Shown here piece by piece: positions 1-64,000 of a stretch of 64,000 nucleotides of DNA (position 1 is its first letter; each line of letters starts with the position of its first letter). The notes beneath the pieces are model-generated. The model worked only from the letters and a program-made list of their open reading frames with translations. It was not told the DNA's origin and made no database searches. The stretch is from a candidate division WOR-3 bacterium (lineage in GTDB: Bacteria; Hydrothermota; UBA3072), in contig JBDRZZ010000006.1 of assembly GCA_039804165.1 (NCBI GenBank), positions 26,217-90,216 on the forward strand, given 5' to 3'. Made by a program: the position numbers and the translations under genes.

Positions 1-811
1 GCTTATCTCTTAATTTTTTTATTTCGACTCTTTTATCGATTTCTTCCAAAGCGATTTCTGCTGCAACTCCAAGACCAACAATTCCGGGAACATTTTCTGT
101 TCCTGCCCTTTTATTTCTTTCTTGATGACCACCATGGAGTAGGGAATCAATTTTTATCCCTTTTTTTATGTAAAGAGCTCCAACGCCTTTTGGTCCGTAC
201 AATTTATGGGCGGAGAGTGATAAGAGATCCACCCCTAAATCTTCCACATCAATAGGAATTTTCCCTACAGTCTGAACAGCATCAGTATGAAAGTAAATAT
301 TTCGTTCTTTTGCAATTTTAGCTATCTCTTTTATCGGTTGAATTGTTCCTACTTCATTATTTGCATGCATAATGGAGATTAAGATTGTCTTATCTTTTAT
401 AGTATCTTTCAATTCATCCAAATCAACAATTCCATATTTGTCTACCCCAATGTAACTAACCTCAAAACCTTGTTTTTCAAGCCACTTGAATGTATTAAGA
501 ACCGCAGGATGTTCTATTTTTGAAGTTATGAGATGATTTCCACGGTCTTTGTTTGCAAAAGAGATTCCCTTAATTGCAAAATTATCAGATTCTGTGCCTG
601 ATCCTGTAAAAAATATCTCATAGGGTTTTGCATTTATAAGAGCTGCGACTTTCTCCCTGGCTTTTTCTTTCGCAAGTTCGGATTCCTTGGCAAGTCTATA
701 TATACTTGAAGGATTTCCATATTTTTCCGAAAAATAAGGGAACATTGCAAGAAGGACTCTTTTATCTACAGGGGTTGTTGCGTTATGATCAAGGTAAATT
801 AGTTTTCCCAT
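1..811 (-). CDS. nifS: Cysteine desulfurase NifS/IscS family (3' end cut by window edge)
   Basis: PLP enzyme that removes sulfur from L-cysteine as an enzyme persulfide, for Fe-S clusters and thiolation. The first 270 codons are present and the C-terminus lies outside the window, so the persulfide-cysteine loop cannot be seen. Visible family marks are the start L-D-H-N-A-T-T-P, the T-G-S-G-T-E-S-D-N cofactor loop near residue 70, H101 in E-H-P-A-V, the H-T-D-A-V-Q-T-V-G-K segment near 175, and the PLP lysine K203 in S-A-H-K-L-Y-G-P-K-G. It is the last visible gene of a cysteine operon, and its ATG lies inside the end of the upstream mini-gene, implying translational coupling. It could supply sulfur to Fe-S clusters sensed by the Rrf2 protein of the same operon (inference). 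Very sure of the family; NifS versus IscS subtype not resolved. Confidence 0.95.
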   Translation of the reverse strand, partial: MGKLIYLDHNATTPVDKRVLLAMFPYFSEKYGNPSSIYRLAKESELAKEKAREKVAALINAKPYEIFFTGSGTESDNFAIKGISFANKDRGNHLITSKIEHPAVLNTFKWLEKQGFEVSYIGVDKYGIVDLDELKDTIKDKTILISIMHANNEVGTIQPIKEIAKIAKERNIYFHTDAVQTVGKIPIDVEDLGVDLLSLSAHKLYGPKGVGALYIKKGIKIDSLLHGGHQERNKRAGTENVPGIVGLGVAAEIALEEIDKRVEIKKLRDK

Positions 812-962
812 CTTTTAGCCTCCCGTACTTCTTTTCTTCTATTTTAAGATAATTTCTATCCTTAAATTCCTCTTTCTTTCCAACATTCCATCCCTCAACG
901 GGTCTAAAATAACCAACAATTCTTGAATAAACCTCTGTTTTAACTGCAATTATTTTTTTCAT
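789..962 (-). CDS. 57-aa stand-alone NrdD C-terminal (glycyl-radical loop)-like protein
   Basis: Short reading frame with a strong AGGAGG ribosome site just upstream of its ATG; its stop lies 22 bases inside nifS. The protein reads K-T-E-V-Y-S-R-I-V-G-Y-F-R-P-V, then W-N-V-G-K-K-E-E-F-K-D-R. This matches the extreme C-terminus of class III anaerobic ribonucleotide reductase NrdD, where R-V-x-G-Y-L carries the glycyl radical and is followed by N-x-G-K-x-E-E-x-x-x-R. None of the catalytic barrel or the zinc-binding cysteines of NrdD is present. Small proteins like this are sometimes auto-annotated as anaerobic ribonucleoside-triphosphate reductase, but their role is unknown to me. By analogy with GrcA/YfiD it could be a spare glycyl-radical subunit, but its place between metY and nifS points to sulfur metabolism. 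Sure it is a gene, unsure of function. Confidence 0.85.
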   Translation of the reverse strand: MKKIIAVKTEVYSRIVGYFRPVEGWNVGKKEEFKDRNYLKIEEKKYGRLKDGKTNLP

Positions 963-979
963 TCAATCCTCCTTTGAGG

Positions 980-2734
<1,755 letters not shown>

Positions 2735-2738
<4 letters not shown>

Positions 2739-4369
2739 CTTTCTTCCTCCAGAGATTCAAAGAAAACTGGCCAGAAGGGATCTTGAGTTGGAATCTTTAA
2801 GGGTTCGATTTCTCCTTTTATTCTTTTTATAAACCGCTTTCTGGTATTCTCAGTTACCTTCCCTATAATAGAAGCTTTTATCCCTTCTTTCTTTAAATTT
2901 AAAATAATTCTATCTGAATGGGTAGGGTTGGAAGTGATGATTAGTGATCCCTCTGAGATTGCATAGAGGGGGTCAATCCCGAATGCTTTACAAACTGTCT
3001 TGACCTCTTCCGGATATATGAACTTTGTTTCATCTATCTCCATTCCGACAGCACTTGCATTTGCAATTTCAAAAAGTCCTCCGATAATCCCTCCTTCTGT
3101 TGCATCATGCATCGCGGTAACCTCACCTGATTTCATAGCTGTTAATGCATCTTTTACCACTGAGATCTCCTTTGATAGTTTTTGTGCTTTTTTAACAATA
3201 GATGTTCCATATTTCTTAATTAATTCTTTTTCTCTTAGAATAGATAAAATACCAACCGCTTCTATAGCAGGTCCTTTCGTGAGGATAATATCGTCTCCAG
3301 GTTTTGCTCCTTTTGAGGTTACATATTTCCCTTTTTTAGCAAAACTAAAGACAGTAATTCCGCCAACTGTTGGAGAAGCAAATCCCGGATAAAATCCAGT
3401 ATGTCCTCCAATAATCGCTATTCCAAGAGAACTTGCAGTTTTATGAATTGAATTCACGATAGTCTTGAAATCTTCTTCAGGAGTTTCTGGAGGCATTATT
3501 AATGTATAACTCATAAATTCAGGTTTTACTCCCATAACAGCCACATCACTTGCTCCAATATGTACAGTGTACCAACCATACATCTCTAATGGTTGCCCAG
3601 GAATAGAGAATATTGGATCTTCTGCTATGATTAAAACTTTATCTTCATCGATTTCAATAACAGCTGCATTCACGCCAGTTAGAGGTGGAACGATGACTCT
3701 TTTATCTTTCTTCCCCAACCTTTTTAAGAGATAGGTTTCAAAAGTCTTTAGGTCGATTTTACCTACTTTTAACTTCCTCTGTGATTTCTTAAAATAAGCT
3801 CTTGCGAGGGAACAAATTTCTTCTGCCACTTCTATTGGGTCCTTACCAACTAAAACCGTTACTTCCTCTTTTCCCAGAGCACCCGTTTCATAGAAAACCC
3901 TTGGGACTTTTCCGCCAGTAGACTCAACAGCCATTTTTATTTTCCAAGACATAGAAGCCATTTCTGGCCTTCTCACATCTTCTGGTTCCAAAGAGCGGTC
4001 TATTTTACCTAAAATCCAGTCTTTCTTAACACTATAATCTTGTAGGAATTTTACTATTTTCTCATTACAGGCAAAATTTATTCCTGCGCGAATGGAAGGT
4101 TCATATTTGTTTATTTCAAGAATTAATCTTGCCATGTGACTAGAAGCTCCAAATTTCAAATTACCTGAGGCTCTTGGTTTACCATTTACAATTGTAATTC
4201 TTCCATCTATTCCAAGGACATCTTCAACTCTTTTCGCATCTTTCTTTGCATATACTAAATTTGTTCTAACTTCGGGTATAAAAGAGGCAAACTCTTTACA
4301 ATTTTCAATTTCGCTTAGAGCTATGCTCATTTTGCCGAATAACTCAATCTCTTCTGCCCTATTCTTCAT
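2735..4369 (-). CDS. ThiN-like domain fused to AIR synthase (HypE/ThiL/PurM-type) ATP-binding domain
   Basis: Two-domain protein of 544 residues. The N-terminal ~190 residues resemble the ThiN thiamine-phosphate synthase/ligand domain (I-P-E-V-R-T-N-L near 31, S-G-N-L-K-F-G-A-S-S-H near 68, the D-R-S-L-E-P-E-D-V-R-R-P-E motif near 125, then T-G-x-x-P-x-x-x-Y-E-x-G). The C-terminal ~320 residues are an AIR synthase-related fold, with D-x-V-A-V-M-G-V-K-P, an I-I-G-G-H-T-G glycine loop and A-M-H-D-A-T-E-G-G-I-I-G-G-L, the motif of HypE-like members. ThiN domains are best known fused to ThiD or DNA-binding domains. The real start is the ATG with GGAGG upstream; an earlier TTG overlaps that ribosome site. 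The gene lies between cysK and the Rrf2 regulator, suggesting a sulfur rather than thiamine role. Substrate unknown. Confidence 0.82.
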
Positions 4370-4383
4370 AAGTTCCTCCAATA

Positions 4384-5307
4384 TTAATCCTCAAAAAGGT
4401 TTGTGCTTAAATATCTTTCTCCGTGATCTGGGAGAATAACAACTACTTTCTTCCCTTCCCCCAATCTCTTAGCTACCTTTAAACCTCCCCAAAGAGCAGC
4501 TCCTGAAGAGATTCCTGCGAAAATTCCCTCCTTTCTTGCAAGTAATTTAGCCATCTCAAAAGCGTCTTTGTTGCTTACCTGGATTATTTCGTCATAAATC
4601 TTCGTATTCAAAACTTTAGGAACAAATCCGGCACCAATACCTTGAATTTTATGTGGACCCGGCTTTCCGCCGGAAAGGACAGGCGAATCCAGAGGTTCGA
4701 CTCCGATAATCAGGATCTCTCTCTTTTTTATTTCTTTCCGGAGAATCTCGCCCACACCAGTTATAGTCCCACCCGTGCCGATGCCTGCAACAAAAGCGTC
4801 TAGATCTGGAATCTGTTCTAAAATCTCTCTTGCTGTCGTTTTTCTGTGAATTTCGGGATTCGCAGGATTATTAAACTGCTGAGGTTGAAACCATCCGTGT
4901 TTCTCTGCTAATTCCTGGGCTTTTTCTACAGCCCCCTTCATTCCTTTCTCGCCAGGAGTAAGTATAATCTCTGCTCCAAAAGCCTTCATTATTTTTCTCC
5001 TCTCTACACTCATTGTCTCTGGCATTGTGAGCACCAATTTATATCCCTTAAAAGCCGAGACAAAAGCAAGTCCTATTCCTGTATTACCACTTGTAGGCTC
5101 AATTATGGTATCCCCCGGCTTTATTTTTCCTTCTTTTTCTGCGGCCTCTATCATACTGAGAGCAATTCTGTCTTTTATAGAACCTAAAGGATTAAATCCT
5201 TCTAACTTGCAATATACATCAGCAGAATCCTTCTTAACTAACCTACTTAATTTCACGATAGGTGTATCACCTATCAATTCTAAAATACTGTTCACAACTT
5301 TACCCAT
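4384..5307 (-). CDS. cysK: Cysteine synthase (O-acetylserine sulfhydrylase)
   Basis: Condenses O-acetyl-L-serine and sulfide to L-cysteine; cytoplasmic PLP enzyme, 307 residues, normal CysK/CysM length. Visible motifs are L-I-G-D-T-P-I-V near residue 11, the PLP lysine K45 in N-P-L-G-S-I-K-D-R, the substrate loop T-S-G-N-T-G near 72, the phosphate-binding [10 protein letters not shown] near 175, and G-I-S-S-G-A-A near 265. The start chosen (M-G-K-V-V-N-S) has AGGAGG seven bases upstream; a longer version beginning in the promoter/operator dyad is rejected. First gene of the sulfur operon, 14 bases before the ThiN-AIRS gene, with a clear sigma70-like promoter in front. Homology to cystathionine beta-synthase N-domains is expected but there are no CBS domains. 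Confidence 0.95.
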
Positions 5308-5331
5308 TTTTAACCTCCTAATTAATATTAT

Positions 5332-5347
5332 AACTAATATCATAGTT
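5332..5347. promoter_or_regulatory. Inverted repeat in the cysK leader, candidate Rrf2 operator
   Basis: The 16-base element AACTAATATCATAGTT has perfect 5-base outer arms (AACTA/TAGTT). A second dyad, ATATCA...TGATAT on the minus strand, overlaps it and runs into the -10 box. It lies just downstream of the -10 and upstream of the cysK ribosome site, where a repressor would block initiation. The operon encodes an Rrf2 regulator, which makes it the obvious candidate ligand, but binding is inferred only. Confidence 0.45.
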
Positions 5348-5353
5348 TTAGTG

Positions 5354-5382
5354 ATATTATAACAAAAAATTTAATTTGTCAA
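5354..5382 (-). promoter_or_regulatory. Sigma70-type promoter of the cysteine operon
   Basis: On the minus strand a perfect TTGACA (5377-5382) is followed by TATAAT (5356-5361, 15-base spacer) or the overlapping TAATAT (5354-5359, 17-base spacer). It reads toward cysK about 50 bases away and overlaps the inverted repeat described separately. Confidence 0.7.
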
Positions 5383-5440
5383 GGGGGGATTTTGTTTAAA
5401 ATTTAAAAGGCTTTTTAAATTATTAGGTCTCCTTGGGAAA

Positions 5441-5472
5441 AAGATTAAAATATTAATTTGTTTTTTAATCTT
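5441..5472 (-). terminator. Putative Rho-independent terminator after the LOG-family gene
   Basis: Ten-base perfect stem (AAGATTAAAA with TTTTAATCTT) and a 12-base loop; read on the minus strand the stem ends in a run of five T. The stem is AT-only, so strength is doubtful. It sits between the stop of the LOG-family gene and the cysK promoter, the right place to insulate the two operons. Confidence 0.4.
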
Positions 5473-5521
5473 AGCAAAATTTTTAAAGAAAAGATAGGTT
5501 GGATAAAGAAATCTTCTCGAT

Positions 5522-5989
5522 TTAATTTTTTTTATTTTGATTTTTAGAGAAAAACTCTTCTATTTTTTTTATTGCTTCTTTTGGAGAGTTAGCCTTTTCT
5601 ATTGGGATTGGAAGATCGCATTTTATCCCTATTATTTTTTTATCATATATCTTAGCGAAAGCAATTTCGCTTTGTGTCCCTAAGGCTCCGTCGATTGCTA
5701 TTAAAATATCGGCGGTTTGGACAATGATTACGTTCCTTGCATGTCCCATTCCTGTAAGTATTGGGATGTCTACCCATCTATTAGCTGATTCTTTTGAGCT
5801 TCCTGGTAGGATTCCAATAACTAATCCTCCCTCTTCTTTAGCTCCTTTTGAAGCTGCTTCCATAACTCCTCCTAATCCCCCAGTGACTAAAGCGTAGCCC
5901 TTTCCCCCAATTAGCTTTCCCATTTCGTAGGCTATATTATAAATTTCTTCTGTAACCTTAGAGCCGCCAATAACACCGACAATTTTCAT
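5522..5989 (-). CDS. LOG/SLOG family nucleotide-binding protein (TIGR00725-like)
   Basis: A 155-residue Rossmann-like protein of the lysine-decarboxylase-like/LOG superfamily. It starts [10 protein letters not shown], has V-T-G-G-L-G-G-V-M-E-A-A near residue 35, G-H-A-R-N near 82, and A-I-D-G-A-L-G-T-Q-S-E-I-A near 100, matching the P-G-G-x-G-T-x-x-E region of the superfamily but without the exact phosphoribohydrolase motif. The subgroup includes putative molybdenum cofactor carriers and uncharacterised proteins; no specific function can be given. Its ATG overlaps the stop of the PorU-like gene by ATGA, so the two are co-translated, although no functional link is obvious. Confidence 0.85.
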   Translation of the reverse strand: MKIVGVIGGSKVTEEIYNIAYEMGKLIGGKGYALVTGGLGGVMEAASKGAKEEGGLVIGILPGSSKESANRWVDIPILTGMGHARNVIIVQTADILIAIDGALGTQSEIAFAKIYDKKIIGIKCDLPIPIEKANSPKEAIKKIEEFFSKNQNKKN

Positions 5990-8900
5990 CTTACTACCGC
6001 TATTTTACCGTAATAAGGCTCGGTATTTCCTGCTTTTATCATATAATAATAAACTCCATTAGAAACGGGTCTTCCTAATTTATCTTTTCCATCCCATTCT
6101 ACATAATTAATCCCATATTTTGAGACTCCAGGATAAATTTCTTTAACCAGTCTTCCAGCTATCGTAAAGATTTTTATTTCAACAGGCACTTCCTGAGATG
6201 TATTATAAACGATTATTGTTTTATCCTTCATTGGATTTGGATAATTGTTTACGTTCCAAAGAATTTCTTTTCTCCCAACTTTAAAGCTCGTTTCGCAAGA
6301 ACCAATGTTTCCAGAGTTGTCCTTAGCATAAACTTTAATTTTAATAGAATCAGAGAGAGAGGGAGCTTCATAGGCAAAAGAAACTTCTCCTATAGTGCAG
6401 GTTCCTGTTAAATAAGTAAATTTATCTCCAAGGAGAAGTTTTGAAGTTCCGCCAACGTTGACTTGGATATTGGTTTTGTCTCGTAAGTCAATTCCACTGG
6501 AATCGCTTATAATAAGAGTCATCTCCCCTGAAGGAGGAATCAAATCTCCTTTTTTAAGAACCCTACCTTCCAATTGGAAAGAGATAGAAGGTGGTAGTGT
6601 ATCTAGGGAAGGGAGGCCTTCTTTAAAATATATTCTTGAGGAGAAATATGATTCTTTTTCTCCTCTTGAATAGAAACGGATTCTTCCAGAATCTGCTTTT
6701 ATGTCATAAGGGAGGTTCATTTTTATCACAAAAGAATCGTTCACTATTGGTGCACTACCTCTAAATAATATTCTTCCTTCTTTTCTTACTTTAATCATTA
6801 AAGTGCCACTTCCTTCGCTTCCGTCTATTAATGTATCATAGCTTCCCTCTGTTAGAAGACAGGAAATCTTTTCTGCTGAATTTTTACATTCTCCTTTTAT
6901 TTCTATAGAAGAGCCTGTTTTAAAAGTATCATTTAGGGAAACAGTTAACGGAGCTGAATCAATCAATATAGAAGTTCCGGGATCTCCGAAGAATGTGTAG
7001 GTTGAATGTCCTCCCTTTTCTTTTGCAAAAAGGAAAGCCTCTCCTGCAGTTTTTACAGAATCGTTAAAAAGATACTCGATTATCCTTTCTCCCAAGTATG
7101 TATTATCAGGGTTTCCTGTAGCTCTTCCTGCAGCAATTGTTACGATGGTTCCCCCCTCTTTATAAAGAACAGAATAATCCCCAATGCTACGCTCATCCGG
7201 TCTTTCAAAGTAACCAACATCACAAGAGCCAAAATAATAGATTGGGGTTTTTCTCCAATTAGAAAGTAGGTTTATGTCTTGAATTAGAAAAACTCCTTCG
7301 TGGGCTAAACCTCTTAAGTTTCCATGCCCAATATACATTCCAACAAGAGCTCCTTCTTTCATTGACTCAATGTGAGCTTTCCTGGCGGAAGGTTTTAATC
7401 CTGCCTCTCTTGGATATTCTATTAAATATATTTTATCTTTATAAATCCACCCTGGAAGTTTTCTTGCAATACTTTCCATACCGTCAGTATTCTCTCTTTC
7501 AGCACTACTTGTAGCAGAAAATGCATCATCAGCGAGAAGAATAGCTTTCATTCTCCAATTACCCGAACTTTTCTCATATTCTATTAACTTATCTACCCAT
7601 CCTTTAGCTTCTTGTAAGTTAGAAGCTGTGACTCTCCCAATAGGTATATCTGGGACTTGTCTTGGGTCTTCGTTAAAATTTACAAACCAGCTATCCCAAG
7701 AAGGATTTGAAGTTAAATAACCCTCTTTCTGAGAAACCGTGATACCTTCTGTATGAATAGGAATGAAGGATGTCTTCCCATTCCCTGTTAAATTTTTGTC
7801 ATCGTAACTACCATTTCCGAAAAGCAAAACATAATTAGGAGGTGGATTCCAATTTAATTGCGTCCAATATAAGAATCTTTTTATGGCGGAAGGATCTTTA
7901 ACCCCATAAGAAAAATTATCATAAATTTCTTCAATTTTTACAACCTTTGCTATAGGAGAAGAAAAGCCTCTTAAATTACTCTCTCTCCAATTTTTTAATT
8001 TTAGAGCTTCAGAGAAAAAGGTTTCTGGGGTTATGACAATCCAATCTGCTCCACCCTGGAATAGGGAGGTTGGATTTGATATGGATATTTCTTCTATAGA
8101 AAAAGGAGAGCTTTGTAAAAGAACTCTACTTGAGGCAGAAGAAAAATTCACAGTTCCATTTTCGAAATCAGAAGAAATTAGTTTCGGAGAGCTTTCTTTA
8201 CTAATGTCAAGCACATAAGGATTTCTTAAGAATCCTTCTACTCGGTAATTTCTTAAAGAAGAATCCTGTTTTATAATTAAAAAATCTTCTTTCCCGATTG
8301 TTTTTCTTTTATAAATAATTTCTATATAATCTAAAATTATAGATCTCTCACTACTTCTAAGAGAAACACTTAACTCGTTTATTCCTGAGTGGAGGTTTTC
8401 TAATGTATCTATAAAAATTGTCCTATCAGTTTTAGGGTCTCCAAAACAAGGAACTGTTTTAAGAGATGTTTCTCCATTTAAAGAGATCTCCAAATCAGTG
8501 TTTTTATTCTCCTTAGGATAGAAAGCTACAAATATTATTGCTTTAGAGTCAAGGGGGTCTTGGGGAATAAAGGTTGTTATTAATTTGCTATTTTCACTTT
8601 CTAAGTTTTCTCCAATCACATTTAATTCTTTCCAACCCCAGGTAAGTCCACTTTTTAAAGGACTAAAAACATCTTCTTCAAGATGGATGGTATCAATAAA
8701 GAAAGAAGATTCTTCTCCTCCAACTTGAGAAACTTGATTCATTTTTAAGGCTTCTTTGTTAAAGCGGAGCCAGTAAATATTTGTGTCTGTGTAAGGGTGA
8801 TAATAGAAAAACACTTTAGAAGTAAACCTATTCCTTTTCCAACCCGAAAGAGAATGAGCATAAAATATGATTCTCTCCCATGGTTCAAAAGTTTCGTCTT

Positions 8901-9672
8901 CATCGATCTCATATATGGTAGGAAGGACTTCTGGAAGAGTGTCCATTGCTAAAAGGCTATCCAAATTCCATTTCATAACCTTTTTATATCCACCAAGAAT
9001 TTGAATCTTTTTCGGATCCACTCTTAATGGATTAATGCCAACTTTTTCTAAATCTTTTGGGGTAACTTCATATAAGCCTTCTTTTAGTGTTTTTAATTTT
9101 AAGTAAAGGGAGGGTTCTTCTCTTATTTTATAGATAGAAGGTATTATTGCTTCTCCTTTTTGTTTATTTAAAAAAATGCTAAGTTTTCTTGCTTGATAGC
9201 CCCTTGGTTTAATCCATTTTCCTCCTCTAAAATAAATTTTAATTAAAATTAATTTCCTTTCCTCTATTTTTTCTCCATCAAAAGAAAAAGGATTTATGAT
9301 TAAAGTAGAATTTCCAAAGGGAGAAGGGGTATTTTCTTCTATCGCAACAGGAGGTAAAATGTAGGGAGGAGGAGTTTTTTCTATTTCCTCTCCGAAGTAA
9401 GATAAAACTCTTGGGATCCCTTTCTCTTTTTGAGATTCTAATACTTTGTATTTTAATTCTATTTCGCATCCAACTGGAGTTAAAATTGACCTTCTTATAG
9501 AAGGTAACTCAGCCACTCCTTCTTCTATAGGGTAAAAGTTTCCTTCTTTTAGTTTATAGGAAATTCTACCTGAGATTAGAAATTTTTCATATTCTAAGGT
9601 ATATTTAATAATTAAAGAATCTGGGGTATCTGCAATAATATTTATGGCAGAAAATAAAAAAAACAAAATCAT
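5986..9672 (-). CDS. porU: PorU-like gingipain-family (C25) cysteine peptidase, probable T9SS sortase
   Basis: A 1228-residue exported protein with a short hydrophobic signal ([10 protein letters not shown]). A long beta-rich N-terminal region of ~540 residues is followed by a C25 peptidase domain (about 543-900). The catalytic histidine is probably H783 in Y-I-G-H-G-N-L-R-G and the cysteine C817 in [10 protein letters not shown]. Ig-like segments follow, and the last ~90 residues are a T9SS CTD (N-N-Y-P-N-P-M-K, then S-N-G-V-Y-Y-Y-M). In Bacteroidetes PorU of about this size cleaves CTDs from T9SS cargo at the outer membrane and itself carries a CTD-like end. The many CTD proteins in this window would be its substrates. 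It could instead be a secreted gingipain-like protease. Its ATG overlaps the stop of the Trm112-like gene. Confidence 0.82.
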
Positions 9673-9833
9673 AATTTTTCTGCTTCCTCAATTAGCATTA
9701 CAGGAATTCCATCTTCAATTGGATATGCAAGTTTACATTTGTCGCAGATTAGCCTTTCTTTTTTTTCATCCAACCTTAATGAACCTTTACATTTAGGGCA
9801 AACAAGGATATCCAATAATTCTTTTTTTATCAT
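9669..9833 (-). CDS. Trm112/YcaR family zinc-ribbon protein
   Basis: A 54-residue protein with the full small-family pattern: [12 protein letters not shown]-x-L at the start, a second pair in I-C-D-K-C, and [12 protein letters not shown] near the end. Cysteines 12, 15, 30 and 33 form a probable zinc site. Trm112 activates methyltransferases in eukaryotes; bacterial YcaR-type proteins are mostly uncharacterised. AGGAGG lies seven bases before the ATG and the stop overlaps the start of the PorU-like gene (ATGA), so it heads a three-gene operon. Confidence 0.92.
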
Positions 9834-9888
9834 TATTACCTCCTTTTAAATAAAAACTATTTAACAAGGAGCAAAAGTCAATAGAAGT

Positions 9889-11122
9889 CTAATACTTAAC
9901 TTCGTAAAGCCTAATTACTAAATTATTCCATTTTTTAGAATTACATAACTTTTAACATATTTTAAGTTAGAATTTAAAGGAGGAGAAAATTCTTCTTCCT
10001 CAATGAGATAATAAATCTTTTTCCTCTGAGATCCCTCTTTTAGAGAATGATAATCATAATAAAAATCAAATTTATTTATCTCAAGTAGACTTAATTAAAG
10101 CTCCATTCTCTCCCATTTTTATTGTTGAAAAATCAGGACTTTTTAAGTAGTAATATACAAATTATTAAAATTCCATAAGTTTGTAAAAATTATAAAAAGG
10201 AAAAGAGAAAAAAATATGCGATTTCTTGATTCTCCTGTAATTCTGAAGAACTCAATAAAGTTAATAGGAAGAGTAACAACAAAATATACAATGAGGGGTA
10301 TTAGAATTAGGAAATATCTAGGTGGTTGATAAGTAAGAAAGTCAAGAAATATATAACTTTTGAAAATTAGCGTAGAGATATCTCTAAGTTGGAGTTTTTC
10401 TTTCTCCTTAAATTCAGAAACAAAATAAAAATGTTGCATAAAGCCAAAAGAAATAGACAAAAATTTTTTCTTAAAAGATAATTTCCAAAAATTTAATGTA
10501 GTTTTTACCTATCACCGTTAACGTTTTTTGCTTTATTTTGAAATAATAATATTGAAATAATAATATTATTGTTTGGATATACTTTTCTTTAAAGATTTTT
10601 TAAAATAAATGAGAAGAAAAAGTTATAGTAAAAAACTTAAAACAAGGAATAGGAAATCCTTACCTTTAATTTTATGAATTACTCTTATTTGTTAAAAACT
10701 TGCGTTCAAAAAATCCGCTCAGTAAATAGAGTAGTTTTTTCTTTTAGAGTTAAAGCCTTATTATAAAAACAATAAAATTCCAAAGGAAATCATTGGGACT
10801 TCAAGTAGGGCGCTTATTCTCTAAATAAATATAATTTGAACCCATTATTATTGTATATAAAATTAATAAAAACATCAAAAAATCTGAGTTTTAGAGACCC
10901 TCAAAAAGGTAGTAAGCTAATCCTATTATTAGGATGACAGAGAAGATACAAGAAGGTAATCTCGTAGAGAACAGATTTAACCCGGTTAGTTTAAACAGGT
11001 GGTATCGAATAAAAGGCATTAAAGGCATAATTACCATATGATTTATTTTATCGCAAATCCAAGGATCTCTAAGATATTTTTTGCAACATTTCCCATATGA
11101 TAACTTTCATCTGCAAAGAAAA
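9889..11122 (-). pseudogene. Decayed GT39/ArnT-like membrane glycosyltransferase
   Basis: No intact gene covers this 1.3-kb stretch, but minus-strand fragments in shifting frames line up in order with a PMT/ArnT-type polytopic glycosyltransferase. First comes A-D-E-S-Y-H-M-G-N-V-A-K near 11.11 kb, then L-F-K-L-T-G-L-N-L-F-S-T-R-L-P-S near 10.97 kb, then A-L-L-E-V-P-M-I-S-F-G near 10.80 kb. A hydrophobic open stretch with Y-Q-P-P-R-Y-F-L covers 10143-10460, and the ending N-L-V-I-R-L-Y-E-V-K-Y with a stop is at 9889-9891. Several stops and frameshifts interrupt it. A 14-base tandem duplication (10540-10567) lies inside. The order of motifs supports one ancestral gene; exact ends are uncertain. 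Confidence 0.65.
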
Positions 11123-11217
11123 CTTTGGATCATGTTAAAGAAGGAATCTGGATCTCATGTTATTTTATAGAATCTTAGGCTCGTGAAATCAAGTAAAAGG
11201 ATTAAATAAAACGATTT

Positions 11218-12906
11218 TTATTCCTTTATAATTACCCATTCTTTTATAGTTTTATTACCTTGGTTATCGGTTAAAGAGATTTTAAGAATGTGTTTTCCTT
11301 TTTTAATTTCTTCTGGATATTCAAAAATCAATCTCTTCCTCTGGGGTTCATAAGCAAAAACTGTTTGTTTCCCATCTATAAATGTTTTAATTGAATGGAA
11401 GTTGACCCCGGATAAATTGTCATCAACTTCTATTATAAGAGGAACTTGAGAGGAAAATTTTTCACTTTTTAAAGAAAGAAGAGGTTTAGTTGTGTCCCTT
11501 AATATTCCAAAACACCCAAGGTGATCTATAAAGCCTATAAGGTTATCTCTATCTCTTTTAGAAGAAATGAATATCCAACTCTTTCCTTTCTTTTCATAAA
11601 TAGAGGATTTTTCTTCTTGAGTCTTTATCCTTATTTTTATTTTCTTTTTGAAAGGAAGTGGTGGCTCCCACTCCCATATGTCTCCATTTTTGTGTGATTT
11701 TACTGCTATTAAATCGGTGAAAAGGTTAGCATCCGCAGGAATAGAAATTTCACACTTTCCTTCTATAGATCTTAACTTATTCATTTTAATCTTTTTTAGA
11801 TTCCAAACTAAAATTGAATCCCCAGACTTTAAAATTCCTCCAAATTTGTTTGGATTAAACCATTTTCCTCTACACAAAAATCCATATGGTTCAAAAAGGA
11901 GTTCTTTCCCCAAGGTAAGAGTTTTTCTTTCTGGAAGAGAATCTATTAATTTTATTATTAAAGAGGTAAAGTTATAAGCAGCATCATAAACCTCTATTAA
12001 GTAAACTCCTTTTTCTTCTCCTTTTATTATTCCATCTTCACCTTCGAAAAAAGGAAGTTCATTGCCAGGACAACTAAAAACTTTCCTAAATTTTCTTCCT
12101 GTTCTTTTTTCGTATGCAAAATCGAAAAGGAACCTTGAGTCTTTGTAATTTGAATATGGAAATTTATCAATAAGTTCTCTTCTTATTAGTCTTTCTCCTT
12201 TATATAGTCTAATTTCTTTTGGCCCAACTCTTCCGGATTTCCCATTTACTTTGTCGAATACCTCTATTTCTATTCCTGCTTTTCCTTCTATAAAAACTTT
12301 AATTGTGTCATAAATGGAGTTGTAAAGTTCTCCAATAGGAGAGCCATTTACTCTTGAAGAACCGCCCAAAGGAATGATTCTTAGTCCTGTGATTACAGGA
12401 GGGATTGAGTCAGAAATAGTAAACCCTCTAATAAGAGGATCCATAGGTTTTTGAAATTTGTCTCTCATTTCAAAATGAAGATGAGGAGATAAACAGCCCG
12501 AATTTCCTCCATACCCAATTACGTCACCTCTTTTAACTAAGATTTCTCCTTCTTTAAACCATATATCCGTAGAATAAGAAAGTTTCCTTAACTGTTCTTT
12601 TCTCACTATTTCTTCTATTTTTTTTGGAAAGGAAAATAGATGAGCGTAGACAAAAGTTTCGCCTGTCCAACTTTTTACGTATACTGCTTTCCCATAACCC
12701 CAAGGAGAAGTTTTTACTCTCCATACCCAGCCGTCACAAACCGAGAGAATTTTCTCCCCAATTTTCTTAATAGGAAGATCAATCCCAGCGTGAAGATGAT
12801 CTTCCCTCCACTCCCCAAAAGAAGAAAGAATGCCTTTTTCTTCAGTAGGCCAAAGAAAATCTATTTCGAGAAAGATAGAAAAAAAATAAAATCCAAAAAA
12901 TCCCAC
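11218..12906 (-). CDS. Secreted M23 family metallopeptidase (LytM-type) with long beta-rich tail
   Basis: A 562-residue exported protein with a hydrophobic N-terminus (M-G-F-F-G-F-Y-F-F-S). The M23 domain occupies about residues 18-165, with zinc ligands H39 and D43 in H-A-G-I-D-L and the H142-L-H144 motif in S-P-H-L-H-F-E, so it is likely active on peptidoglycan cross-links. The remaining ~400 residues are beta-rich with Ig-like character (S-I-P-P-V-I-T-G-L, T-D-N-Q-G-N-K) and no recognisable T9SS CTD. The start is a GTG without a clear Shine-Dalgarno site; a 17-base palindrome sits immediately upstream, so the start and control are uncertain. It is divergent from the response-regulator gene. 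Confidence 0.85.
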   Translation of the reverse strand: MGFFGFYFFSIFLEIDFLWPTEEKGILSSFGEWREDHLHAGIDLPIKKIGEKILSVCDGWVWRVKTSPWGYGKAVYVKSWTGETFVYAHLFSFPKKIEEIVRKEQLRKLSYSTDIWFKEGEILVKRGDVIGYGGNSGCLSPHLHFEMRDKFQKPMDPLIRGFTISDSIPPVITGLRIIPLGGSSRVNGSPIGELYNSIYDTIKVFIEGKAGIEIEVFDKVNGKSGRVGPKEIRLYKGERLIRRELIDKFPYSNYKDSRFLFDFAYEKRTGRKFRKVFSCPGNELPFFEGEDGIIKGEEKGVYLIEVYDAAYNFTSLIIKLIDSLPERKTLTLGKELLFEPYGFLCRGKWFNPNKFGGILKSGDSILVWNLKKIKMNKLRSIEGKCEISIPADANLFTDLIAVKSHKNGDIWEWEPPLPFKKKIKIRIKTQEEKSSIYEKKGKSWIFISSKRDRDNLIGFIDHLGCFGILRDTTKPLLSLKSEKFSSQVPLIIEVDDNLSGVNFHSIKTFIDGKQTVFAYEPQRKRLIFEYPEEIKKGKHILKISLTDNQGNKTIKEWVIIKE

Positions 12907-12923
12907 TTTGTTAATTTAACAAA
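12907..12923. promoter_or_regulatory. 17-base palindrome between divergent genes
   Basis: TTTGTTAA-T-TTAACAAA: perfect 8-base arms around one central base, abutting the GTG start of the M23 peptidase gene and 130 bases from the response-regulator start. It could be an operator or a small RNA hairpin masking the peptidase start. It is AT-rich, so chance is not excluded. Confidence 0.3.
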
Positions 12924-13052
12924 AACTAACAATTTCGCAATGTTAGTAAAAATATTTAAACTGAGGTTATCTTAATTTTACATAATCTTAAGTTAAGTTT
13001 TTGATTTTTAATATCTTATTTTTGGAACAATTTTTGTAATATAAATTTTATT

Positions 13053-13853
13053 ATGAAAGAGATTTTGATTGTTGATGATTTTAGGCCAACTTTAGATTCA
13101 ATTGGAGATTATCTCTCAAGGAAATTTAAGGGAGAGATGAGGATACATTTAGCAGAAAATGGAAGGGAAGCAATAGAGATCTTAGAAAAGAAAGAAATAG
13201 ATTTGGTTGTGACAGATATAGCAATGCCTATAATGGATGGGTTAGAACTTCTTGCTTATATGAGCAAGAAATATTCTGAGATTCCTGTTATTGTAATGAC
13301 CTCTTTTGGAACGCCACAAATAGAAGAGAATCTTAAAAAATTTAAGGCTTTTCTTTATATTGAGAAGCCTTTTGATATTAATTCTCTTGAGGAGAAAATT
13401 TTGGAAGGGCTTAAGGGTGAAACAGAAGGGCATATTAGGGGTTTCTCGTTGCCTTCTTTTTTACAACTCATAGCCTTAGAATCCAAAACTTGCACCCTAA
13501 AGATTGAATACGAAGGAAAGAAAGGTTTTTTATATTTTATAAATGGTTCTTTAATAGATGCTAAAACCGGAACAAATTCTGGGTTAGAAGCTGCAATAGA
13601 GCTTTTATCTTTAGAAAAAGCTGAGATTGAAATTGATGGGAAATGTAAGAAGACAGAAAGGGTTATAGATGCTCCTTTACATTATCTTTTACTTGAGAGT
13701 GCTCGGATTAAAGACGAAGAAAATAGAAAGAAAAAATCAGTAGAAGATCTTGAGAAAGAAATTAAGATTGAAGTGGAAAAGGAGTTATATACTCTTTTAG
13801 ATCTTAACTTTAATTTGCTTTTAAATAATGATACGGAAGGAACCTTTTTATAA
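13053..13853 (+). CDS. Response regulator receiver protein with DUF4388 (PATAN) domain
   Basis: A 266-residue cytoplasmic protein. Residues 1-120 are a CheY-type receiver with the acidic pair in V-D-D near residue 8, the phospho-acceptor aspartate near 54 in V-T-D-I-A-M-P, the M-T-S switch region near 83 and the conserved lysine in I-E-K-P-F near 107. Residues ~128-215 match DUF4388/PATAN (G-F-S-L-P-S-F-L-Q-L-I-A-L-E, then G-F-L-Y-F-I-N-G-S-L-I-D-A). That domain is common with receivers in gliding or surface-associated bacteria. There is no DNA-binding output, so it probably signals by protein contact. No Shine-Dalgarno site is evident before the ATG. It is followed 30 bases later by a secreted repeat protein; whether they are functionally linked is unknown. 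Confidence 0.9.
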   Translation: MKEILIVDDFRPTLDSIGDYLSRKFKGEMRIHLAENGREAIEILEKKEIDLVVTDIAMPIMDGLELLAYMSKKYSEIPVIVMTSFGTPQIEENLKKFKAFLYIEKPFDINSLEEKILEGLKGETEGHIRGFSLPSFLQLIALESKTCTLKIEYEGKKGFLYFINGSLIDAKTGTNSGLEAAIELLSLEKAEIEIDGKCKKTERVIDAPLHYLLLESARIKDEENRKKKSVEDLEKEIKIEVEKELYTLLDLNFNLLLNNDTEGTFL

Positions 13854-13883
13854 ATTTTTAAGTTTTATAAAAAGGAGGTTAAG

Positions 13884-16430
13884 ATGAAAAGAGGTAAGGT
13901 AGTAGGACTTATGTTATTTTGTTATCTTTTTGTTTTCTCTCTCTTTGGGATTGAGCTTATTAAGGATGATTTTAGGCTGAATGATGATGAAGTTGGAGGG
14001 AATAACTATTCCCCAGATGTTTTAATTTTTGGAAATGGGGAGGAAGTAATTTTTTGGGGAGATGAACGAAATGGGAGTAGGAATATCTATGGGCAATTTT
14101 ACGATTCTTTAGGGAATAAGCTTTGGGGTAATTTTAAGCTCACAATGATGAATGCTTTCAATTGGGAGACCGACCCAAAAGTTTCTAATATTGGTGATAG
14201 CTTACTTGTAATTTATAAATATGGTTATGCTCAGTGGTTAACTATAGAGGGAGAGGCTTTAGGTTATCCAATTTATCTTGGATATTTATATGATTTTGAT
14301 TTTGCAATAAGTGATTCAGGAATATTTTTGGTAGGCTCTACTTATATTTCAGGGAAGGGGTATGATGTTTTTCTTAAAAGATTTAAATTTAATGGAGACT
14401 CTGTAGGTCAACGAATTATTTTGAATACTGATGGGTCTTCTGCCGATCAAATGTATCCGTTTATAGCAAGAGACAATAACGGAAGATTTGTTGTTGTGTG
14501 GAGAGATTGTAGGAATTCCTCTAAAGGGGACATATATGGACAACTTATTAATGAAAAGGGAGACCCGATAGGTTCAAATTTTCTTGTAAACACAGATTTA
14601 GGGGATAATGATCAACTATCTCCTTCTTGTGCAATGGATTCAGCCGGAAACTTTATTGTTGTTTGGGAGGATGGGCGGAGTAGTCCTCATTGCGTTTATG
14701 GCCAGAGGTTTGATCAATCGGGTGTCCCAATAGATACTAATTTCAAAATAAATGACACCTCTCTTACTTGTTCCCATCCTTCCTGTGGAATGGATAAGGA
14801 AGGGAACTTTGTTGTTGTTTGGGGAGAGGGAAGTAAAACCATCTCCGGGCAGCTCTTTGATAAAAGCGGGAGTAAAATAGGTTATAATTTTAAGATAGTT
14901 GAAGATGATAATAGTTTTAGCCTTAATCCTTGCGTTATTATGAGTGAAGACAAATTTGTTGTAGCATGGGAGAGGGATAAAGAGGGTGGTTTGGATATTT
15001 ATAAGAGAAGCTTTAAAAATGATGGGACTCCTCTTTCTGGAGAGGAAAAGGTTAACGAGATTGAAGGGACCGCAAATCAAGAGTATCCAGTTGTGGATAT
15101 GAATTCTTCGGGTAGTGTTGTTGTCGCTTGGACAGATTTCCGGAGCCCTTGGGGAGTTTATTTCCAGCGACTTGATCCTCTTGGAAATCCAATTGGGGAA
15201 AATATTCATATTGAGCCCGGATACACTCCAGATGTAGCATTATCTGAAGATTCAAGCTTTGTTATCGTATACAGATATTATGGAGAAATTCATCTTCAGA
15301 GAGTAAGTCCTTCTGGAGATACCGTAGGCTCTCCTCTTAGGATAGATGAGGTAAGTGGTTATTATTGTTATAGTCCTTCGGTTGATATTGATTTTCTAAA
15401 TAATGCTGTTGTTACTTGGTATGATCACCGTGATGGAGACAATGATATTTGGGCTCAAAAGATTAATAAATTAGGAATGAAAGTAGGCAGTAACTTTAAA
15501 GTGAATGAAGATGATGGTTCTTCTTCCCAAGAAGAACCGAGTATAGCAATGACTCCCAATGGTAAATTTCTAATAGCTTGGGCTGATAATAGAAACGGAA
15601 ATTATGATATATATGCTCAATTGTTTGGTTCGGATGGGACACCTATAAATGGAAATTTAAAGATTAATGAAAGTGAAGATCCTTCCGGGCAATTTAATCC
15701 CTGTGTAGCTTATCTTCCAGATGGAAATTTTATTGTTGCTTGGGAGGATTACGGTTCTTCTTATGGTGTTTATTTTCAAATAGTAGATACCACAGGAGTT
15801 CTTGTTGATTCTAATTGTAAGGTTAGTCAGAATAATCACTGGGGATTTTCTCCAGAAGTGAGTGTTGCGCCTTCCGGTGAATTTGTAATTACTTGGGAGG
15901 ATTATGATTATTATTCTTTTTATAATATCTATGCTCAGAGGTATAAAGCTCAGAGAACCCCTGATGAAGAAAACTTTAAAGTAAATAACGATATGGAAGG
16001 AGTAAATAATTCTCAGCTCTACCCTTCTGTCGCAACAAATGGGAATTCGTTAATTTTCGTTTGGCAAGATGCAAGATGGCAAAAAGGTTGGGACATAGCA
16101 GCAAAAGTATTTGGTCTTCCATTTGGGATAGAAGAGAGAAAATCAGAAAAGTTTCTTACCACGCTTTTCCAAAATATCCCAAACCCATTTGGTAATACAA
16201 CTTTTATTTCCTATCAACTTGAGGAAATTGAAGAGATAAGCTTGAATATATATGATATCTCAGGAAGATTAGTTAAATCTCTTGTAAGTGGTGTTGGAAA
16301 ACCAGGAATTCATACCATTATATGGAACGGAAAGGATAAAAATGGTGTGGATCTACCTTCTGGGATTTACTTCTGTCGTTTGGAAACACCTAAAAAGACT
16401 TATTCAATAAAAATGACGCTTCTTAGATGA
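13884..16430 (+). CDS. Secreted repeat (propeller-like) protein with T9SS C-terminal sorting domain
   Basis: An 848-residue exported protein: signal peptide with hydrophobic core V-V-G-L-M-L-F-C-Y-L-F-V-F-S. A long run of ~60-residue repeats follows, each with a core like F-V-V-V-W-x-D-x-R, then an I-Y-G-Q-L/F strand, a G-x-P-I/V-G-x-N-F turn, N-x-D, and P-x-x-A-x-D-x-x-G. About a dozen copies suggest one or two beta-propellers. The last ~85 residues are a CTD (Q-N-I-P-N-P-F-G-N-T, I-S-G-R-L-V-K, S-G-I-Y-F-C-R). A good AGGAGG precedes the ATG. No catalytic motif is visible, so a surface or adhesive role is a guess. It converges with the OMP gene two bases after its stop. Confidence 0.83.
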   Translation: MKRGKVVGLMLFCYLFVFSLFGIELIKDDFRLNDDEVGGNNYSPDVLIFGNGEEVIFWGDERNGSRNIYGQFYDSLGNKLWGNFKLTMMNAFNWETDPKVSNIGDSLLVIYKYGYAQWLTIEGEALGYPIYLGYLYDFDFAISDSGIFLVGSTYISGKGYDVFLKRFKFNGDSVGQRIILNTDGSSADQMYPFIARDNNGRFVVVWRDCRNSSKGDIYGQLINEKGDPIGSNFLVNTDLGDNDQLSPSCAMDSAGNFIVVWEDGRSSPHCVYGQRFDQSGVPIDTNFKINDTSLTCSHPSCGMDKEGNFVVVWGEGSKTISGQLFDKSGSKIGYNFKIVEDDNSFSLNPCVIMSEDKFVVAWERDKEGGLDIYKRSFKNDGTPLSGEEKVNEIEGTANQEYPVVDMNSSGSVVVAWTDFRSPWGVYFQRLDPLGNPIGENIHIEPGYTPDVALSEDSSFVIVYRYYGEIHLQRVSPSGDTVGSPLRIDEVSGYYCYSPSVDIDFLNNAVVTWYDHRDGDNDIWAQKINKLGMKVGSNFKVNEDDGSSSQEEPSIAMTPNGKFLIAWADNRNGNYDIYAQLFGSDGTPINGNLKINESEDPSGQFNPCVAYLPDGNFIVAWEDYGSSYGVYFQIVDTTGVLVDSNCKVSQNNHWGFSPEVSVAPSGEFVITWEDYDYYSFYNIYAQRYKAQRTPDEENFKVNNDMEGVNNSQLYPSVATNGNSLIFVWQDARWQKGWDIAAKVFGLPFGIEERKSEKFLTTLFQNIPNPFGNTTFISYQLEEIEEISLNIYDISGRLVKSLVSGVGKPGIHTIIWNGKDKNGVDLPSGIYFCRLETPKKTYSIKMTLLR

Positions 16431-16432
16431 AG

Positions 16433-16885
16433 TTACAAATCAAGGAAGACCCTTCCTCCAATGCTCGCAGAGGCATCAAAGTCTGTTTCTGGATAAAGAT
16501 TTAAAAGAGGAGAAATTTCGAAAAATAAGTCAAATGGTGCTTCTTCAAATAAGTAGGTAAGTCCAACTGGGACCCTAATTCCAATTTCTATTTCTTTCTT
16601 AAATAAAATCCTTCCTCCCATTCCAAGATATAAAGGAAGCTCTCCTTTTTCTACCTTAATCAAATCAAAAAAATGATAAATGAAATCACAATTTATTTGA
16701 AAATAATCTTCTTTAAAAGACCATCCAGATGCTCCACAAACGCTGGTGGAGCTACCTGTCCAGGTCTTAATTGTTATGCCCGTAGGATCTCCAGCAACAA
16801 TACCTAAGCCTAAATCTTTTTTTAGAACAATACTCTTTCCAATTAAAGAAATAGCTATTAATGAAAAACAAGCAATTTTTCTCAT
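16433..16885 (-). CDS. Small exported, probably outer-membrane beta-barrel protein
   Basis: A 150-residue protein starting M-R-K-I-A-C-F-S-L-I-A-I-S-L-I-G with a clear signal peptide and a GGAGGAGAG ribosome site; a longer frame from 16954 adds 23 residues without a site and is rejected. The mature part begins G-L-G-I-V-A-G-D-P-T-G-I-T-I-K, a pattern I associate with small uncharacterised beta-barrel proteins. It continues with alternating hydrophobic strands and ends G-G-R-V-F-L-D-L with a terminal aromatic/Leu strand typical of barrel insertion. No function can be assigned. It is divergent from the Yip1 operon and convergent with the repeat-protein gene. Confidence 0.72.
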   Translation of the reverse strand: MRKIACFSLIAISLIGKSIVLKKDLGLGIVAGDPTGITIKTWTGSSTSVCGASGWSFKEDYFQINCDFIYHFFDLIKVEKGELPLYLGMGGRILFKKEIEIGIRVPVGLTYLFEEAPFDLFFEISPLLNLYPETDFDASASIGGRVFLDL

Positions 16886-16947
16886 CTTTCTCTCCTCCTT
16901 TTTCCTGAAAATTAATCTGGATTCTGAGAAAGTCAATATTTGCTTAC

Positions 16948-16975
16948 TTGACATATAAATAAATTTTTCTATTAT
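16948..16975 (+). promoter_or_regulatory. Promoter of the Yip1-TolC-MacAB operon
   Basis: A perfect TTGACA (16948-16953) and TATTAT (16970-16975) are separated by 16 bases, about 85 bases upstream of the Yip1 ATG. The interval downstream holds only AT-rich leader and an AGGAGG ribosome site. Confidence 0.6.
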
Positions 16976-17061
16976 ATAGTAAACTTATAAAAATTTTTAA
17001 AAATATAAAAAGTATTTGAATAAAAGTTTTTATTATTTGTAAAATTAATAAAGGAGGATAT

Positions 17062-17712
17062 ATGATGAGTGTTATAAATGTAATAATTGAACCTCAAAAG
17101 GTGTTTGAGCACATTAAAGAAAAAGACGATTGGTGGATCCCTTTTATTATTGTTATCCTTATAAGTTTTCTTTTCTTATGGATTAGCTCTCCCGCAGTGA
17201 ATCGTCTCTTAGCAGAGAAGATGGCTGAGGTTGGAGTGAGTAAAGAGTTCTCTAAAGCAGCAGAAATTATAAAGTATATAGTGGTTCCAATTACAAGCTT
17301 TATTGGATTTTTGATTCTTTCTTTAATTATATGGCTTTTAGGTAACCTTTTTGGAGGAGATTGGGATTTCGTTAAAGCTCTTGATCTTTATGCATATTCT
17401 TCTATTACTCAGGTTTTAAGAACCTTACTAAACATAATAACGATTCTTATTCGGGGGACTCCAAATATAGTAACTCTTAAAGACTTAAATGTTGCTACAG
17501 GGCTTAATCTCTTTTTTAATCCTCAAAATCCCAAACTTTATGCTCTTTTTTCCGGAATAGAAGCTTTTACTATTTGGCAATTTACACTTATCTCTTTTGG
17601 AGTTTCCCAAGTTTCCGGGGTCTCTAAGAAAAAAGGAGTTTGGGTTGGAGTTATTTCTTATATTATCTCTCTTGGATTTAGCGTTATTTTTGCAAAGAAA
17701 GAGATAATGTGA
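17062..17712 (+). CDS. Yip1 domain integral membrane protein
   Basis: A 216-residue inner-membrane protein with about five hydrophobic helices (residues ~27-45, 70-93, 106-125, 165-185, 190-208). The N-terminus I-I-E-P-Q-K-V-F-E-H-I-K-E and the D-W-W-I-P-F entry into the first helix are typical of bacterial Yip1/DUF1282-type proteins. Start: AGGAGG is followed by ATG ATG; the first ATG is used. It is the first gene of a six-gene run, and its stop overlaps the GTG of the TolC gene. Bacterial Yip1 proteins have no settled function; the context suggests help with envelope export. Confidence 0.85.
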   Translation: MMSVINVIIEPQKVFEHIKEKDDWWIPFIIVILISFLFLWISSPAVNRLLAEKMAEVGVSKEFSKAAEIIKYIVVPITSFIGFLILSLIIWLLGNLFGGDWDFVKALDLYAYSSITQVLRTLLNIITILIRGTPNIVTLKDLNVATGLNLFFNPQNPKLYALFSGIEAFTIWQFTLISFGVSQVSGVSKKKGVWVGVISYIISLGFSVIFAKKEIM

Positions 17713-18950
17713 GTATTCTATTAATCCTATTAATTTCTCTTATTAATTTAACTCTCAGTGATGCGATCAAAAAGGGATTAAAAGAGAATCCTCTTTATTT
17801 ACAGGCAAAAAAAGAATTTCTAATAAAGCAAAAGAATAATGCTTATTTTTATTCAGAACTTCTCCCAAGAATTTCAGGAGGATACCTTAGGCAGAAAAAC
17901 AACTTAATTCTTGATGGGGTAGAAGTTTATGACTCCACAAATAGATATTATGGTGTAGAGATGAACTGGGATTTGAGTCCTAATGAAATTTTTAATGCTT
18001 TTTCTTCTCATTATGATAATAGCTCAATATTTTTTTCTTTTTTGGAGCTTAGAGACCAAGCAATATACGAGATTATATCGCAATATCTTAATACTCTTAA
18101 ACTTGATAAGCTATTTGAAAGTAGAAAGAGAGCTGTGGAGCGAACGGAAAACAATTTGAAACTTATTGAGGAAAAAAAAGAACTTGGAGCAGCTTCTTTT
18201 GCGGAAGTTTTGCAAGGGAAGGTGAACAACTTAGAAGCACAATTGGAATTTATGGAAACTAAGAAGAATAGGAAAATTAGTTTGTTGAAACTGAAAAAGC
18301 TTATTGGTCTTGGGATAGGAGATTCTGTTTTACTTGAGGAACCAGAGATTGATTTTGTAATTCCGCCAAAGGATTCTATTTTTTATTTGGCCGAGAGAAG
18401 AGACCCACTTATTAATGAATTTACTTCTGAACTTATAAAGGCAAGAATTGATTTTTTGAATGTTTCAACAAAGAATTTTTTTTCTTTTTCTTTTGGAACA
18501 GAATGGAGATATAGAGATAAAGAATTTCCTAATTTAGATTTTTTGAAAGATAATTATAATTATTCTATTGGATTTTCTATTTCTATTCCTTTATTCACAG
18601 GTTTTTCCAGAATTAATGAAATTACAAAAGCCCAATTAATAATGGATTTGGCTTTTTTGAGGCTTAAAGAAAGAGAAAAAGAATTAAGAATATTGGTGGA
18701 AGAGAATTATCTCTTATACGAGGAGTCCCAAAAGAAATTAGAGTTAGCACAGACCGCCTTAAGTTTTGCAGAAGAGAATTATAAGGCTGCATCTGAGAGG
18801 TATCGCCTTGGGGAAGCCTCAATAATTGAACTTTTAGGAGCGGAAGAAGACCTCCTAAAAGCTCAATATTATTTAACTGAAGCGAGATTTGATTGGTATC
18901 TTTCTATTTATAGTCTTAGAAAACTTATGGGAGAATTATATGAAGAATAA
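17709..18950 (+). CDS. TolC-family outer membrane efflux protein
   Basis: A 413-residue exported protein with a hydrophobic signal (I-L-L-I-L-L-I-S-L-I) and the duplicated coiled-coil and strand layout of TolC. It opens S-D-A-I-K-K-G-L-K-E-N-P-L-Y-L-Q-A-K and shows long charged helices (E-R-T-E-N-N-L-K-L-I-E-E). A second repeat ends E-N-Y-K-A-A-S-E-R-Y-R-L-G-E-A-S-I-I-E-L-L, the classic outer membrane efflux protein tail. The GTG start overlaps the Yip1 stop, indicating coupled translation. It should form the outer-membrane channel for the MacA/MacB-like genes that follow; the substrate is unknown. Confidence 0.92.
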   Translation: MSILLILLISLINLTLSDAIKKGLKENPLYLQAKKEFLIKQKNNAYFYSELLPRISGGYLRQKNNLILDGVEVYDSTNRYYGVEMNWDLSPNEIFNAFSSHYDNSSIFFSFLELRDQAIYEIISQYLNTLKLDKLFESRKRAVERTENNLKLIEEKKELGAASFAEVLQGKVNNLEAQLEFMETKKNRKISLLKLKKLIGLGIGDSVLLEEPEIDFVIPPKDSIFYLAERRDPLINEFTSELIKARIDFLNVSTKNFFSFSFGTEWRYRDKEFPNLDFLKDNYNYSIGFSISIPLFTGFSRINEITKAQLIMDLAFLRLKEREKELRILVEENYLLYEESQKKLELAQTALSFAEENYKAASERYRLGEASIIELLGAEEDLLKAQYYLTEARFDWYLSIYSLRKLMGELYEE

Positions 18951-20076
18951 GAGAAAATTAATTGTTTTGATTTCTATAATCGTGTTTTTTATTCTTGTAA
19001 TATTTGTAAATATAAAAAGAACAAATGTTGTTAAGGTTGAGGTTGTAAAAGTGAGTAGAGGTAAAATAGAGGAGATTGTCTCTGCTCCTGGAGAGATTCA
19101 TTCGGAGGAAGAAAGGCAGATAAACGCAGAAGTTACAGCTGAAGTGATTAAGTTATATGTAGAGGAAGGAGATAAAGTGAAAGAAGGGCAGGTTCTTGTA
19201 AAACTTGATTCTACGGAGCAATACGCTGCTTATAGAAGAGCTCTTGCAGGGCTAAATGCCCAAAGAGCAGATCTTGAGTTTAAGAAAGAACAGCTAAGAA
19301 GGAAAAAAGAGTTATATGAGAAGGGGTTAATCTCTAAGGAGAATTATGAGAATATTGCGACTGAAGTAGAGCTTGCTGAGAGTAATTTTGAAAATGCAAT
19401 TGCAGAACTAAAAAGAGCAAAAAGAATGCTTGAAAGAGCAACAATTAGAGCCCCTATTAAAGGAACAATAATGAATATAAATAAAAGGGAGGGAGAGGTT
19501 GTGGTTGCCGGAACTGTAAATAATCCTGGTTCAATAATCCTAACCATTTCAGATCTTGAAAAAATGGAGATGGTAGCAAAAGTTAATGAGAATGAAGTTC
19601 CGAGAGTTTCGATAGGAGATACCGCAAGGATTTCTATTGATGCTTTCCCAGACACCACATTTATTGGAATCGTTTATTATAAGGCAAGTATGCCAAAAGA
19701 AACTTCTCTTGGAGTTGTAGAGTTTGAAGTGAAAATTTCTATACCTTTTCATCCCGGGATGTTGCCTGGTATGAGTGCAAATTGTGAAATTATTACAGCA
19801 AAGAAACAAAATGTTCTTCGTATTCCTCTTCAAGCTTTGGTTACGAAAGAGGAGAAAAGTGGGGTTTATAAGATAGAAAATGGTGTTGTTAAATTTGTGG
19901 AAATTAAAACTGGAATAATAGAAGGGAAGTGGGTTGAGGTTAAAGAAGGACTTCTAGAAAACGACCTTGTTGTTTCTGGGCCACTTAAGACAATGATTAA
20001 TCTTGTGGATAATCAAAAAGTTAGTTGGGAAGAGAGTGAAAGGAAAGATAAAAAGATTGAAAAAAATGATAAGTAA
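18940..20076 (+). CDS. MacA/HlyD-type periplasmic adaptor (membrane fusion) protein
   Basis: A 378-residue protein with one N-terminal membrane helix (L-I-V-L-I-S-I-I-V-F-F-I-L-V). The lipoyl/barrel-sandwich halves are around residues 55-85 (V-T-A-E-V-I-K-L-Y-V-E-E-G-D-K-V-K-E-G-Q) and 165-190 (I-R-A-P-I-K-G-T-I), with a coiled-coil hairpin between them. A beta-barrel and membrane-proximal domain follow. The start used has GGGAGA upstream and overlaps the end of the TolC gene; a longer frame from 18889 is rejected. It bridges the MacB-like transporter and TolC. The lysine-rich C-terminal tail (K-D-K-K-I-E-K-N) is unremarkable. Confidence 0.92.
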   Translation: MKNKRKLIVLISIIVFFILVIFVNIKRTNVVKVEVVKVSRGKIEEIVSAPGEIHSEEERQINAEVTAEVIKLYVEEGDKVKEGQVLVKLDSTEQYAAYRRALAGLNAQRADLEFKKEQLRRKKELYEKGLISKENYENIATEVELAESNFENAIAELKRAKRMLERATIRAPIKGTIMNINKREGEVVVAGTVNNPGSIILTISDLEKMEMVAKVNENEVPRVSIGDTARISIDAFPDTTFIGIVYYKASMPKETSLGVVEFEVKISIPFHPGMLPGMSANCEIITAKKQNVLRIPLQALVTKEEKSGVYKIENGVVKFVEIKTGIIEGKWVEVKEGLLENDLVVSGPLKTMINLVDNQKVSWEESERKDKKIEKNDK

Positions 20077-20085
20077 TTTGGAAGT

Positions 20086-21336
20086 TTGGTGGGTTTATTG
20101 ATTAGTGGTTTTCTTGTAGAAATTTTAAGATCCTCTTTTGACTCTATTAGATCCAACAAGCTTAGGTCATTTCTGACTACACTTGGTATTGTTATTGGGG
20201 TTATGACTGTTGTAGGTGTTATGTCTATTATCTCTGGTTTGAAAAGAAGTGTTGCGAAGAGTTTTTCACAGTTAGGTGCAAATGTTATTTATGTAGATAA
20301 ATATCCTTGGTTTATGGGAAAGATGAGCAGAGAGGAGTGGAATAAAATTAGGAAGAGAAAAGATATAGATCTGAAAGCTCTAAATGCATTAAAAGAATAT
20401 GGAACTTCTTTTAAGTTCGTCTCTCCTCTTATTACAAGAGGTTTTAATATAACAAGGGGAGAAAAGGAAGCTGTTGAGGTGGACGTCCAGGGAACTTCTC
20501 AAGATTTTGTTTATATTATTAAACAGAACGTAAAGCTTGGAAGATATCTTTCAAGTGACGATTTAAAATACAAAAGATATGTTTGTGTTTTAGGTGAAGA
20601 TGTGGTAAAAACGCTTTTTCCAGAGTGCAAAAACCCAATTGGTGAAAAGATAAAGATTCAGGGAAGACAATTTAATGTTATTGGAATCTTAGAGAGAAGA
20701 GGAGAAATGATGGGAATGAGTATGGATAATATTGCAATAATCCCATTTCCAATAATGGCTGAATTTGTAGGAGAAGATAGAAAATCTATTACAATAGCAA
20801 TTTCTGTAGAAGATGAGGAGGAGGCAAGGGAGGAAATAAGATGGATTTTAAGAAGGGTTAGAAATTTAAGGCCGGGTGAAGAAGATGATTTTTCAATTAA
20901 TTCTTCAGAAGCTCTTATAAGACAGTTTAATGAGTTAACAAAAGCTTTGTTCCTTTTTTCAATTGCAATTGCAGGTATTTCTTTGGTTGTTGGTGGAATT
21001 GGTATAATGAATATAATGCTTGTTTCTGTTTCTGAAAGAACAAGAGAAATTGGAATAAGAAAAGCTATCGGAGCAAAACCGTCTGAAATTTTGGGACAAT
21101 TCTTAGTGGAGGCAGTTGTGATTTGTCTTATTGGTGGAATAATTGGTATTTTTTTAGGAGCTTCTATTACAAAGATAATTTCTGTTTTAAGTAGAGGAAA
21201 TCTTCCTTTTTATATACCTATCTGGTCAATATTTCTTGGGTTTGGTTTTTGTGGAAGTATTGGGATTTTTTTTGGTTTTTTCCCGGCAAGAAAAGCTTCA
21301 AAATTAAATCCTGTAGAAGCTCTTCGATATGAGTGA
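20086..21336 (+). CDS. MacB-type ABC transporter permease (FtsX domain)
   Basis: A 416-residue inner-membrane protein. An N-terminal helix follows S-I-R-S-N-K-L-R-S-F-L-T-T-L-G-I-V-I-G-V, the standard MacB/LolC opening. A periplasmic MacB-PCD domain spans about residues 55-275, and a C-terminal FtsX part has three helices starting I-A-G-I-S-L-V-V-G-G-I-G-I-M-N and ending P-A-R-K-A-S-K-L-N-P-V-E-A-L. The start is TTG at the given position or the next GTG; GGAAG precedes both. The ATPase is a separate gene rather than fused as in E. coli MacB. Probable mechanotransmission-type exporter with the neighbouring adaptor, channel and ATPase. Confidence 0.92.
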   Translation: MVGLLISGFLVEILRSSFDSIRSNKLRSFLTTLGIVIGVMTVVGVMSIISGLKRSVAKSFSQLGANVIYVDKYPWFMGKMSREEWNKIRKRKDIDLKALNALKEYGTSFKFVSPLITRGFNITRGEKEAVEVDVQGTSQDFVYIIKQNVKLGRYLSSDDLKYKRYVCVLGEDVVKTLFPECKNPIGEKIKIQGRQFNVIGILERRGEMMGMSMDNIAIIPFPIMAEFVGEDRKSITIAISVEDEEEAREEIRWILRRVRNLRPGEEDDFSINSSEALIRQFNELTKALFLFSIAIAGISLVVGGIGIMNIMLVSVSERTREIGIRKAIGAKPSEILGQFLVEAVVICLIGGIIGIFLGASITKIISVLSRGNLPFYIPIWSIFLGFGFCGSIGIFFGFFPARKASKLNPVEALRYE

Positions 21337-22006
21337 ATTAATTAAGATGAAGAAAGTAACGAAAGTTTATTCGCTAGGAGAAGTGGAGGTTTGTGCACTA
21401 AGAGGAATTGATCTTAAGATAAAGAAGGGAGAATTTGTTTCAATAATTGGCCCTTCGGGTTCTGGGAAATCTACTTTGATGCACTTAATTGGGTGTCTTG
21501 ATGTTCCTACCTCTGGTTCTTATTTCTTAAGAGGAAAGGATGTAATTAAAATGGATGAGAATGAGTTGGCGGAGATAAGGAAAAATCTTATTGGTTTTGT
21601 TTTTCAAGATTTCTATTTATTGCCGGGAGCTCCTGCCTGGTATAATGTTTCTTTACCAATGATATATAATAGAATTCCACCAAAGGAAAGAAAAGAAAAA
21701 GCTATTTCCCTTCTTGAAAGAGTTGAGCTTGGTGATAGAATAGATCATTTCCCTAAGCAGCTTTCAGGCGGAGAGCGTCAGAGAGTGGCAATTGCAAGGG
21801 CTTTAGCAAATGATCCAGAGATTATAATAGCTGATGAACCAACTGGTAATTTAGACTCTCGGAGAGGAGAAGAAATATTAGATATTTTTTCCCGTCTCCA
21901 TGAAGAAGGGAAAACAATTATCATTGTTTCTCATGAGAAGTACGTTGCAGAGAGAGGTAAAAGAAAAATTTATATAAGAGATGGAATTGTTGAAAGAGAA
22001 GAGTGA
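21329..22006 (+). CDS. ABC transporter ATP-binding protein (MacB/LolD type)
   Basis: A 225-residue ATPase. Walker A is G-P-S-G-S-G-K-S-T near residue 41, Q-loop V-F-Q-D-F near 92, signature L-S-G-G-E-R-Q-R-V-A near 144, Walker B I-I-I-A-D-E-P-T-G-N-L-D near 163, and H-loop V-S-H-E near 201. Subfamily hallmarks (G-C-L-D-V-P-T-S-G near 58) place it with MacB/LolD. Its ATG overlaps the permease stop by eight bases, and its end overlaps the glycosyltransferase start. It powers the tripartite exporter encoded just upstream. Confidence 0.95.
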   Translation: MSELIKMKKVTKVYSLGEVEVCALRGIDLKIKKGEFVSIIGPSGSGKSTLMHLIGCLDVPTSGSYFLRGKDVIKMDENELAEIRKNLIGFVFQDFYLLPGAPAWYNVSLPMIYNRIPPKERKEKAISLLERVELGDRIDHFPKQLSGGERQRVAIARALANDPEIIIADEPTGNLDSRRGEEILDIFSRLHEEGKTIIIVSHEKYVAERGKRKIYIRDGIVEREE

Positions 22007-23123
22007 AAGAAAACCTGGAATATTGGTTATTAATTGGCAAGATTGGACTAACCCTCTTTCAGGAGGAGCGGAAGTTCATTTTTATGAAATATTTAAAAGA
22101 CTTGTGGATGATTTTAATATTTTTCTTCTTTGCACTCATTTTAAAGGGGCTAAGAGTATTGAAGAGTTAGAAGGGATTAAGATCTATAGAGTTGGTTCAA
22201 GAAACACTTTTAACTTTTGGGTTCCAAGAGCTTATAAGAGAATAAGAAAAAGAGAAAGGATAGATCTTGTCATAGAAGATTTAAATAAAATCCCATTTTA
22301 CGGCAAAATATTTGTTTCTGAAAATAGAATTGCAATTCTCCATCATCTTTTTGGTAAAAAAATATACACTGAAACAAATCCAATATTTGCTTCTTATGTT
22401 TTTTTTGCGGAAAGACTAATACCGAAATTTTATGATGATATTCCTATTATAGCTATTTCAGAAAGCTCGAAAGAAGTTCTTGTTAAGATGGGAATTCCAG
22501 AAAAGAATATTGAAATAGTATATAATGGGATTGATTTAAATAGATATTTCCCCCAAAAAAAGAAAACTGAAGAACCGACAATTGTTTGTCTTAATAGGAT
22601 GAAAAGATATAAAAGGATTGATATTTTGCTTGAAGCTATTCCAGAGGTTTTGAGAAAAATCTCTAAACTCAAAGTATTCATAGTTGGGGAAGGAGATGAC
22701 CTCCCAAGGCTTAAAAAATTAGCTTTTAAGAAAAGAATAGAAAAAGTTGTTAATTTTACTGGTTTTGTTCCAGAGGGAGAAAAGATTTCTCTTCTTTCCG
22801 GTTCTTGGGTCTCTGTTAATACTTCTCCAATAGAAGGGTGGGGTTTAACTTCAATCGAAGCTCAAGCCTGTGGGACTTTGTCTGTTGTCCCTGATTCTCC
22901 TGGGTTGAGAGAGACAGTGAAAGACGGTTTTAGTGGATATATATATAGATGTGAGGATGCTCAAGCTCTCTCTGAAATTCTTGTAAAATTACTGAAGGAT
23001 AAGAAGTTTATCTTAAAAATGGGAAAGCAGGCAAGGGAGTGGGCTTCTAAATACTCTTGGGATAACTCTAAAGAGAGAATGAAAAAAATAATTGAAGCTA
23101 ATATCAAAAATAATAGCAGATAG
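21981..23123 (+). CDS. Glycosyltransferase family 4 protein
   Basis: A 380-residue GT-B enzyme. The N-terminal Rossmann half opens N-P-L-S-G-G-A-E-V-H after a short lead. The C-terminal half has V-Y-N-G-I-D-L-N-R-Y-F near residue 180, I-V-G-E-G-D-D-L-P near 232 and the donor-binding E-A-Q-A-C-G-T-L-S-V-V-P near 292 (E-x7-E region: S-P-I-E-G-W-G-L-T-S-I-E-A). No transmembrane helix, so it is cytoplasmic or peripheral. The ATG lies inside the ATPase gene and the ribosome site is weak, so TTG codons two or three positions later are possible starts. Association with an export operon may mean the exported product is glycosylated, but GT4 donors cannot be read from sequence. Confidence 0.9.
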   Translation: MELLKEKSERKPGILVINWQDWTNPLSGGAEVHFYEIFKRLVDDFNIFLLCTHFKGAKSIEELEGIKIYRVGSRNTFNFWVPRAYKRIRKRERIDLVIEDLNKIPFYGKIFVSENRIAILHHLFGKKIYTETNPIFASYVFFAERLIPKFYDDIPIIAISESSKEVLVKMGIPEKNIEIVYNGIDLNRYFPQKKKTEEPTIVCLNRMKRYKRIDILLEAIPEVLRKISKLKVFIVGEGDDLPRLKKLAFKKRIEKVVNFTGFVPEGEKISLLSGSWVSVNTSPIEGWGLTSIEAQACGTLSVVPDSPGLRETVKDGFSGYIYRCEDAQALSEILVKLLKDKKFILKMGKQAREWASKYSWDNSKERMKKIIEANIKNNSR

Positions 23124-23195
23124 TGACAAACACCCTTGACAAAGACCTTATTTAAGTTTAAGATAATAGTAGAATCTTAAGAAAGGATAACTCAG

Positions 23196-26100
23196 ATGGT
23201 GGAAAGGAGGAAATTTGCAAAGGATTATAGCTTATTAATTAAAGAGTTTGATATTCCATGTTGTTTCTTAGATAAAGAAGGAAGATTTCTTTATTTTAAT
23301 TCAGCTTGTAAAAAACTTTTTGGTGTTTCAACTCTTAAGAATAAAAATTTAAAAGAATTTATCTCTCCTTCGTTTTCTGACTCCTTGAGAGAATGGACAG
23401 AAGGAAAGGCTATTATATGTGAAGGAGAAATTTCTGTGAAAGGGAAAAAGAAATTTGTTCGTCTTTTACCTTCTTTAAAGTATGATAAAAAAAACAATTA
23501 TATTGGAGCTCTTGTTATTTTTGAAGATCTTGGGGAGAAAAAAATAGAAGAATTGAAAGAAAAAACCAAAAAACTTGAAGAGGATATTTTTATTAAGAAT
23601 GAATTATTATCCAATCTTCTTGATAACATTCCGGATAATATTTATTTCAAAGACAAGAAAAGTCGTTTTATTGCTGTGAGTAAGGCGCTCGCAAAATGGG
23701 TTAAGGCTAAGAGTCCTGAGGAAATGATTGGTAAAACAGATTTTGATTACTTTACAAAAGAACACGCAGAGCCTGCCTTTAAAGACGAACAAAAAGTTAT
23801 GAGAACAGGCAAACCCATTATTGGTAAAATTGAAAAAGAAACTCATCTTGATGGGCGAGTAACATGGGTTTCTACAACAAAAATCCCAAGATACGATAAA
23901 GAGGGTAATATAATAGGGACTCTTGGCATTTCAAGAGATGTGACTGAAGAGGTGAAGATGCGAGAGAAACTAAGAGAAAGTGAGGAAAGAAATAAGGCGA
24001 TTCTTTCTGCATTACCAGATCTTCTGTTTCAGGTTAAAAAAGATGGGACTTTTCTTTCTTATTTTGCTCCAAATGAAGAGCTGCTTTACGCTAAACCAAG
24101 AGATTTCTTAAATAAAAAAATTAAAGATTTGCTTCCAGAGAAAATTGCTTCTCTTGCTATGAAGGGAATAAAAGAGGTTCTAAAAAAAGGTAAGGTTTTT
24201 AGGTTTGAATATGAACTCCCGCTAAAAGGAGTATTAAAAAATTGGGAGGCAAGAATAGCAAAATGTAGTGAAGAAAGTGTTATTATCCTTGTAAGAGATG
24301 TTACTGAAATAAAGGAAGCGGAAAAGGAAGTTGCAAAGTTGACCGATCTTATAAGACAATCTTCTGATGGAATCTTTAGAATGAATAAAGAGATGCGGAT
24401 TGATTATATGAATGAAGCTGCTAAGAGTTTATTTGGATATTCTTTTTCTGAACTTAAGGATAAAACTCTTGAAGTTTTAATTGCAGAACCTGAAGCTATG
24501 GAGATTCAGAAAGAGATTTTTGATTTTGTTTCAAAGGGAAGAATATATTCCAAGGATCACTTAAGTATAAAAAAAGATGGTTCTATATTTTTTGCCAGAT
24601 TTAGGATTATACCACTTTTTGAGGTGAATGGTGAAATTTATGGATATATGGCATCAATTATAGATATTTCAGAGGAGAAAAAAGCACAAGAAGAACTTTT
24701 CTTTAGAAAGAATTTATTAGATTCCCTTTTGGAAAACATACCTGATGAGATATTTTTTAAAGACAGAGATTCTCGTTTCTTAGAGGTTAGCGTCTCTAAA
24801 GCTAAGAAGCTTGGTGTTTCTAAAGAAGAAATAATTGGAAAGACAGATTTTTCTTTTTTTGAAGAAGAAGTTGCTGAAAAATATTTTAGAGAAGAACAGG
24901 AAATGATGAGGAATAAACAACCTATCTTTGGAGGAATTGGGAAAAGAATTGATGAGAACGGAAAAGTTCACTGGATTTCTTATTCAAAAGTTCCAAGGTA
25001 TGATGAGGAAGGGAATGTTATTGGTCTTATAGGGATTTGTAGGGATATTACTGAGCTTAAAGAGAAGGAAGAGGAATTAAGAAAAGAACACGAACTTTTG
25101 TCTAACACTTTGGAATCAATGGAGGAAGGAGTTCTTGTTTTAGATAAAGATTTCAATTTTACCTATTGGAATAAAGAAATGGAGAGAATTACAGGGATGA
25201 AAAGAGAGGAGGTTTTAAAAAGTGGGAAGAAACCTTGGGAGTTATTTCCTAACCTGAAAGATGTTAAAGTGGATGAGATGATGAGAGAAGCTATGGAAGG
25301 AAAGGTGGTTAAAAAAACGCAAATTCCTTATAAGAGAAATGATAATAAGAGGATTTTTACCTCGGAGATGTATCTGCCTCTTAGAGATCCAAAAGGAGAG
25401 ATTTATGGAATTATTGGTGTGGTCCGAGACATCACAAAAGAAATAGAGGTGGAGGAATCCTTAAGAGAATCAGAGGAAAAATACAGGATTCTTGTAGAAA
25501 GTAGCAAGGATGGGGTTTTTATTTGTAGAAATGGGAGATTTCTTTTTGTTAATAATCGCTTATCGGAAATCCTTAAATATAAGAAAGAAGAACTTTATGC
25601 GATGGAAATTTGGGATGTAATTATAGAAGAGGAACGAGATTTAATTAAGGAGATGGGGAGGAGGAAAGAAAAAGGAGAAGAAATTCCTGATGTTTATGAG
25701 GTTAATGTGATTACAAAGGATGAGAATATACGGCTTTGTGAACTTTCTTTAAAAAAGATAAAATATCAGGGAGAAGAATCCTTTATGGGTGTTCTAAGAG
25801 ATATCACAGAGTATAGAGATATGGAAAGAGAAAGGGAGAAGGCGGATAGACTTGAATCTCTTGGTATTCTTGCTGGGGGAATTGCTCACGACTTTAATAA
25901 TTTTCTTACAGGAATTCTTGGGAATATTTCTCTTGCAAAGCTTCATTTAAGCCCTGATAGTGAAGTTTATGAGATATTAGAAGAATCGGAGAAGGCCGCT
26001 CAAAGCGCTAAGAGTTTGACCCAGCAACTTTTAACTTTCTCAAAAGGAGGTGTTCCTGTAAAAGGAGAAGTAGACATTGAAGATTTAGTAAAGAGCTCTG

Positions 26101-26963
26101 CAAATTTTGTCACAAGCGGATCTAATGTTAAATGTAAATTTGAGTTTCAAAAAGAGCTTTGGTTTGTAAGTGGAGATAAAGGACAACTTAATCAGGTTTT
26201 TAACAACATAATTTTAAATGCAATCCAAGCAATGCCTGAGGGCGGGATCATAACAATTAGAGGAAAGAATTTAGAACTTTCAAAGAGTTCTTCTTTACCT
26301 CTTCCTTCTGGTAAATATGTAGTGGTAGAGGTTCAAGATACGGGGGTTGGGATTCCTCAAAATATATTGCCAAGAATATTTGATCCTTTCTTTACGACAA
26401 AACAAAAGGGAAGTGGCCTTGGCCTTTCAACAGTGTTTTCTATAGTTAAAAGACACGAGGGATTTGTAACTGTGGAATCGGAGGTGGGGAAAGGGAGCAC
26501 TTTTTATGTTTATTTACCTGCTAAGGTAAAAACAAAGGAAACCTTGGAGGAACCTGAAGAAAAAGAGCTCCAAAAGGGGAAAGGGAAAGTTTTAATAATG
26601 GATGATAAGAACTTTATAAGAAAGTCTGCGGTTAGAGCCTTAGAGTTGGGTGGATATGAAGTTGAAGATAGTTCTGATGGGATTGAGACAATTAGACTGT
26701 ATAAAAAAGCATTGAATGAGGGGAAACCTTTCGATGTGGTGATTTTAGATTTAACAATCCCTGGAGGAATTGGAGGAGAAGCTACTCTTCATAGGTTAAA
26801 AGAGATTGACCCAAAAGTTAAGGCTATAGTGTCAAGTGGATATGCTGAAGATCCTATAATGGCTGAATATAAAAGATATGGTTTTAAAGCAGTTGTTCGG
26901 AAACCCTATAAATATGAAGAACTTTTAGAGGTTGTTAAAAAAGTAATAGAGGAAAAATCATAA
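23196..26963 (+). CDS. Seven-PAS hybrid sensor histidine kinase with C-terminal receiver
   Basis: A 1255-residue cytoplasmic sensor with no clear membrane helix. About seven PAS domains occupy residues ~10-870. Domains 2 and 5 are recent duplicates (G-K-T-D-F-x-Y-F ... E-E-Q-x-M-M-R ... P-R-Y-D-E-E-G-N). The kinase core follows with the H-box G-G-I-A-H-D-F-N-N near 890, N-box N-N-I-I-L-N-A-I-Q-A-M-P, G1 D-T-G-V-G-I-P and G2 G-S-G-L-G-L-S-T. A receiver at ~1130-1250 contains V-I-L-D-L-T-I-P-G-G with the phospho-acceptor aspartate and the lysine of R-K-P-Y-K. No DNA-binding partner is adjacent. The stacked PAS domains suggest redox or ligand sensing. Confidence 0.94.
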   Translation: MVERRKFAKDYSLLIKEFDIPCCFLDKEGRFLYFNSACKKLFGVSTLKNKNLKEFISPSFSDSLREWTEGKAIICEGEISVKGKKKFVRLLPSLKYDKKNNYIGALVIFEDLGEKKIEELKEKTKKLEEDIFIKNELLSNLLDNIPDNIYFKDKKSRFIAVSKALAKWVKAKSPEEMIGKTDFDYFTKEHAEPAFKDEQKVMRTGKPIIGKIEKETHLDGRVTWVSTTKIPRYDKEGNIIGTLGISRDVTEEVKMREKLRESEERNKAILSALPDLLFQVKKDGTFLSYFAPNEELLYAKPRDFLNKKIKDLLPEKIASLAMKGIKEVLKKGKVFRFEYELPLKGVLKNWEARIAKCSEESVIILVRDVTEIKEAEKEVAKLTDLIRQSSDGIFRMNKEMRIDYMNEAAKSLFGYSFSELKDKTLEVLIAEPEAMEIQKEIFDFVSKGRIYSKDHLSIKKDGSIFFARFRIIPLFEVNGEIYGYMASIIDISEEKKAQEELFFRKNLLDSLLENIPDEIFFKDRDSRFLEVSVSKAKKLGVSKEEIIGKTDFSFFEEEVAEKYFREEQEMMRNKQPIFGGIGKRIDENGKVHWISYSKVPRYDEEGNVIGLIGICRDITELKEKEEELRKEHELLSNTLESMEEGVLVLDKDFNFTYWNKEMERITGMKREEVLKSGKKPWELFPNLKDVKVDEMMREAMEGKVVKKTQIPYKRNDNKRIFTSEMYLPLRDPKGEIYGIIGVVRDITKEIEVEESLRESEEKYRILVESSKDGVFICRNGRFLFVNNRLSEILKYKKEELYAMEIWDVIIEEERDLIKEMGRRKEKGEEIPDVYEVNVITKDENIRLCELSLKKIKYQGEESFMGVLRDITEYRDMEREREKADRLESLGILAGGIAHDFNNFLTGILGNISLAKLHLSPDSEVYEILEESEKAAQSAKSLTQQLLTFSKGGVPVKGEVDIEDLVKSSANFVTSGSNVKCKFEFQKELWFVSGDKGQLNQVFNNIILNAIQAMPEGGIITIRGKNLELSKSSSLPLPSGKYVVVEVQDTGVGIPQNILPRIFDPFFTTKQKGSGLGLSTVFSIVKRHEGFVTVESEVGKGSTFYVYLPAKVKTKETLEEPEEKELQKGKGKVLIMDDKNFIRKSAVRALELGGYEVEDSSDGIETIRLYKKALNEGKPFDVVILDLTIPGGIGGEATLHRLKEIDPKVKAIVSSGYAEDPIMAEYKRYGFKAVVRKPYKYEELLEVVKKVIEEKS

Positions 26964-26984
26964 CATTATTCAAAAAATTACCTC

Positions 26985-27012
26985 TTGACTTTCCTTTTTT
27001 ATTTTTTAATAT
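26985..27012 (+). promoter_or_regulatory. Promoter of tRNA-Gly
   Basis: TTGACT (26985-26990), 16-base spacer, TAATAT (27007-27012), ending 10 bases before the tRNA 5' end. It may also drive tgt, which starts 13 bases after the tRNA. Confidence 0.65.
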
Positions 27013-27022
27013 TTTTTATTAA

Positions 27023-27095
27023 GCGGGCATAGCTCAGCTGGAAGAGTACGAGCTTCCCAAGCTCGGGGTCGCGGGTTCAAATCCCGTTGCCCGCT
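27023..27095 (+). tRNA. tRNA-Gly (anticodon CCC)
   Basis: Full cloverleaf: acceptor GCGGGCA pairs with TGCCCGC, D-arm GCTC..GAGT, anticodon stem CGAGC/GCTCG with loop TTCCCAA (anticodon CCC), T-arm GCGGG TTCAAAT CCCGT, discriminator T. The CCA end is not encoded. A run of seven T follows directly and may act as a processing or termination signal before tgt. Confidence 0.93.
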
Positions 27096-27108
27096 CTTTT
27101 TTAATTTT

Positions 27109-28242
27109 ATGGAAAAAGCCCTTTTTAGAGTAGAAACTAAAGATAAAGCTGCCCGGTGTGGTGTAATAAAAACAAAAAGAGGAAAGATAAATACACCTGC
27201 TTTTATGCCTGTTGCGACTTTGGGAGATATAAAAACTCTCCCAATTTGGGATATAAAGAAGTTAGAGATACAAATTTTTATTACAAATACCTATCATCTT
27301 TATATTAGACCTGGAGAAGAGATAATTGATAAATTGGGAGGTCTTCATTCTTTTATAGGATGGGATGGACCAATTGCTATTGACTCAGGAGGATTTCAAA
27401 TTTATTCCCTATCGCCCAAGATAAAGATTCAAGAAGATGGAATTCTTTTTTCTTCTTTTGTGGATGGGACAACTCTTAGATTTACTCCTGAGAAGGTTAT
27501 TGATTTAGAGGTTAAATTTGGAGCGGATCTCTTATTACCTTTGGACGAGTGCGTTGGATATCCGATAGGAAGAGGTTATGCAAAGGAAGCAATGGAGAGA
27601 ACTAATAGATGGGCAGAAAAATCTCTTTTTCATTTTAGAACTCTTGATTCTCAAGCTCTTCTTTTTGGAATTGTTCAAGGTTCTACATATCTTGATTTGA
27701 GGAAAGAAGCCGCTTATTTTTTAAGAGAACTTGATTTTGATGGTTATGCTATTGGAGGGCTTGTCGTTGGGGAAGCGGAGGAGCAGACAAGGGAAGTGAT
27801 TAGTGCTACAGTTCCTATTTTGCCTGAGGAGAAACCAAGATATGTAATGGGTGTGGGAAAGGTGGAGGATATTTTGTGGGCTGTTGGCGAAGGGGTTGAC
27901 CTTTTTGACTGTGTGATACCAACAAGAAATGCAAGGACAGGGACCGTTTACACTTGGGAAGGTAAAATTAATCTTAAAAATTCTCTATTTAAGGATGATT
28001 CAGCGCCTATTTCAGAAGGATGTAAATGTCTCACCTGCCTTCATTATTCAAAAGCTTATCTTCGTCATCTTTTTAATACAGAGGAACTTCTTGGAAAGTA
28101 TCTTGCAACACTTCATAATATATCATTTTATATGGAATTGATGAAGAAGATAAGAGAGAAAATTACTCAAGGAACTTTTTTTGGTTGGAGAGACGAAGTT
28201 TTAAGTAATTTTAAAGGAGGTTTTGATGATGAGAGTAATTGA
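27109..28242 (+). CDS. tgt: Queuine/preQ1 tRNA-ribosyltransferase
   Basis: Exchanges guanine 34 of GUN-anticodon tRNAs for preQ1 in queuosine synthesis. It is 377 residues, usual bacterial length. Family marks are T-Y-H-L-Y-I-R-P near residue 60, the active-site aspartate in D-S-G-G-F-Q near 93, the nucleophile aspartate in F-D-C-V-I-P-T-R-N-A-R-T-G near 270, and a zinc site C-K-C-L-T-C with H-H downstream (H-Y-S-K-A-Y-L-R-H-L). It begins 13 bases after tRNA-Gly, which is not a queuosine tRNA. It is followed by overlapping yajC, the common tgt-yajC order. Confidence 0.97.
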   Translation: MEKALFRVETKDKAARCGVIKTKRGKINTPAFMPVATLGDIKTLPIWDIKKLEIQIFITNTYHLYIRPGEEIIDKLGGLHSFIGWDGPIAIDSGGFQIYSLSPKIKIQEDGILFSSFVDGTTLRFTPEKVIDLEVKFGADLLLPLDECVGYPIGRGYAKEAMERTNRWAEKSLFHFRTLDSQALLFGIVQGSTYLDLRKEAAYFLRELDFDGYAIGGLVVGEAEEQTREVISATVPILPEEKPRYVMGVGKVEDILWAVGEGVDLFDCVIPTRNARTGTVYTWEGKINLKNSLFKDDSAPISEGCKCLTCLHYSKAYLRHLFNTEELLGKYLATLHNISFYMELMKKIREKITQGTFFGWRDEVLSNFKGGFDDESN

Positions 28243-28573
28243 AGTTATGTTGTGTCTTTTTTCTTCAGCTCCTAAGGAAGGAGTAAAGGGAAATCCTGGA
28301 GCTTGTGGAGATGGTCTGTCTCCTCTTTTATTTATGGTGATTATCTTCGCGATTTTCTACTTCCTTTTTATAAGGCCCTCACAGATCCAACAGAAAAAAC
28401 ACAAAGAGATGATTAACTCTTTACAGAAAGGAGATAAGGTGATTACTTCTTGTGGAATTCATGGGAGGATAACTCAGATTAAAGACACAACTGTTAAGCT
28501 GAAAGTGGATGAGAAAACAGAGATTGAGCTTGAGAAAAATATGATAAGAGTGGTTTTGAAAAAAGAGGATTAG
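28226..28573 (+). CDS. yajC: Preprotein translocase accessory subunit YajC
   Basis: A 115-residue inner-membrane protein with one helix (L-L-F-M-V-I-I-F-A-I-F-Y-F-L-F-I-R-P) followed by Q-x-Q-Q-K-K-H-K-E-M, L-Q-K-G-D-K-V-I-T-S-C-G-I-H-G, the typical YajC core. It joins SecDF to the SecYEG channel. AGGAGG lies five bases before the ATG; the start overlaps the end of tgt, and the stop overlaps the GTG of fmt by one base. Confidence 0.95.
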   Translation: MMRVIEVMLCLFSSAPKEGVKGNPGACGDGLSPLLFMVIIFAIFYFLFIRPSQIQQKKHKEMINSLQKGDKVITSCGIHGRITQIKDTTVKLKVDEKTEIELEKNMIRVVLKKED

Positions 28574-29502
28574 TGAAAGTAATATTTTTTGGAAGTTCCT
28601 CTTTTTCTACAATTATTCTTGAAGCCCTCATCTCGGAAGGGATTGAAGTTCCTCTTGTTGTAACAAAAGCTCCTAAAGAAAAAGGAAGGGGGAGAAAAAA
28701 AACTCCAACACCTGTGGGAGTTTTTGCTAGAGATTTATCTCTTAATCTTATTGAAACGGACAATCCAAATTCTTCTTGGGTGGAGAATATGATTAAAGAT
28801 ACTAAAGTTGATACCTTTGTTCTTGCTTCATATGGAGCTATTTTGAAGGAAAATATTATAAAAATCGCAAGATACCCCCTTAATATACACCCTTCTCTTT
28901 TGCCCAAGTATAGAGGAGCAGCTCCTGTGGCAAGAGCCTTGATGAATGGAGAAAAAAAAACAGGTTTTACCATCTTTTTAATGAATCCGGAGGTAGATAA
29001 AGGAGAAATTGTGATGGCAAAAGAAGTTCCTATAGAACCTCTTGAAGTGCGAAGTGAATTGGAAACAAGGCTCTTTAAGGAAGCGAGAGAACCTATATTG
29101 TATATTCTTAAAGAAATAGAGAGGGGGGTGAAGCTTAAAACCTATCTTCAAAATGAAAGTGAAGCAAGTTATGCCCCTAAGATAAAGAAAGAGGAATGCA
29201 AAATAGATTGGAGAGAGAAAGCTGTTTTGGTTGAGGGTAAAGTAAGGGGTCTCTCTTATACTCCAGGGGCTTTTTGTATTTTTAGAGGGAAAAGTCTAAA
29301 ACTTCTTAGAGCTAAAAGCTTAGAAGGTTATAAAAATGATTTTTCTCCTGGAGAAATAATTGAAGCGAAAAGGGGTATTATTGTTAAGTGTGGAGAAGGA
29401 GCAATCGAAGTTTTGGAACTTCAACTTCAGGGGAGAAATAAAATGGACGCAATATCTTTTATAAATGGTTATCATATAAAATCTGGAGAGCGCTTAGGAT
29501 GA
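28573..29502 (+). CDS. fmt: Methionyl-tRNA formyltransferase
   Basis: Formylates Met-tRNA(fMet) from 10-formyl-tetrahydrofolate. It is 309 residues, normal length, GTG start overlapping the yajC stop. The N-terminal formyltransferase domain shows F-F-G-S-S-S-F near residue 5 and the folate/active-site block with N-I-H-P-S-L-L-P-K-Y-R-G-A-A-P (asparagine, histidine) near 102, then D-x-G-E-I near 142. The C-terminal tRNA-binding domain starts near 200 (K-V-R-G-L-S-Y-T-P-G-A). No deformylase gene is adjacent, unlike the common def-fmt pair. Confidence 0.95.
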   Translation: MKVIFFGSSSFSTIILEALISEGIEVPLVVTKAPKEKGRGRKKTPTPVGVFARDLSLNLIETDNPNSSWVENMIKDTKVDTFVLASYGAILKENIIKIARYPLNIHPSLLPKYRGAAPVARALMNGEKKTGFTIFLMNPEVDKGEIVMAKEVPIEPLEVRSELETRLFKEAREPILYILKEIERGVKLKTYLQNESEASYAPKIKKEECKIDWREKAVLVEGKVRGLSYTPGAFCIFRGKSLKLLRAKSLEGYKNDFSPGEIIEAKRGIIVKCGEGAIEVLELQLQGRNKMDAISFINGYHIKSGERLG

Positions 29503-30156
29503 ATGGTTAAAACATTCTTTATTCTCATATCTTTTGGCTTTAATTGGTATGATGTTACTGTTGATTCAAAGGGGCGGATATTTCTTCTTTCTATGGAAGA
29601 TAGAATTGTAAGAGATTTAAAAGGAGATTTTAGTTTTCCCATTGAATCAATGTTTGCCCCAAATGCTATTTCTGCATCATCTTTTTCAATCTGGGTTACT
29701 TCTATTTCAGAGAAAAAGAGTCAGAGGTATTCATTATGGGGCGAACTTATTGGAGAAATTAATATAGGAGGTTTTGATATTGATGTGGATGAAAAAAGAG
29801 TTCTTATTGCGGGAGAAAAATCTTATTTAATTGATTTAAGTTCCGGAATTAACTTCATAATATCACACAAAGAGATGAAACGATGTGCTCTTTTTAAGGA
29901 TTCACTATTTCTTTATGGAAAAGACACAATTTATATTTTTGATAAAAAAGGAATCTTGAAAAGAAAAAAATTTATTCCTCAAGTTAAAGATATCTGTCTT
30001 TATAATAAAGAGCTTTGTTTTCTTTTTGAAGATTCTTTAATTATTGGGGAAACAATTGTTCCTGTATTTAAAGGGAAAAGAGTAGAGGGAAAAGACTCAT
30101 TTATTTCTATTCTTACAGATACAGGAGTTGTTTATTATCCCTCTAAAAAGCAATAA
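29503..30156 (+). CDS. Uncharacterised beta-rich, probably exported protein
   Basis: A 217-residue protein starting one base after the fmt stop, so co-translated. A short hydrophobic N-terminus (T-F-F-I-L-I-S-F-G-F) could be a signal. The rest has repeating beta units with the NHL-like phrase V-T-V-D-S-K-G-R-I-F-L-L and later D-V-D-E-K-R-V-L-I-A-G and L-F-L-Y-G-K-D-T-I-Y-I-F, suggesting a partial propeller. No catalytic motif, no CTD. Function unknown; it might monitor or bind at the surface. Confidence 0.65.
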   Translation: MVKTFFILISFGFNWYDVTVDSKGRIFLLSMEDRIVRDLKGDFSFPIESMFAPNAISASSFSIWVTSISEKKSQRYSLWGELIGEINIGGFDIDVDEKRVLIAGEKSYLIDLSSGINFIISHKEMKRCALFKDSLFLYGKDTIYIFDKKGILKRKKFIPQVKDICLYNKELCFLFEDSLIIGETIVPVFKGKRVEGKDSFISILTDTGVVYYPSKKQ

Positions 30157-30254
30157 TTTTTATATAGACTTGACAAAATTAAATTTCTTTTTAGTTTTTG
30201 AAATGAGTTGGTTGATGATGAGTTATCTTTTAGACAATGAAATCCGAGGAAATA

Positions 30255-30770
30255 ATGGATGAGAAGGTTTTATATACTTTAAACTATGGAGTATATTTGA
30301 TATCCACAAAATTTCAAGATAAAATTAATGGACAGATAGCAAATGTTGTTTTTCAGGTGACTTCAGAGCCACCTAAGATTGCAATTTGTCTTAATAAAAA
30401 AAATCTCACGCATTTGATGATTCTTAATAGCGGAATTTTTAATGTCTCTATTCTTGGAAGAAGCTGTAATATGAAATTTATAGGGAAGTTTGGTTTTAAG
30501 AGCGGAAGAGATATTAATAAATTTGAAGATGTCAATTACATTATTGGAAAGAATGGAGCTCCAATAGTTAAGGATTTTTCTGTGGCTTATCTTGAGTGTG
30601 AGGTAGAGAAAATGTTGGATGTTGGGACGCATTCTCTTTTTATAGGAAAAGTTACTGAGGGAAATTTTTTGAATGAAGATACTCCCCTTACTTATTCCTA
30701 TTATCATTCAGAACTAAAAGGAAAGGAGCCGGAGAATGCTCCAACATTTGTAAAAAAAAGAAAGGAGTGA
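30255..30770 (+). CDS. Flavin reductase-like FMN-binding protein
   Basis: A 171-residue protein of the flavin reductase-like split-barrel family. Opening M-D-E-K-V-L-Y-T-L-N-Y-G-V-Y-L-I-S-T, N-V-V-F-Q-V-T-S-E-P-P-K-I-A-I-C-L near residue 35, F-N-V-S-I-L-G near 65 and a C-terminal G-K-V-T-E-G strand. The start used has GAGG upstream; an earlier ATG at 30237 lacks a site. The rubredoxin gene follows three bases after its stop. In clostridia and archaea such flavin reductases are fused to rubredoxin (high-molecular-weight rubredoxin) and pass electrons to flavodiiron proteins that remove oxygen or nitric oxide; here the two parts are separate genes. Confidence 0.88.
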   Translation: MDEKVLYTLNYGVYLISTKFQDKINGQIANVVFQVTSEPPKIAICLNKKNLTHLMILNSGIFNVSILGRSCNMKFIGKFGFKSGRDINKFEDVNYIIGKNGAPIVKDFSVAYLECEVEKMLDVGTHSLFIGKVTEGNFLNEDTPLTYSYYHSELKGKEPENAPTFVKKRKE

Positions 30771-30773
30771 GGA

Positions 30774-30950
30774 ATGGATAGATACGAATGTACAATCTGT
30801 GGGTATATTTATGATCCAGTAGAAGGAGATCCTGAAAATGGGGTTGCCCCTGGAACACCATTTAGAAGTCTCCCTTTAGATTGGGTTTGTCCTGTTTGCG
30901 GAGCTTCCAAAGAGGATTTTGAGAGGATCGAAGAGGAGGAAGAAATTTAA
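30774..30950 (+). CDS. Rubredoxin
   Basis: A 58-residue one-iron electron carrier with the four ligands C6, C9 (C-T-I-C-G-Y-I-Y-D) and C39, C42 (D-W-V-C-P-V-C-G-A), and the central G[12 protein letters not shown] loop. The acidic tail E-E-E-E-E-I is usual. GGAGTGAGG precedes the ATG, and the gene is three bases downstream of the flavin reductase gene, so both form one electron-transfer pair. Confidence 0.97.
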
Positions 30951-30995
30951 GTTAGCTTTGTCTGGTTTAATGTAAAATAAATATTGTGTTTTAAA

Positions 30996-31712
30996 ATGTG
31001 GGTAATTTTTTTAGCTTTTATGCTAAAGGATACAAGTTATGTAAAGAGAGAACTATTAAAATCAGACTCTTTATATTTGGAGAGTTATAAAGATGAAGCT
31101 CTTTTTGATAAAGCAGAGAAGATTGTTGATTCTCTTTTGTTGAATTCAAAAATATTAGTGGATGAAATCTTATGGAGGAAAGCTCATTTTTGTTTTGAGA
31201 GAGGATACGCTCTTAAGGAAATTTCAAGAAAAAAAGAATGGTATAAAAAAGGGGAAGAGTTTGCAAGGCTTGCAATTAAAAACAATCCAAATAATCCAGA
31301 GGCCCATTTTTGGTTTGCTATAAATAAGGGAGCCATTGGTAAGTTGAATGGTGTTTTACATTCCCTTTTTATGATTGGAGATCTTAAAAAAGAAGCAGAG
31401 AGAATAATAGAGCTTAAGCCTGATCATCCAGGAGCTCATATAATTATTGGAGAAATTTATAAATCTCTGCCAGAAATTTTTGGGGGCGATAAAAATAAGG
31501 CTTTAGATGAGTTTAAATTGGCCATTGAAAAGGATTCTCTTTATACAGCTAGTTATATAAGCCTTGCAGAAACTTATAAAGAGATAGGGGATAGCTCAAA
31601 AGCGAAAGAAACTCTTTATAAGTTATTATCTCTTAAAAATTCTCGGGATATAAGAAGATTTAATTTATATGAAATAAAAGAAGCTAAAGAATTATTGAGA
31701 CAAATAAAGTAA
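30996..31712 (+). CDS. Tetratricopeptide-repeat protein
   Basis: A 238-residue protein with a short hydrophobic N-terminus (M-W-V-I-F-L-A-F-M-L), perhaps a signal. Helical repeats follow: A-R-L-A-I-K-N-N-P-N-N-P-E-A-H-F-W-F-A (residues ~88-105), I-E-L-K-P-D-H-P-G-A-H-I-I-I-G-E-I-Y (~140) and F-K-L-A-I-E-K-D-S-L-Y-T-A-S-Y-I-S-L-A (~175). The N-P-x-x-P-E-A-H and A-x-x-x-Y spacing fits TPRs. The start is taken at the ATG, not an upstream TTG; no strong ribosome site. Probably a scaffold; partner unknown. It converges on the propeller-protein gene with only six bases between stops. Confidence 0.75.
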   Translation: MWVIFLAFMLKDTSYVKRELLKSDSLYLESYKDEALFDKAEKIVDSLLLNSKILVDEILWRKAHFCFERGYALKEISRKKEWYKKGEEFARLAIKNNPNNPEAHFWFAINKGAIGKLNGVLHSLFMIGDLKKEAERIIELKPDHPGAHIIIGEIYKSLPEIFGGDKNKALDEFKLAIEKDSLYTASYISLAETYKEIGDSSKAKETLYKLLSLKNSRDIRRFNLYEIKEAKELLRQIK

Positions 31713-31718
31713 AAATAT

Positions 31719-33617
31719 TTAAATTTTTATTCTTATAACTTTCACGTTACCGCTTTTATCCAGGCCTCTAATTGCAATATTTTCCTCTTTTTTATGAACT
31801 TTGAATTGGAATTTTTCTTTCATTTCATCAAAAAGTCCATCCAAAGCTTTAGCATTTTTCCAGTGATATTCCTGTGTGATTTTTGTAGTGTATTTAGCAC
31901 CAATTATTGGAGAAAGTTCGTCAGAAATAATTCCTGAAACTACCACACTATCTCCAATATATTTTTTTTCTATTTCTTTTATCTCTGGTGGGGTTTGATC
32001 GACCAAAAAAGAGGTGATTTTTTCTGCTTTAAGGGGTTGAGTTTGATCTATATTGTCCTTTGCAACTAATTTAACATAATAATTCCCATCAGGATAAGCA
32101 GAGATGTTTATAAAATAACTGTTATTGGTTAAGTCCTCTTTTATTTTCTCCCATGTTTTGGAATCAGAAGAGATATAAAGATCAAATAACAGACGATCTT
32201 GTTCAGGATCTCTTGCCTCCCAATAAAAACAGAGAAGCCCTTCTGGAATGAAAAAAGCCTCTTCTGGGATAAAAAAACCCATTTTTCTAAGGCGCTCTTT
32301 TTCTTCCTGTGAGATATTTGACCCCCCAAAGGGAAAGTTTTCGGTTCCTCTCCCGCTTCCAACTCTAGGTGGAAGGGCAGTTAATTTTTCTATTTGGGGA
32401 GGGGAGTTCTGTTTACCATAAGAAATTTGAACTTTCTTTAAGCTTGAACTCTTCCTTTTTAAAACTGCTTTCCACTGAATAAAAGGGGTTTTTATTGAAA
32501 TACTATTTTCAATTTTTTCCCATTTACTCCAAGAGGAATCAACTTCTTTTTTATTTCCCCCTCTTATGAAAAAGCTAATATCTCCTTTTCCTTCATAGTT
32601 TAAATTTCCCCATACGACAGGATATCCTCCTTTAAACACCGAAGAAATATACTCTCCTTCTTTTACCATCTTGTTTTTTATTTTATAAACTTTGGCAGGA
32701 TATCCAGTTCCAATCCAAAGTTCCCCATCAATACTTTTAAGAGTTGTGATCCTTGATTCTTCCAAATCTAAAATTATTTTAAGATCATCTTTATGGAACT
32801 CTCCGATTTGTCCATCTTCTCCTTCTCCAGCATAAAAGGTTCCCCCAGATTCTTCTCCACACAATATGGGAGTTCCTTTGTAGACTTCGTATTCCATATT
32901 ATTAATAAAAAACTTTATTTCCCCTATGTTTTCTTTTTCTGTTTGGGAAAGGCCTGAAACACATAAAGTTTCTCCTATAAATCCAAGTCCGTTTATTTCC
33001 TCAAGCTGGGGATCATAATAGACCTTCAAGATAGAATCTTTCTCTAATTTATATATAACTCCAGGATTTGCAGTTCCAAGGAATAATTCATCTCCCTTTT
33101 TGAATATTTTTGTAACAGAGGTTGCCTCTACTTTGAAAACCTCCTTGAAATTTCTATTCTCCAATTTGAAGACTTTGCCAAAGGGGCCTGTTCCAAATAG
33201 AAGCTTTCCTTTAAAATCAGAGATAGAAAAAACGTTTTCTGCTGGAATTGACAATGAGTCTATTATTTTAGAACCTTTTATAAAAAAAGTCTTTCCTAAA
33301 GGAGAAAGCCCAACGATTAGAGTATTGCCTTTCCCTGAAAGAGAAATCATTGCTCCTTCTCTATTCAAAATTGTGTCTTTTTTCCCGGTCTCAGAAATTC
33401 TGACAACCATTCCAAGATCAGATATACCTAAATAGAGATCTTTGTCTATCTTTACTATGCTTGATATAAATCCGCTGCTTTCCCAAGGTAATGTATCTAT
33501 TTCCTTTCCAAGATATATAGAGTCTCTGGAAATAACTGTGCCTTTTGGAATACCTTTATAAAGGGAATCTCCTTCGTAAATCCATAGATAAGCCATAGAG
33601 ATTAAAGAAAGAAACAT
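31719..33617 (-). CDS. Exported protein with N-terminal propeller-like repeats and Ig-like C-terminus
   Basis: A 632-residue protein with a short signal (M-F-L-S-L-I-S-M-A-Y-L). Residues ~45-330 hold ~45-residue repeats with cores such as D-L-Y-L-G-I-S-D-L-G-M-V, L-L-F-G-T-G-P-F-G-K-V-F-K-L and L-W-I-G-T-G-Y-P-A-K-V-Y-K-I, reminiscent of two-component-regulator or NHL propellers. A proline/glycine-rich linker follows (P-P-R-V-G-S-G-R-G), then Fn3-like strands (Y-P-D-G-N-Y-Y-V-K-L-V-A-K-D) with D-Q-T-P-P-E-I. No CTD. It is the last gene of the operon, two bases after the S55 peptidase gene, which implies a shared function, for example substrate or partner of that protease. Confidence 0.72.
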   Translation of the reverse strand: MFLSLISMAYLWIYEGDSLYKGIPKGTVISRDSIYLGKEIDTLPWESSGFISSIVKIDKDLYLGISDLGMVVRISETGKKDTILNREGAMISLSGKGNTLIVGLSPLGKTFFIKGSKIIDSLSIPAENVFSISDFKGKLLFGTGPFGKVFKLENRNFKEVFKVEATSVTKIFKKGDELFLGTANPGVIYKLEKDSILKVYYDPQLEEINGLGFIGETLCVSGLSQTEKENIGEIKFFINNMEYEVYKGTPILCGEESGGTFYAGEGEDGQIGEFHKDDLKIILDLEESRITTLKSIDGELWIGTGYPAKVYKIKNKMVKEGEYISSVFKGGYPVVWGNLNYEGKGDISFFIRGGNKKEVDSSWSKWEKIENSISIKTPFIQWKAVLKRKSSSLKKVQISYGKQNSPPQIEKLTALPPRVGSGRGTENFPFGGSNISQEEKERLRKMGFFIPEEAFFIPEGLLCFYWEARDPEQDRLLFDLYISSDSKTWEKIKEDLTNNSYFINISAYPDGNYYVKLVAKDNIDQTQPLKAEKITSFLVDQTPPEIKEIEKKYIGDSVVVSGIISDELSPIIGAKYTTKITQEYHWKNAKALDGLFDEMKEKFQFKVHKKEENIAIRGLDKSGNVKVIRIKI

Positions 33618-33618
33618 T

Positions 33619-35217
33619 TTACCTCCTAATTTCTATTGAGAGGGAGCTTTCTCCTTCAAGAGGTCCGTCAAATTTTATTTTTTCTTCTTTAATTAAATAC
33701 ATTTCACTTTGGGTAACTCTTTTTCTTTTTTCCATTATATTTCTTAAACTAGGCGGAAGGCTTTTAAATTCTCCTGCCTCTGTATTTAAAGAAACTCCTT
33801 TTTTATAGAAACAGAGAATTAGTTCATCTGGAGCAGGAAGTGAATTTATAAATTCTCTCCATTTTGAGAAGGAGTTAAACTGAAAATTTAAAGGAGCTCT
33901 TTCTAATTCATAATATAAATATTCATTTCTTCCAGAAACTTTAATTAAAAGATCCGAAGGAGCGTCTGGAGCTATGAAGCTAAAGTTAACTGTTGTATCT
34001 GATTTGCGAAACCTCGTTAGTCTCACGCTTAAATTAATTGTGTCTCCTAATTTGAAATTTTTCTTTTTAATAAGAAGATCTTTTATGATGTATTCTTTTA
34101 TTTCGGGGAAAATAGAAAGGTCTACTAAAATAGAATCAATTTTAACATTTTCAAGATTATTCTCTTGAATTTGTAGAAAAATTTCCCTTGAAAACTTATA
34201 TAAATCATATTGGACTTGAGTCCCGCTAATAGCAAAAGGAACTTTAATATCTCCTTTAGAAGTCCAAATTTTGAAATTTCCTAAAGTGGTGGCATCTCCA
34301 AATAATCCTTTATTTTCAATCCAGTTTGAAAGGAGAATAAAAGGAGAAACGAGAGGGAAAATACTCTTTTCGGATGCGACTTTATATTTCTTTTGAATTT
34401 CTCCGAATTTGATCTTGTAATCAATCATAGGGGGTGTTTCTCCAATTATAGCTTTTATTCCCGAATTACCATCAAAGATTACTTTTCCAATTATCTCCCC
34501 TGGTATAGCAAAATTGAAAGAACGATAATAAGAGGGTAGATAACTTAAAACTTCTCCTCCACAGAATGGAAGTTCAGTAAAACCAACCCCATAAGCTGAG
34601 TGTCCAAAAGCAAAGATTGTATCTCCCACTATTTCAGTTATTGTTCCTATTGCAGAGATATTCCCGTCGCCTGAAACAATAGTGATTCCGCACACACCTC
34701 CTGGAGTTAAATTAGCGACTTTTGTTTTACCTCCACTAAATGGTTGAGAGATAGAAAAATTAAAAGGCAAAGAATCCAGGAAGGGAAGAGAGGAAGCAGG
34801 GAATCCATAAACAGTAAGAATGGGTTTTATAGGAGAGAAAGTTGAAGAGCCAAGTGTTTTTTTTATAGTCATTTTTTTCATTTCCGTAAAAGGAGTAATT
34901 CCACAAATTGGTTCTTTTGAGAATGCCCATCCAGAAGCAATTGCTCCTAAGAGTTTCCCTTCTATATAAACAGGACTTCCACTCATACCTGCTACAATTC
35001 CTGCTTCTTCTACAATTTTTCCTTTTAATTTTGCAATAATCATTTCACCACTTCCAGCCTCTCCAGGAATCTTGCCTAAAATTTCAACTTCAAGAGTGTC
35101 TATTTTCTTTCCCCCAAAAGAACTTAGGGCAATTCCCTTCATCCCTTTCTCTACTTTTTGAGGATTTATAAATTCAAAAGCTTCGATAATTTGAAACAGT
35201 AAGGTTATAGTTAACAT
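33619..35217 (-). CDS. SpoIVB-type (S55) serine peptidase domain protein
   Basis: A 532-residue exported protein. The S55 domain covers about residues 18-260: G-M-K-G-I-A-L-S-S-F-G-G near 25 and the nucleophile block V-A-G-M-S-G-S-P-V-Y-I, in which S79 is the likely catalytic serine, then I-T-P-F-T-E-M. F-A-F-G-H-S-A-Y-G-V-G near 200 probably supplies the histidine. The C-terminal half is beta-rich. In Bacillus, SpoIVB signals across a membrane by cleaving a partner; outside spore formers the role is unknown. No sporulation genes are seen here. It lies 50 bases after rpmA and two bases before the propeller-protein gene, at the end of a housekeeping operon. Confidence 0.82.
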   Translation of the reverse strand: MLTITLLFQIIEAFEFINPQKVEKGMKGIALSSFGGKKIDTLEVEILGKIPGEAGSGEMIIAKLKGKIVEEAGIVAGMSGSPVYIEGKLLGAIASGWAFSKEPICGITPFTEMKKMTIKKTLGSSTFSPIKPILTVYGFPASSLPFLDSLPFNFSISQPFSGGKTKVANLTPGGVCGITIVSGDGNISAIGTITEIVGDTIFAFGHSAYGVGFTELPFCGGEVLSYLPSYYRSFNFAIPGEIIGKVIFDGNSGIKAIIGETPPMIDYKIKFGEIQKKYKVASEKSIFPLVSPFILLSNWIENKGLFGDATTLGNFKIWTSKGDIKVPFAISGTQVQYDLYKFSREIFLQIQENNLENVKIDSILVDLSIFPEIKEYIIKDLLIKKKNFKLGDTINLSVRLTRFRKSDTTVNFSFIAPDAPSDLLIKVSGRNEYLYYELERAPLNFQFNSFSKWREFINSLPAPDELILCFYKKGVSLNTEAGEFKSLPPSLRNIMEKRKRVTQSEMYLIKEEKIKFDGPLEGESSLSIEIRR

Positions 35218-35269
35218 ATTAGAAAAAACAATAAAATTTAATTAATTCTTCAGAGATTTTATTTTTATT

Positions 35270-35521
35270 TTACTCTGAAATTACATTTATAACCTTTTTA
35301 CCGTGGCGTCTTCCGAATTCTACTCTACCAGATTTTAAAGCAAAAAGGGTGTTATCTCCTCCCATTCCAACATTCCAGCCAGGATGATATTTTGTTCCTC
35401 TTTGGCGGATTAAGATGGATCCTGCTTCTACTCTTTCTCCCTCAAATCGTTTAACACCAAGATATTTTGGATTTGAATCCCTACCATTATGTGAAGAACC
35501 AACGCCCTTTTTATGTGCCAT
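35270..35521 (-). CDS. rpmA: Ribosomal protein bL27
   Basis: Full 83-residue L27: [16 protein letters not shown] with no cleavable N-terminal extension, [10 protein letters not shown] near residue 36, and [11 protein letters not shown]. It sits in the 50S peptidyl-transferase region. It is 13 bases downstream of rplU, the conserved L21-L27 pair. Confidence 0.99.
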
Positions 35522-35534
35522 TTATGAACCTCCT

Positions 35535-36020
35535 TTATTTTTTCTTCGTTGTTTTTCCTTTTTTTGTGGTTTTTGTAGAGGTTTTCTTTGTTGTTTTTGT
35601 TTTTTCTTTTTTCCCTTTGGCTTTCTTTTCTTTTTTCTCTTTCATTTCTATTTTTTCAATTTCTTTTGCTTCTTCTATAGGTTCACTCACTATCGTCTCC
35701 TCTTTTGGCTTTCCAAGTAGAATATCCTTTATTTCTATTTCTGTATAAGTTTGGGTATGTCCTCTTTTTCTTCTATATCTATTCCTTCTTTTGAATTTAA
35801 ACACCAATATTTTATCATATTTTCCATGAGAAACAACCTCTGCAACCACAGAAGCTCCTTCAACATAAGGTTGTCCAATTTTTAGATCCCCATTTTTTAA
35901 TAGGAGAACTTTATCAAAAGTTACAGTTTCCCCAATTTTGTTATTTAAACGAGGGATCTTTAGTTTATCTCCTTTATTTCCAATATATTGAAATCCTTTA
36001 GCTTCAAAGACTGCAAACAT
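35535..36020 (-). CDS. rplU: Ribosomal protein bL21 with a long lysine-rich C-terminal tail
   Basis: Residues 1-102 are a normal bL21 ([12 protein letters not shown] near the start; [13 protein letters not shown] near 80, the rRNA-binding loop). About 60 extra residues follow: an acidic part ([12 protein letters not shown]) then a strongly basic K/T-rich tail ([12 protein letters not shown]). bL21 is usually about 100-105 residues, so the tail is an addition, probably disordered and RNA-binding. It is not a frameshift, since the frame continues to a stop before rpmA. Confidence 0.96.
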
Positions 36021-36039
36021 CTAAACCTCCTTTCTTATC

Positions 36040-36390
36040 TTATTCAGAATCCTTGGGTTCTACTGGAGTTTCTGGGATTTCTTCTAGTGGAAATTCTACT
36101 TTTTCTTCTGAGAGTCCTTTTCTTAGCTTTTTTTCTATTTTTCCTCCTTCAGTTTTGGTAACTCGCGGAATTCTTATTGCTATTGTTGTGGAAGTAAGGA
36201 AAAATAAAGCTGCCAGAACAATCGTTACTTTTCTTAGGAAAATAGAAGCACCTCTTCCTCCGAAGAGGGATCCACTTCCTCCTCCTCCAAAAACAGAGCT
36301 CATACCAGCTCCATGAGATTGTTGCATAAGAATAACTAAAATTAAAAGCACTGCAAAAAAAACGTGGAGAGTTATAAGAAAACCTAACAT
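36040..36390 (-). CDS. secG: Protein translocase subunit SecG
   Basis: A 116-residue inner-membrane protein with two helices (L-G-F-L-I-T-L-H-V-F-F-A-V-L-L-I-L-V and T-I-V-L-A-A-L-F-F-L-T). They are joined by the SecG hallmark L-M-Q-Q-S-H-G-A-G-M, a glycine-rich G-G-G-G-S-G-S-L-F-G-G-R-G loop, and an acidic proline-rich tail. It assists SecYE-dependent export. The start overlaps the tpiA stop by seven bases; tpiA-secG is a common order. Confidence 0.96.
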   Translation of the reverse strand: MLGFLITLHVFFAVLLILVILMQQSHGAGMSSVFGGGGSGSLFGGRGASIFLRKVTIVLAALFFLTSTTIAIRIPRVTKTEGGKIEKKLRKGLSEEKVEFPLEEIPETPVEPKDSE

Positions 36391-37133
36391 CTAATCTCCT
36401 TTGCTATGTTTACCATTTCTATAAAACCATTAACTTCGAGTGAAGCGCCTCCAATTAAAGCTCCATCGATGTTTTTTTTAGAGATAAATTCTCGTATATT
36501 GTGTGTTTTAACAGAGCCTCCATAGATGATTCTAACTTTCTCACCTTTATTTCCTAACTTTTCTCTTATAAGAGAATGCATCTCCTCTGCCTCTTCAGGA
36601 TGGGGAGTTTTTCCGCTCCCAATTGCCCAGACAGGCTCATAGGCAATTGCAAGATTTTCTGGAATGTATTCAATTCCTAACAATGCTTCTTCTATCTGGA
36701 TGTTTAGAATTTCCTTCGTTTTACCTTCATCTCTCTCTCTTTCTGTTTCTCCTATACAAAGAACAACCTTTAACCCTTCTTTTAAAGCCTTTTCAACTTT
36801 CTTTCTAACAGTTGCATTTGTTTCTCCGAAATATGTTCTCCTTTCAGAATGTCCTATTATTACCCATTCCACTCCAAGCTCTTTAAGGAAAAGAGGGGAT
36901 ATTTCGCCTGTATAGGCTCCTTTATCTTCCCAGAAAAGATTTTGAGCACCAATAGAAATTCCAGTATCCTTAAAGCTCCTTATTGCTTCCGGGATGGAGG
37001 TAAAGGGTGGAGCTACAAAAACATCCACTCCGTTTGCTGAGAACTTTTTCTCCTTAATCTCTTTCGCAAAATTAGCCGTTTCCTTTACTCCATTATACAT
37101 TTTCCAATTTCCGCCAATAAGCATTTTTCTCAT
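36384..37133 (-). CDS. tpiA: Triosephosphate isomerase
   Basis: Interconverts dihydroxyacetone phosphate and glyceraldehyde 3-phosphate. It is 249 residues, usual length. Catalytic residues are visible: lysine in G-N-W-K-M-Y near residue 12, histidine in I-I-G-H-S-E-R-R near 95, and glutamate in A-Y-E-P-V-W-A-I-G-S-G near 165. Phosphate-binding G-G-S-V-K near 210. It lies nine bases downstream of pgk in a gap-pgk-tpiA glycolytic cluster. Confidence 0.98.
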   Translation of the reverse strand: MRKMLIGGNWKMYNGVKETANFAKEIKEKKFSANGVDVFVAPPFTSIPEAIRSFKDTGISIGAQNLFWEDKGAYTGEISPLFLKELGVEWVIIGHSERRTYFGETNATVRKKVEKALKEGLKVVLCIGETERERDEGKTKEILNIQIEEALLGIEYIPENLAIAYEPVWAIGSGKTPHPEEAEEMHSLIREKLGNKGEKVRIIYGGSVKTHNIREFISKKNIDGALIGGASLEVNGFIEMVNIAKEIRC

Positions 37134-37142
37134 TTCAAACCC

Positions 37143-38351
37143 CTATCCTGCAATTATCTTTATTCCAGGTAATTCCTTTCCTCCTACAAATTCAAGAGAA
37201 GCTCCTCCTCCTGTAGAAAGATGAGTAACTGAGATCTCTGTTCCTTCGAAGACTTTGTCAGTATCTCCGCCCCCTACCACAGTGAAACCTCCTTTTTCTG
37301 TAAGTTTACCAATTTCTTTTGCGATTTCCCAAGTTCCTTTATCAAAGGGAGGTTTTTCAAACACTCCAAGAGGTCCATTCCAGAAAAGGGTTTTAGAGCT
37401 TGCGATTATTTTCTTGTAGATTCCTATAGTCTTTTCTCCTATGTCAACTCCCATTTTTCCTTTTGGAATATCAAAAGAAGAAACAACGTTCCATTTTACA
37501 TCAGGAGGAATACTTTTTATATCCTTAGTGTAGTCTATAACCACTACGTCTTCAGGAAGAAGGAAGTTTTTCTTTTCTTTTTCTATAATTTTAATAGCCT
37601 CTTCAACATCTTTAAGCAACTCTTTTTCAATAGGAGAATCACCCACATTTCCGCCTTTAAAATGAATAAAGCTAAAGCACATTGCACCCCCAATTAAGAT
37701 ATTATCTGCAAGAGGAGCCAGATTTTTTATTACAGGGATTTTTGTTTCTAATTTTACTCCTCCAAGCACTACCGTGAATGGTGATTCTGGATTTTCAAGA
37801 AGTTTTGAAAGATTCTTTATCTCTTCTAACATCAAGAATCCAATAGCTTTTTCTTTTATAAATTCGGCAACTCCATAAGTAGAAGCGTGGGCTCTGTGAG
37901 CTGTAGCAAATGCATCATTTACATAAACATCCCCAAGATTACCAAGGAGTCTTGAGAATTCTTTATCGTTTTTTTCTTCTTCCGGATGGAATCTTGTGTT
38001 TTCTAGTAGAAGTAAGTCTCCACTTTTAAGAGAGCTTACCTTTTTTTCTACCTCAGGACCTACAGTTTTTTCTATAAACTGGACTTCTTTTCCTAATAGC
38101 TCTGAAAGTCGCTTAGCTATAGGCATAAGAGATAGCTCTTTTACAACCTTCCCTTTTGGTCTTCCAAGATGAGACATCATAATTGTAATAGCTCCATTCT
38201 CCATTAAATAACGAATTGTGGGTAAGCTTGCTCTAAGCCTTGTATCATCCTCTATTTTTCCTTCTGATATTGGAACATTAAAATCAAAGCGACAAAGGAC
38301 TCTTTTGTTTTTTACGTTAAGGTCTTTAATTAAAGGAACTTTATTAATCAT
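37143..38351 (-). CDS. pgk: Phosphoglycerate kinase
   Basis: Transfers the phosphate of 1,3-bisphosphoglycerate to ADP. It is 402 residues from the start used (M-I-N-K-V-P-L-I-K-D-L), which overlaps the gap stop by ATGA and has GGAAG upstream; an upstream in-frame start inside gap is rejected. Motifs: V-L-C-R-F-D-F-N-V-P near residue 18, M-S-H-L-G-R-P-K-G near 60, D-A-F-A-T-A-H-R near 165, and the nucleotide loop G-G-G-D-T near 373. Not fused to tpiA as in some Thermotogae. Confidence 0.98.
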   Translation of the reverse strand: MINKVPLIKDLNVKNKRVLCRFDFNVPISEGKIEDDTRLRASLPTIRYLMENGAITIMMSHLGRPKGKVVKELSLMPIAKRLSELLGKEVQFIEKTVGPEVEKKVSSLKSGDLLLLENTRFHPEEEKNDKEFSRLLGNLGDVYVNDAFATAHRAHASTYGVAEFIKEKAIGFLMLEEIKNLSKLLENPESPFTVVLGGVKLETKIPVIKNLAPLADNILIGGAMCFSFIHFKGGNVGDSPIEKELLKDVEEAIKIIEKEKKNFLLPEDVVVIDYTKDIKSIPPDVKWNVVSSFDIPKGKMGVDIGEKTIGIYKKIIASSKTLFWNGPLGVFEKPPFDKGTWEIAKEIGKLTEKGGFTVVGGGDTDKVFEGTEISVTHLSTGGGASLEFVGGKELPGIKIIAG

Positions 38352-39355
38352 AAGGACTTCCCCATCATTATTGCTACATCTATCATTCTCATAGAAAATG
38401 CCCATTCGTTATCATACCAAGCAAGCACTTTCACGAGAGTTCCTTCAATCACTCTAGTGTACTCAGGATCAAAAATTGCGGAATGAGGATTGCCAATAAT
38501 ATCCATAGAGACAATTGGATCTTCTGCATACTCAAGAATTCCCTTAAGTTCGCCTTTAGCATATTTCTTAAAAGCTGCATTTACAGATTCTACAGAAGCT
38601 TCCTTTTTGACTTTACAAACAAAGTCAACAACTGCGCCATCAGGCACAGGGACTCTCAGAGCAATCGCATCTAACTTTCCTTTTAATTCTGGGAAAACCT
38701 CTGTCGTTGCCTTTGCTGCTCCTGTCGTTGTTGGAATAATAGAAAGAGAGGCAGCCCTACCTCTACGCCAATCTTTTGCTGGTAAATCAAGAACTTTTTG
38801 AGAGGAGGTATAAGCGTGAGCTGTGCTCATAAGACCATATTCTATTTCGAAAGTTTCATGCAAAACTTTTACAACAGGAGCAAAGCAGTTTGTTGTGCAA
38901 GAAGCGTTTGAAACAATGTGATGTTTTTTAGGATCATATTTTTTGTGATTGACTCCATATACAATCGTAAAATCTCCTTCTCCCTTAAAGGGTGCTGAAA
39001 CAATAACCTTTTTGGCTCCTGCTTTAATATGCTTTTCCGCAAGTTCTTTACTTCTAAATACTCCAGTTGCCTCCATTACAATATCTGCACCTAACTTTTT
39101 CCATGGAATTTCTTCTGGTTCTTTTACCTGAGTGAATGGGACCTTTTTACCATTAACAATAAGGGTGCTTCCATCTACCTTAATCTCTCCATTAAATTTT
39201 CTGTGAACCGAGTCATATTTGAAGAGATAGGCTAAATCTCCGAGATCTGCAATATCATTTATTCCAACAATCTTTATGTCTTTTCTATTAATCGCTTCTC
39301 TAAGAACACACCTCCCAATTCTTCCAAAACCATTTATACCAACTCGAACTGCCAT
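38348..39355 (-). CDS. gap: Glyceraldehyde-3-phosphate dehydrogenase (type I)
   Basis: NAD(P)-dependent phosphorylating GAPDH, 335 residues. N-terminal Rossmann motif V-G-I-N-G-F-G-R-I-G-R, active cysteine in S-N-A-S-C-T-T-N-C near residue 152 and histidine in T-A-H-A-Y-T near 180. The end W-Y-D-N-E-W-A-F-S-M-R is typical. The aspartate after the second strand (G-I-N-D-I-A-D) suggests NAD preference. First of the gap-pgk-tpiA cluster; a good AGGAGG site precedes the ATG. Confidence 0.98.
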   Translation of the reverse strand: MAVRVGINGFGRIGRCVLREAINRKDIKIVGINDIADLGDLAYLFKYDSVHRKFNGEIKVDGSTLIVNGKKVPFTQVKEPEEIPWKKLGADIVMEATGVFRSKELAEKHIKAGAKKVIVSAPFKGEGDFTIVYGVNHKKYDPKKHHIVSNASCTTNCFAPVVKVLHETFEIEYGLMSTAHAYTSSQKVLDLPAKDWRRGRAASLSIIPTTTGAAKATTEVFPELKGKLDAIALRVPVPDGAVVDFVCKVKKEASVESVNAAFKKYAKGELKGILEYAEDPIVSMDIIGNPHSAIFDPEYTRVIEGTLVKVLAWYDNEWAFSMRMIDVAIMMGKSL

Positions 39356-39381
39356 TTTAAAAAACCTCCTTTTTAAACTTT

Positions 39382-40935
39382 TTATATTTTTACCATAAAA
39401 CTAAAACCAAAAGCAAGATTATTAAATACGCTTGAGCTTCTATTTAACTCAAGATTTACATCTTCTTCATCTTTTAACTCATCCTGGATTATATTTGTCA
39501 TAATAGAAAGTGCAAGGTGAGTAATATCATACTTAATTGGTAAATAAAACTTTAGGTAATCTCTTTCGTAACTAAATGTTAGGCCTAATTCTGCTGTGGG
39601 AATAATTACCCAATTTAACTCTTCTGTTTTTTTACCTCCAACAATAACCGCATCTGCCGCAAGACCAAAATCTATATCAATAAGAGGAACAGGTATTCCA
39701 AAGTAAAGGCAAGTTCCTATTTTGCTTAAAGTGTAATCCGCAGGAAATGTAAGTCTACCATTAAAACCTAATTTTACGGGTAGATCAAGTAAAGCTCCAA
39801 AATTAAAACTTGAACCACTAAATTGTAAAGTATAATCTTCACCAGATTCAGAATTTTCCTCTCGGATCATACTATCAATTCTAATAATTGCTCTTCCCGT
39901 AACAAGAGAGTCTTGAATGATGGTTAAATTTGTTGAGTCAACGCTTACAAAGTCTTCGGGTAGCTCTGAAATTCTTGAGAAACTCCAGCTATAAGGACCC
40001 TTTAACTCATAATTTGCACCAAAGTCAAATCCGAAAGAAAGTTTTAAAATGGGAGGGGTGAATAACATCCCAAGAGTAAAAACAGGATGAGTTGCAGAGA
40101 ATCCTGAAGAGTGAATTTCTCCTCTGAAAAGATCATCTTTAAGATCCAAGGCAGCAGAAAAGTCTCTTACAATCCAAGTGTCTCCATCATCATCTGTTAC
40201 AGTGGTGTCGTTTACCTCACACACTAAACTATCAATACGAGCTGAGAAATTCCCTTCTCCTACAAGTTTACAATTTTGAAGTTTAAGACCTACTCCTAAA
40301 CCCAGGGGTCCAATATTAATTCCTGTCCCAAGAAAAATTGGGAAATCAGAGTATTCAACTCTTAAAGGAATTGGATTATCGAAGTAAAAAGCTCCTTTAA
40401 ATAAAGGATTAACTTTTACTGTATCTCCATATTCAATTTCTGAGATGTCTTCATGAGTTAGTTTTAAAGGCTCATCTAGATGGAAATTTCCATATAAGCT
40501 TCCGCTTAAACTGATTCTTCCTCCGACTCTATAACCTGCTCCATAAGAAACTCCAATACCTACCATTCCGAATTTTTTTGCAAAACCCAAGAAGTTAATT
40601 CCTCCTAAAGTAGAATACTCTCCATACAACTCATTTCTATTAATGACCTCTACTTTTTCCTTAGTTTCATCTTCTCTCTCAACTTCAAAGGAAAGTTTCT
40701 CCAAATCTATTTTTGTTTTCCCAAATATTGAAATAGCACCAATAAATTGAGTGTTTGGAGCTTTTCCCAGAGTTGCGGGGTTTAGATCAGCTCCGATAAT
40801 TCCAAGCCCAAGGGTTGGAGTAAAAAATCCTTTTTCAATAAAGAAAAGATCCACTTCATTTGAACTTCTATATATTTTGCAATAGTTTTCTCCGTCAATA
40901 TTAAGAAGGACCGAAAAAATTAAATAAAAAAGCAT
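39382..40935 (-). CDS. Probable outer-membrane beta-barrel protein
   Basis: A 517-residue exported protein with signal M-L-F-Y-L-I-F-S-V-L-L. Alternating amphipathic strands run to the end (F-N-N-L-A-F-G-F-S-F-M-V-K-I, with a terminal strand suited to barrel insertion). The early block L-G-I-I-G-A-D-L-N-P-A-T-L-G resembles FadL/PorV-like barrels, where N-P-A-x-L is common, but length and the rest do not confirm PorV. It sits between asnS and gap in the housekeeping operon, with a ribosome site AGGAGG. Function unknown. Confidence 0.7.
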   Translation of the reverse strand: MLFYLIFSVLLNIDGENYCKIYRSSNEVDLFFIEKGFFTPTLGLGIIGADLNPATLGKAPNTQFIGAISIFGKTKIDLEKLSFEVEREDETKEKVEVINRNELYGEYSTLGGINFLGFAKKFGMVGIGVSYGAGYRVGGRISLSGSLYGNFHLDEPLKLTHEDISEIEYGDTVKVNPLFKGAFYFDNPIPLRVEYSDFPIFLGTGINIGPLGLGVGLKLQNCKLVGEGNFSARIDSLVCEVNDTTVTDDDGDTWIVRDFSAALDLKDDLFRGEIHSSGFSATHPVFTLGMLFTPPILKLSFGFDFGANYELKGPYSWSFSRISELPEDFVSVDSTNLTIIQDSLVTGRAIIRIDSMIREENSESGEDYTLQFSGSSFNFGALLDLPVKLGFNGRLTFPADYTLSKIGTCLYFGIPVPLIDIDFGLAADAVIVGGKKTEELNWVIIPTAELGLTFSYERDYLKFYLPIKYDITHLALSIMTNIIQDELKDEEDVNLELNRSSSVFNNLAFGFSFMVKI

Positions 40936-40947
40936 AAATTCCTCCTT

Positions 40948-42240
40948 TTAAGGGTTCACCCTTCCCAAAGTTCTTGGGAAAGGAATTGTTTCACGAACAT
41001 GGCTTGTCCCAGAAATCCAAGCAACTGTTCTTTCGATTCCAAGTCCAAATCCTGCATGTGGGACAGATCCATATTTTCTTAGATCAATATACCATTTAAA
41101 AGCTTCCTCTGGTAAGCTTCTTTCTTTTATTTCTTTTTTTATCTTTTCTTCATCAAATTCCCTTTCTCCTCCTCCTACAATTTCTCCATATCCTTCCGGA
41201 GCAAGGATGTCAAAAGAAAGAGTTGCCCCTTCATTTCCTTCTTCCTTTCTCATATAAAAAGCTTTTAATTCCTTAGGATAATGCGTCACTATTAAAGGTG
41301 CATTTACACTTTTCCCAAGAATAGTTTCATGTGGAGCTCCAAAGTCTTCTCCAAATTGCATTGGTTCACCCAACTCATTTACTTTCTTAACAGCTTCTTC
41401 ATATCTAATTTTTGGGAAAGGAACTTTAATTGATTCAAGGGGGGTAATGTTTCTTTCAAGTATTTCTAACTCTCTTCTCCGATTCTCTAAGACTCTTATG
41501 ACAATATATTCAATCATCTCACTGGCAAGTTCTATTGCATCTTGAAGGTTAGCAAAGGCAATCTCAGGTTCCACTTGCCAGAATTCTGTTAGGTGCCGCC
41601 TTGTTTTAGACTTTTCTGCTCTAAAACAAGGGCCGAAGCAATAAACTTTTCCAAATGAGGCAGCAGTAGCTTCACAATAAAGTTGACCACTTTGCGAAAG
41701 ATAAACTGGTTCTCCAAAATAATTCACTTCAAAAAGAGTTGTTGTTCCTTCGCAGGCAGAAGGAGTGAAAATGGGGGCATCAAATCTCATAAAACCTTTT
41801 CCCCATAGAAAATCCTCAATGGCTTTCATCACTTCTGCTCTTATCCTTAATATAGCCCATTGCCGTTTTGACCTAATCCAAATATGTCGGTTTTGGAGTA
41901 GAAAATCTACCCCATGAGATTTCGGAGTGATTGGATAATCCTTGCTATCTGCTACAAGCTCAATAGAATCTATAGAAATTTCGTAGCCCATTGGAGCTCT
42001 TTTGTCTTCTCTTACTTTGCCTCTTACTATCACCGAACTTTCCTGATTTAGATTATCTAAAAGATAAAAACTCTTGGGATCGGTGTCTCTTTCAGTAGCA
42101 ACACCTTGAATTATCCCCGTTCCATCTCTAACAAGTAGAAATCTAACTCCTCCTTTTGATCTTTTATGGTAAACCCAACCTCTAATTTCTACTTGTTCTC
42201 CAACAAAATTTGCTATATTTTCTATATAAGCCCACTTCAT
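40948..42240 (-). CDS. asnS: Asparaginyl-tRNA synthetase
   Basis: Class IIb synthetase, 430 residues. The N-terminal OB-fold (residues ~15-110: V-E-I-R-G-W-V-Y-H-K-R-S-K-G-G) binds the anticodon. The catalytic domain shows motif 2 (C-F-R-A-E-K-S-K-T-R-R-H-L-T-E-F near 210) and motif 3 (G-F-G-L-G-I-E-R near 405), ending H-V-R-E-T-I-P-F-P-R-T. The P-F-P-R tail and the lack of a long insertion favour AsnS over bacterial AspS. First gene of a ten-gene minus-strand operon; no strong ribosome site before its ATG. Confidence 0.95.
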   Translation of the reverse strand: MKWAYIENIANFVGEQVEIRGWVYHKRSKGGVRFLLVRDGTGIIQGVATERDTDPKSFYLLDNLNQESSVIVRGKVREDKRAPMGYEISIDSIELVADSKDYPITPKSHGVDFLLQNRHIWIRSKRQWAILRIRAEVMKAIEDFLWGKGFMRFDAPIFTPSACEGTTTLFEVNYFGEPVYLSQSGQLYCEATAASFGKVYCFGPCFRAEKSKTRRHLTEFWQVEPEIAFANLQDAIELASEMIEYIVIRVLENRRRELEILERNITPLESIKVPFPKIRYEEAVKKVNELGEPMQFGEDFGAPHETILGKSVNAPLIVTHYPKELKAFYMRKEEGNEGATLSFDILAPEGYGEIVGGGEREFDEEKIKKEIKERSLPEEAFKWYIDLRKYGSVPHAGFGLGIERTVAWISGTSHVRETIPFPRTLGRVNP

Positions 42241-42333
42241 ATTTATCTAATTTACAATGAAAATAACAAAAATACTCCTCCCTCTTTACCAAGTGAGGTT
42301 CTTTTTAAAAAGCTATTTAACTTTTTCATTTTC

Positions 42334-42361
42334 ATTATAATAAAACAAACAAAAAAGTCAA
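42334..42361 (-). promoter_or_regulatory. Promoter of the asnS-gap-pgk-tpiA operon
   Basis: On the minus strand TTGACT (42356-42361), 16-base spacer, consensus TATAAT (42334-42339), about 95 bases before the asnS start. The 355-base gap between asnS and the island holds only this and the opposite-facing promoter, plus AT-rich sequence. Confidence 0.7.
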
Positions 42362-42524
42362 CTCTTTATTATTAAAATTTAATAAAAGTATGTTTTAATT
42401 TGTATTCTATCTATAAGATTTTAGAAAATCAAAGTTTAGAATAAGTCTATAATTTTTCCCTGGAACTATTTTGTTTTTATCTTTTTAAGTGAGCTTAACT
42501 CTTATGAATTTTTACGGGAAAACC

Positions 42525-42552
42525 TTGACAAGAATAATTTAAAATATAAAAT
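42525..42552 (+). promoter_or_regulatory. Promoter at the head of the secreted-enzyme island
   Basis: TTGACA (42525-42530), 16-base spacer, TAAAAT (42547-42552), 45 bases before a short reading frame with an AGGGAGG site. It faces into the island and may also serve the following glycosidase genes. Confidence 0.55.
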
Positions 42553-42555
42553 TTT

Positions 42556-42583
42556 AATTAAGCGAGATTAATTAAGCGAGATT
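42556..42583 (+). repeat. 14-base tandem duplication in the island leader
   Basis: AATTAAGCGAGATT occurs twice, back to back, directly between the -10 box and the ribosome site of the first island reading frame. A duplicated leader segment or a slippage product; no dyad symmetry. Confidence 0.8.
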
Positions 42584-42596
42584 AGGGAGGTTAAAT

Positions 42597-42761
42597 ATGA
42601 AAAAGACGTTGTTAGAGGTAGAGACGTTGGTGGATGAGGTGAAGTGGCCTGGCATGTATGAGGTTCAATTTGATGGTAGGGGATTATCTTCGGGGATATA
42701 TTTTTATAGGCTGATAGGTGGAGATTATATATCTGTAAGGAAGATGAATTTGGTGAAATGA
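42597..42761 (+). CDS. Passenger-less T9SS sorting domain (54 aa), remnant of a deleted gene
   Basis: An intact short frame with promoter, ribosome site (AGGGAGG) and start. After six codons (M-K-K-T-L-L) it enters the second half of a T9SS CTD: E-V-E-T-L-V-D-E-V-K, G-M-Y-E-V-Q-F-D-G, S-S-G-I-Y-F-Y-R-L, ending V-R-K-M-N-L-V-K and a stop. There is no signal peptide and no passenger, and the first CTD half with N-P-F is missing. The simplest reading is an in-frame internal deletion of a secreted-protein gene, leaving its 5' and 3' ends. It may be translated but is not expected to be exported. Confidence 0.7.
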   Translation: MKKTLLEVETLVDEVKWPGMYEVQFDGRGLSSGIYFYRLIGGDYISVRKMNLVK

Positions 42762-42867
42762 AAGTTATTTATCTTCCTGATGAAGGCTAAAATGCAGATA
42801 TTCTAATTCTGATAATTAGATTGTGAAACGGTTTATTCATAAAGTTTATAAATTATGGAGGTATGAT

Positions 42868-45800
42868 ATGAGGTATTTTAAATATTTTTTGTTTGTGTTT
42901 ATTACTATGGGTTTATATTTGAATGGACAGGGTATAGTGGATATATCTTCAGATTTGATAGTCTACTGGAAGTTTGATGAGGGGACAGACACGATAGCGA
43001 GGGATGTATCTGGTTATCATATGCATGGAGTTTTGAGAAATGCAGGATGGACAGGGCAAGGGAAATTTGGTAAAGCGTTGTCGATAGAAAATGGTATAGG
43101 TTATATGGGGACAAAGGAACAGAATTTAGAGATACCTAAAGAGCTGAGTGTAAGTTTTTGGATATACAGAAAAGGACCTAACGGAAGTGGAGATGAATGG
43201 CTTGTATCGAGGAATAAATATGGTAGGCCATTTTTTATTAATGTAACCAAGGGAAAGAAGATAAAGGCATTTATAAGGGGTATAAATAATGGAGTTTATG
43301 TGACAGCGAATACGAGTATACAGGATAGTGTGTGGAATCATATTGTAGTGACATATAAGAGTGGAGAAATCAAAATATATATAAATGGTAATCTTGACAA
43401 GGTGGACACGACTTTGAAAGAGGATTTGTACTATGACGGTAAGAAGTATAGTATAACGGTAGGGTCGACAGACACATCGAACTTTGCCATGTATGGTTAT
43501 TATGATGAGGTTCGGATTTATACTAGGGCTTTAAGTGCGAGTGACGTTAGGGCTTTATACGATGGGACTGGATTAGATGCGACACCACCATTGCCTGTAG
43601 GTTATGTATATGATGGGTTGAATGCGGATATGGATAGCACTATATCACAGACATCCCTTAGTGCGAGTTGGGGTAATGCGAGTGATCCTGATTCGAAGAT
43701 AACGAAGTATTATTATGCTATAGGGACAAGTCCAGGTGGGAGTAATGTAGTAGATTGGACAAGCAATTCTGTTAATACGAGTGTATTTTATAGGGGGCTG
43801 AATTTAACGGTTGGAATGACATATTATTTTTCGGTTAAGGCTGAGAATAGTTCAGGTTTGCAGTCGACGGTTGTATCTTCGGATGGGATTAAAGTTGTGC
43901 AAGGTAATTTTCCGAATTTGATTGAGCAAGTGAAGGATACGTTAGCTCACTGGAAAATTGATTTAAGTTATACTCAGTATCTTCCGCCGTTATCAGAGAT
44001 ATTAAATAGGCCACATTATGATGTTAGACAAGGTGGATTATTTACCTGGCATACTATATGGCAGGATCCACCATCCAGTCATCGGACTATTGAGGATATA
44101 GATTCAGTGGGAATAAAAACAGTCAGGGTTGGTAGTTACTATAATACGATGCCGAGGCATGATGAGATAAAAAATATGGCTCTCTCGATGCGTAATTTAA
44201 AGATGAAAGTACTCTATACTTTATTAGCAAAGCAAAGATATCAGACTGGGGAGTTTAGTTCGGATGAACAATGGATTGATAGTGTGTTGGCTTTTGTGGA
44301 TAGGATGATAGGTACATTTGGACCGAATGGTTCGTTCTTCAAAGAAAATCCGGATGTACCATATGAACCGGTGATATATTGGGAGGTATGGAATGAACCA
44401 GCGCTTTACTATATGTTGGGTAGAGATTATTGGAATGCATTAAATGAAGAGGGAAAGGCGGATTTGTATGCTCGGATGTTGATGGCGGTTTATCGTCATA
44501 TTCGTTCTAAGCCTGAGTGGAACGATGTGAAAGTAGTTGCGATGTCTTTGGTTGGTACTGGCTTTTTCTCGCTTGTAAATGATGCGATAATTAAGTATGG
44601 TGGAAATCCCAGAGATTACTATGATATTGTTTCTTTTCACCCTTATGTAGGTGGGCCACCGGATGTTGAGAATGTTATGATTGATTCAGTTACCGGTCAA
44701 GTTGCTTACAGGAAGTCAGTGATTAATATGACAAAAACTCTTAGAGATTTAATGGCAAAATATGGGGTTTCGGATAAGCCTGTATGGTTTACAGAGATAG
44801 GTTGGTCAAGGTATAATGGGTTAAATCCGCCAACGGGTAGGCCATATCCTGTTTTAGAACGACAGCAGGCAGCATATGTTGTCAGGTTATACGCACTTGC
44901 ATTGCGTTTAGGAATTGACCATGTTCATATTATGTTTGTATCGGATGGAGATGGTTCTAATTCAGGATTCTTTTATACAATAACAGAGCATGGTAAATTA
45001 GTATATCGAGGTTGGTATGAGGTAGCACATGCGGTAAGAAATTTTTACAAGGTACTGCCAGCGCCGAAGATAATTGGAGCGCTGAGTGATGGAGAGAAGG
45101 GGTTATATGCGTATTGGATGAAGGCAAACGAGAATGATCCTAACTCTAAGACGGTTTTAATGGCATGGAATGCAGAGTTGCCGATGGCGATAAATTTTCC
45201 TGCGAGTAATCCTAATGGGGATTATCTATTAGTGGACATGTTTGGGAATACTGCAATTATAAAGCCGCAGAATGGGCAGTTGGAGATACCTATAGGTCCT
45301 TACCCTGTTTATTTAATGGAAGGCACGGAGATACCTACGTATACATTTATTAATCCACCTGAGGAGTTGAAGGTGACGTATGTTGACAGGGAGAAGGGGA
45401 GAGTTGGATTAAGTTGGTTAGCGAGTTCTTCATCTGGAGTAAGTGGGTATCATATAATACGGAATGGAGAGGTGGTAGGTAGTACAAGTGGGACGAGTTA
45501 TGAAGATAGTGGAATATTGTCGGATAGAGATTATACGTATGCAGTTCGTGCATATACGGCAAGTGGTGTAACGAGCATAATTTCAAATGAGGTTCAGGTA
45601 TTAAGGTTGAGAGATTCGGTAGATCAGGATGACCAACAACCAATGAGATTTGAGTTATATCAGAATTATCCGAATCCGTTTAATCCTGTGACGAGGATAC
45701 AGTATGAGATACCGAGTCAGGGTAGGGTATTGTTGAAGGTATATGATATACTAGGTCGTGAGGTAGCTAAGTTAGTAGATGAGGTAAAGCAGGCGGGTAA

Positions 45801-45906
45801 GTATGAGGTAGAGTTTGATGGTAGTAAGTTGTCGAGTGGGGTATATTTTTACAAGTTGATGGTAGGTGATAATGCATTTGTGAGAAAGATGGTGTTAATA
45901 AAGTAG
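42868..45906 (+). CDS. Secreted LamG-Fn3-GH (clan A-like)-Fn3 protein with T9SS CTD
   Basis: A 1012-residue exported enzyme; start at the ATG with GGAGG six bases upstream (an earlier ATG adds 15 residues). Domains: signal peptide (F-L-F-V-F-I-T-M-G-L), LamG/concanavalin-like domain ~25-235, Fn3 ~240-345, glycosidase barrel ~350-760, Fn3 ~840-920, CTD ~925-1012 (Q-N-Y-P-N-P-F-N-P). In the barrel, W-E-V-W-N-E-P (E510) and V-W-F-T-E-I-G-W (E643) look like the acid/base and nucleophile glutamates of clan A enzymes such as GH39 or GH5; the exact family is not resolved. Coding strand is very C-poor. First gene of a three-gene operon with ~30-base spacings. Predicted role: polysaccharide hydrolysis outside the cell. 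Confidence 0.82.
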   Translation: MRYFKYFLFVFITMGLYLNGQGIVDISSDLIVYWKFDEGTDTIARDVSGYHMHGVLRNAGWTGQGKFGKALSIENGIGYMGTKEQNLEIPKELSVSFWIYRKGPNGSGDEWLVSRNKYGRPFFINVTKGKKIKAFIRGINNGVYVTANTSIQDSVWNHIVVTYKSGEIKIYINGNLDKVDTTLKEDLYYDGKKYSITVGSTDTSNFAMYGYYDEVRIYTRALSASDVRALYDGTGLDATPPLPVGYVYDGLNADMDSTISQTSLSASWGNASDPDSKITKYYYAIGTSPGGSNVVDWTSNSVNTSVFYRGLNLTVGMTYYFSVKAENSSGLQSTVVSSDGIKVVQGNFPNLIEQVKDTLAHWKIDLSYTQYLPPLSEILNRPHYDVRQGGLFTWHTIWQDPPSSHRTIEDIDSVGIKTVRVGSYYNTMPRHDEIKNMALSMRNLKMKVLYTLLAKQRYQTGEFSSDEQWIDSVLAFVDRMIGTFGPNGSFFKENPDVPYEPVIYWEVWNEPALYYMLGRDYWNALNEEGKADLYARMLMAVYRHIRSKPEWNDVKVVAMSLVGTGFFSLVNDAIIKYGGNPRDYYDIVSFHPYVGGPPDVENVMIDSVTGQVAYRKSVINMTKTLRDLMAKYGVSDKPVWFTEIGWSRYNGLNPPTGRPYPVLERQQAAYVVRLYALALRLGIDHVHIMFVSDGDGSNSGFFYTITEHGKLVYRGWYEVAHAVRNFYKVLPAPKIIGALSDGEKGLYAYWMKANENDPNSKTVLMAWNAELPMAINFPASNPNGDYLLVDMFGNTAIIKPQNGQLEIPIGPYPVYLMEGTEIPTYTFINPPEELKVTYVDREKGRVGLSWLASSSSGVSGYHIIRNGEVVGSTSGTSYEDSGILSDRDYTYAVRAYTASGVTSIISNEVQVLRLRDSVDQDDQQPMRFELYQNYPNPFNPVTRIQYEIPSQGRVLLKVYDILGREVAKLVDEVKQAGKYEVEFDGSKLSSGVYFYKLMVGDNAFVRKMVLIK

Positions 45907-45935
45907 TAGGTAATTTAAGATAATGGAGGGTTGTT

Positions 45936-48518
45936 ATGAAAAAGATATTATTAATTGTTTGGACAACGATACTTTTGTCTTTTGCAGTTTTAAGCCAGAC
46001 GCATCTTACTGTATTTCCAGGCACCACTGTAGAAGTAGGAGAGGAAGTGTATTTTGATGCGATATATTATGCGAGGACAATTTCGGATACGCTTGAATTT
46101 GAGTGGGATTTTGGAGATGGTTATAGGATGTATATAGACACTTCGGATGGGAATCCGTTTGAGTCTGGGGTAGCAGTGGTTCATTATTTTATGAAGCCTG
46201 GAGTGTATACTGTTAAGATGGAAGGGTCTTACTATAAGTTAGTTGGAGTAAGTAAGCCGGTAAAGCTCAATACGGTAGCGGTAGATTCAGTTGTTATAAC
46301 TGTTACAGGGGAGGCACCTATTGCAGGATTTGAGGTATTACGAGCGCCATTTCATGGAAGGGTAGCGCAGTATTTATATGCAAAGGTTCCGGCTGGGTAT
46401 AGTCCGAGTCAAGTTAGTGCCAGGATTGAGAAGGTAGGTGGAGGATATAGTGAGGAGTTGGTTGGTACGACGGTAGATACGTTGCAGAGGTTTTTGTTGC
46501 GGAATGCTCAATTGCCTATGGGGGATTATGTTATTACATTTGAGTTGAAGAGTGGTCAGAGTGTGGTTAGTCGGATAAGGGAGAAATTTACGAAGCCATA
46601 TAATGGTGCGCCAGTAATTGGGATAGATGAGAATAATGCCTTTGTTTTGAATGGGACGACGTACTTTTTCCCTATAGGACCGTTTATGAGTAGTAATACC
46701 TCACTATTGAGTAGGGTATCGACTGCTCTACATACTGAAGGGTATTACCCTTCTCATAATCCATCGACATGGGTAGATTACATTTCTCAAGGTAGAGCTT
46801 ATAATTTGATGACAATAGGTCCAACCAGATGGGAAGGTTTTATATCGGAGCCAGCATTTTACAAACGAAACTCAAAGGTAGATAGTATTGTAATATATGT
46901 ACAAACAGCGAAGAATGAGCAAGGGTTATTTGCGTGGTGTTGGTGTGATGAGCCGGAGCTTGGAGGTCGTTGGGCTCAGGTGCCTACACAAGTATTGGCA
47001 GCATGGGCATATAGGACTCGGTTAGAGGATCCACATCATTTAGCAACAAATCAGCTGTATGGATATAGTTACCAGAGGTATAGAAAACCGAAGCAGAGTA
47101 ATACGTTATCTGCAATGTATATGTATCGGCACAATGCGCCGTGGTATGGAGGGAAGAGGCATTTTTATGGGGATTTTTACACACATGATGCATACCCGTT
47201 AGAGGCGCAGGAGCATGCATCGTTTAAAGATTCAACTGCAGGTATATTTGAGTTATGGTTTGAGAATCTAGATGTATTCAGGTGGGTAAATTGCGATCTT
47301 ATACCATTAGGTGCATGTGTAGAAACGCAGAATGTGACATCTTGTAGTAGGATGGATCAAGAGGATTACACTACCTCATGGGATGCAGGTCCGACGCCGG
47401 ATGAGCTGAGGATGGAGTTATGGGGTGCAGTTGTTCATGGTATGAAAGCAATAGTATACTTTGATTTATTTTCTCCTACGCCGGCGGAGAATTTTAGTGT
47501 TATGGGAGAATTTAAGGAGACAATTACAGCGTTGACGCCGGTAATATTTTCAGTGCCATCGACGAGGGTTATGACGCATAATTGTAACACGAGGGGGAAT
47601 AGAGTAGATATAATGGTACGTGAGCATGGGAATGATGTATATGTATTTGCGGTAAGGGTGAGTGAGCCGGAGGGTGAATGGGATGAGGTATATGAGCCTG
47701 AGAAGATACGTTTTGAGTTGAACACAGGGATAAATATTTCGAAAGCGTATGATGAGTTATCGAGGTATAGGTGGAGTTATGTGAAGTTAGATGCTACTGA
47801 GGGGCAGAAGGAATTTAGTTGTGTAGTTCCGGAGGGTAGTATAGTACCTGGTAGTGTAATAATATCTGCTGTAATAAATAGTGCAGCATCGCAGGGGTAT
47901 CCTGATTCATTAGTAGATCAACATACAGGGAAGAAGTATCCGACGGCATTAGATATAGTTGGTAATTTGAAGTATGGATATGATGATGGGAATGGGAATA
48001 TTATACCACACGCAAATTATGGTGGTAAGAAGTTAACAGGGGCGGTTAATTATTCGACTGGGCAGATACAGTTTAGTTTTGAGACTGGAATACCGGAGGG
48101 GAAGGGATTTGTGCAGGTAGCGTATGCGCCTGGCAATAGGCAAGCTCGAGAGGTTTCGATTAATAATGGAGTTATCAGTGAAGATCTTGAGCGGAATGCG
48201 GTGAGGATATATAGGATACCGCTTGATTCAACTGGAGGTGAGGGAAATGGTCCTGGCAAGTTTAAATTATATCAGAATTCTCCTAATCCGTTTGATTCTA
48301 CTACGGTGATACGGTATGAAATTCCAAAGGAGGTAAGAGTGATATTAAAGATGTATGACCTCTTAGGACGGGAGGTGACTACTTTGGTTGATGAGATCAA
48401 AGGACCTGGAAGGTATGATTTAAAGTTAAATGGAGAAAAAATTCCTTCTGGAATATATTTTTACAGGATGATAGCGGGTGAGTTTGAGGCAGTAAAAAAG
48501 ATGATATTGATAAAATAG
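45936..48518 (+). CDS. Secreted PKD-domain glycosidase-like barrel protein with T9SS CTD
   Basis: An 860-residue exported protein: signal peptide (I-L-L-I-V-W-T-T-I-L-L-S-F-A-V-L-S), PKD domain ~25-105 with W-D-F-G-D-G, a beta-rich segment to ~220, then a TIM-barrel-like domain ~225-690. The barrel opens P-V-I-G-I-D-E-N-N and contains F-A-W-C-W-C-D-E-P (E339 a candidate acid/base); CTD ~775-860. The barrel is paralogous to that of the gene at 53839. The D-E-P motif and layout recall GH42/GH5-like barrels, but I cannot name a family. Four cysteines cluster between C333 and the loop N-C-D-L-I-P-L-G-A-C. Same C-poor coding style and operon as the previous gene. Confidence 0.75.
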   Translation: MKKILLIVWTTILLSFAVLSQTHLTVFPGTTVEVGEEVYFDAIYYARTISDTLEFEWDFGDGYRMYIDTSDGNPFESGVAVVHYFMKPGVYTVKMEGSYYKLVGVSKPVKLNTVAVDSVVITVTGEAPIAGFEVLRAPFHGRVAQYLYAKVPAGYSPSQVSARIEKVGGGYSEELVGTTVDTLQRFLLRNAQLPMGDYVITFELKSGQSVVSRIREKFTKPYNGAPVIGIDENNAFVLNGTTYFFPIGPFMSSNTSLLSRVSTALHTEGYYPSHNPSTWVDYISQGRAYNLMTIGPTRWEGFISEPAFYKRNSKVDSIVIYVQTAKNEQGLFAWCWCDEPELGGRWAQVPTQVLAAWAYRTRLEDPHHLATNQLYGYSYQRYRKPKQSNTLSAMYMYRHNAPWYGGKRHFYGDFYTHDAYPLEAQEHASFKDSTAGIFELWFENLDVFRWVNCDLIPLGACVETQNVTSCSRMDQEDYTTSWDAGPTPDELRMELWGAVVHGMKAIVYFDLFSPTPAENFSVMGEFKETITALTPVIFSVPSTRVMTHNCNTRGNRVDIMVREHGNDVYVFAVRVSEPEGEWDEVYEPEKIRFELNTGINISKAYDELSRYRWSYVKLDATEGQKEFSCVVPEGSIVPGSVIISAVINSAASQGYPDSLVDQHTGKKYPTALDIVGNLKYGYDDGNGNIIPHANYGGKKLTGAVNYSTGQIQFSFETGIPEGKGFVQVAYAPGNRQAREVSINNGVISEDLERNAVRIYRIPLDSTGGEGNGPGKFKLYQNSPNPFDSTTVIRYEIPKEVRVILKMYDLLGREVTTLVDEIKGPGRYDLKLNGEKIPSGIYFYRMIAGEFEAVKKMILIK

Positions 48519-48548
48519 AATAATGGACTTCTAAAAGGAGGTTTAAGA

Positions 48549-50483
48549 ATGAAGAAACAAATAGGGATAAAATTGCTTTGTCTTTTTATACTTTATAGTG
48601 TAAGAATGTTTGCGGTCTCTGCGGATTCGATTAAGCAGGGAGAGGTGGTGTGGAAGTTTTCTGAGCCACGGCCGGTGGGGCAATTTGCTAATGGAGACTG
48701 GTGGGTATTGGCGCCTGTGACTATAACTGAGATATTGCCGAAATATGAGAAGATTACGGACTCGGTGAGTGTGTATTCGAAGGTAGTATTGTTGACATTT
48801 TATATAAATGGATGGGAGGTAAATCCGGTTGCGAACCAATACAAACATGGATTTGATGGGGCATTGTATTATAATGTTAGTGATCCTAGTAAGAGTTATT
48901 TTGATTCGACGTTAGTACCTAAGTTACCGTATACGGTTACGGTGGGTGCAGTGGATAGTTCGGGTGGTGCGGTATCGATAGTCAAGGCGGTATCGAATTT
49001 GGATAAAGGTGGTAAGAATTATTTGCCATATAGGCGGATTAAGTCTGCTAAGGTATTGACAGTTGTATCGAGTATACCACCAGAAAATGGATCAAAGTTA
49101 TTTAGGCCTCCGTATGTTAGGGGAGAGAAGCCGTTTTATTCGGTAGATAGTATACGGTGGGACAGGTTACCGTCTTACGATTCTCCAGTAAGTAGTCCGC
49201 CGACTTTAGAATCAATTGAATCATTATATCGTAATACAGGTTTAGCACATGCAAAGGCAGTGCGGAATATGCTTCCAGTAGATGCATATGTAGGTGATTA
49301 CCAGCCTAGTAATTGTCCAAGTATTAACGAGGCGCTCTTAAGGTTGATGTTAAATGATAAGACGAATGAGGAGAAGAAGCCGGCGTTAATAGCGGTATTA
49401 CAGAGAGGTATTGATATGATACATTGGCAGATATTAGGTAATGTTCATCCTGAATCGGGTCACCAGCCGGGATTGTTAGCGATACCGACATTTACAGCGG
49501 CTTTATTGGAAATTAACAAGTATAAGGTATTTGTGCAGACACTAGCGGAGGTATTAGGTAATGAACGTTATTCTAGGAAAAATTTTCATGAATATTGTAT
49601 GTTACACGAGAGTAGTTGGAATCCAGATGTAGTTTTATGGGGAGGGGTTGATACTGAGAATAAATACTGGGATTATGTTATAAAAGGTAGCGGTAATCGT
49701 TCGATTGCAGATCCGTATGGGTATATAGATGGAGGTAAATCACCTGAGCCGTCGTATCAGGCGATATGTATTAATGGATATAAAGGGGAGGTGTTATGTG
49801 CGCATTTGATGCCGGCAATGCGGGAGGTATGGTTTGATTCAGTGTATATGAGGATGACGAAGTATGTAGATAGGATGGTGAATTTAGGTAAATGGACACA
49901 GCCAGATCCATGCGCACCTGCAGAAGGGGTATGGAGGGGGACGGGCCCGAAGAATGGTAAGCCATGTACATCAGCGATGCCAAGTCCTGATGGAGGAGAT
50001 ACATGTATATTGAGTTATGATAATTACAAGAAGACGTTTGGGCCTGATACGAATAATCCTGGTAAGTGTATATGTGATAAGGATTCGTCGGATGGGATAG
50101 GTAGATTTCCGTATGTGCATGGTAGTCAGGTAGGATGGCAGTATAAGAGTAAGTTTGTGGACACGATGTGGAGTGTATATAGAGCATCTGGTGTAGAAGA
50201 GGAAGAAAAAGGAAATTATTCAGATTTTCTATTGTTGGAGAATTATCCTAATCCTTTTAGTGGAAAAACCAGAATAGTTTATGGGATACCTAGAAAATCA
50301 AGGGTGATGGTGAAGGTTTATGATGTGGTTGGGCGGGAAGTGATTAAGCTTGTAGATGAGGAGAAGGAAGCTGGTAGGTATGAGATAGAATTTGAAGCTG
50401 AGAGGATACCCTCGGGAGTTTATTTTTGTAAACTTACAATGGGTGAATGTTCTTTTGGGAAAAAGATAGTAGTGATAAAATAA
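48549..50483 (+). CDS. Secreted protein of unknown catalytic type with T9SS CTD
   Basis: A 644-residue exported protein (signal I-K-L-L-C-L-F-I-L-Y-S-V). A beta-rich N-terminal ~170 residues is followed by a mostly helical middle (L-A-H-A-K-A-V-R-N-M-L-P-V, E-A-L-L-R-L-M-L, A-L-I-A-V-L-Q-R-G-I-D-M-I-H-W). It then has H-P-E-S-G-H-Q-P-G and the Y-M-R-M-T-K-Y-V-D-R-M-V helix, and a Cys-containing loop before the CTD (N-Y-P-N-P-F-S-G-K; S-G-V-Y-F-C-K). The helical middle with His/Trp-rich turns could be an alpha/alpha-toroid like polysaccharide lyases, but this is a guess. AGGAGG precedes the ATG. Last gene of the C-poor block; a decayed CTD follows directly. Confidence 0.65.
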   Translation: MKKQIGIKLLCLFILYSVRMFAVSADSIKQGEVVWKFSEPRPVGQFANGDWWVLAPVTITEILPKYEKITDSVSVYSKVVLLTFYINGWEVNPVANQYKHGFDGALYYNVSDPSKSYFDSTLVPKLPYTVTVGAVDSSGGAVSIVKAVSNLDKGGKNYLPYRRIKSAKVLTVVSSIPPENGSKLFRPPYVRGEKPFYSVDSIRWDRLPSYDSPVSSPPTLESIESLYRNTGLAHAKAVRNMLPVDAYVGDYQPSNCPSINEALLRLMLNDKTNEEKKPALIAVLQRGIDMIHWQILGNVHPESGHQPGLLAIPTFTAALLEINKYKVFVQTLAEVLGNERYSRKNFHEYCMLHESSWNPDVVLWGGVDTENKYWDYVIKGSGNRSIADPYGYIDGGKSPEPSYQAICINGYKGEVLCAHLMPAMREVWFDSVYMRMTKYVDRMVNLGKWTQPDPCAPAEGVWRGTGPKNGKPCTSAMPSPDGGDTCILSYDNYKKTFGPDTNNPGKCICDKDSSDGIGRFPYVHGSQVGWQYKSKFVDTMWSVYRASGVEEEEKGNYSDFLLLENYPNPFSGKTRIVYGIPRKSRVMVKVYDVVGREVIKLVDEEKEAGRYEIEFEAERIPSGVYFCKLTMGECSFGKKIVVIK

Positions 50484-50496
50484 AGATAAGTTAATA

Positions 50497-50713
50497 ATAT
50501 TAGGCTATGGTATTGCAATATTAGTGTATGGTATAAAAGGACACAGGTTAGTATAAGGTTGAATGGAACGAAACGAATTTAATAGGGCGGTCAGTGGTAA
50601 GCGGAGTGTATTCTTATCAGCTAACAACAAGCAGCAAGTATGTAATGGCCAAAAAGATGTTATTTATTGATATAGAGAAAAAAGAAAGATTAAAATTAAT
50701 AAAAAATAAATAG
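50497..50713 (+). pseudogene. Decayed T9SS C-terminal domain without passenger
   Basis: Fourteen bases after the previous stop the DNA encodes I-L-G-Y-G-I-A-I-L-V-Y-G-I-K, matching I-L-G-R-E-I-A-I-L-V-D-G-I-K of the CTD encoded at 58.8 kb. After a frame change it gives K-D-T-G-stop-Y-K-V-E-W-N, V-V-S-G-V-Y-S-Y-Q-L-T-T-S-S and A-K-K-M-L-F-I. One internal TAG replaces a CAG-type codon. It is clearly a CTD tail that has lost its gene. Confidence 0.85.
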
Positions 50714-50725
50714 AAGGGTATAAAA

Positions 50726-52057
50726 ATGAGAAAAAATTTTTTGATGTTAATAATAATAGCAATACTTATACAAACGGTGGAAGTTTATTCTGAACCTCTT
50801 ATAGTTGACCATAATGCTGTGGAACTATATGATGATATACCACAACAATGGATTGATTCGGTGAAGAAAATGTGGGTTACAGTTCCTGGAGAGTCACATT
50901 CAAAAGGATACCGTATTGGGCTACGTTTACTGGACTCCATTGATAACAGATTTAGGGTCAGTATTAAAGAATCTGGAACTCCAGAAGGACCAACTAATCA
51001 ATATCTTAGATTTAGTTCTGCTACCTGGGGCGATGTTGAGCATCCAACAGGCTGGATATATGGTTATGGTGAGGAAGACTGGTATACAAGTGATACAGCA
51101 ATAAATCGAACAAAAGCTAGTATAACCTATTGTAACAAAAATGGACTTGTGCTAAATGCAATGGGTTTTGGATGGTGTTGGGACATGACATGGCAGAATG
51201 GAGTTGGTGGAGGAGAAGATCCCGTATATAGATGCAGGTGGGCTGGTTCCTCAGTTGGCGGTCCAGATGGAAACAAACGCTGGGGTTTAGATGCAGAAGA
51301 TTCGGTTCTAACCGGTAATCGTGTTTGTATGGATACTTATTTGCGAGCAACTCAGGAATATATCAATCACTGCAAAGCTAATGGTTACCCCACTAAGGTG
51401 TTTTTTACAACCGGACCGGTTGACGGTACAAGCGGAGAGCTGGCATACCAGCGATATTTGAAACATGAGCATATTCGTAATTATGTTAAAAACTCCACTG
51501 ATGGAATTCTATTTGACTATGCAGATATACTTTCATGGAGTGATTCTGGAGAGGAATATACCATAAGCTGGACAGATCTTGGTGGAACTTATCACTCATT
51601 CCAGCATATCCATCCTGATAATATGTTAGATTTAGATGGCAGTTACACAGAAGATGGCGACCATATTGGTCAACGTGGTGCGTTAAGACTTGCAAAGGCT
51701 ATGTGGTATATGTTAGCTCGAATTGCAGGCTGGGATGGAATCTTAGGGGTTGAGGAGGATGGAAAGTTTGAAGCAAAAGATTTTCTCCTGAGGCAGAATT
51801 ATCCGAATCCATTTCATATAACGACAACAATCAGCTATCGGCTCCCAACTAGAGGTTATGTTAGACTTACCATATACGACTTCCTTGGAAGGGAGATTAA
51901 AGCACTTGTTGATGGGATGAGAGAATCTAGTGAGCAAAAAGTAGAGTGGGATGGTAAAAACACACAAGGTGAACAAGTTGCAAGCGGAATATATTTTTAC
52001 CAATTAAAAACAAGCAGTGGTTTTATAAGCACGAAGAAGATGTTGTTGATAAGATAA
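50726..52057 (+). CDS. Secreted SGNH-like putative esterase with T9SS CTD (paralog A)
   Basis: A 443-residue exported protein (signal F-L-M-L-I-I-I-A-I-L-I-Q-T). The first strand ends W-V-T-V-P-G-E-S-H-S-K-G, in which the serine of G-E-S-H-S could be the SGNH nucleophile. Later V-F-F-T-T-G-P-V-D-G-T resembles block III/V strands, and D-G-D-H-I-G-Q-R-G precedes a long helix ending M-L-A-R-I-A-G-W-D-G. The ending M-A/L-R-I-A-G-W-D-G and the G-[EH]-S motif are shared with the gene at 55965. CTD ~355-443. Probably a carbohydrate esterase by context. First of five tightly packed genes; ribosome site weak (AGAAGGG). Confidence 0.68.
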   Translation: MRKNFLMLIIIAILIQTVEVYSEPLIVDHNAVELYDDIPQQWIDSVKKMWVTVPGESHSKGYRIGLRLLDSIDNRFRVSIKESGTPEGPTNQYLRFSSATWGDVEHPTGWIYGYGEEDWYTSDTAINRTKASITYCNKNGLVLNAMGFGWCWDMTWQNGVGGGEDPVYRCRWAGSSVGGPDGNKRWGLDAEDSVLTGNRVCMDTYLRATQEYINHCKANGYPTKVFFTTGPVDGTSGELAYQRYLKHEHIRNYVKNSTDGILFDYADILSWSDSGEEYTISWTDLGGTYHSFQHIHPDNMLDLDGSYTEDGDHIGQRGALRLAKAMWYMLARIAGWDGILGVEEDGKFEAKDFLLRQNYPNPFHITTTISYRLPTRGYVRLTIYDFLGREIKALVDGMRESSEQKVEWDGKNTQGEQVASGIYFYQLKTSSGFISTKKMLLIR

Positions 52058-52078
52058 ATTGTTATAAGAAGATATAAT

Positions 52079-53842
52079 ATGAGAAAAATAATACAGAATA
52101 TATCTATATGTATATTTTTGTTAAGTCACATTGCTTTTGCACAGAGTGTTCTTTTAACCTATCCATCGCAAAACCAGTTGAATGTTAATCCTGTAACGAA
52201 TATAGCGGTTGTATTTAATGTCCCAATTAATCCAAACACAATAAATGATAGCACATTTATTGTTTATGGTAGAGAGACAGGTAAGAGAGTAGGTTTATAT
52301 GGTTATGATGCTTCGTCTATGACTGCTGAGTTTAATCCTGCTAAAGATTTTGCGATAGGAGAGGTTGTTACGGTTATTTTGACAAAAGGTATTAAGACAC
52401 TGGCAGGTAATCCATTGTCCAAGCCGTATCAGTGGAATTTTACCATAAAAGCAGGAGAAGCAGAAGCAAACTTTGAGAATAAGATAGGTTATTACATTGG
52501 TAGTTATCCGGAAGCAGTTGTTGCTGTGGATTTGAATAATGATGGTTATGCTGATGTGGCAGTAGCTAAAGGAGAAGATAGTATTACTGTTTTGCTAAAT
52601 AACGGAGAAGGAGCATTTAATAGCAAAACTAATTACTACTCAAAACCCTCTCCATGCTCTATCTATGCTTCAGACCTAGATAATGATGGTGATATTGATC
52701 TAGTTACTGCTAATGGTAGATGTGATAGTATTGTTATCTTCCCAAATAACGGCGATGGTACTTTTGGGCAAGCTATTTTTTATACTACTGGAGATTGTCC
52801 CGTTGATGTTATTGCAGCAGATTTTAACGGCGATGGTTACAAGGATTTAGCTGTGGCGAACGCTTGGTCTTGGACATTTTCAGTTTTTATGAATAACGGA
52901 AATGGTGGTTTTATGCCTAAAGTAGATTATCCGGCAATTCACCATATACATTCTGTATTAGCATTTGACATTGATAATGATGGTGATATGGATATAGCTT
53001 TTTCTGGGGATTCTGATAATATGGCAGATAGTATATTTGTTTATAAGAATCAAGGCAATGGCACTTTTACAGGGAAGAAAGGTTATCAGACGGGACGATA
53101 TCCGTATGCGATGTGCACATCGGATTTTAATGGTGATGGATATGCAGACTTAGCAGTTACGAATTATTATCATTTAGATTTTTCTATATTGCTAAACAAT
53201 GGTAACGGTTCTTTTTTACCGAGGGCGAATTATTATGTAGGAGTTCATCCGAGTTCTGTTTTTCCTGCAGATTACGACGGTGATGGTGATATGGATTTAG
53301 CGATTCCTTATTTAGCATTTTGGGGGAGTCGACATGACTCGCTTGCAATATTTTTCAATGATGGTAATGGAATATTTTCGACGAGGAAGGATTTTCCGGC
53401 TGATTCACAATCTTCGTGTGTTTACGGTTCAGATATAGATAAGGATGGAGATATAGATCTTGTGGTTACAAACAGAATGATGTCAAAAAAAGTGACTGTA
53501 TTTTTAAATTCAAATCACACTGGTGTAGTCTCACAACAAGAATTGCCGTCAATTTATTGTTTATCGCAGAATTATCCTAATCCGTTTAATTCAAGGACAA
53601 CTATTAGTTATAGTATTGGCATAAGGAGTTATGTGAGTTTGAAGATTTATGATGTTTTGGGCAGGGAGATTGTAACCCTTGTTGATGGAATAAAAGAGGC
53701 AGGTAAACACATAGTCGAATGGGATGGAATGAATTTGTTAGGTCAAAAAGTCAACAGTGGTATCTATTTTTATCGACTTAAAAGCAAAGAAAATTTTGTA
53801 ATCACAAAGAAGATGATATTATTAAATAAGGAGGAGAAATGA
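52079..53842 (+). CDS. Secreted FG-GAP/VCBS propeller protein with Big_5 domain and T9SS CTD
   Basis: A 587-residue exported protein. After the signal, residues ~22-125 form a Big_5/SbsA-type Ig-like domain (Y-P-S-Q-N-Q-L-N-V-N-P, then L-A-G-N-P-L-S-K-P-Y-Q-W-N-F). Seven or so FG-GAP/VCBS blades follow to ~490, each with a calcium loop such as D-L-N-N-D-G-Y-A-D, D-F-N-G-D-G-Y-K-D or D-I-D-N-D-G-D-M-D, alternating with L-L-N-N-G-x-G-x-F. The last ~85 residues are the CTD (Q-N-Y-P-N-P-F-N-S). Likely surface binding or adhesion, calcium dependent. Its stop overlaps the next start. Confidence 0.88.
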   Translation: MRKIIQNISICIFLLSHIAFAQSVLLTYPSQNQLNVNPVTNIAVVFNVPINPNTINDSTFIVYGRETGKRVGLYGYDASSMTAEFNPAKDFAIGEVVTVILTKGIKTLAGNPLSKPYQWNFTIKAGEAEANFENKIGYYIGSYPEAVVAVDLNNDGYADVAVAKGEDSITVLLNNGEGAFNSKTNYYSKPSPCSIYASDLDNDGDIDLVTANGRCDSIVIFPNNGDGTFGQAIFYTTGDCPVDVIAADFNGDGYKDLAVANAWSWTFSVFMNNGNGGFMPKVDYPAIHHIHSVLAFDIDNDGDMDIAFSGDSDNMADSIFVYKNQGNGTFTGKKGYQTGRYPYAMCTSDFNGDGYADLAVTNYYHLDFSILLNNGNGSFLPRANYYVGVHPSSVFPADYDGDGDMDLAIPYLAFWGSRHDSLAIFFNDGNGIFSTRKDFPADSQSSCVYGSDIDKDGDIDLVVTNRMMSKKVTVFLNSNHTGVVSQQELPSIYCLSQNYPNPFNSRTTISYSIGIRSYVSLKIYDVLGREIVTLVDGIKEAGKHIVEWDGMNLLGQKVNSGIYFYRLKSKENFVITKKMILLNKEEK

Positions 53843-55953
53843 AACAATCTGTTATTATACTATTCTTATTTTTATGTGTATTACCACAATTAGTTGTTGT
53901 TAAATCTGCGACAATAGATGTTTATATGGCAGATCCAGAAGTTAGGATTGCTCAAAAGCTCTATGTGCAGATATCTGATGTATCTCCCTCAGACCGACTG
54001 TTGGTTATACTTGACGGTGATACAGTGTGTGATCGAAATGGGCCTCTTTTGCCCGAGGAAATTGTACTAGTGAGTTACGCCAATCAAGTTGCTGGAGACC
54101 ATACACTTGTTGTCAAAATTGTAGACATCTACGGCAACGATGCCTCAAACATTTTTACAAGAACATGGCGCACTTTGCATAATGGAATTCCAGTTGTTGG
54201 CATAGACGAGAACAATTCTATACGTGTAAACGGGGAGTTATATTTTCCCGTTTATGCACCAGTGGAGCGCACATCAGCCCAATGGATTAGAGATAGCCTG
54301 ATGAATACAACATTCACACTAGACTATCGTCATCCTGACAGGTGGGATTATACTATTGACGATTATATAGATTGGTTGAATATAACAGTTGGTTATGGAA
54401 CGCGTAATATAGGTCCAGCAACACGGTTCCAAGGCATAGGCAGAAGGATATGGATAAATCCTGAAACAAATGATACCGTAGTTATAGTAAATGGACATGG
54501 TCATGGTAACGATTTAGATATAATACGTCAATATGTAATTGCTGTACGAGACCACCCTGGACTTTTAATGTGGCAGTGGTCAGATGAACCTGACTGTGGA
54601 GGCACTGGTAATCGAGCAGAGCCAGAAGAAGTAAGAGCATGGACTGATACATGTCACAAATATGATACAAATCATCCACATGCTGTGAATCTTGGTGCAT
54701 ACCATTACGGACGGAATGATAGCTATTCAGTAAATCTATGTAGAGAATACAGTTACGTTTATGGTGCAAGCACTGGACATCATTCAGGTGAAAGAAAACC
54801 GATTGCGGATATTATTGGCTTCGACTTTTATCCAATAGAATATGGATCTATGAGGGATTATAGCGGTTTAGATGTCGGTTTTGTAAGCATGGCAGATGCA
54901 TTGGATCGACTCCGTTTTGAGTATAATCATGACCTCTTTCCAATTTTTTCCTGGAATGAGAACTGTGATATTCATCCTGAATATACCGATGCTCCTGCTT
55001 GCCCTGGGAACAGAGACTATTGCCCTGGATTCTGTTCTTTTGATTCGACGTGTAACCCATCTGGAACACGATGTGACAAATGCTGTCCTGAAGGTTCAGT
55101 TAGGTGTACACCTGGTGTTAATTGTCCAGCTTCTACTCGTGGTTATTGTCGCAATAGTCCACCCTATTATCAATGGACACCCCCACCTACGCCAGAGCAG
55201 ATGTGGGCTGAATACTGGATTAAGATAATACACGGTGTAAAAGGATTTCAGATACACGCTGCATTCAGTGATGATTGTGTAGGGTACAACAGCAGAACAC
55301 AAGGTCTACCACCTCGCAATGCAGAGACTATGAGAAAATTCCTAACTTGGATGAACGACCTTAAGTATGCTGTGCTTGGACCCGATTACGACGGAACAGT
55401 AATTCATCAAGAGGCAAGCGGAGTTAGAGTTGATGTTATGGTAAAAAAGTATGAGGATATTATTTACATCATCGCTGCAAATTTGTCAATGGAACAGAGC
55501 GAAACTGTCCAATTTACAATGGATGTAAGTTCACAGGGACCTGTTGAAGTCTATGGGGAAGGTAGAACCATTCCTGTCAGCAATAATACGTTTTCCGATA
55601 ATTTTGCTCCGTTAGGTGTTCATATCTATAAATATAGGGCTTCAAATGATGGCTCCGAAAGTAATCAACCTAAGCAGTTCTATCTCTACCAGAATTTCCC
55701 TAATCCTTTTAACTCTTCCACAAAAATCCAGTTCTTTATTGGGAACAGGGAGAAAATAGAATTAATTATCTATGACATACTTGGTAAGAAAGTACGCACA
55801 CTCGTTAATGATGTTCTAAGCACTGGTGCTCATACAATTTCATGGGATGGAAAAGATAACTTTGGTAATGTTGTGAGTAGTGGAATTTATTTCTATCAAC
55901 TAAGAGATGGCAAAAATATAGTAAAAACTAAAAAAATGACTTTAATAAAATAA
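53839..55953 (+). CDS. Secreted glycosidase-like barrel protein with Cys-rich insert and T9SS CTD
   Basis: A 704-residue exported protein, ATG overlapping the previous stop with AAGGAGGAG upstream. A beta-rich domain (to ~112) is followed by a barrel-like domain ~115-590 opening P-V-V-G-I-D-E-N-N, with M-W-Q-W-S-D-E-P (E250) as the candidate acid/base. It is paralogous to the barrel encoded at 45936. Residues 376-437 are an inserted loop with 11 cysteines (for example R-C-D-K-C-C-P-E-G), absent from the paralog and probably disulfide-bonded. CTD at ~615-704. The family is not identified; GH42/GH5-like barrels are the nearest idea. Confidence 0.74.
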   Translation: MKQSVIILFLFLCVLPQLVVVKSATIDVYMADPEVRIAQKLYVQISDVSPSDRLLVILDGDTVCDRNGPLLPEEIVLVSYANQVAGDHTLVVKIVDIYGNDASNIFTRTWRTLHNGIPVVGIDENNSIRVNGELYFPVYAPVERTSAQWIRDSLMNTTFTLDYRHPDRWDYTIDDYIDWLNITVGYGTRNIGPATRFQGIGRRIWINPETNDTVVIVNGHGHGNDLDIIRQYVIAVRDHPGLLMWQWSDEPDCGGTGNRAEPEEVRAWTDTCHKYDTNHPHAVNLGAYHYGRNDSYSVNLCREYSYVYGASTGHHSGERKPIADIIGFDFYPIEYGSMRDYSGLDVGFVSMADALDRLRFEYNHDLFPIFSWNENCDIHPEYTDAPACPGNRDYCPGFCSFDSTCNPSGTRCDKCCPEGSVRCTPGVNCPASTRGYCRNSPPYYQWTPPPTPEQMWAEYWIKIIHGVKGFQIHAAFSDDCVGYNSRTQGLPPRNAETMRKFLTWMNDLKYAVLGPDYDGTVIHQEASGVRVDVMVKKYEDIIYIIAANLSMEQSETVQFTMDVSSQGPVEVYGEGRTIPVSNNTFSDNFAPLGVHIYKYRASNDGSESNQPKQFYLYQNFPNPFNSSTKIQFFIGNREKIELIIYDILGKKVRTLVNDVLSTGAHTISWDGKDNFGNVVSSGIYFYQLRDGKNIVKTKKMTLIK

Positions 55954-55964
55954 AGGAGGTCTCT

Positions 55965-57269
55965 ATGAGTATATGTAAAATAGAAAAACTTTTGGTGTTA
56001 TCAATAGCACTTCAATTTTTGTATGTTACATCATTGAACTCTCAGATTATAGCAGGACACGAAGCAGCAGCGAGTTTTCGTTCTATCCCACTTTCTGCAA
56101 TATTGAAAGCAAAAGACAGTCTTCACATTGCCTACGGCCACTCATCACATGGTCAACAAATAATCGAAGGTGTTAGAAATTTAGATGCTTTTATGACAGC
56201 AAATGGAAGTCCAGCTGGAACATATGCTGTAGATTTTACAGGAAATGCAGGACAGGGTGTTTTGGACTTTCGTGATAATGGTGATTACTATTTTGTACAA
56301 CATCCTCCAAGACCTTTTCCAGTTGCCAAAGACTTGGGAGCTGATTGGAATAATAATCTTAACTACACTGCATGGGTTTCTGATACGAGGAATTATTTAA
56401 ATAGTCATCCTGAAGTTAATGTAATTATTTGGAGTTGGTGCAGTCAAGCAGGATATAATAATTACGACCATCATATAGAAGCTTATCTTGATAGTATGTC
56501 CGCTCTTGAAGCAGATTATCCAAATGTAAAATTTGTATATATGACAGGTCATGTAGATGGAACAGGGCTTAATGGAAGACTTCATACAAATAATGAGATT
56601 ATCAGAAACTATTGCATTAATAATGGTAAAATACTATATGATTTTGAAGATATAGAGAGCTGGGATCCTGATGGTAATTATTATGGTGATAAGTTTGTAA
56701 CAGCCGCTTGTAATTGGGATGCAAATGGTAATGGTTTTACGGAAGAGGCAAGAGAAGATACTGGAGACTGGGTACCACCTGGACCGTTGAATGGAGATAG
56801 AAATTGGGCCCTTGAGTGGCAAGAATCGCATACCTTAAACGTAGATTGGTATGAATGTAAAATCAATCATTATCATACCCAGCATTTGAATGATAATTTG
56901 AAGGCATATGCATTCTGGTGGCTTATGGCTAGGATTGCAGGCTGGGATGGTTCTCCAGGCGTTAATGAGGATAAAGAACACCTTCCACTTAAATTTAGTT
57001 TATCTCAAAATTTTCCTAACCCGTTTAACCCAAAAACAACGATAAGATTTTCGATTTCTGAATATACTATGGTTAGTTTGAAGATTTATGACATTTTAGG
57101 GAGAGAAATAGCTACACTTGTAAACGAACCAAAGAAACCAGGTGAATATACGGTTGAATGGAATGGAACGGATCTGTCAGGCCAGCAAGTGGCAAATGGG
57201 TTGTACTTTTATCAATTAAAAACAAGCAATGGTTTTATTTTTACCCGTAAAATGGTACTATTAAAATAG
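55965..57269 (+). CDS. Secreted SGNH-like putative esterase with T9SS CTD (paralog B)
   Basis: A 434-residue exported protein with AAAGGAGG before its ATG. The motif H-I-A-Y-G-H-S-S-H-G-Q-Q near residue 50 puts a serine after the first strand, as in SGNH block I. The strands V-I-I-W-S-W-C-S-Q-A-G and F-V-Y-M-T-G-H-V-D-G-T fit the core sheet, and the Y-H-T-Q-H-L-N-D-N-L region before a helix ending M-A-R-I-A-G-W-D-G could supply the catalytic histidine. Paralogous to the gene at 50726. CTD ~350-434 with Q-N-F-P-N-P-F-N-P. Probable sugar-ester hydrolase, unproven; the G-H-S-S-H opening suggests an uncharacterised SGNH subgroup. Confidence 0.7.
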   Translation: MSICKIEKLLVLSIALQFLYVTSLNSQIIAGHEAAASFRSIPLSAILKAKDSLHIAYGHSSHGQQIIEGVRNLDAFMTANGSPAGTYAVDFTGNAGQGVLDFRDNGDYYFVQHPPRPFPVAKDLGADWNNNLNYTAWVSDTRNYLNSHPEVNVIIWSWCSQAGYNNYDHHIEAYLDSMSALEADYPNVKFVYMTGHVDGTGLNGRLHTNNEIIRNYCINNGKILYDFEDIESWDPDGNYYGDKFVTAACNWDANGNGFTEEAREDTGDWVPPGPLNGDRNWALEWQESHTLNVDWYECKINHYHTQHLNDNLKAYAFWWLMARIAGWDGSPGVNEDKEHLPLKFSLSQNFPNPFNPKTTIRFSISEYTMVSLKIYDILGREIATLVNEPKKPGEYTVEWNGTDLSGQQVANGLYFYQLKTSNGFIFTRKMVLLK

Positions 57270-57282
57270 ATGTTATACATTA

Positions 57283-58980
57283 ATGGTATTGAACTTTGTT
57301 AGGGAAAAAATCTTATCGGTTCTATTTTTTGAGATATTGATAACATTACAGGCTTTACCAGCAAATCATTATATACGGGCTGGTGCAACAGGTGCGAATA
57401 ATGGTAATAACTGGGTAGATGCATGGACAAGACTGCCTGATGTTTTAGTAAGAGGGGATACTTATTATGTTGCAAGTGGAACCTATCCGTTTTATAGAAT
57501 CGAAGAAGTAAATGGTTCAGGTTATATTGTTATCAAGAAGGCAACAGAATTTGATCACGGAACTGATAGCGGATGGGTTTCAGCTTATGGGCAGGGTGTT
57601 GCATCTTTCCAGGGATTGGAGATATTAGCTTCGTGCGTTATTTTAGATGGACAAACTGGTGGAGGACCAGGAAACTGGAATTCAGGATTCGGCTTTGAAG
57701 TTGTTAGAACGCCGCCCGACAATTGTGGCGACAATGGTGATTTGCTCAGAATAGGAGCAAGCATAAACGACCCAAAGACCAATATCTATATAAGTCATGT
57801 AAAATTTTATTCTACAAGTACAAACTATCCTATGGGAGGTATATCTTTATACGGTGGTGTTGCTAATGCAACTATCTCGTATTGCTCTATTACCAATATT
57901 TTTGGTTGCCCATTTTTCTTTAATTCGTGTAGTAATGTTATAATAGAGTATAACTATATAGCTAATACCCGTTCGACTGGTTCAGTTGATCCTTACTGTC
58001 CCGGTTGGCATACAGAAGGAATATCTTCTATCGGTCAGAATACTAATATAACGATTCGATATAACTTATGGGATCGCATAGCTGGCACCGCTATAATTGC
58101 AGGAATAAATAATGGCACTTGTGAGAATTGGAAAATATATGGGAATATTTTTGCAAGGAGTGTTACAACTATTCGCTATTATTATGATGGGACATCTAAT
58201 AGGCAAGTTATGAATAACCTAGAATTCTATAATAATGATATTGTAGGTATTCCTGAAACAATTGGTGGTTATGGAGTTTCGCAGGGTGGAATTGTTATCG
58301 ATAGCGGAAACAATAATAAGGTTTATAATAACATCTGGTATAATAACATAGCTAATTCATTTTCTATTGATGCCGAACATGGATTTAACTATTTCGCCGA
58401 AAATCGTAGAGTAGAAGGTTGTTATCCTCAGCCTTGCGATATGGATGAAGATGCTGCTGTTGACGATGTGAACACTCAACTTGGCCCTGATGCAAGTCCG
58501 TTTATCAGCGGGGATGGAGCAGGTGATCCTTTACAAGCGAGTTTTTTACTTAAAGTGCCTACTGAGCCAGGTTTGCCACTTAGTGCTGAATTTAATAAGG
58601 ATATGTTTGGTAACATTCGTGGCGAAGATGGAGTTTGGGACCGAGGTGCTTGCGAATATGTAAATAGCTCTGATGTATGTGATGAGATTTCTGAGCTAGC
58701 AGATTTTATATTATCTCAGAATTGTCCTAATCCATTTAACCCAAAAACAATTATAAATTATAGTATTGGAACAAGGGGTTATGTGAGCCTAAAGATTTAT
58801 GATATTTTAGGTCGTGAAATTGCAATACTTGTTGATGGAATAAAAGAGGCAGGATATCACAAAGTAGAATGGAATGGTAAAAGCTCATCTGGACAACAAG
58901 TTGTAAGTGGTGTGTATTTATATCAACTAAAAACAAGCAGTGGTTTTGTGAGTACGAAGAAGATGTTGGTGATAAGGTAA
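57283..58980 (+). CDS. Secreted right-handed parallel beta-helix protein with T9SS CTD
   Basis: A 565-residue exported protein. It opens N-H-Y-I-R-A-G-A-T-G-A-N-N-G-N-N-W near residue 28, the usual start of secreted beta-helix enzymes of the pectate-lyase/DUF1565 sort. Repeated coils follow (I-S-Y-C-S-I-T-N-I, I-I-E-Y-N-Y-I-A-N, W-K-I-Y-G-N-I-F-A-R, N-K-V-Y-N-N-I-W-Y-N-N). An N-terminal acidic cluster could bind calcium as in PL9-type lyases, but catalytic residues are not identifiable. CTD ~480-565. No clear ribosome site, so it may be coupled to the upstream gene 13 bases away. Likely acts on a polysaccharide. Confidence 0.8.
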   Translation: MVLNFVREKILSVLFFEILITLQALPANHYIRAGATGANNGNNWVDAWTRLPDVLVRGDTYYVASGTYPFYRIEEVNGSGYIVIKKATEFDHGTDSGWVSAYGQGVASFQGLEILASCVILDGQTGGGPGNWNSGFGFEVVRTPPDNCGDNGDLLRIGASINDPKTNIYISHVKFYSTSTNYPMGGISLYGGVANATISYCSITNIFGCPFFFNSCSNVIIEYNYIANTRSTGSVDPYCPGWHTEGISSIGQNTNITIRYNLWDRIAGTAIIAGINNGTCENWKIYGNIFARSVTTIRYYYDGTSNRQVMNNLEFYNNDIVGIPETIGGYGVSQGGIVIDSGNNNKVYNNIWYNNIANSFSIDAEHGFNYFAENRRVEGCYPQPCDMDEDAAVDDVNTQLGPDASPFISGDGAGDPLQASFLLKVPTEPGLPLSAEFNKDMFGNIRGEDGVWDRGACEYVNSSDVCDEISELADFILSQNCPNPFNPKTIINYSIGTRGYVSLKIYDILGREIAILVDGIKEAGYHKVEWNGKSSSGQQVVSGVYLYQLKTSSGFVSTKKMLVIR

Positions 58981-59399
58981 ATTGTTTTATGTGCAAATAG
59001 ATGATTATGAAAAAATGCCTTCCCTTCAGTAATTTTATTAGGGTTGTTAGAGAAATCGTTTTTCCCCCTTGGCAGACACATATTTTTATTTATATAATGC
59101 TTTTGTAGTATCTAAAAATAAGGTTAAGTATTATTATATATTGAGGTTAAGGCTTATGAAAGAGTGAAGGGGAGGGAGTATGAAAACGCTCGGATTAATT
59201 TTTTGGTTATGTAATAAGGTATAAGACATTCGGGAATGGGGTGTGTAGAAGTCAAATCTATGGTGAATATAATTCGCTTGTGAGGTGTTTGGAAAACAGT
59301 ATGGATAGATGGATAATTATTGCCATAAAAAATTCGGAAGGATTGTGAAGTGAAATATTATATGTCGAACCGAACTTGAAGAATAGGAGATTAAATATT

Positions 59400-59566
59400 G
59401 GGTTATTTGGGTAAAAATTGATATTGCCCTAAGCAAGGTAATGATATCGGATAAATATGCGGCTGAATGGAAGAAATTTTGGTGGAGGGATGTATTTTTA
59501 AAATTTTCTGCAGGCAGAACGAGAAGTAAAAAATCATTCAGAATAAAAATGTTGTTAATGAAATAA
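59400..59566 (+). pseudogene. Decayed T9SS C-terminal domain in the 58.98-59.58 kb gap
   Basis: Frames V-K-I-D-I-A-L-S-K-V, K-Y-A-A-E-W, G-G-G-M-Y-F (frameshifted) and S-F-R-I-K-M-L-L-M-K with a stop at 59564-59566 follow the order of a CTD second half. It ends 15 bases before the next gene's ATG. The 58.98-59.40 kb part of the gap shows no recognisable gene. Confidence 0.65.
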
Positions 59567-59581
59567 AAAAAGGAGGTAGGT

Positions 59582-61627
59582 ATGAAGATGTTAAAAGCAG
59601 TGTTAGTAGTAGTTGTTATGTTAAACGCGATCTCCTCTTCTGCCCAGCAGGAAGAGAGATTCACAAAGACAATCTCCTCAATAGACGGAAAGGAATGTGA
59701 GGTTTACATAAACAACAAAAATGGCACGATTCACCGAGCGTATGGACTAAAAGGTTTTGATACCCGTATTTCAAGCCGAAATATCGAAAGTTTAAGCAAT
59801 CAGTTTATTACCAGCCATAAAGAAATCGTTAAAGTGGATCCGGGTAGTCTTGAACTTGTAAGATGTAAAAAAGCAAAAGATAAGGATAGATGGTTTATAA
59901 ATTACCGACAGTTATACAAAGGGATCCCAGTTTATGGTGCATCAGTGGGATATACAGTACATGAAAATGGAAACATTGTTGCATTTGGTGCCGATGTTTA
60001 TCCCGATATCAATATAGATGTTCATCCTTCTTTATCAGAAGAGGAAGTGCTGGTGATAGCCAAGAGAGAACTTATATCATTAGCTGAAAAAGAAGGCAAA
60101 GATATTCCGGAAGATGAAATAAAAGTCAGTTTGAGACCCGAGCTTTCGGTATATCCCATAGAAAAAGAAAATGGTTATGAGTATAAGTTGGTTTATCAGG
60201 TGAGGTTAACTTTTATAGGTAATGAAGGTATTTACGATCAAAGTTATTTAATAGATGCTAAATCAGGGAGTGTTGTGAACTCATATTCAAATGTATTGAA
60301 TGCTATATACGGTAGAATCAAACTTGAATACTGGACTGATTACTTAAAGGATTCAACGTCTTATTCATATTATAAAGGCTCACCTAACTGTCCTGTATCT
60401 CTTTATAAGTTTAATAATAACGGATTGGAATACCTTGCGAGCACAATAACTGAAGAAAGCGGAAGATTTTATTTCCCGTACAGCAGTAGAGCCGGCTATT
60501 ATGTTTACTCGATGTATCATGCAGGGCAATTGTATAACGATATTGTTAAAATAGAAGATCAAAAAAATAATTATGACTACGCAATGTACTTAGATAACAA
60601 TTATAGATGGTATTGGAGGGTGAGGGAAGCGACAAATCTTTATGTACATATTAACATATTCCACGATGATTACATCGCAAGATATTCCGACGCTATGGAT
60701 AACCTACAGGTTCAGGCTATAATAACTTCAAGTGAGCTAATTAATGGTTTATGTACAGGTGGTTTTTTATATTTCGGTACAGAATCTGGTTACAATTGGA
60801 GCAGATATCGAGAAGTTGTATATCATGAATATTCCCATTCTTTTACCATTACCAGCAGAAATAGAGAACCAATACCTGGTGGTATTCCTGGTGCGGCTAT
60901 GGAAGAAGTATATGGATTACTTGAAGGATTAGCAGATTACTTTCCCTGTTCATATCTTAATGATCCTCTAATGGAAGGGCCGAATTTCTCTCGTAATCTT
61001 GATAACGACCTTATGTATGAAGGAATTTTTGGTAATCACTATTATGGCCAGATTTTTGGAGGCGCCCTCTGGGATTTACGGAGTTACTTAGGCCAGGAAA
61101 ATGCAGACAGGCTCATTATTGAAGCAATTGAGATGGAGCCTTACGCTTGGTTTTATAATGAATTTGCAAAAAATATTGCAATAGCTAACGATGATGATGG
61201 GAACCTGAATAATAGTGTTCCCGATTGGTTCTGGATTAACAGAGCATTTTACACAAACCACGGTATTCCTTTCAATGTTCCTGCTCCTTCGGTAGAGAGA
61301 ACAACAGAAGTAATTAATTTTACACCGGAATCTCCAGCACCTCTGGAATATTCTTTATCTCAGAACTATCCCAATCCTTTTAATTCAACCACAACTATTT
61401 CTTTCTCCGTACCGGAAGAAGCGCATGTTAGAATGGTTGTGTATAATACTCTGGGGCAAATAGTAAGTGTCCTAGTCGATGGAGAATATACACCGGGCAG
61501 CTATTTGGTTAACTTCAATGCAACCGATGTAGCCAATCAAGTATATATAGTAAAAGCGGTTATGACTTCCATCGAAAATCCTAAAGAGCAACATAATTTT
61601 ACGAAGAAGATGATATTGCTGAGATAG
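59582..61627 (+). CDS. Secreted thermolysin/fungalysin-like (M4/M36) metallopeptidase with T9SS CTD
   Basis: A 681-residue preproenzyme. Signal V-L-V-V-V-V-M-L-N-A-I-S-S-S-A-Q; FTP/PepSY-type propeptide ~25-245 (Y-K-G-I-P-V-Y-G-A-S-V, S-Y-L-I-D-A-K-S-G-S-V-V-N). Catalytic domain ~250-590 with V-V-Y-H-E-Y-S-H-S-F, an H-E-x-x-H zinc helix, and the third ligand in E-G-L-A-D-Y-F. The last ~85 residues are a CTD (Q-N-Y-P-N-P-F-N-S) of a different flavour: no S-G-[VI]-Y-F-Y but N-Q-V-Y-I-V, ending F-T-K-K-M-I-L-L-R. AGGAGG precedes the ATG. Likely degrades protein outside the cell or processes neighbouring enzymes. Confidence 0.86.
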   Translation: MKMLKAVLVVVVMLNAISSSAQQEERFTKTISSIDGKECEVYINNKNGTIHRAYGLKGFDTRISSRNIESLSNQFITSHKEIVKVDPGSLELVRCKKAKDKDRWFINYRQLYKGIPVYGASVGYTVHENGNIVAFGADVYPDINIDVHPSLSEEEVLVIAKRELISLAEKEGKDIPEDEIKVSLRPELSVYPIEKENGYEYKLVYQVRLTFIGNEGIYDQSYLIDAKSGSVVNSYSNVLNAIYGRIKLEYWTDYLKDSTSYSYYKGSPNCPVSLYKFNNNGLEYLASTITEESGRFYFPYSSRAGYYVYSMYHAGQLYNDIVKIEDQKNNYDYAMYLDNNYRWYWRVREATNLYVHINIFHDDYIARYSDAMDNLQVQAIITSSELINGLCTGGFLYFGTESGYNWSRYREVVYHEYSHSFTITSRNREPIPGGIPGAAMEEVYGLLEGLADYFPCSYLNDPLMEGPNFSRNLDNDLMYEGIFGNHYYGQIFGGALWDLRSYLGQENADRLIIEAIEMEPYAWFYNEFAKNIAIANDDDGNLNNSVPDWFWINRAFYTNHGIPFNVPAPSVERTTEVINFTPESPAPLEYSLSQNYPNPFNSTTTISFSVPEEAHVRMVVYNTLGQIVSVLVDGEYTPGSYLVNFNATDVANQVYIVKAVMTSIENPKEQHNFTKKMILLR

Positions 61628-61879
61628 TAAAAAACATTTAACAAAAAGAGGTCTTTGATGGGTTTTGTAAAAGTGTCTTCCACAGGGGCTATTATTGTGC
61701 TTTTTTGGTAATTGGTTTTATTTGGGATGGCGGGGTTAAAAACAGTTTTAAGGAAGACTTGAAAAGAAATCCCGACTTTTGGAAAGAAGAAACTTTATAC
61801 AGGAGAGTTAATATTGGATAAGGTGGTAGGGAATAATATCCAATTATTATCCTAATGGTTTTAAGGTAAGGCTTAAGAA

Positions 61880-61970
61880 CGGAAAAGGGGAAATATATAT
61901 ACTTTTTCAGACGTCGGGGGATGTGAATTACTTAACATGATAATAATGCATATACTGGATTGGTTTTATA
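61880..61970 (+). pseudogene. Possible remnant of a CTD start (Y-Y-P-N-G-F)
   Basis: One frame gives S-N-Y-Y-P-N-G-F-K-V-R-L, resembling the Q-N-Y-P-N-P-F opening of a CTD, then G-E-I-Y-I-L and a stop at the end. Weak on its own, but it sits in a 1.25-kb gap with two clearer CTD remnants. The part of the gap before it (from 61628) holds one 37-codon open stretch I recognise as nothing. Confidence 0.4.
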
Positions 61971-62096
61971 TAGAAATTAAGGTGGAGGTTCATTTACATT
62001 AATCCAACAAAAGCGAATACCGCTTGTCATCCATAATTCCAACACTTCTTTTTTCTTATTCGGAGAGGTCCTTTTGTATGAGCGTGACACTTTATT

Positions 62097-62232
62097 CTTC
62101 ATATGGTAATGTACTTGTAAAAAGATAGATAGAGGGAAGCTGTATGAAGTTCTATTTGATGGAATAGAATTTAATAGAGACAGAAGACAGGATAAGATTG
62201 AGTCTATAGAGAATACTAATATAACCGGATAA
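62097..62232 (+). pseudogene. Decayed T9SS C-terminal domain fragment
   Basis: Reading V-L-V-K-R-stop-I-E-G-K-L-Y-E-V-L-F-D-G-I-E-F-N, this matches the L-V-[DK]-E-x-K-x-x-G-K-Y-E-V-E-F-D-G stretch of neighbouring CTDs, then loses similarity. No start or passenger is present. Confidence 0.6.
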
Positions 62233-62463
62233 AAGGTTTAAATAACAAAATATTGTATATAAGTAACGTTGTAAGATGAAATATCATCCCGAGGATGGTT
62301 CATCTCAGTTTTATTCAAGATGGTATCGCCCAAGGATAATGCTCTCAATTAAACGAATTTCCCCGGAGGGGCTGTGGCAAGGTATTAAGGACAATTTAAC
62401 GAGTAAGGCAGGGAGCAGGATAAATTTGAAATTCAGTATATCAGTATAGATGATGTTATAATA

Positions 62464-62617
62464 GGTGAGCTGGTTATATACAATGTTCTTGGAACAACAA
62501 GTAGTAGGATAATGTTAAAATAAGAGAAGAAGGTTGTTAAATGGAATGAAGATTTTTCTTCTGTAGTTTCTGTAAACTATTTGTAGATGAATATGTTTTT
62601 ATAAAAAGATGATTTTT
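62464..62617 (+). pseudogene. Decayed T9SS C-terminal domain fragment
   Basis: A single frame gives G-E-L-V-I-Y-N-V-L-G-T, then after a TAA E-K-K-V-V-K-W-N-E-D and S-V-V-S-V-N-Y-L, in the order of the I-Y-D-x-L-G-R, V-x-W-N-G and V-x-S-G-V-Y-F-Y segments of intact CTDs. Three nonsense codons (TAA, TAG, TAA) interrupt it. About 160 bases of plain AT-rich DNA separate it from the next promoter. Confidence 0.65.
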
Positions 62618-62779
62618 AAAAAATAGAGGGATAGAGATTTATAGAATATGGGAGATTATGGGGGTTGCCTATTTTCATCTTTTCCTACTAATATCTAAAT
62701 CTACCTGTGGAAAATTTATAGTGTTTTGAGAAAGAGAGAGGTTATAAAGGTCTTGAAACTACACTAAGAAATGTAATGA

Positions 62780-62807
62780 TTGACAATATAGGTTTTGAGA
62801 ATATATT
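62780..62807 (+). promoter_or_regulatory. Promoter of the GH3 gene
   Basis: TTGACA (62780-62785), 16-base spacer, TATATT (62802-62807), about 65 bases before the GH3 ATG. Confidence 0.6.
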
Positions 62808-62873
62808 AATTAAACAAAGGATTTTCATAAAAAGAACTGAAAATTAAATTAAAAATTTTTCAAAGGTTTGGTT

Positions 62874-64000
62874 ATGAAAGGAATAAATTTATTATTGTTT
62901 GTTATCACAATAACATTATCGAGTCAACAATTCCCTTATCAAGATCCTAAGCTTAGTTCTAGTGAACGGGCTAAAGATTTGATTTCACGTTTGACATTAG
63001 AAGAAAAAGTAGCTTTAATGTGCGATCAATCTGATGAGATTCCTAGATTAGGTATAAAAAAATTTAACTGGTGGAGCGAAGCATTACATGGTTTAGCTTA
63101 TAACGATAGTGTAACGGTTTTCCCACAACCTATAGGAATGGCAGCTTCGTTTAACGATGAATTAGTTTATAAAATCTTTTGCGCTGTTTCAGATGAGACA
63201 AGAGCTAAATATCACGATATGTTACGTCGAGGTGGAGAGAATAGACGATTCCTTAGTCTTTCTGTATGGACTCCTAACATAAACATTTTCAGGGATCCGA
63301 GATGGGGTCGCGGACAAGAAACGTATGGCGAGGATCCATATTTAATGGCACGGATGGGTGTGGTTGTGGTAAAAGGGCTTCAGGGTCCGGATACTTCAAA
63401 ATATAGAAAGTTACTCGCATGTGCAAAACATTACGCAGTTCATTCTGGGCCAGAATGGAGCAGACATGTTATTAATCTGAAGAATATAAGCCCGAGGGAT
63501 TTATATGAGACCTACCTTCCTGCTTTCAAGGCGTTGGTACAGGAAGCGGATGTTCGCCAGGTTATGTGTGCATATCATCGGTTAGATGATGAGCCATGTT
63601 GTGGGAATACACGGTTGCTACAAAAAATTTTAAGGGAGGAATGGGGGTATAAGCATCTGGTTGTATCTGATTGTGGCGCAATTACAGATTTTTTTACAAC
63701 CCACAAGGTGTCACCCGATCCTCTTCATGCTGCCGTGAAAGCAGTTCTAGCAGGAACAGATCTGGAATGCCAGTGGACAGATCATACATATAAGAAATTA
63801 TCGGAGGCTGTCAAAAATGGATTGGTTAAAGAAGAAGATATTAATAACCGCTTGATGCGAATTCTAGTCAATCGTTTCGATTTAGGTGAATTTGACGATG
63901 ATTCATTAGTCCCATGGACAAAAATCCCTATTTCCATTGTAAATTGTGAATTACATCGAAAACTATCATTGGAAATGGCACGCCAATCTATTGTTTTGCT
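62874..64000 (+). CDS. Glycoside hydrolase family 3, beta-xylosidase/beta-glucosidase-like (3' end cut by window edge)
   Basis: The first 375 residues of an exported GH3 enzyme. Signal N-L-L-L-F-V-I-T-I-T-L-S-S; then A-K-D-L-I-S-R-L-T-L-E-E-K near residue 33, W-W-S-E-A-L-H-G near 66, D-P-R-W-G-R-G-Q-E-T-Y-G-E-D-P near 141, A-K-H-Y-A-V-H-S-G-P-E near 184, and the nucleophile aspartate D266 in V-V-S-D-C-G-A-I. The early W-W-S-E-A-L-H-G and lack of insertions resemble plant/bacterial beta-xylosidases. The (alpha/beta)6 domain and any CTD lie beyond the window. It would release terminal xylose or glucose from oligosaccharides made by the upstream secreted enzymes. Confidence 0.94.
   Translation, partial: MKGINLLLFVITITLSSQQFPYQDPKLSSSERAKDLISRLTLEEKVALMCDQSDEIPRLGIKKFNWWSEALHGLAYNDSVTVFPQPIGMAASFNDELVYKIFCAVSDETRAKYHDMLRRGGENRRFLSLSVWTPNINIFRDPRWGRGQETYGEDPYLMARMGVVVVKGLQGPDTSKYRKLLACAKHYAVHSGPEWSRHVINLKNISPRDLYETYLPAFKALVQEADVRQVMCAYHRLDDEPCCGNTRLLQKILREEWGYKHLVVSDCGAITDFFTTHKVSPDPLHAAVKAVLAGTDLECQWTDHTYKKLSEAVKNGLVKEEDINNRLMRILVNRFDLGEFDDDSLVPWTKIPISIVNCELHRKLSLEMARQSIVL

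Follow-up and report, generated by a model that had tools for sequence, protein, structure and literature searches.

The window, a 64,000-nucleotide stretch from the genome of an uncultured WOR-3 bacterium (G000), carries an island of nine consecutive plus-strand genes, each with a TIGR04183/PF18962 type A sorting domain (CTD) of the type IX secretion system (T9SS) at the C-terminus (Table 1; genes and fragments are named by their start positions). A sequence-only reading of the same DNA had recognised the CTD ends but counted eight genes, where profile searches gave nine. Judged by its sequence, the island is a lineage-specific cluster of predicted T9SS cargo, made up of two operon-like blocks and one solitary gene. 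The blocks differed in GC3 (0.35-0.37 vs 0.25-0.30) and in CTD subtype, and the side right of AsnS was not alike among the relatives compared. The passengers had been described as unrelated, which is wrong for 50726 and 55965 (both SGNH-like) and for 45936 and 53839 (barrel, 22%, E 2e-23). No homolog of the 48549 passenger was found among the 147 WOR-3 genomes searched, and the only match to the 45936 passenger in the homology search came from the genome of the sister species (G001). Where island genes shared repeats, these coded for CTDs or FG-GAP or were short chance matches.

In the TIGR04183 protein scan, eight of the nine island proteins scored above the curated 23-bit cut-off. The CTD of 59582 fell 1.7 bits below it (21.3 bits) and scored above it in the genome search (25.2 bits). 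The genome encodes SprA/Sov (205 bits; cut-off 200) and a PorU sortase (463 bits; cut-off 420), while the best PorV-like barrel, at 107.5 bits (E 5e-31) against a cut-off of 250 bits, is a homolog only. As in T9SS type A CTDs, the island CTDs start with an NPF-type motif A and have a KKM.(L/I)..K-type end. Motif A was the part most conserved in DNA, with a mean pairwise nucleotide identity of 77% compared to 47% over the next 120 nt. Reviews assign the T9SS to the Fibrobacteres-Bacteroidetes-Chlorobi group (PMC11205867), whereas the present case lies in WOR-3.

Table 1. CTD-bearing genes of the island and CTD fragments claimed between them.
Feature	Position	Strand	Passenger or fragment	CTD and remarks
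Block 1	42823..45906	+	laminin-G/concanavalin-like + fn3 + glycosidase-like	45652-45906, 84-aa type I
Block 1	45936..48518	+	PKD + barrel-like	48264-48518, type I; CTD of G001 ortholog from another clade
Block 1	48549..50483	+	orphan	50229-50483, type I
Block 2	50726..52057	+	SGNH-like	51785-52057, 90-aa type II
Block 2	52079..53842	+	Big_5 + FG-GAP	53558-53842, type II
Block 2	53839..55953	+	barrel, distant paralog of 45936	55681-55953, divergent 90-aa form
Block 2	55965..57269	+	SGNH-like; relatives with or without CTD	56997-57269, type II
Block 2	57283..58980	+	beta-helix	58708-58980, type II
Solitary gene	59582..61627	+	FTP/PepSY-propeptide M36-like metallopeptidase	61352-61627, divergent
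Remnant	42597..42761	+	intact 54-aa ORF	type I; CTD homology from ~42615; ribosome-binding-site-like GGGAGG
Remnant	50497..50713	+	CTD middle to end, frameshifted	type II; begins few bases past 48549 stop
Possible remnant, marginal	59400..59566	+	strongly decayed	nhmmer E 0.016
Remnant	62464..62617	+	decayed	frameshift-tolerant profile alignment only
Claimed remnant	62097..62232	+		indistinguishable from chance (p 0.11)

Similarity and descent of the CTDs

The DNA likeness reported earlier between particular island CTDs was recovered. The CTDs of 52079 and 57283 shared 36 of 55 codons compared to 23.9 expected (z 3.5), with an exact 19-mer found only at 53678 and 58828. Genes 50726 and 57283 were ~90% identical over their last ~60 nt, past the stop included, and their codon identity also exceeded the protein expectation (z 2.6). 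The sequence TAAATTGTT across the stop occurred only at 52055 and 58978, the 9-mer alone being uninformative. Similarity beyond protein constraint was present in two of 36 island pairs, with little or none in the other 34. The off-island gene C1:197682 matched 57283 equally well (z 3.6). Both above-expectation similarities are old, and no significant recent conversion tract was detected within the island (GENECONV-like run test, corrected for 280 pairs).

In their final ~300 nt, C3:138129 and C23:9883, two genes outside the island, were ~92-100% identical in nucleotides; identity was 61-66% immediately before that stretch, and there was no likeness past the stop. This pattern shows what appears to be a recent conversion tract of the size of a CTD.

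If passengers were swapped onto secretion tags, as had been proposed, CTD and passenger trees should disagree. CTDs tracked their passengers in ~15 of 20 orthologs, and ~3 of 20 had changed CTD. In a control genus, where CTDs are mostly without motif A, tracking was seen in 17 of 18 ortholog pairs, with at most one of the 18 changed. The passengers of 45936 and its G001 ortholog are 55% identical and their CTDs, which differ in subtype, fell in different clades (supports 99/95 and 100/99); a topology holding the two CTDs together was rejected (AU p = 0.025). In each genome the CTD of this ortholog resembles those of its neighbours. More broadly, CTDs of neighbours with unrelated passengers were more alike in both genomes (permutation p = 0.003 at 5 kb). 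The effect in G000 stems from the island, and with the island removed the near and far values were 0.185 and 0.178. A further candidate swap, between the reciprocal best passengers C32:8469 and C17:216139, was rejected: the closer homolog at the C-terminus is C26:41681, whose CTD does track.

The sister genome supplied a case with direction. Two tandem paralogs (C29:167036 and C29:169326) were 85% identical in nucleotides until nt 1514, within the NYPNPF codons, where similarity stopped. Their G000 ortholog (C1:159465) matched 167036 to the same point (73%) and 169326 on into the CTD. From nt 1498 to the gene end, 167036 was 75% identical to the CTD of C29:149267, a gene 18 kb away with an unrelated passenger. 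The maximum chi-square breakpoint lay in 15 nt within the NYPNPF codons, with informative sites 46:3 before and 24:79 after. AU tests for this case gave p values of 0.06-0.08; such tests are weak on a domain of 85 residues. Together the alignments show an apparent polarised replacement with its breakpoint in G001. An abrupt fall in identity at the conserved motif was seen in this one clear polarised case, in the sister genome only; in the remaining discordant families the break falls before motif A, in the upstream linker.

On a longer scale, passengers gain and lose the whole CTD, which alternates with a lipoprotein signal. This happened repeatedly on the SGNH passenger, whose tree shows at least three changes in CTD state, and sister G001 paralogs differ in that state.

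These observations bear on the possibility that there was no recombination at all, and that cargo genes or operons were recruited separately with their CTD subtypes in place, the likeness within blocks reflecting a shared origin or selection towards a single shuttle or sortase. The contrasts in GC3 and CTD subtype between the blocks, the variation right of AsnS among relatives and the tracking of passengers by most CTDs are all in keeping with such recruitment. It leaves unexplained, however, the breakpoint at the NYPNPF codons of 167036, the 92-100% tract shared by C3:138129 and C23:9883, and the codon identity of 52079 and 57283 above protein constraint, and we consider it unlikely.

CTD fragments in the gaps of the island

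Passenger-less CTD fragments had been claimed at five places between the genes. Three proved solid (42597, 50497 and 62464), 59400 was marginal and 62097 did not stand out from chance. Clear nhmmer matches covered 42615-42759 (E 3e-15) and 50500-50664 (E 2e-18). The 62464 fragment scored 36.5, compared to 28.5 for the best of 200 shuffles and a background maximum of 31.3 in the other ~617 kb scanned. For 59400 the local p was 0.01, yet chance matches across the genome also reach its score of 25.5. None of the remnants was on the minus strand. Elsewhere in the genome, C14:23493 was rejected as a remnant, being a complete gene frameshifted immediately ahead of its CTD.

The island has four gaps >50 bp, between operon-like blocks, and every claimed remnant sits in these. 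Searches of the four gaps with 128 known cargo proteins or Pfam found no decayed passengers. The remnants begin in mid-CTD, not at motif A, and no orphan module starting at the boundary motif was encountered. The 42597 fragment reads as an internally deleted gene. The start of its ORF, MKKTLL, could be a fused gene start, but an alignment with LKMYDLLG of the CTD is possible as well.

The sequence-only reading had explained such fragments as tails stranded by an active cassette-like system, in which CTD DNA keeps swapping passengers and old tags are displaced. One fragment has the matching geometry, as the type II remnant 50497 starts a few bases past the stop of the type I gene 48549, where a displaced tag would lie. 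Solid remnants were also enriched, with three among 12 island CTD units compared to one clear case (C4:75816) among ~44 elsewhere (p ~0.03, Fisher test by hand on 3/12 vs 1/~44). Against this, no remnant other than 50497 directly adjoins an intact CTD gene; 42597 has no upstream CTD gene (AsnS is divergent), and the CTD gene before 59400 and 62464 is hundreds of bases away. Recombining CTD repeats would yield hybrid CTDs and not tails, the similarity within the island is old with no significant recent tracts, and most CTDs of orthologs track their passengers, here as in the control genus. An active system of this kind is thus distinctly improbable, and its attribution of the fragments to swapping was not borne out; the tag fragments resemble the ordinary relics that gene loss leaves behind. 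That the tails are functional short proteins, acting for instance as decoys for the secretion machinery or regulating it, is very improbable: 42597 is an intact frame with a plausible ribosome-binding site, and for one CTD the final 22 residues are reportedly enough for secretion of GFP (PMC10202324), but 42597 has no evident signal peptide, the remaining remnants are frameshifted or contain stops, and a conserved homologous short ORF was not found.

Occasional replacement of secretion tags

The reading we favour, at a probability of roughly two in three, is that CTDs mostly descend with their passengers and are occasionally overwritten from other CTD genes, the tails being scars of gene loss. 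The idea that CTD-coding DNA serves as a recombination substrate therefore survives in part: exchange between unrelated passengers is supported by the 167036 breakpoint, the clades of 45936 and the tract in the window's own genome, and its active or general operation is not. Tag exchange is real yet slow and occasional, and the mechanism of a cassette with stranded tails is unsupported.

Under the favoured reading, most CTDs would be inherited together with their passengers, and now and then another CTD gene would overwrite a CTD, presumably by homologous recombination or gene conversion. The incoming DNA would begin at or just before motif A (N-x-P-N-P-F codons) and run to the stop codon or slightly beyond it, which would keep reading frame and secretion function intact. 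Donors may often be neighbours, probably converting the gene next to them, so that CTDs in a block or array would grow alike whatever the passenger. The tails would be a separate matter, left by cargo genes lost through deletion and decay at block borders. A bolder reading, less likely than not, is that recombination targeted to motif A re-tags T9SS cargo in nature, with local CTD arrays as a tag reservoir for unrelated passengers that could alter their delivery or anchoring, the tags evolving in concert as passengers diverge.

CTDs act as sufficient and swappable secretion tags. Their interchangeability has so far rested on engineered fusions; in F. johnsoniae, CTD swapping altered cargo destination (PMC12618676). 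No description of natural tag replacement by recombination at motif A was found in the literature searched. With a breakpoint mapped for one natural replacement, and with an enzyme family that has repeatedly gained and lost its tag, T9SS secretome evolution becomes open to direct tests. A CTD need not have the history of its passenger, and therefore a single origin of the whole protein cannot be assumed.

The closest parallel is in CdiA/Rhs proteins, where C-terminal modules are exchanged at a VENN (or DPxGL) motif and orphan modules occur (PMC3150448). Both systems display an abrupt loss of identity at a short peptide-coding motif on a domain border, consistent with exchange (PMC3150448), and detached tail fragments adjoin genes in both. 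The polarity is the opposite, however: CdiA/Rhs proteins keep the exported scaffold and vary the tip, whereas in the T9SS cargo it is the transport tag that is replaced on an unchanged passenger. The present case also has no immunity gene, and gene loss accounts better for its tails. Gingipain and adhesin domains of P. gingivalis are rearranged with allelic exchange, so that there too surface proteins are diversified via recombination among T9SS cargo genes, but the modules rearranged are adhesin and catalytic ones and the CTD is described as conserved (PMC5266723).

Island genes and secretion machinery

A T9SS type A sorting domain (CTD; TIGR04183) was found at the end of nine consecutive plus-strand genes of the island, one more than the run of eight claimed in the sequence-only reading. 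Eight of these form two blocks, with the CTD of 53839 divergent within block 2. The passengers (the protein parts ahead of the CTD) had been described as unrelated, which failed for 50726/55965 (within block 2) and 45936/53839 (across blocks), both homologous pairs.

CTD-bearing island genes (named by window start coordinate) and ortholog pairs with discordant CTDs (C, contig)
Feature	Genes	Strand	Gaps	GC3	CTD
Block 1	42823, 45936, 48549	+	29-30 bp	0.35-0.37	84-residue 'type I'
Block 2	50726, 52079, 53839, 55965, 57283	+	-4 to 21 bp	0.25-0.30	90-residue 'type II'
Solitary gene, outside both blocks	59582	+			present
Discordant ortholog pair	C1:159465 / C29:167036				
Discordant ortholog pair	45936 / C29:149267				
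Discordant ortholog pair	C8:44456 / C29:46815				

The island lies at a synteny break, since the gene order shared with relatives L031 (a WOR-3 MAG) and L032 (a Stahlbacteria MAG), whose AsnS are 79% and 69% identical to the window protein, is retained left of position 42240 and lost right of AsnS. These AsnS identities place the organism among the WOR-3 bacteria. The window (C6:26217-90216 of a genome of 49 contigs, 1.96 Mb and 95% completeness) ends on the right with contig C6, which truncates a glycoside-hydrolase-family-3-like beta-glucosidase gene (62868-64000, +); rightward, the island is seen only that far.

Judged from gene content, the T9SS is likely functional, because SprA, a PorU sortase (in the window at 5986-9672, minus strand; 463 bits against a cut-off of 420) and PorV-like barrels (scoring below the curated cut-off) are encoded. 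The PorU ends in a CTD of its own, which tracks its ortholog (76% identity). TIGR04183 matches numbered 55 across this genome and 76 in the sister-species genome G001. An extra CTD gene lies off the island (13884-16430, +; CTD 16164-16417), and its CTD is near neither island subtype.

Concordance of CTDs and passengers

CTDs are sufficient tags that determine destination (PMC12618676), and motifs A-E of the type A CTD have been defined (PMC10202324). Between the window's genome and G001 there were 27 reciprocal-best passenger pairs; passenger identity reached 43% or more in 20. The CTD tracked the passenger in 15 of these 20, was clearly discordant in three and ambiguous in two, a count that takes into account the closer C-terminal homolog found for C32:8469. 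In a control WOR-3 genus (genomes G020 and G039), 17 of 18 ortholog pairs tracked; motif A (N-x-P-N-P-F codons at the CTD start) is mostly absent from CTDs of that genus, judged from match starts. CTD replacement is therefore occasional, not universal. The comparison covers genes with a close passenger homolog, which most island passengers lack.

The sole clear ortholog of island gene 45936 among 147 WOR-3 genomes lies in G001 within a CTD-gene array. The passengers are 55% identical and the CTDs fall in separate clades (99/95, 100/99), each clustering with its local neighbours; constraining the two CTDs together was rejected (AU p 0.025). Among pairs without passenger similarity, CTD likeness within 5 kb versus at a distance was 0.417 vs 0.205 in the window's genome, where the effect is due to the island, and 0.270 vs 0.170 in G001 (permutation p 0.003 in each).

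The sharp junction belongs to one polarised event, seen in G001, not in the window. The tandem paralogs C29:167036 and C29:169326 have 85% nt identity through nt 1514 and are dissimilar beyond. Their ortholog C1:159465 in the window's genome has its passenger in common with both and its CTD in common with 169326 only, and from nt 1498 the CTD of 167036 matches (75% nt) that of C29:149267, which lies 18 kb away with an unrelated passenger. The best breakpoint is confined to 15 nt within the NYPNPF codons of motif A, where CTD DNA is most alike between genes (mean identity 77% vs 47%). In the CTD tree 167036 joins the G001 array (100/99) and 159465 joins 169326 (95/93); AU tests on this case were weak (p 0.06-0.08). 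All genomes compared are MAGs, and chimeric assembly may account for one junction. No description of natural CTD replacement was found in the open-licence literature, which is weak as evidence of absence. CdiA offers the nearest mechanistic parallel to such replacement: its C-termini are swapped at the VENN motif, and orphan modules occur (PMC3150448); in P. gingivalis, rearrangement affects other domains of T9SS cargo (PMC5266723).

CTD similarity at the DNA level and passenger-less remnants

Identical codons at identical residues were compared with the expectation from island codon usage. The claimed DNA likeness of the 52079/57283 CTDs was confirmed (36/55 identical codons vs 23.9 expected, z 3.5), as was that of 50726/57283 (z 2.6); the latter similarity extends a few bases beyond the stop, and DNA was therefore copied. 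The other 34 island CTD pairs were near codon expectation, so similarity beyond protein constraint applies to those two pairs. The CTD of C1:197682, on a different contig, was equally similar to that of 57283 (z 3.6). Orthologs of two congeneric species retain a comparable excess (e.g. CTD z 3.1); the copying is therefore old, and run tests found no recent tracts inside the island. Elsewhere in the genome, the final ~300 nt of C3:138129 and C23:9883 are ~92-100% identical; identity immediately upstream is 61-66%, and the two genes diverge after the stop: a recent conversion or copying that spans the CTD plus some 90 nt ahead of it. In the CTDs of genes L143 and L150 (C23:10656 and C30:316, one at a contig end), 19 synonymous codons in a row are identical; this may be a further conversion tract and falls short of significance under all-pairs correction.

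Five stretches of CTD-coding DNA without a passenger had been proposed. In a DNA profile search of the window, 50500-50664 (E 2e-18) and 42615-42759 (E 3e-15) were unambiguous, and the reversed window gave no comparable match. Frameshift-tolerant protein-profile alignment recovered 62464-62617 (36.5 vs a shuffle maximum of 28.5), the only clearly above-background unannotated match in 681 kb on both strands (next highest 31.3). The candidate at 59400-59566 was marginal and that at 62097-62232 at chance level. All five fall in the four gaps >50 bp, i.e. between blocks, and no decayed passenger was recognised in those gaps. Gene loss at block borders is the simplest reading; the suggestion that they are stranded tails of swapping finds displaced-tag geometry in remnant 50497 only. 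Outside the island, the sole clear passenger-less CTD is C4:75816, downstream of an unrelated gene; C5:98810, at a contig edge, is a candidate. A full-length CTD gene on C14 (L164 ~3200-3260, near 23735) has a single frameshift just upstream of the CTD, which marks either a newly formed pseudogene or a fault of assembly. In another WOR-3 genus, a CTD match interrupted by two in-frame stops (L375; G020 C18:205818-205988) is probably another tag remnant or a decayed cargo gene.

CTD state in the SGNH-like family

Homologs of the 55965 passenger were found in 25 of 147 WOR-3 genomes. Twelve full-length homologs stop at the passenger end without a CTD, and pattern matching, as opposed to curated prediction, gives each of the 12 a lipobox-like cysteine, a feature that most CTD-bearing homologs lack. 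The passenger tree requires at least three changes of CTD state, and two G001 sister paralogs differ in it (support 100/99). Across homologs of 55965-57269 (L211-L239), the family switches between two states, lipoprotein signal with no CTD and Sec signal plus CTD; L220, L225 and L232 seem to carry both lipoprotein signal and CTD.
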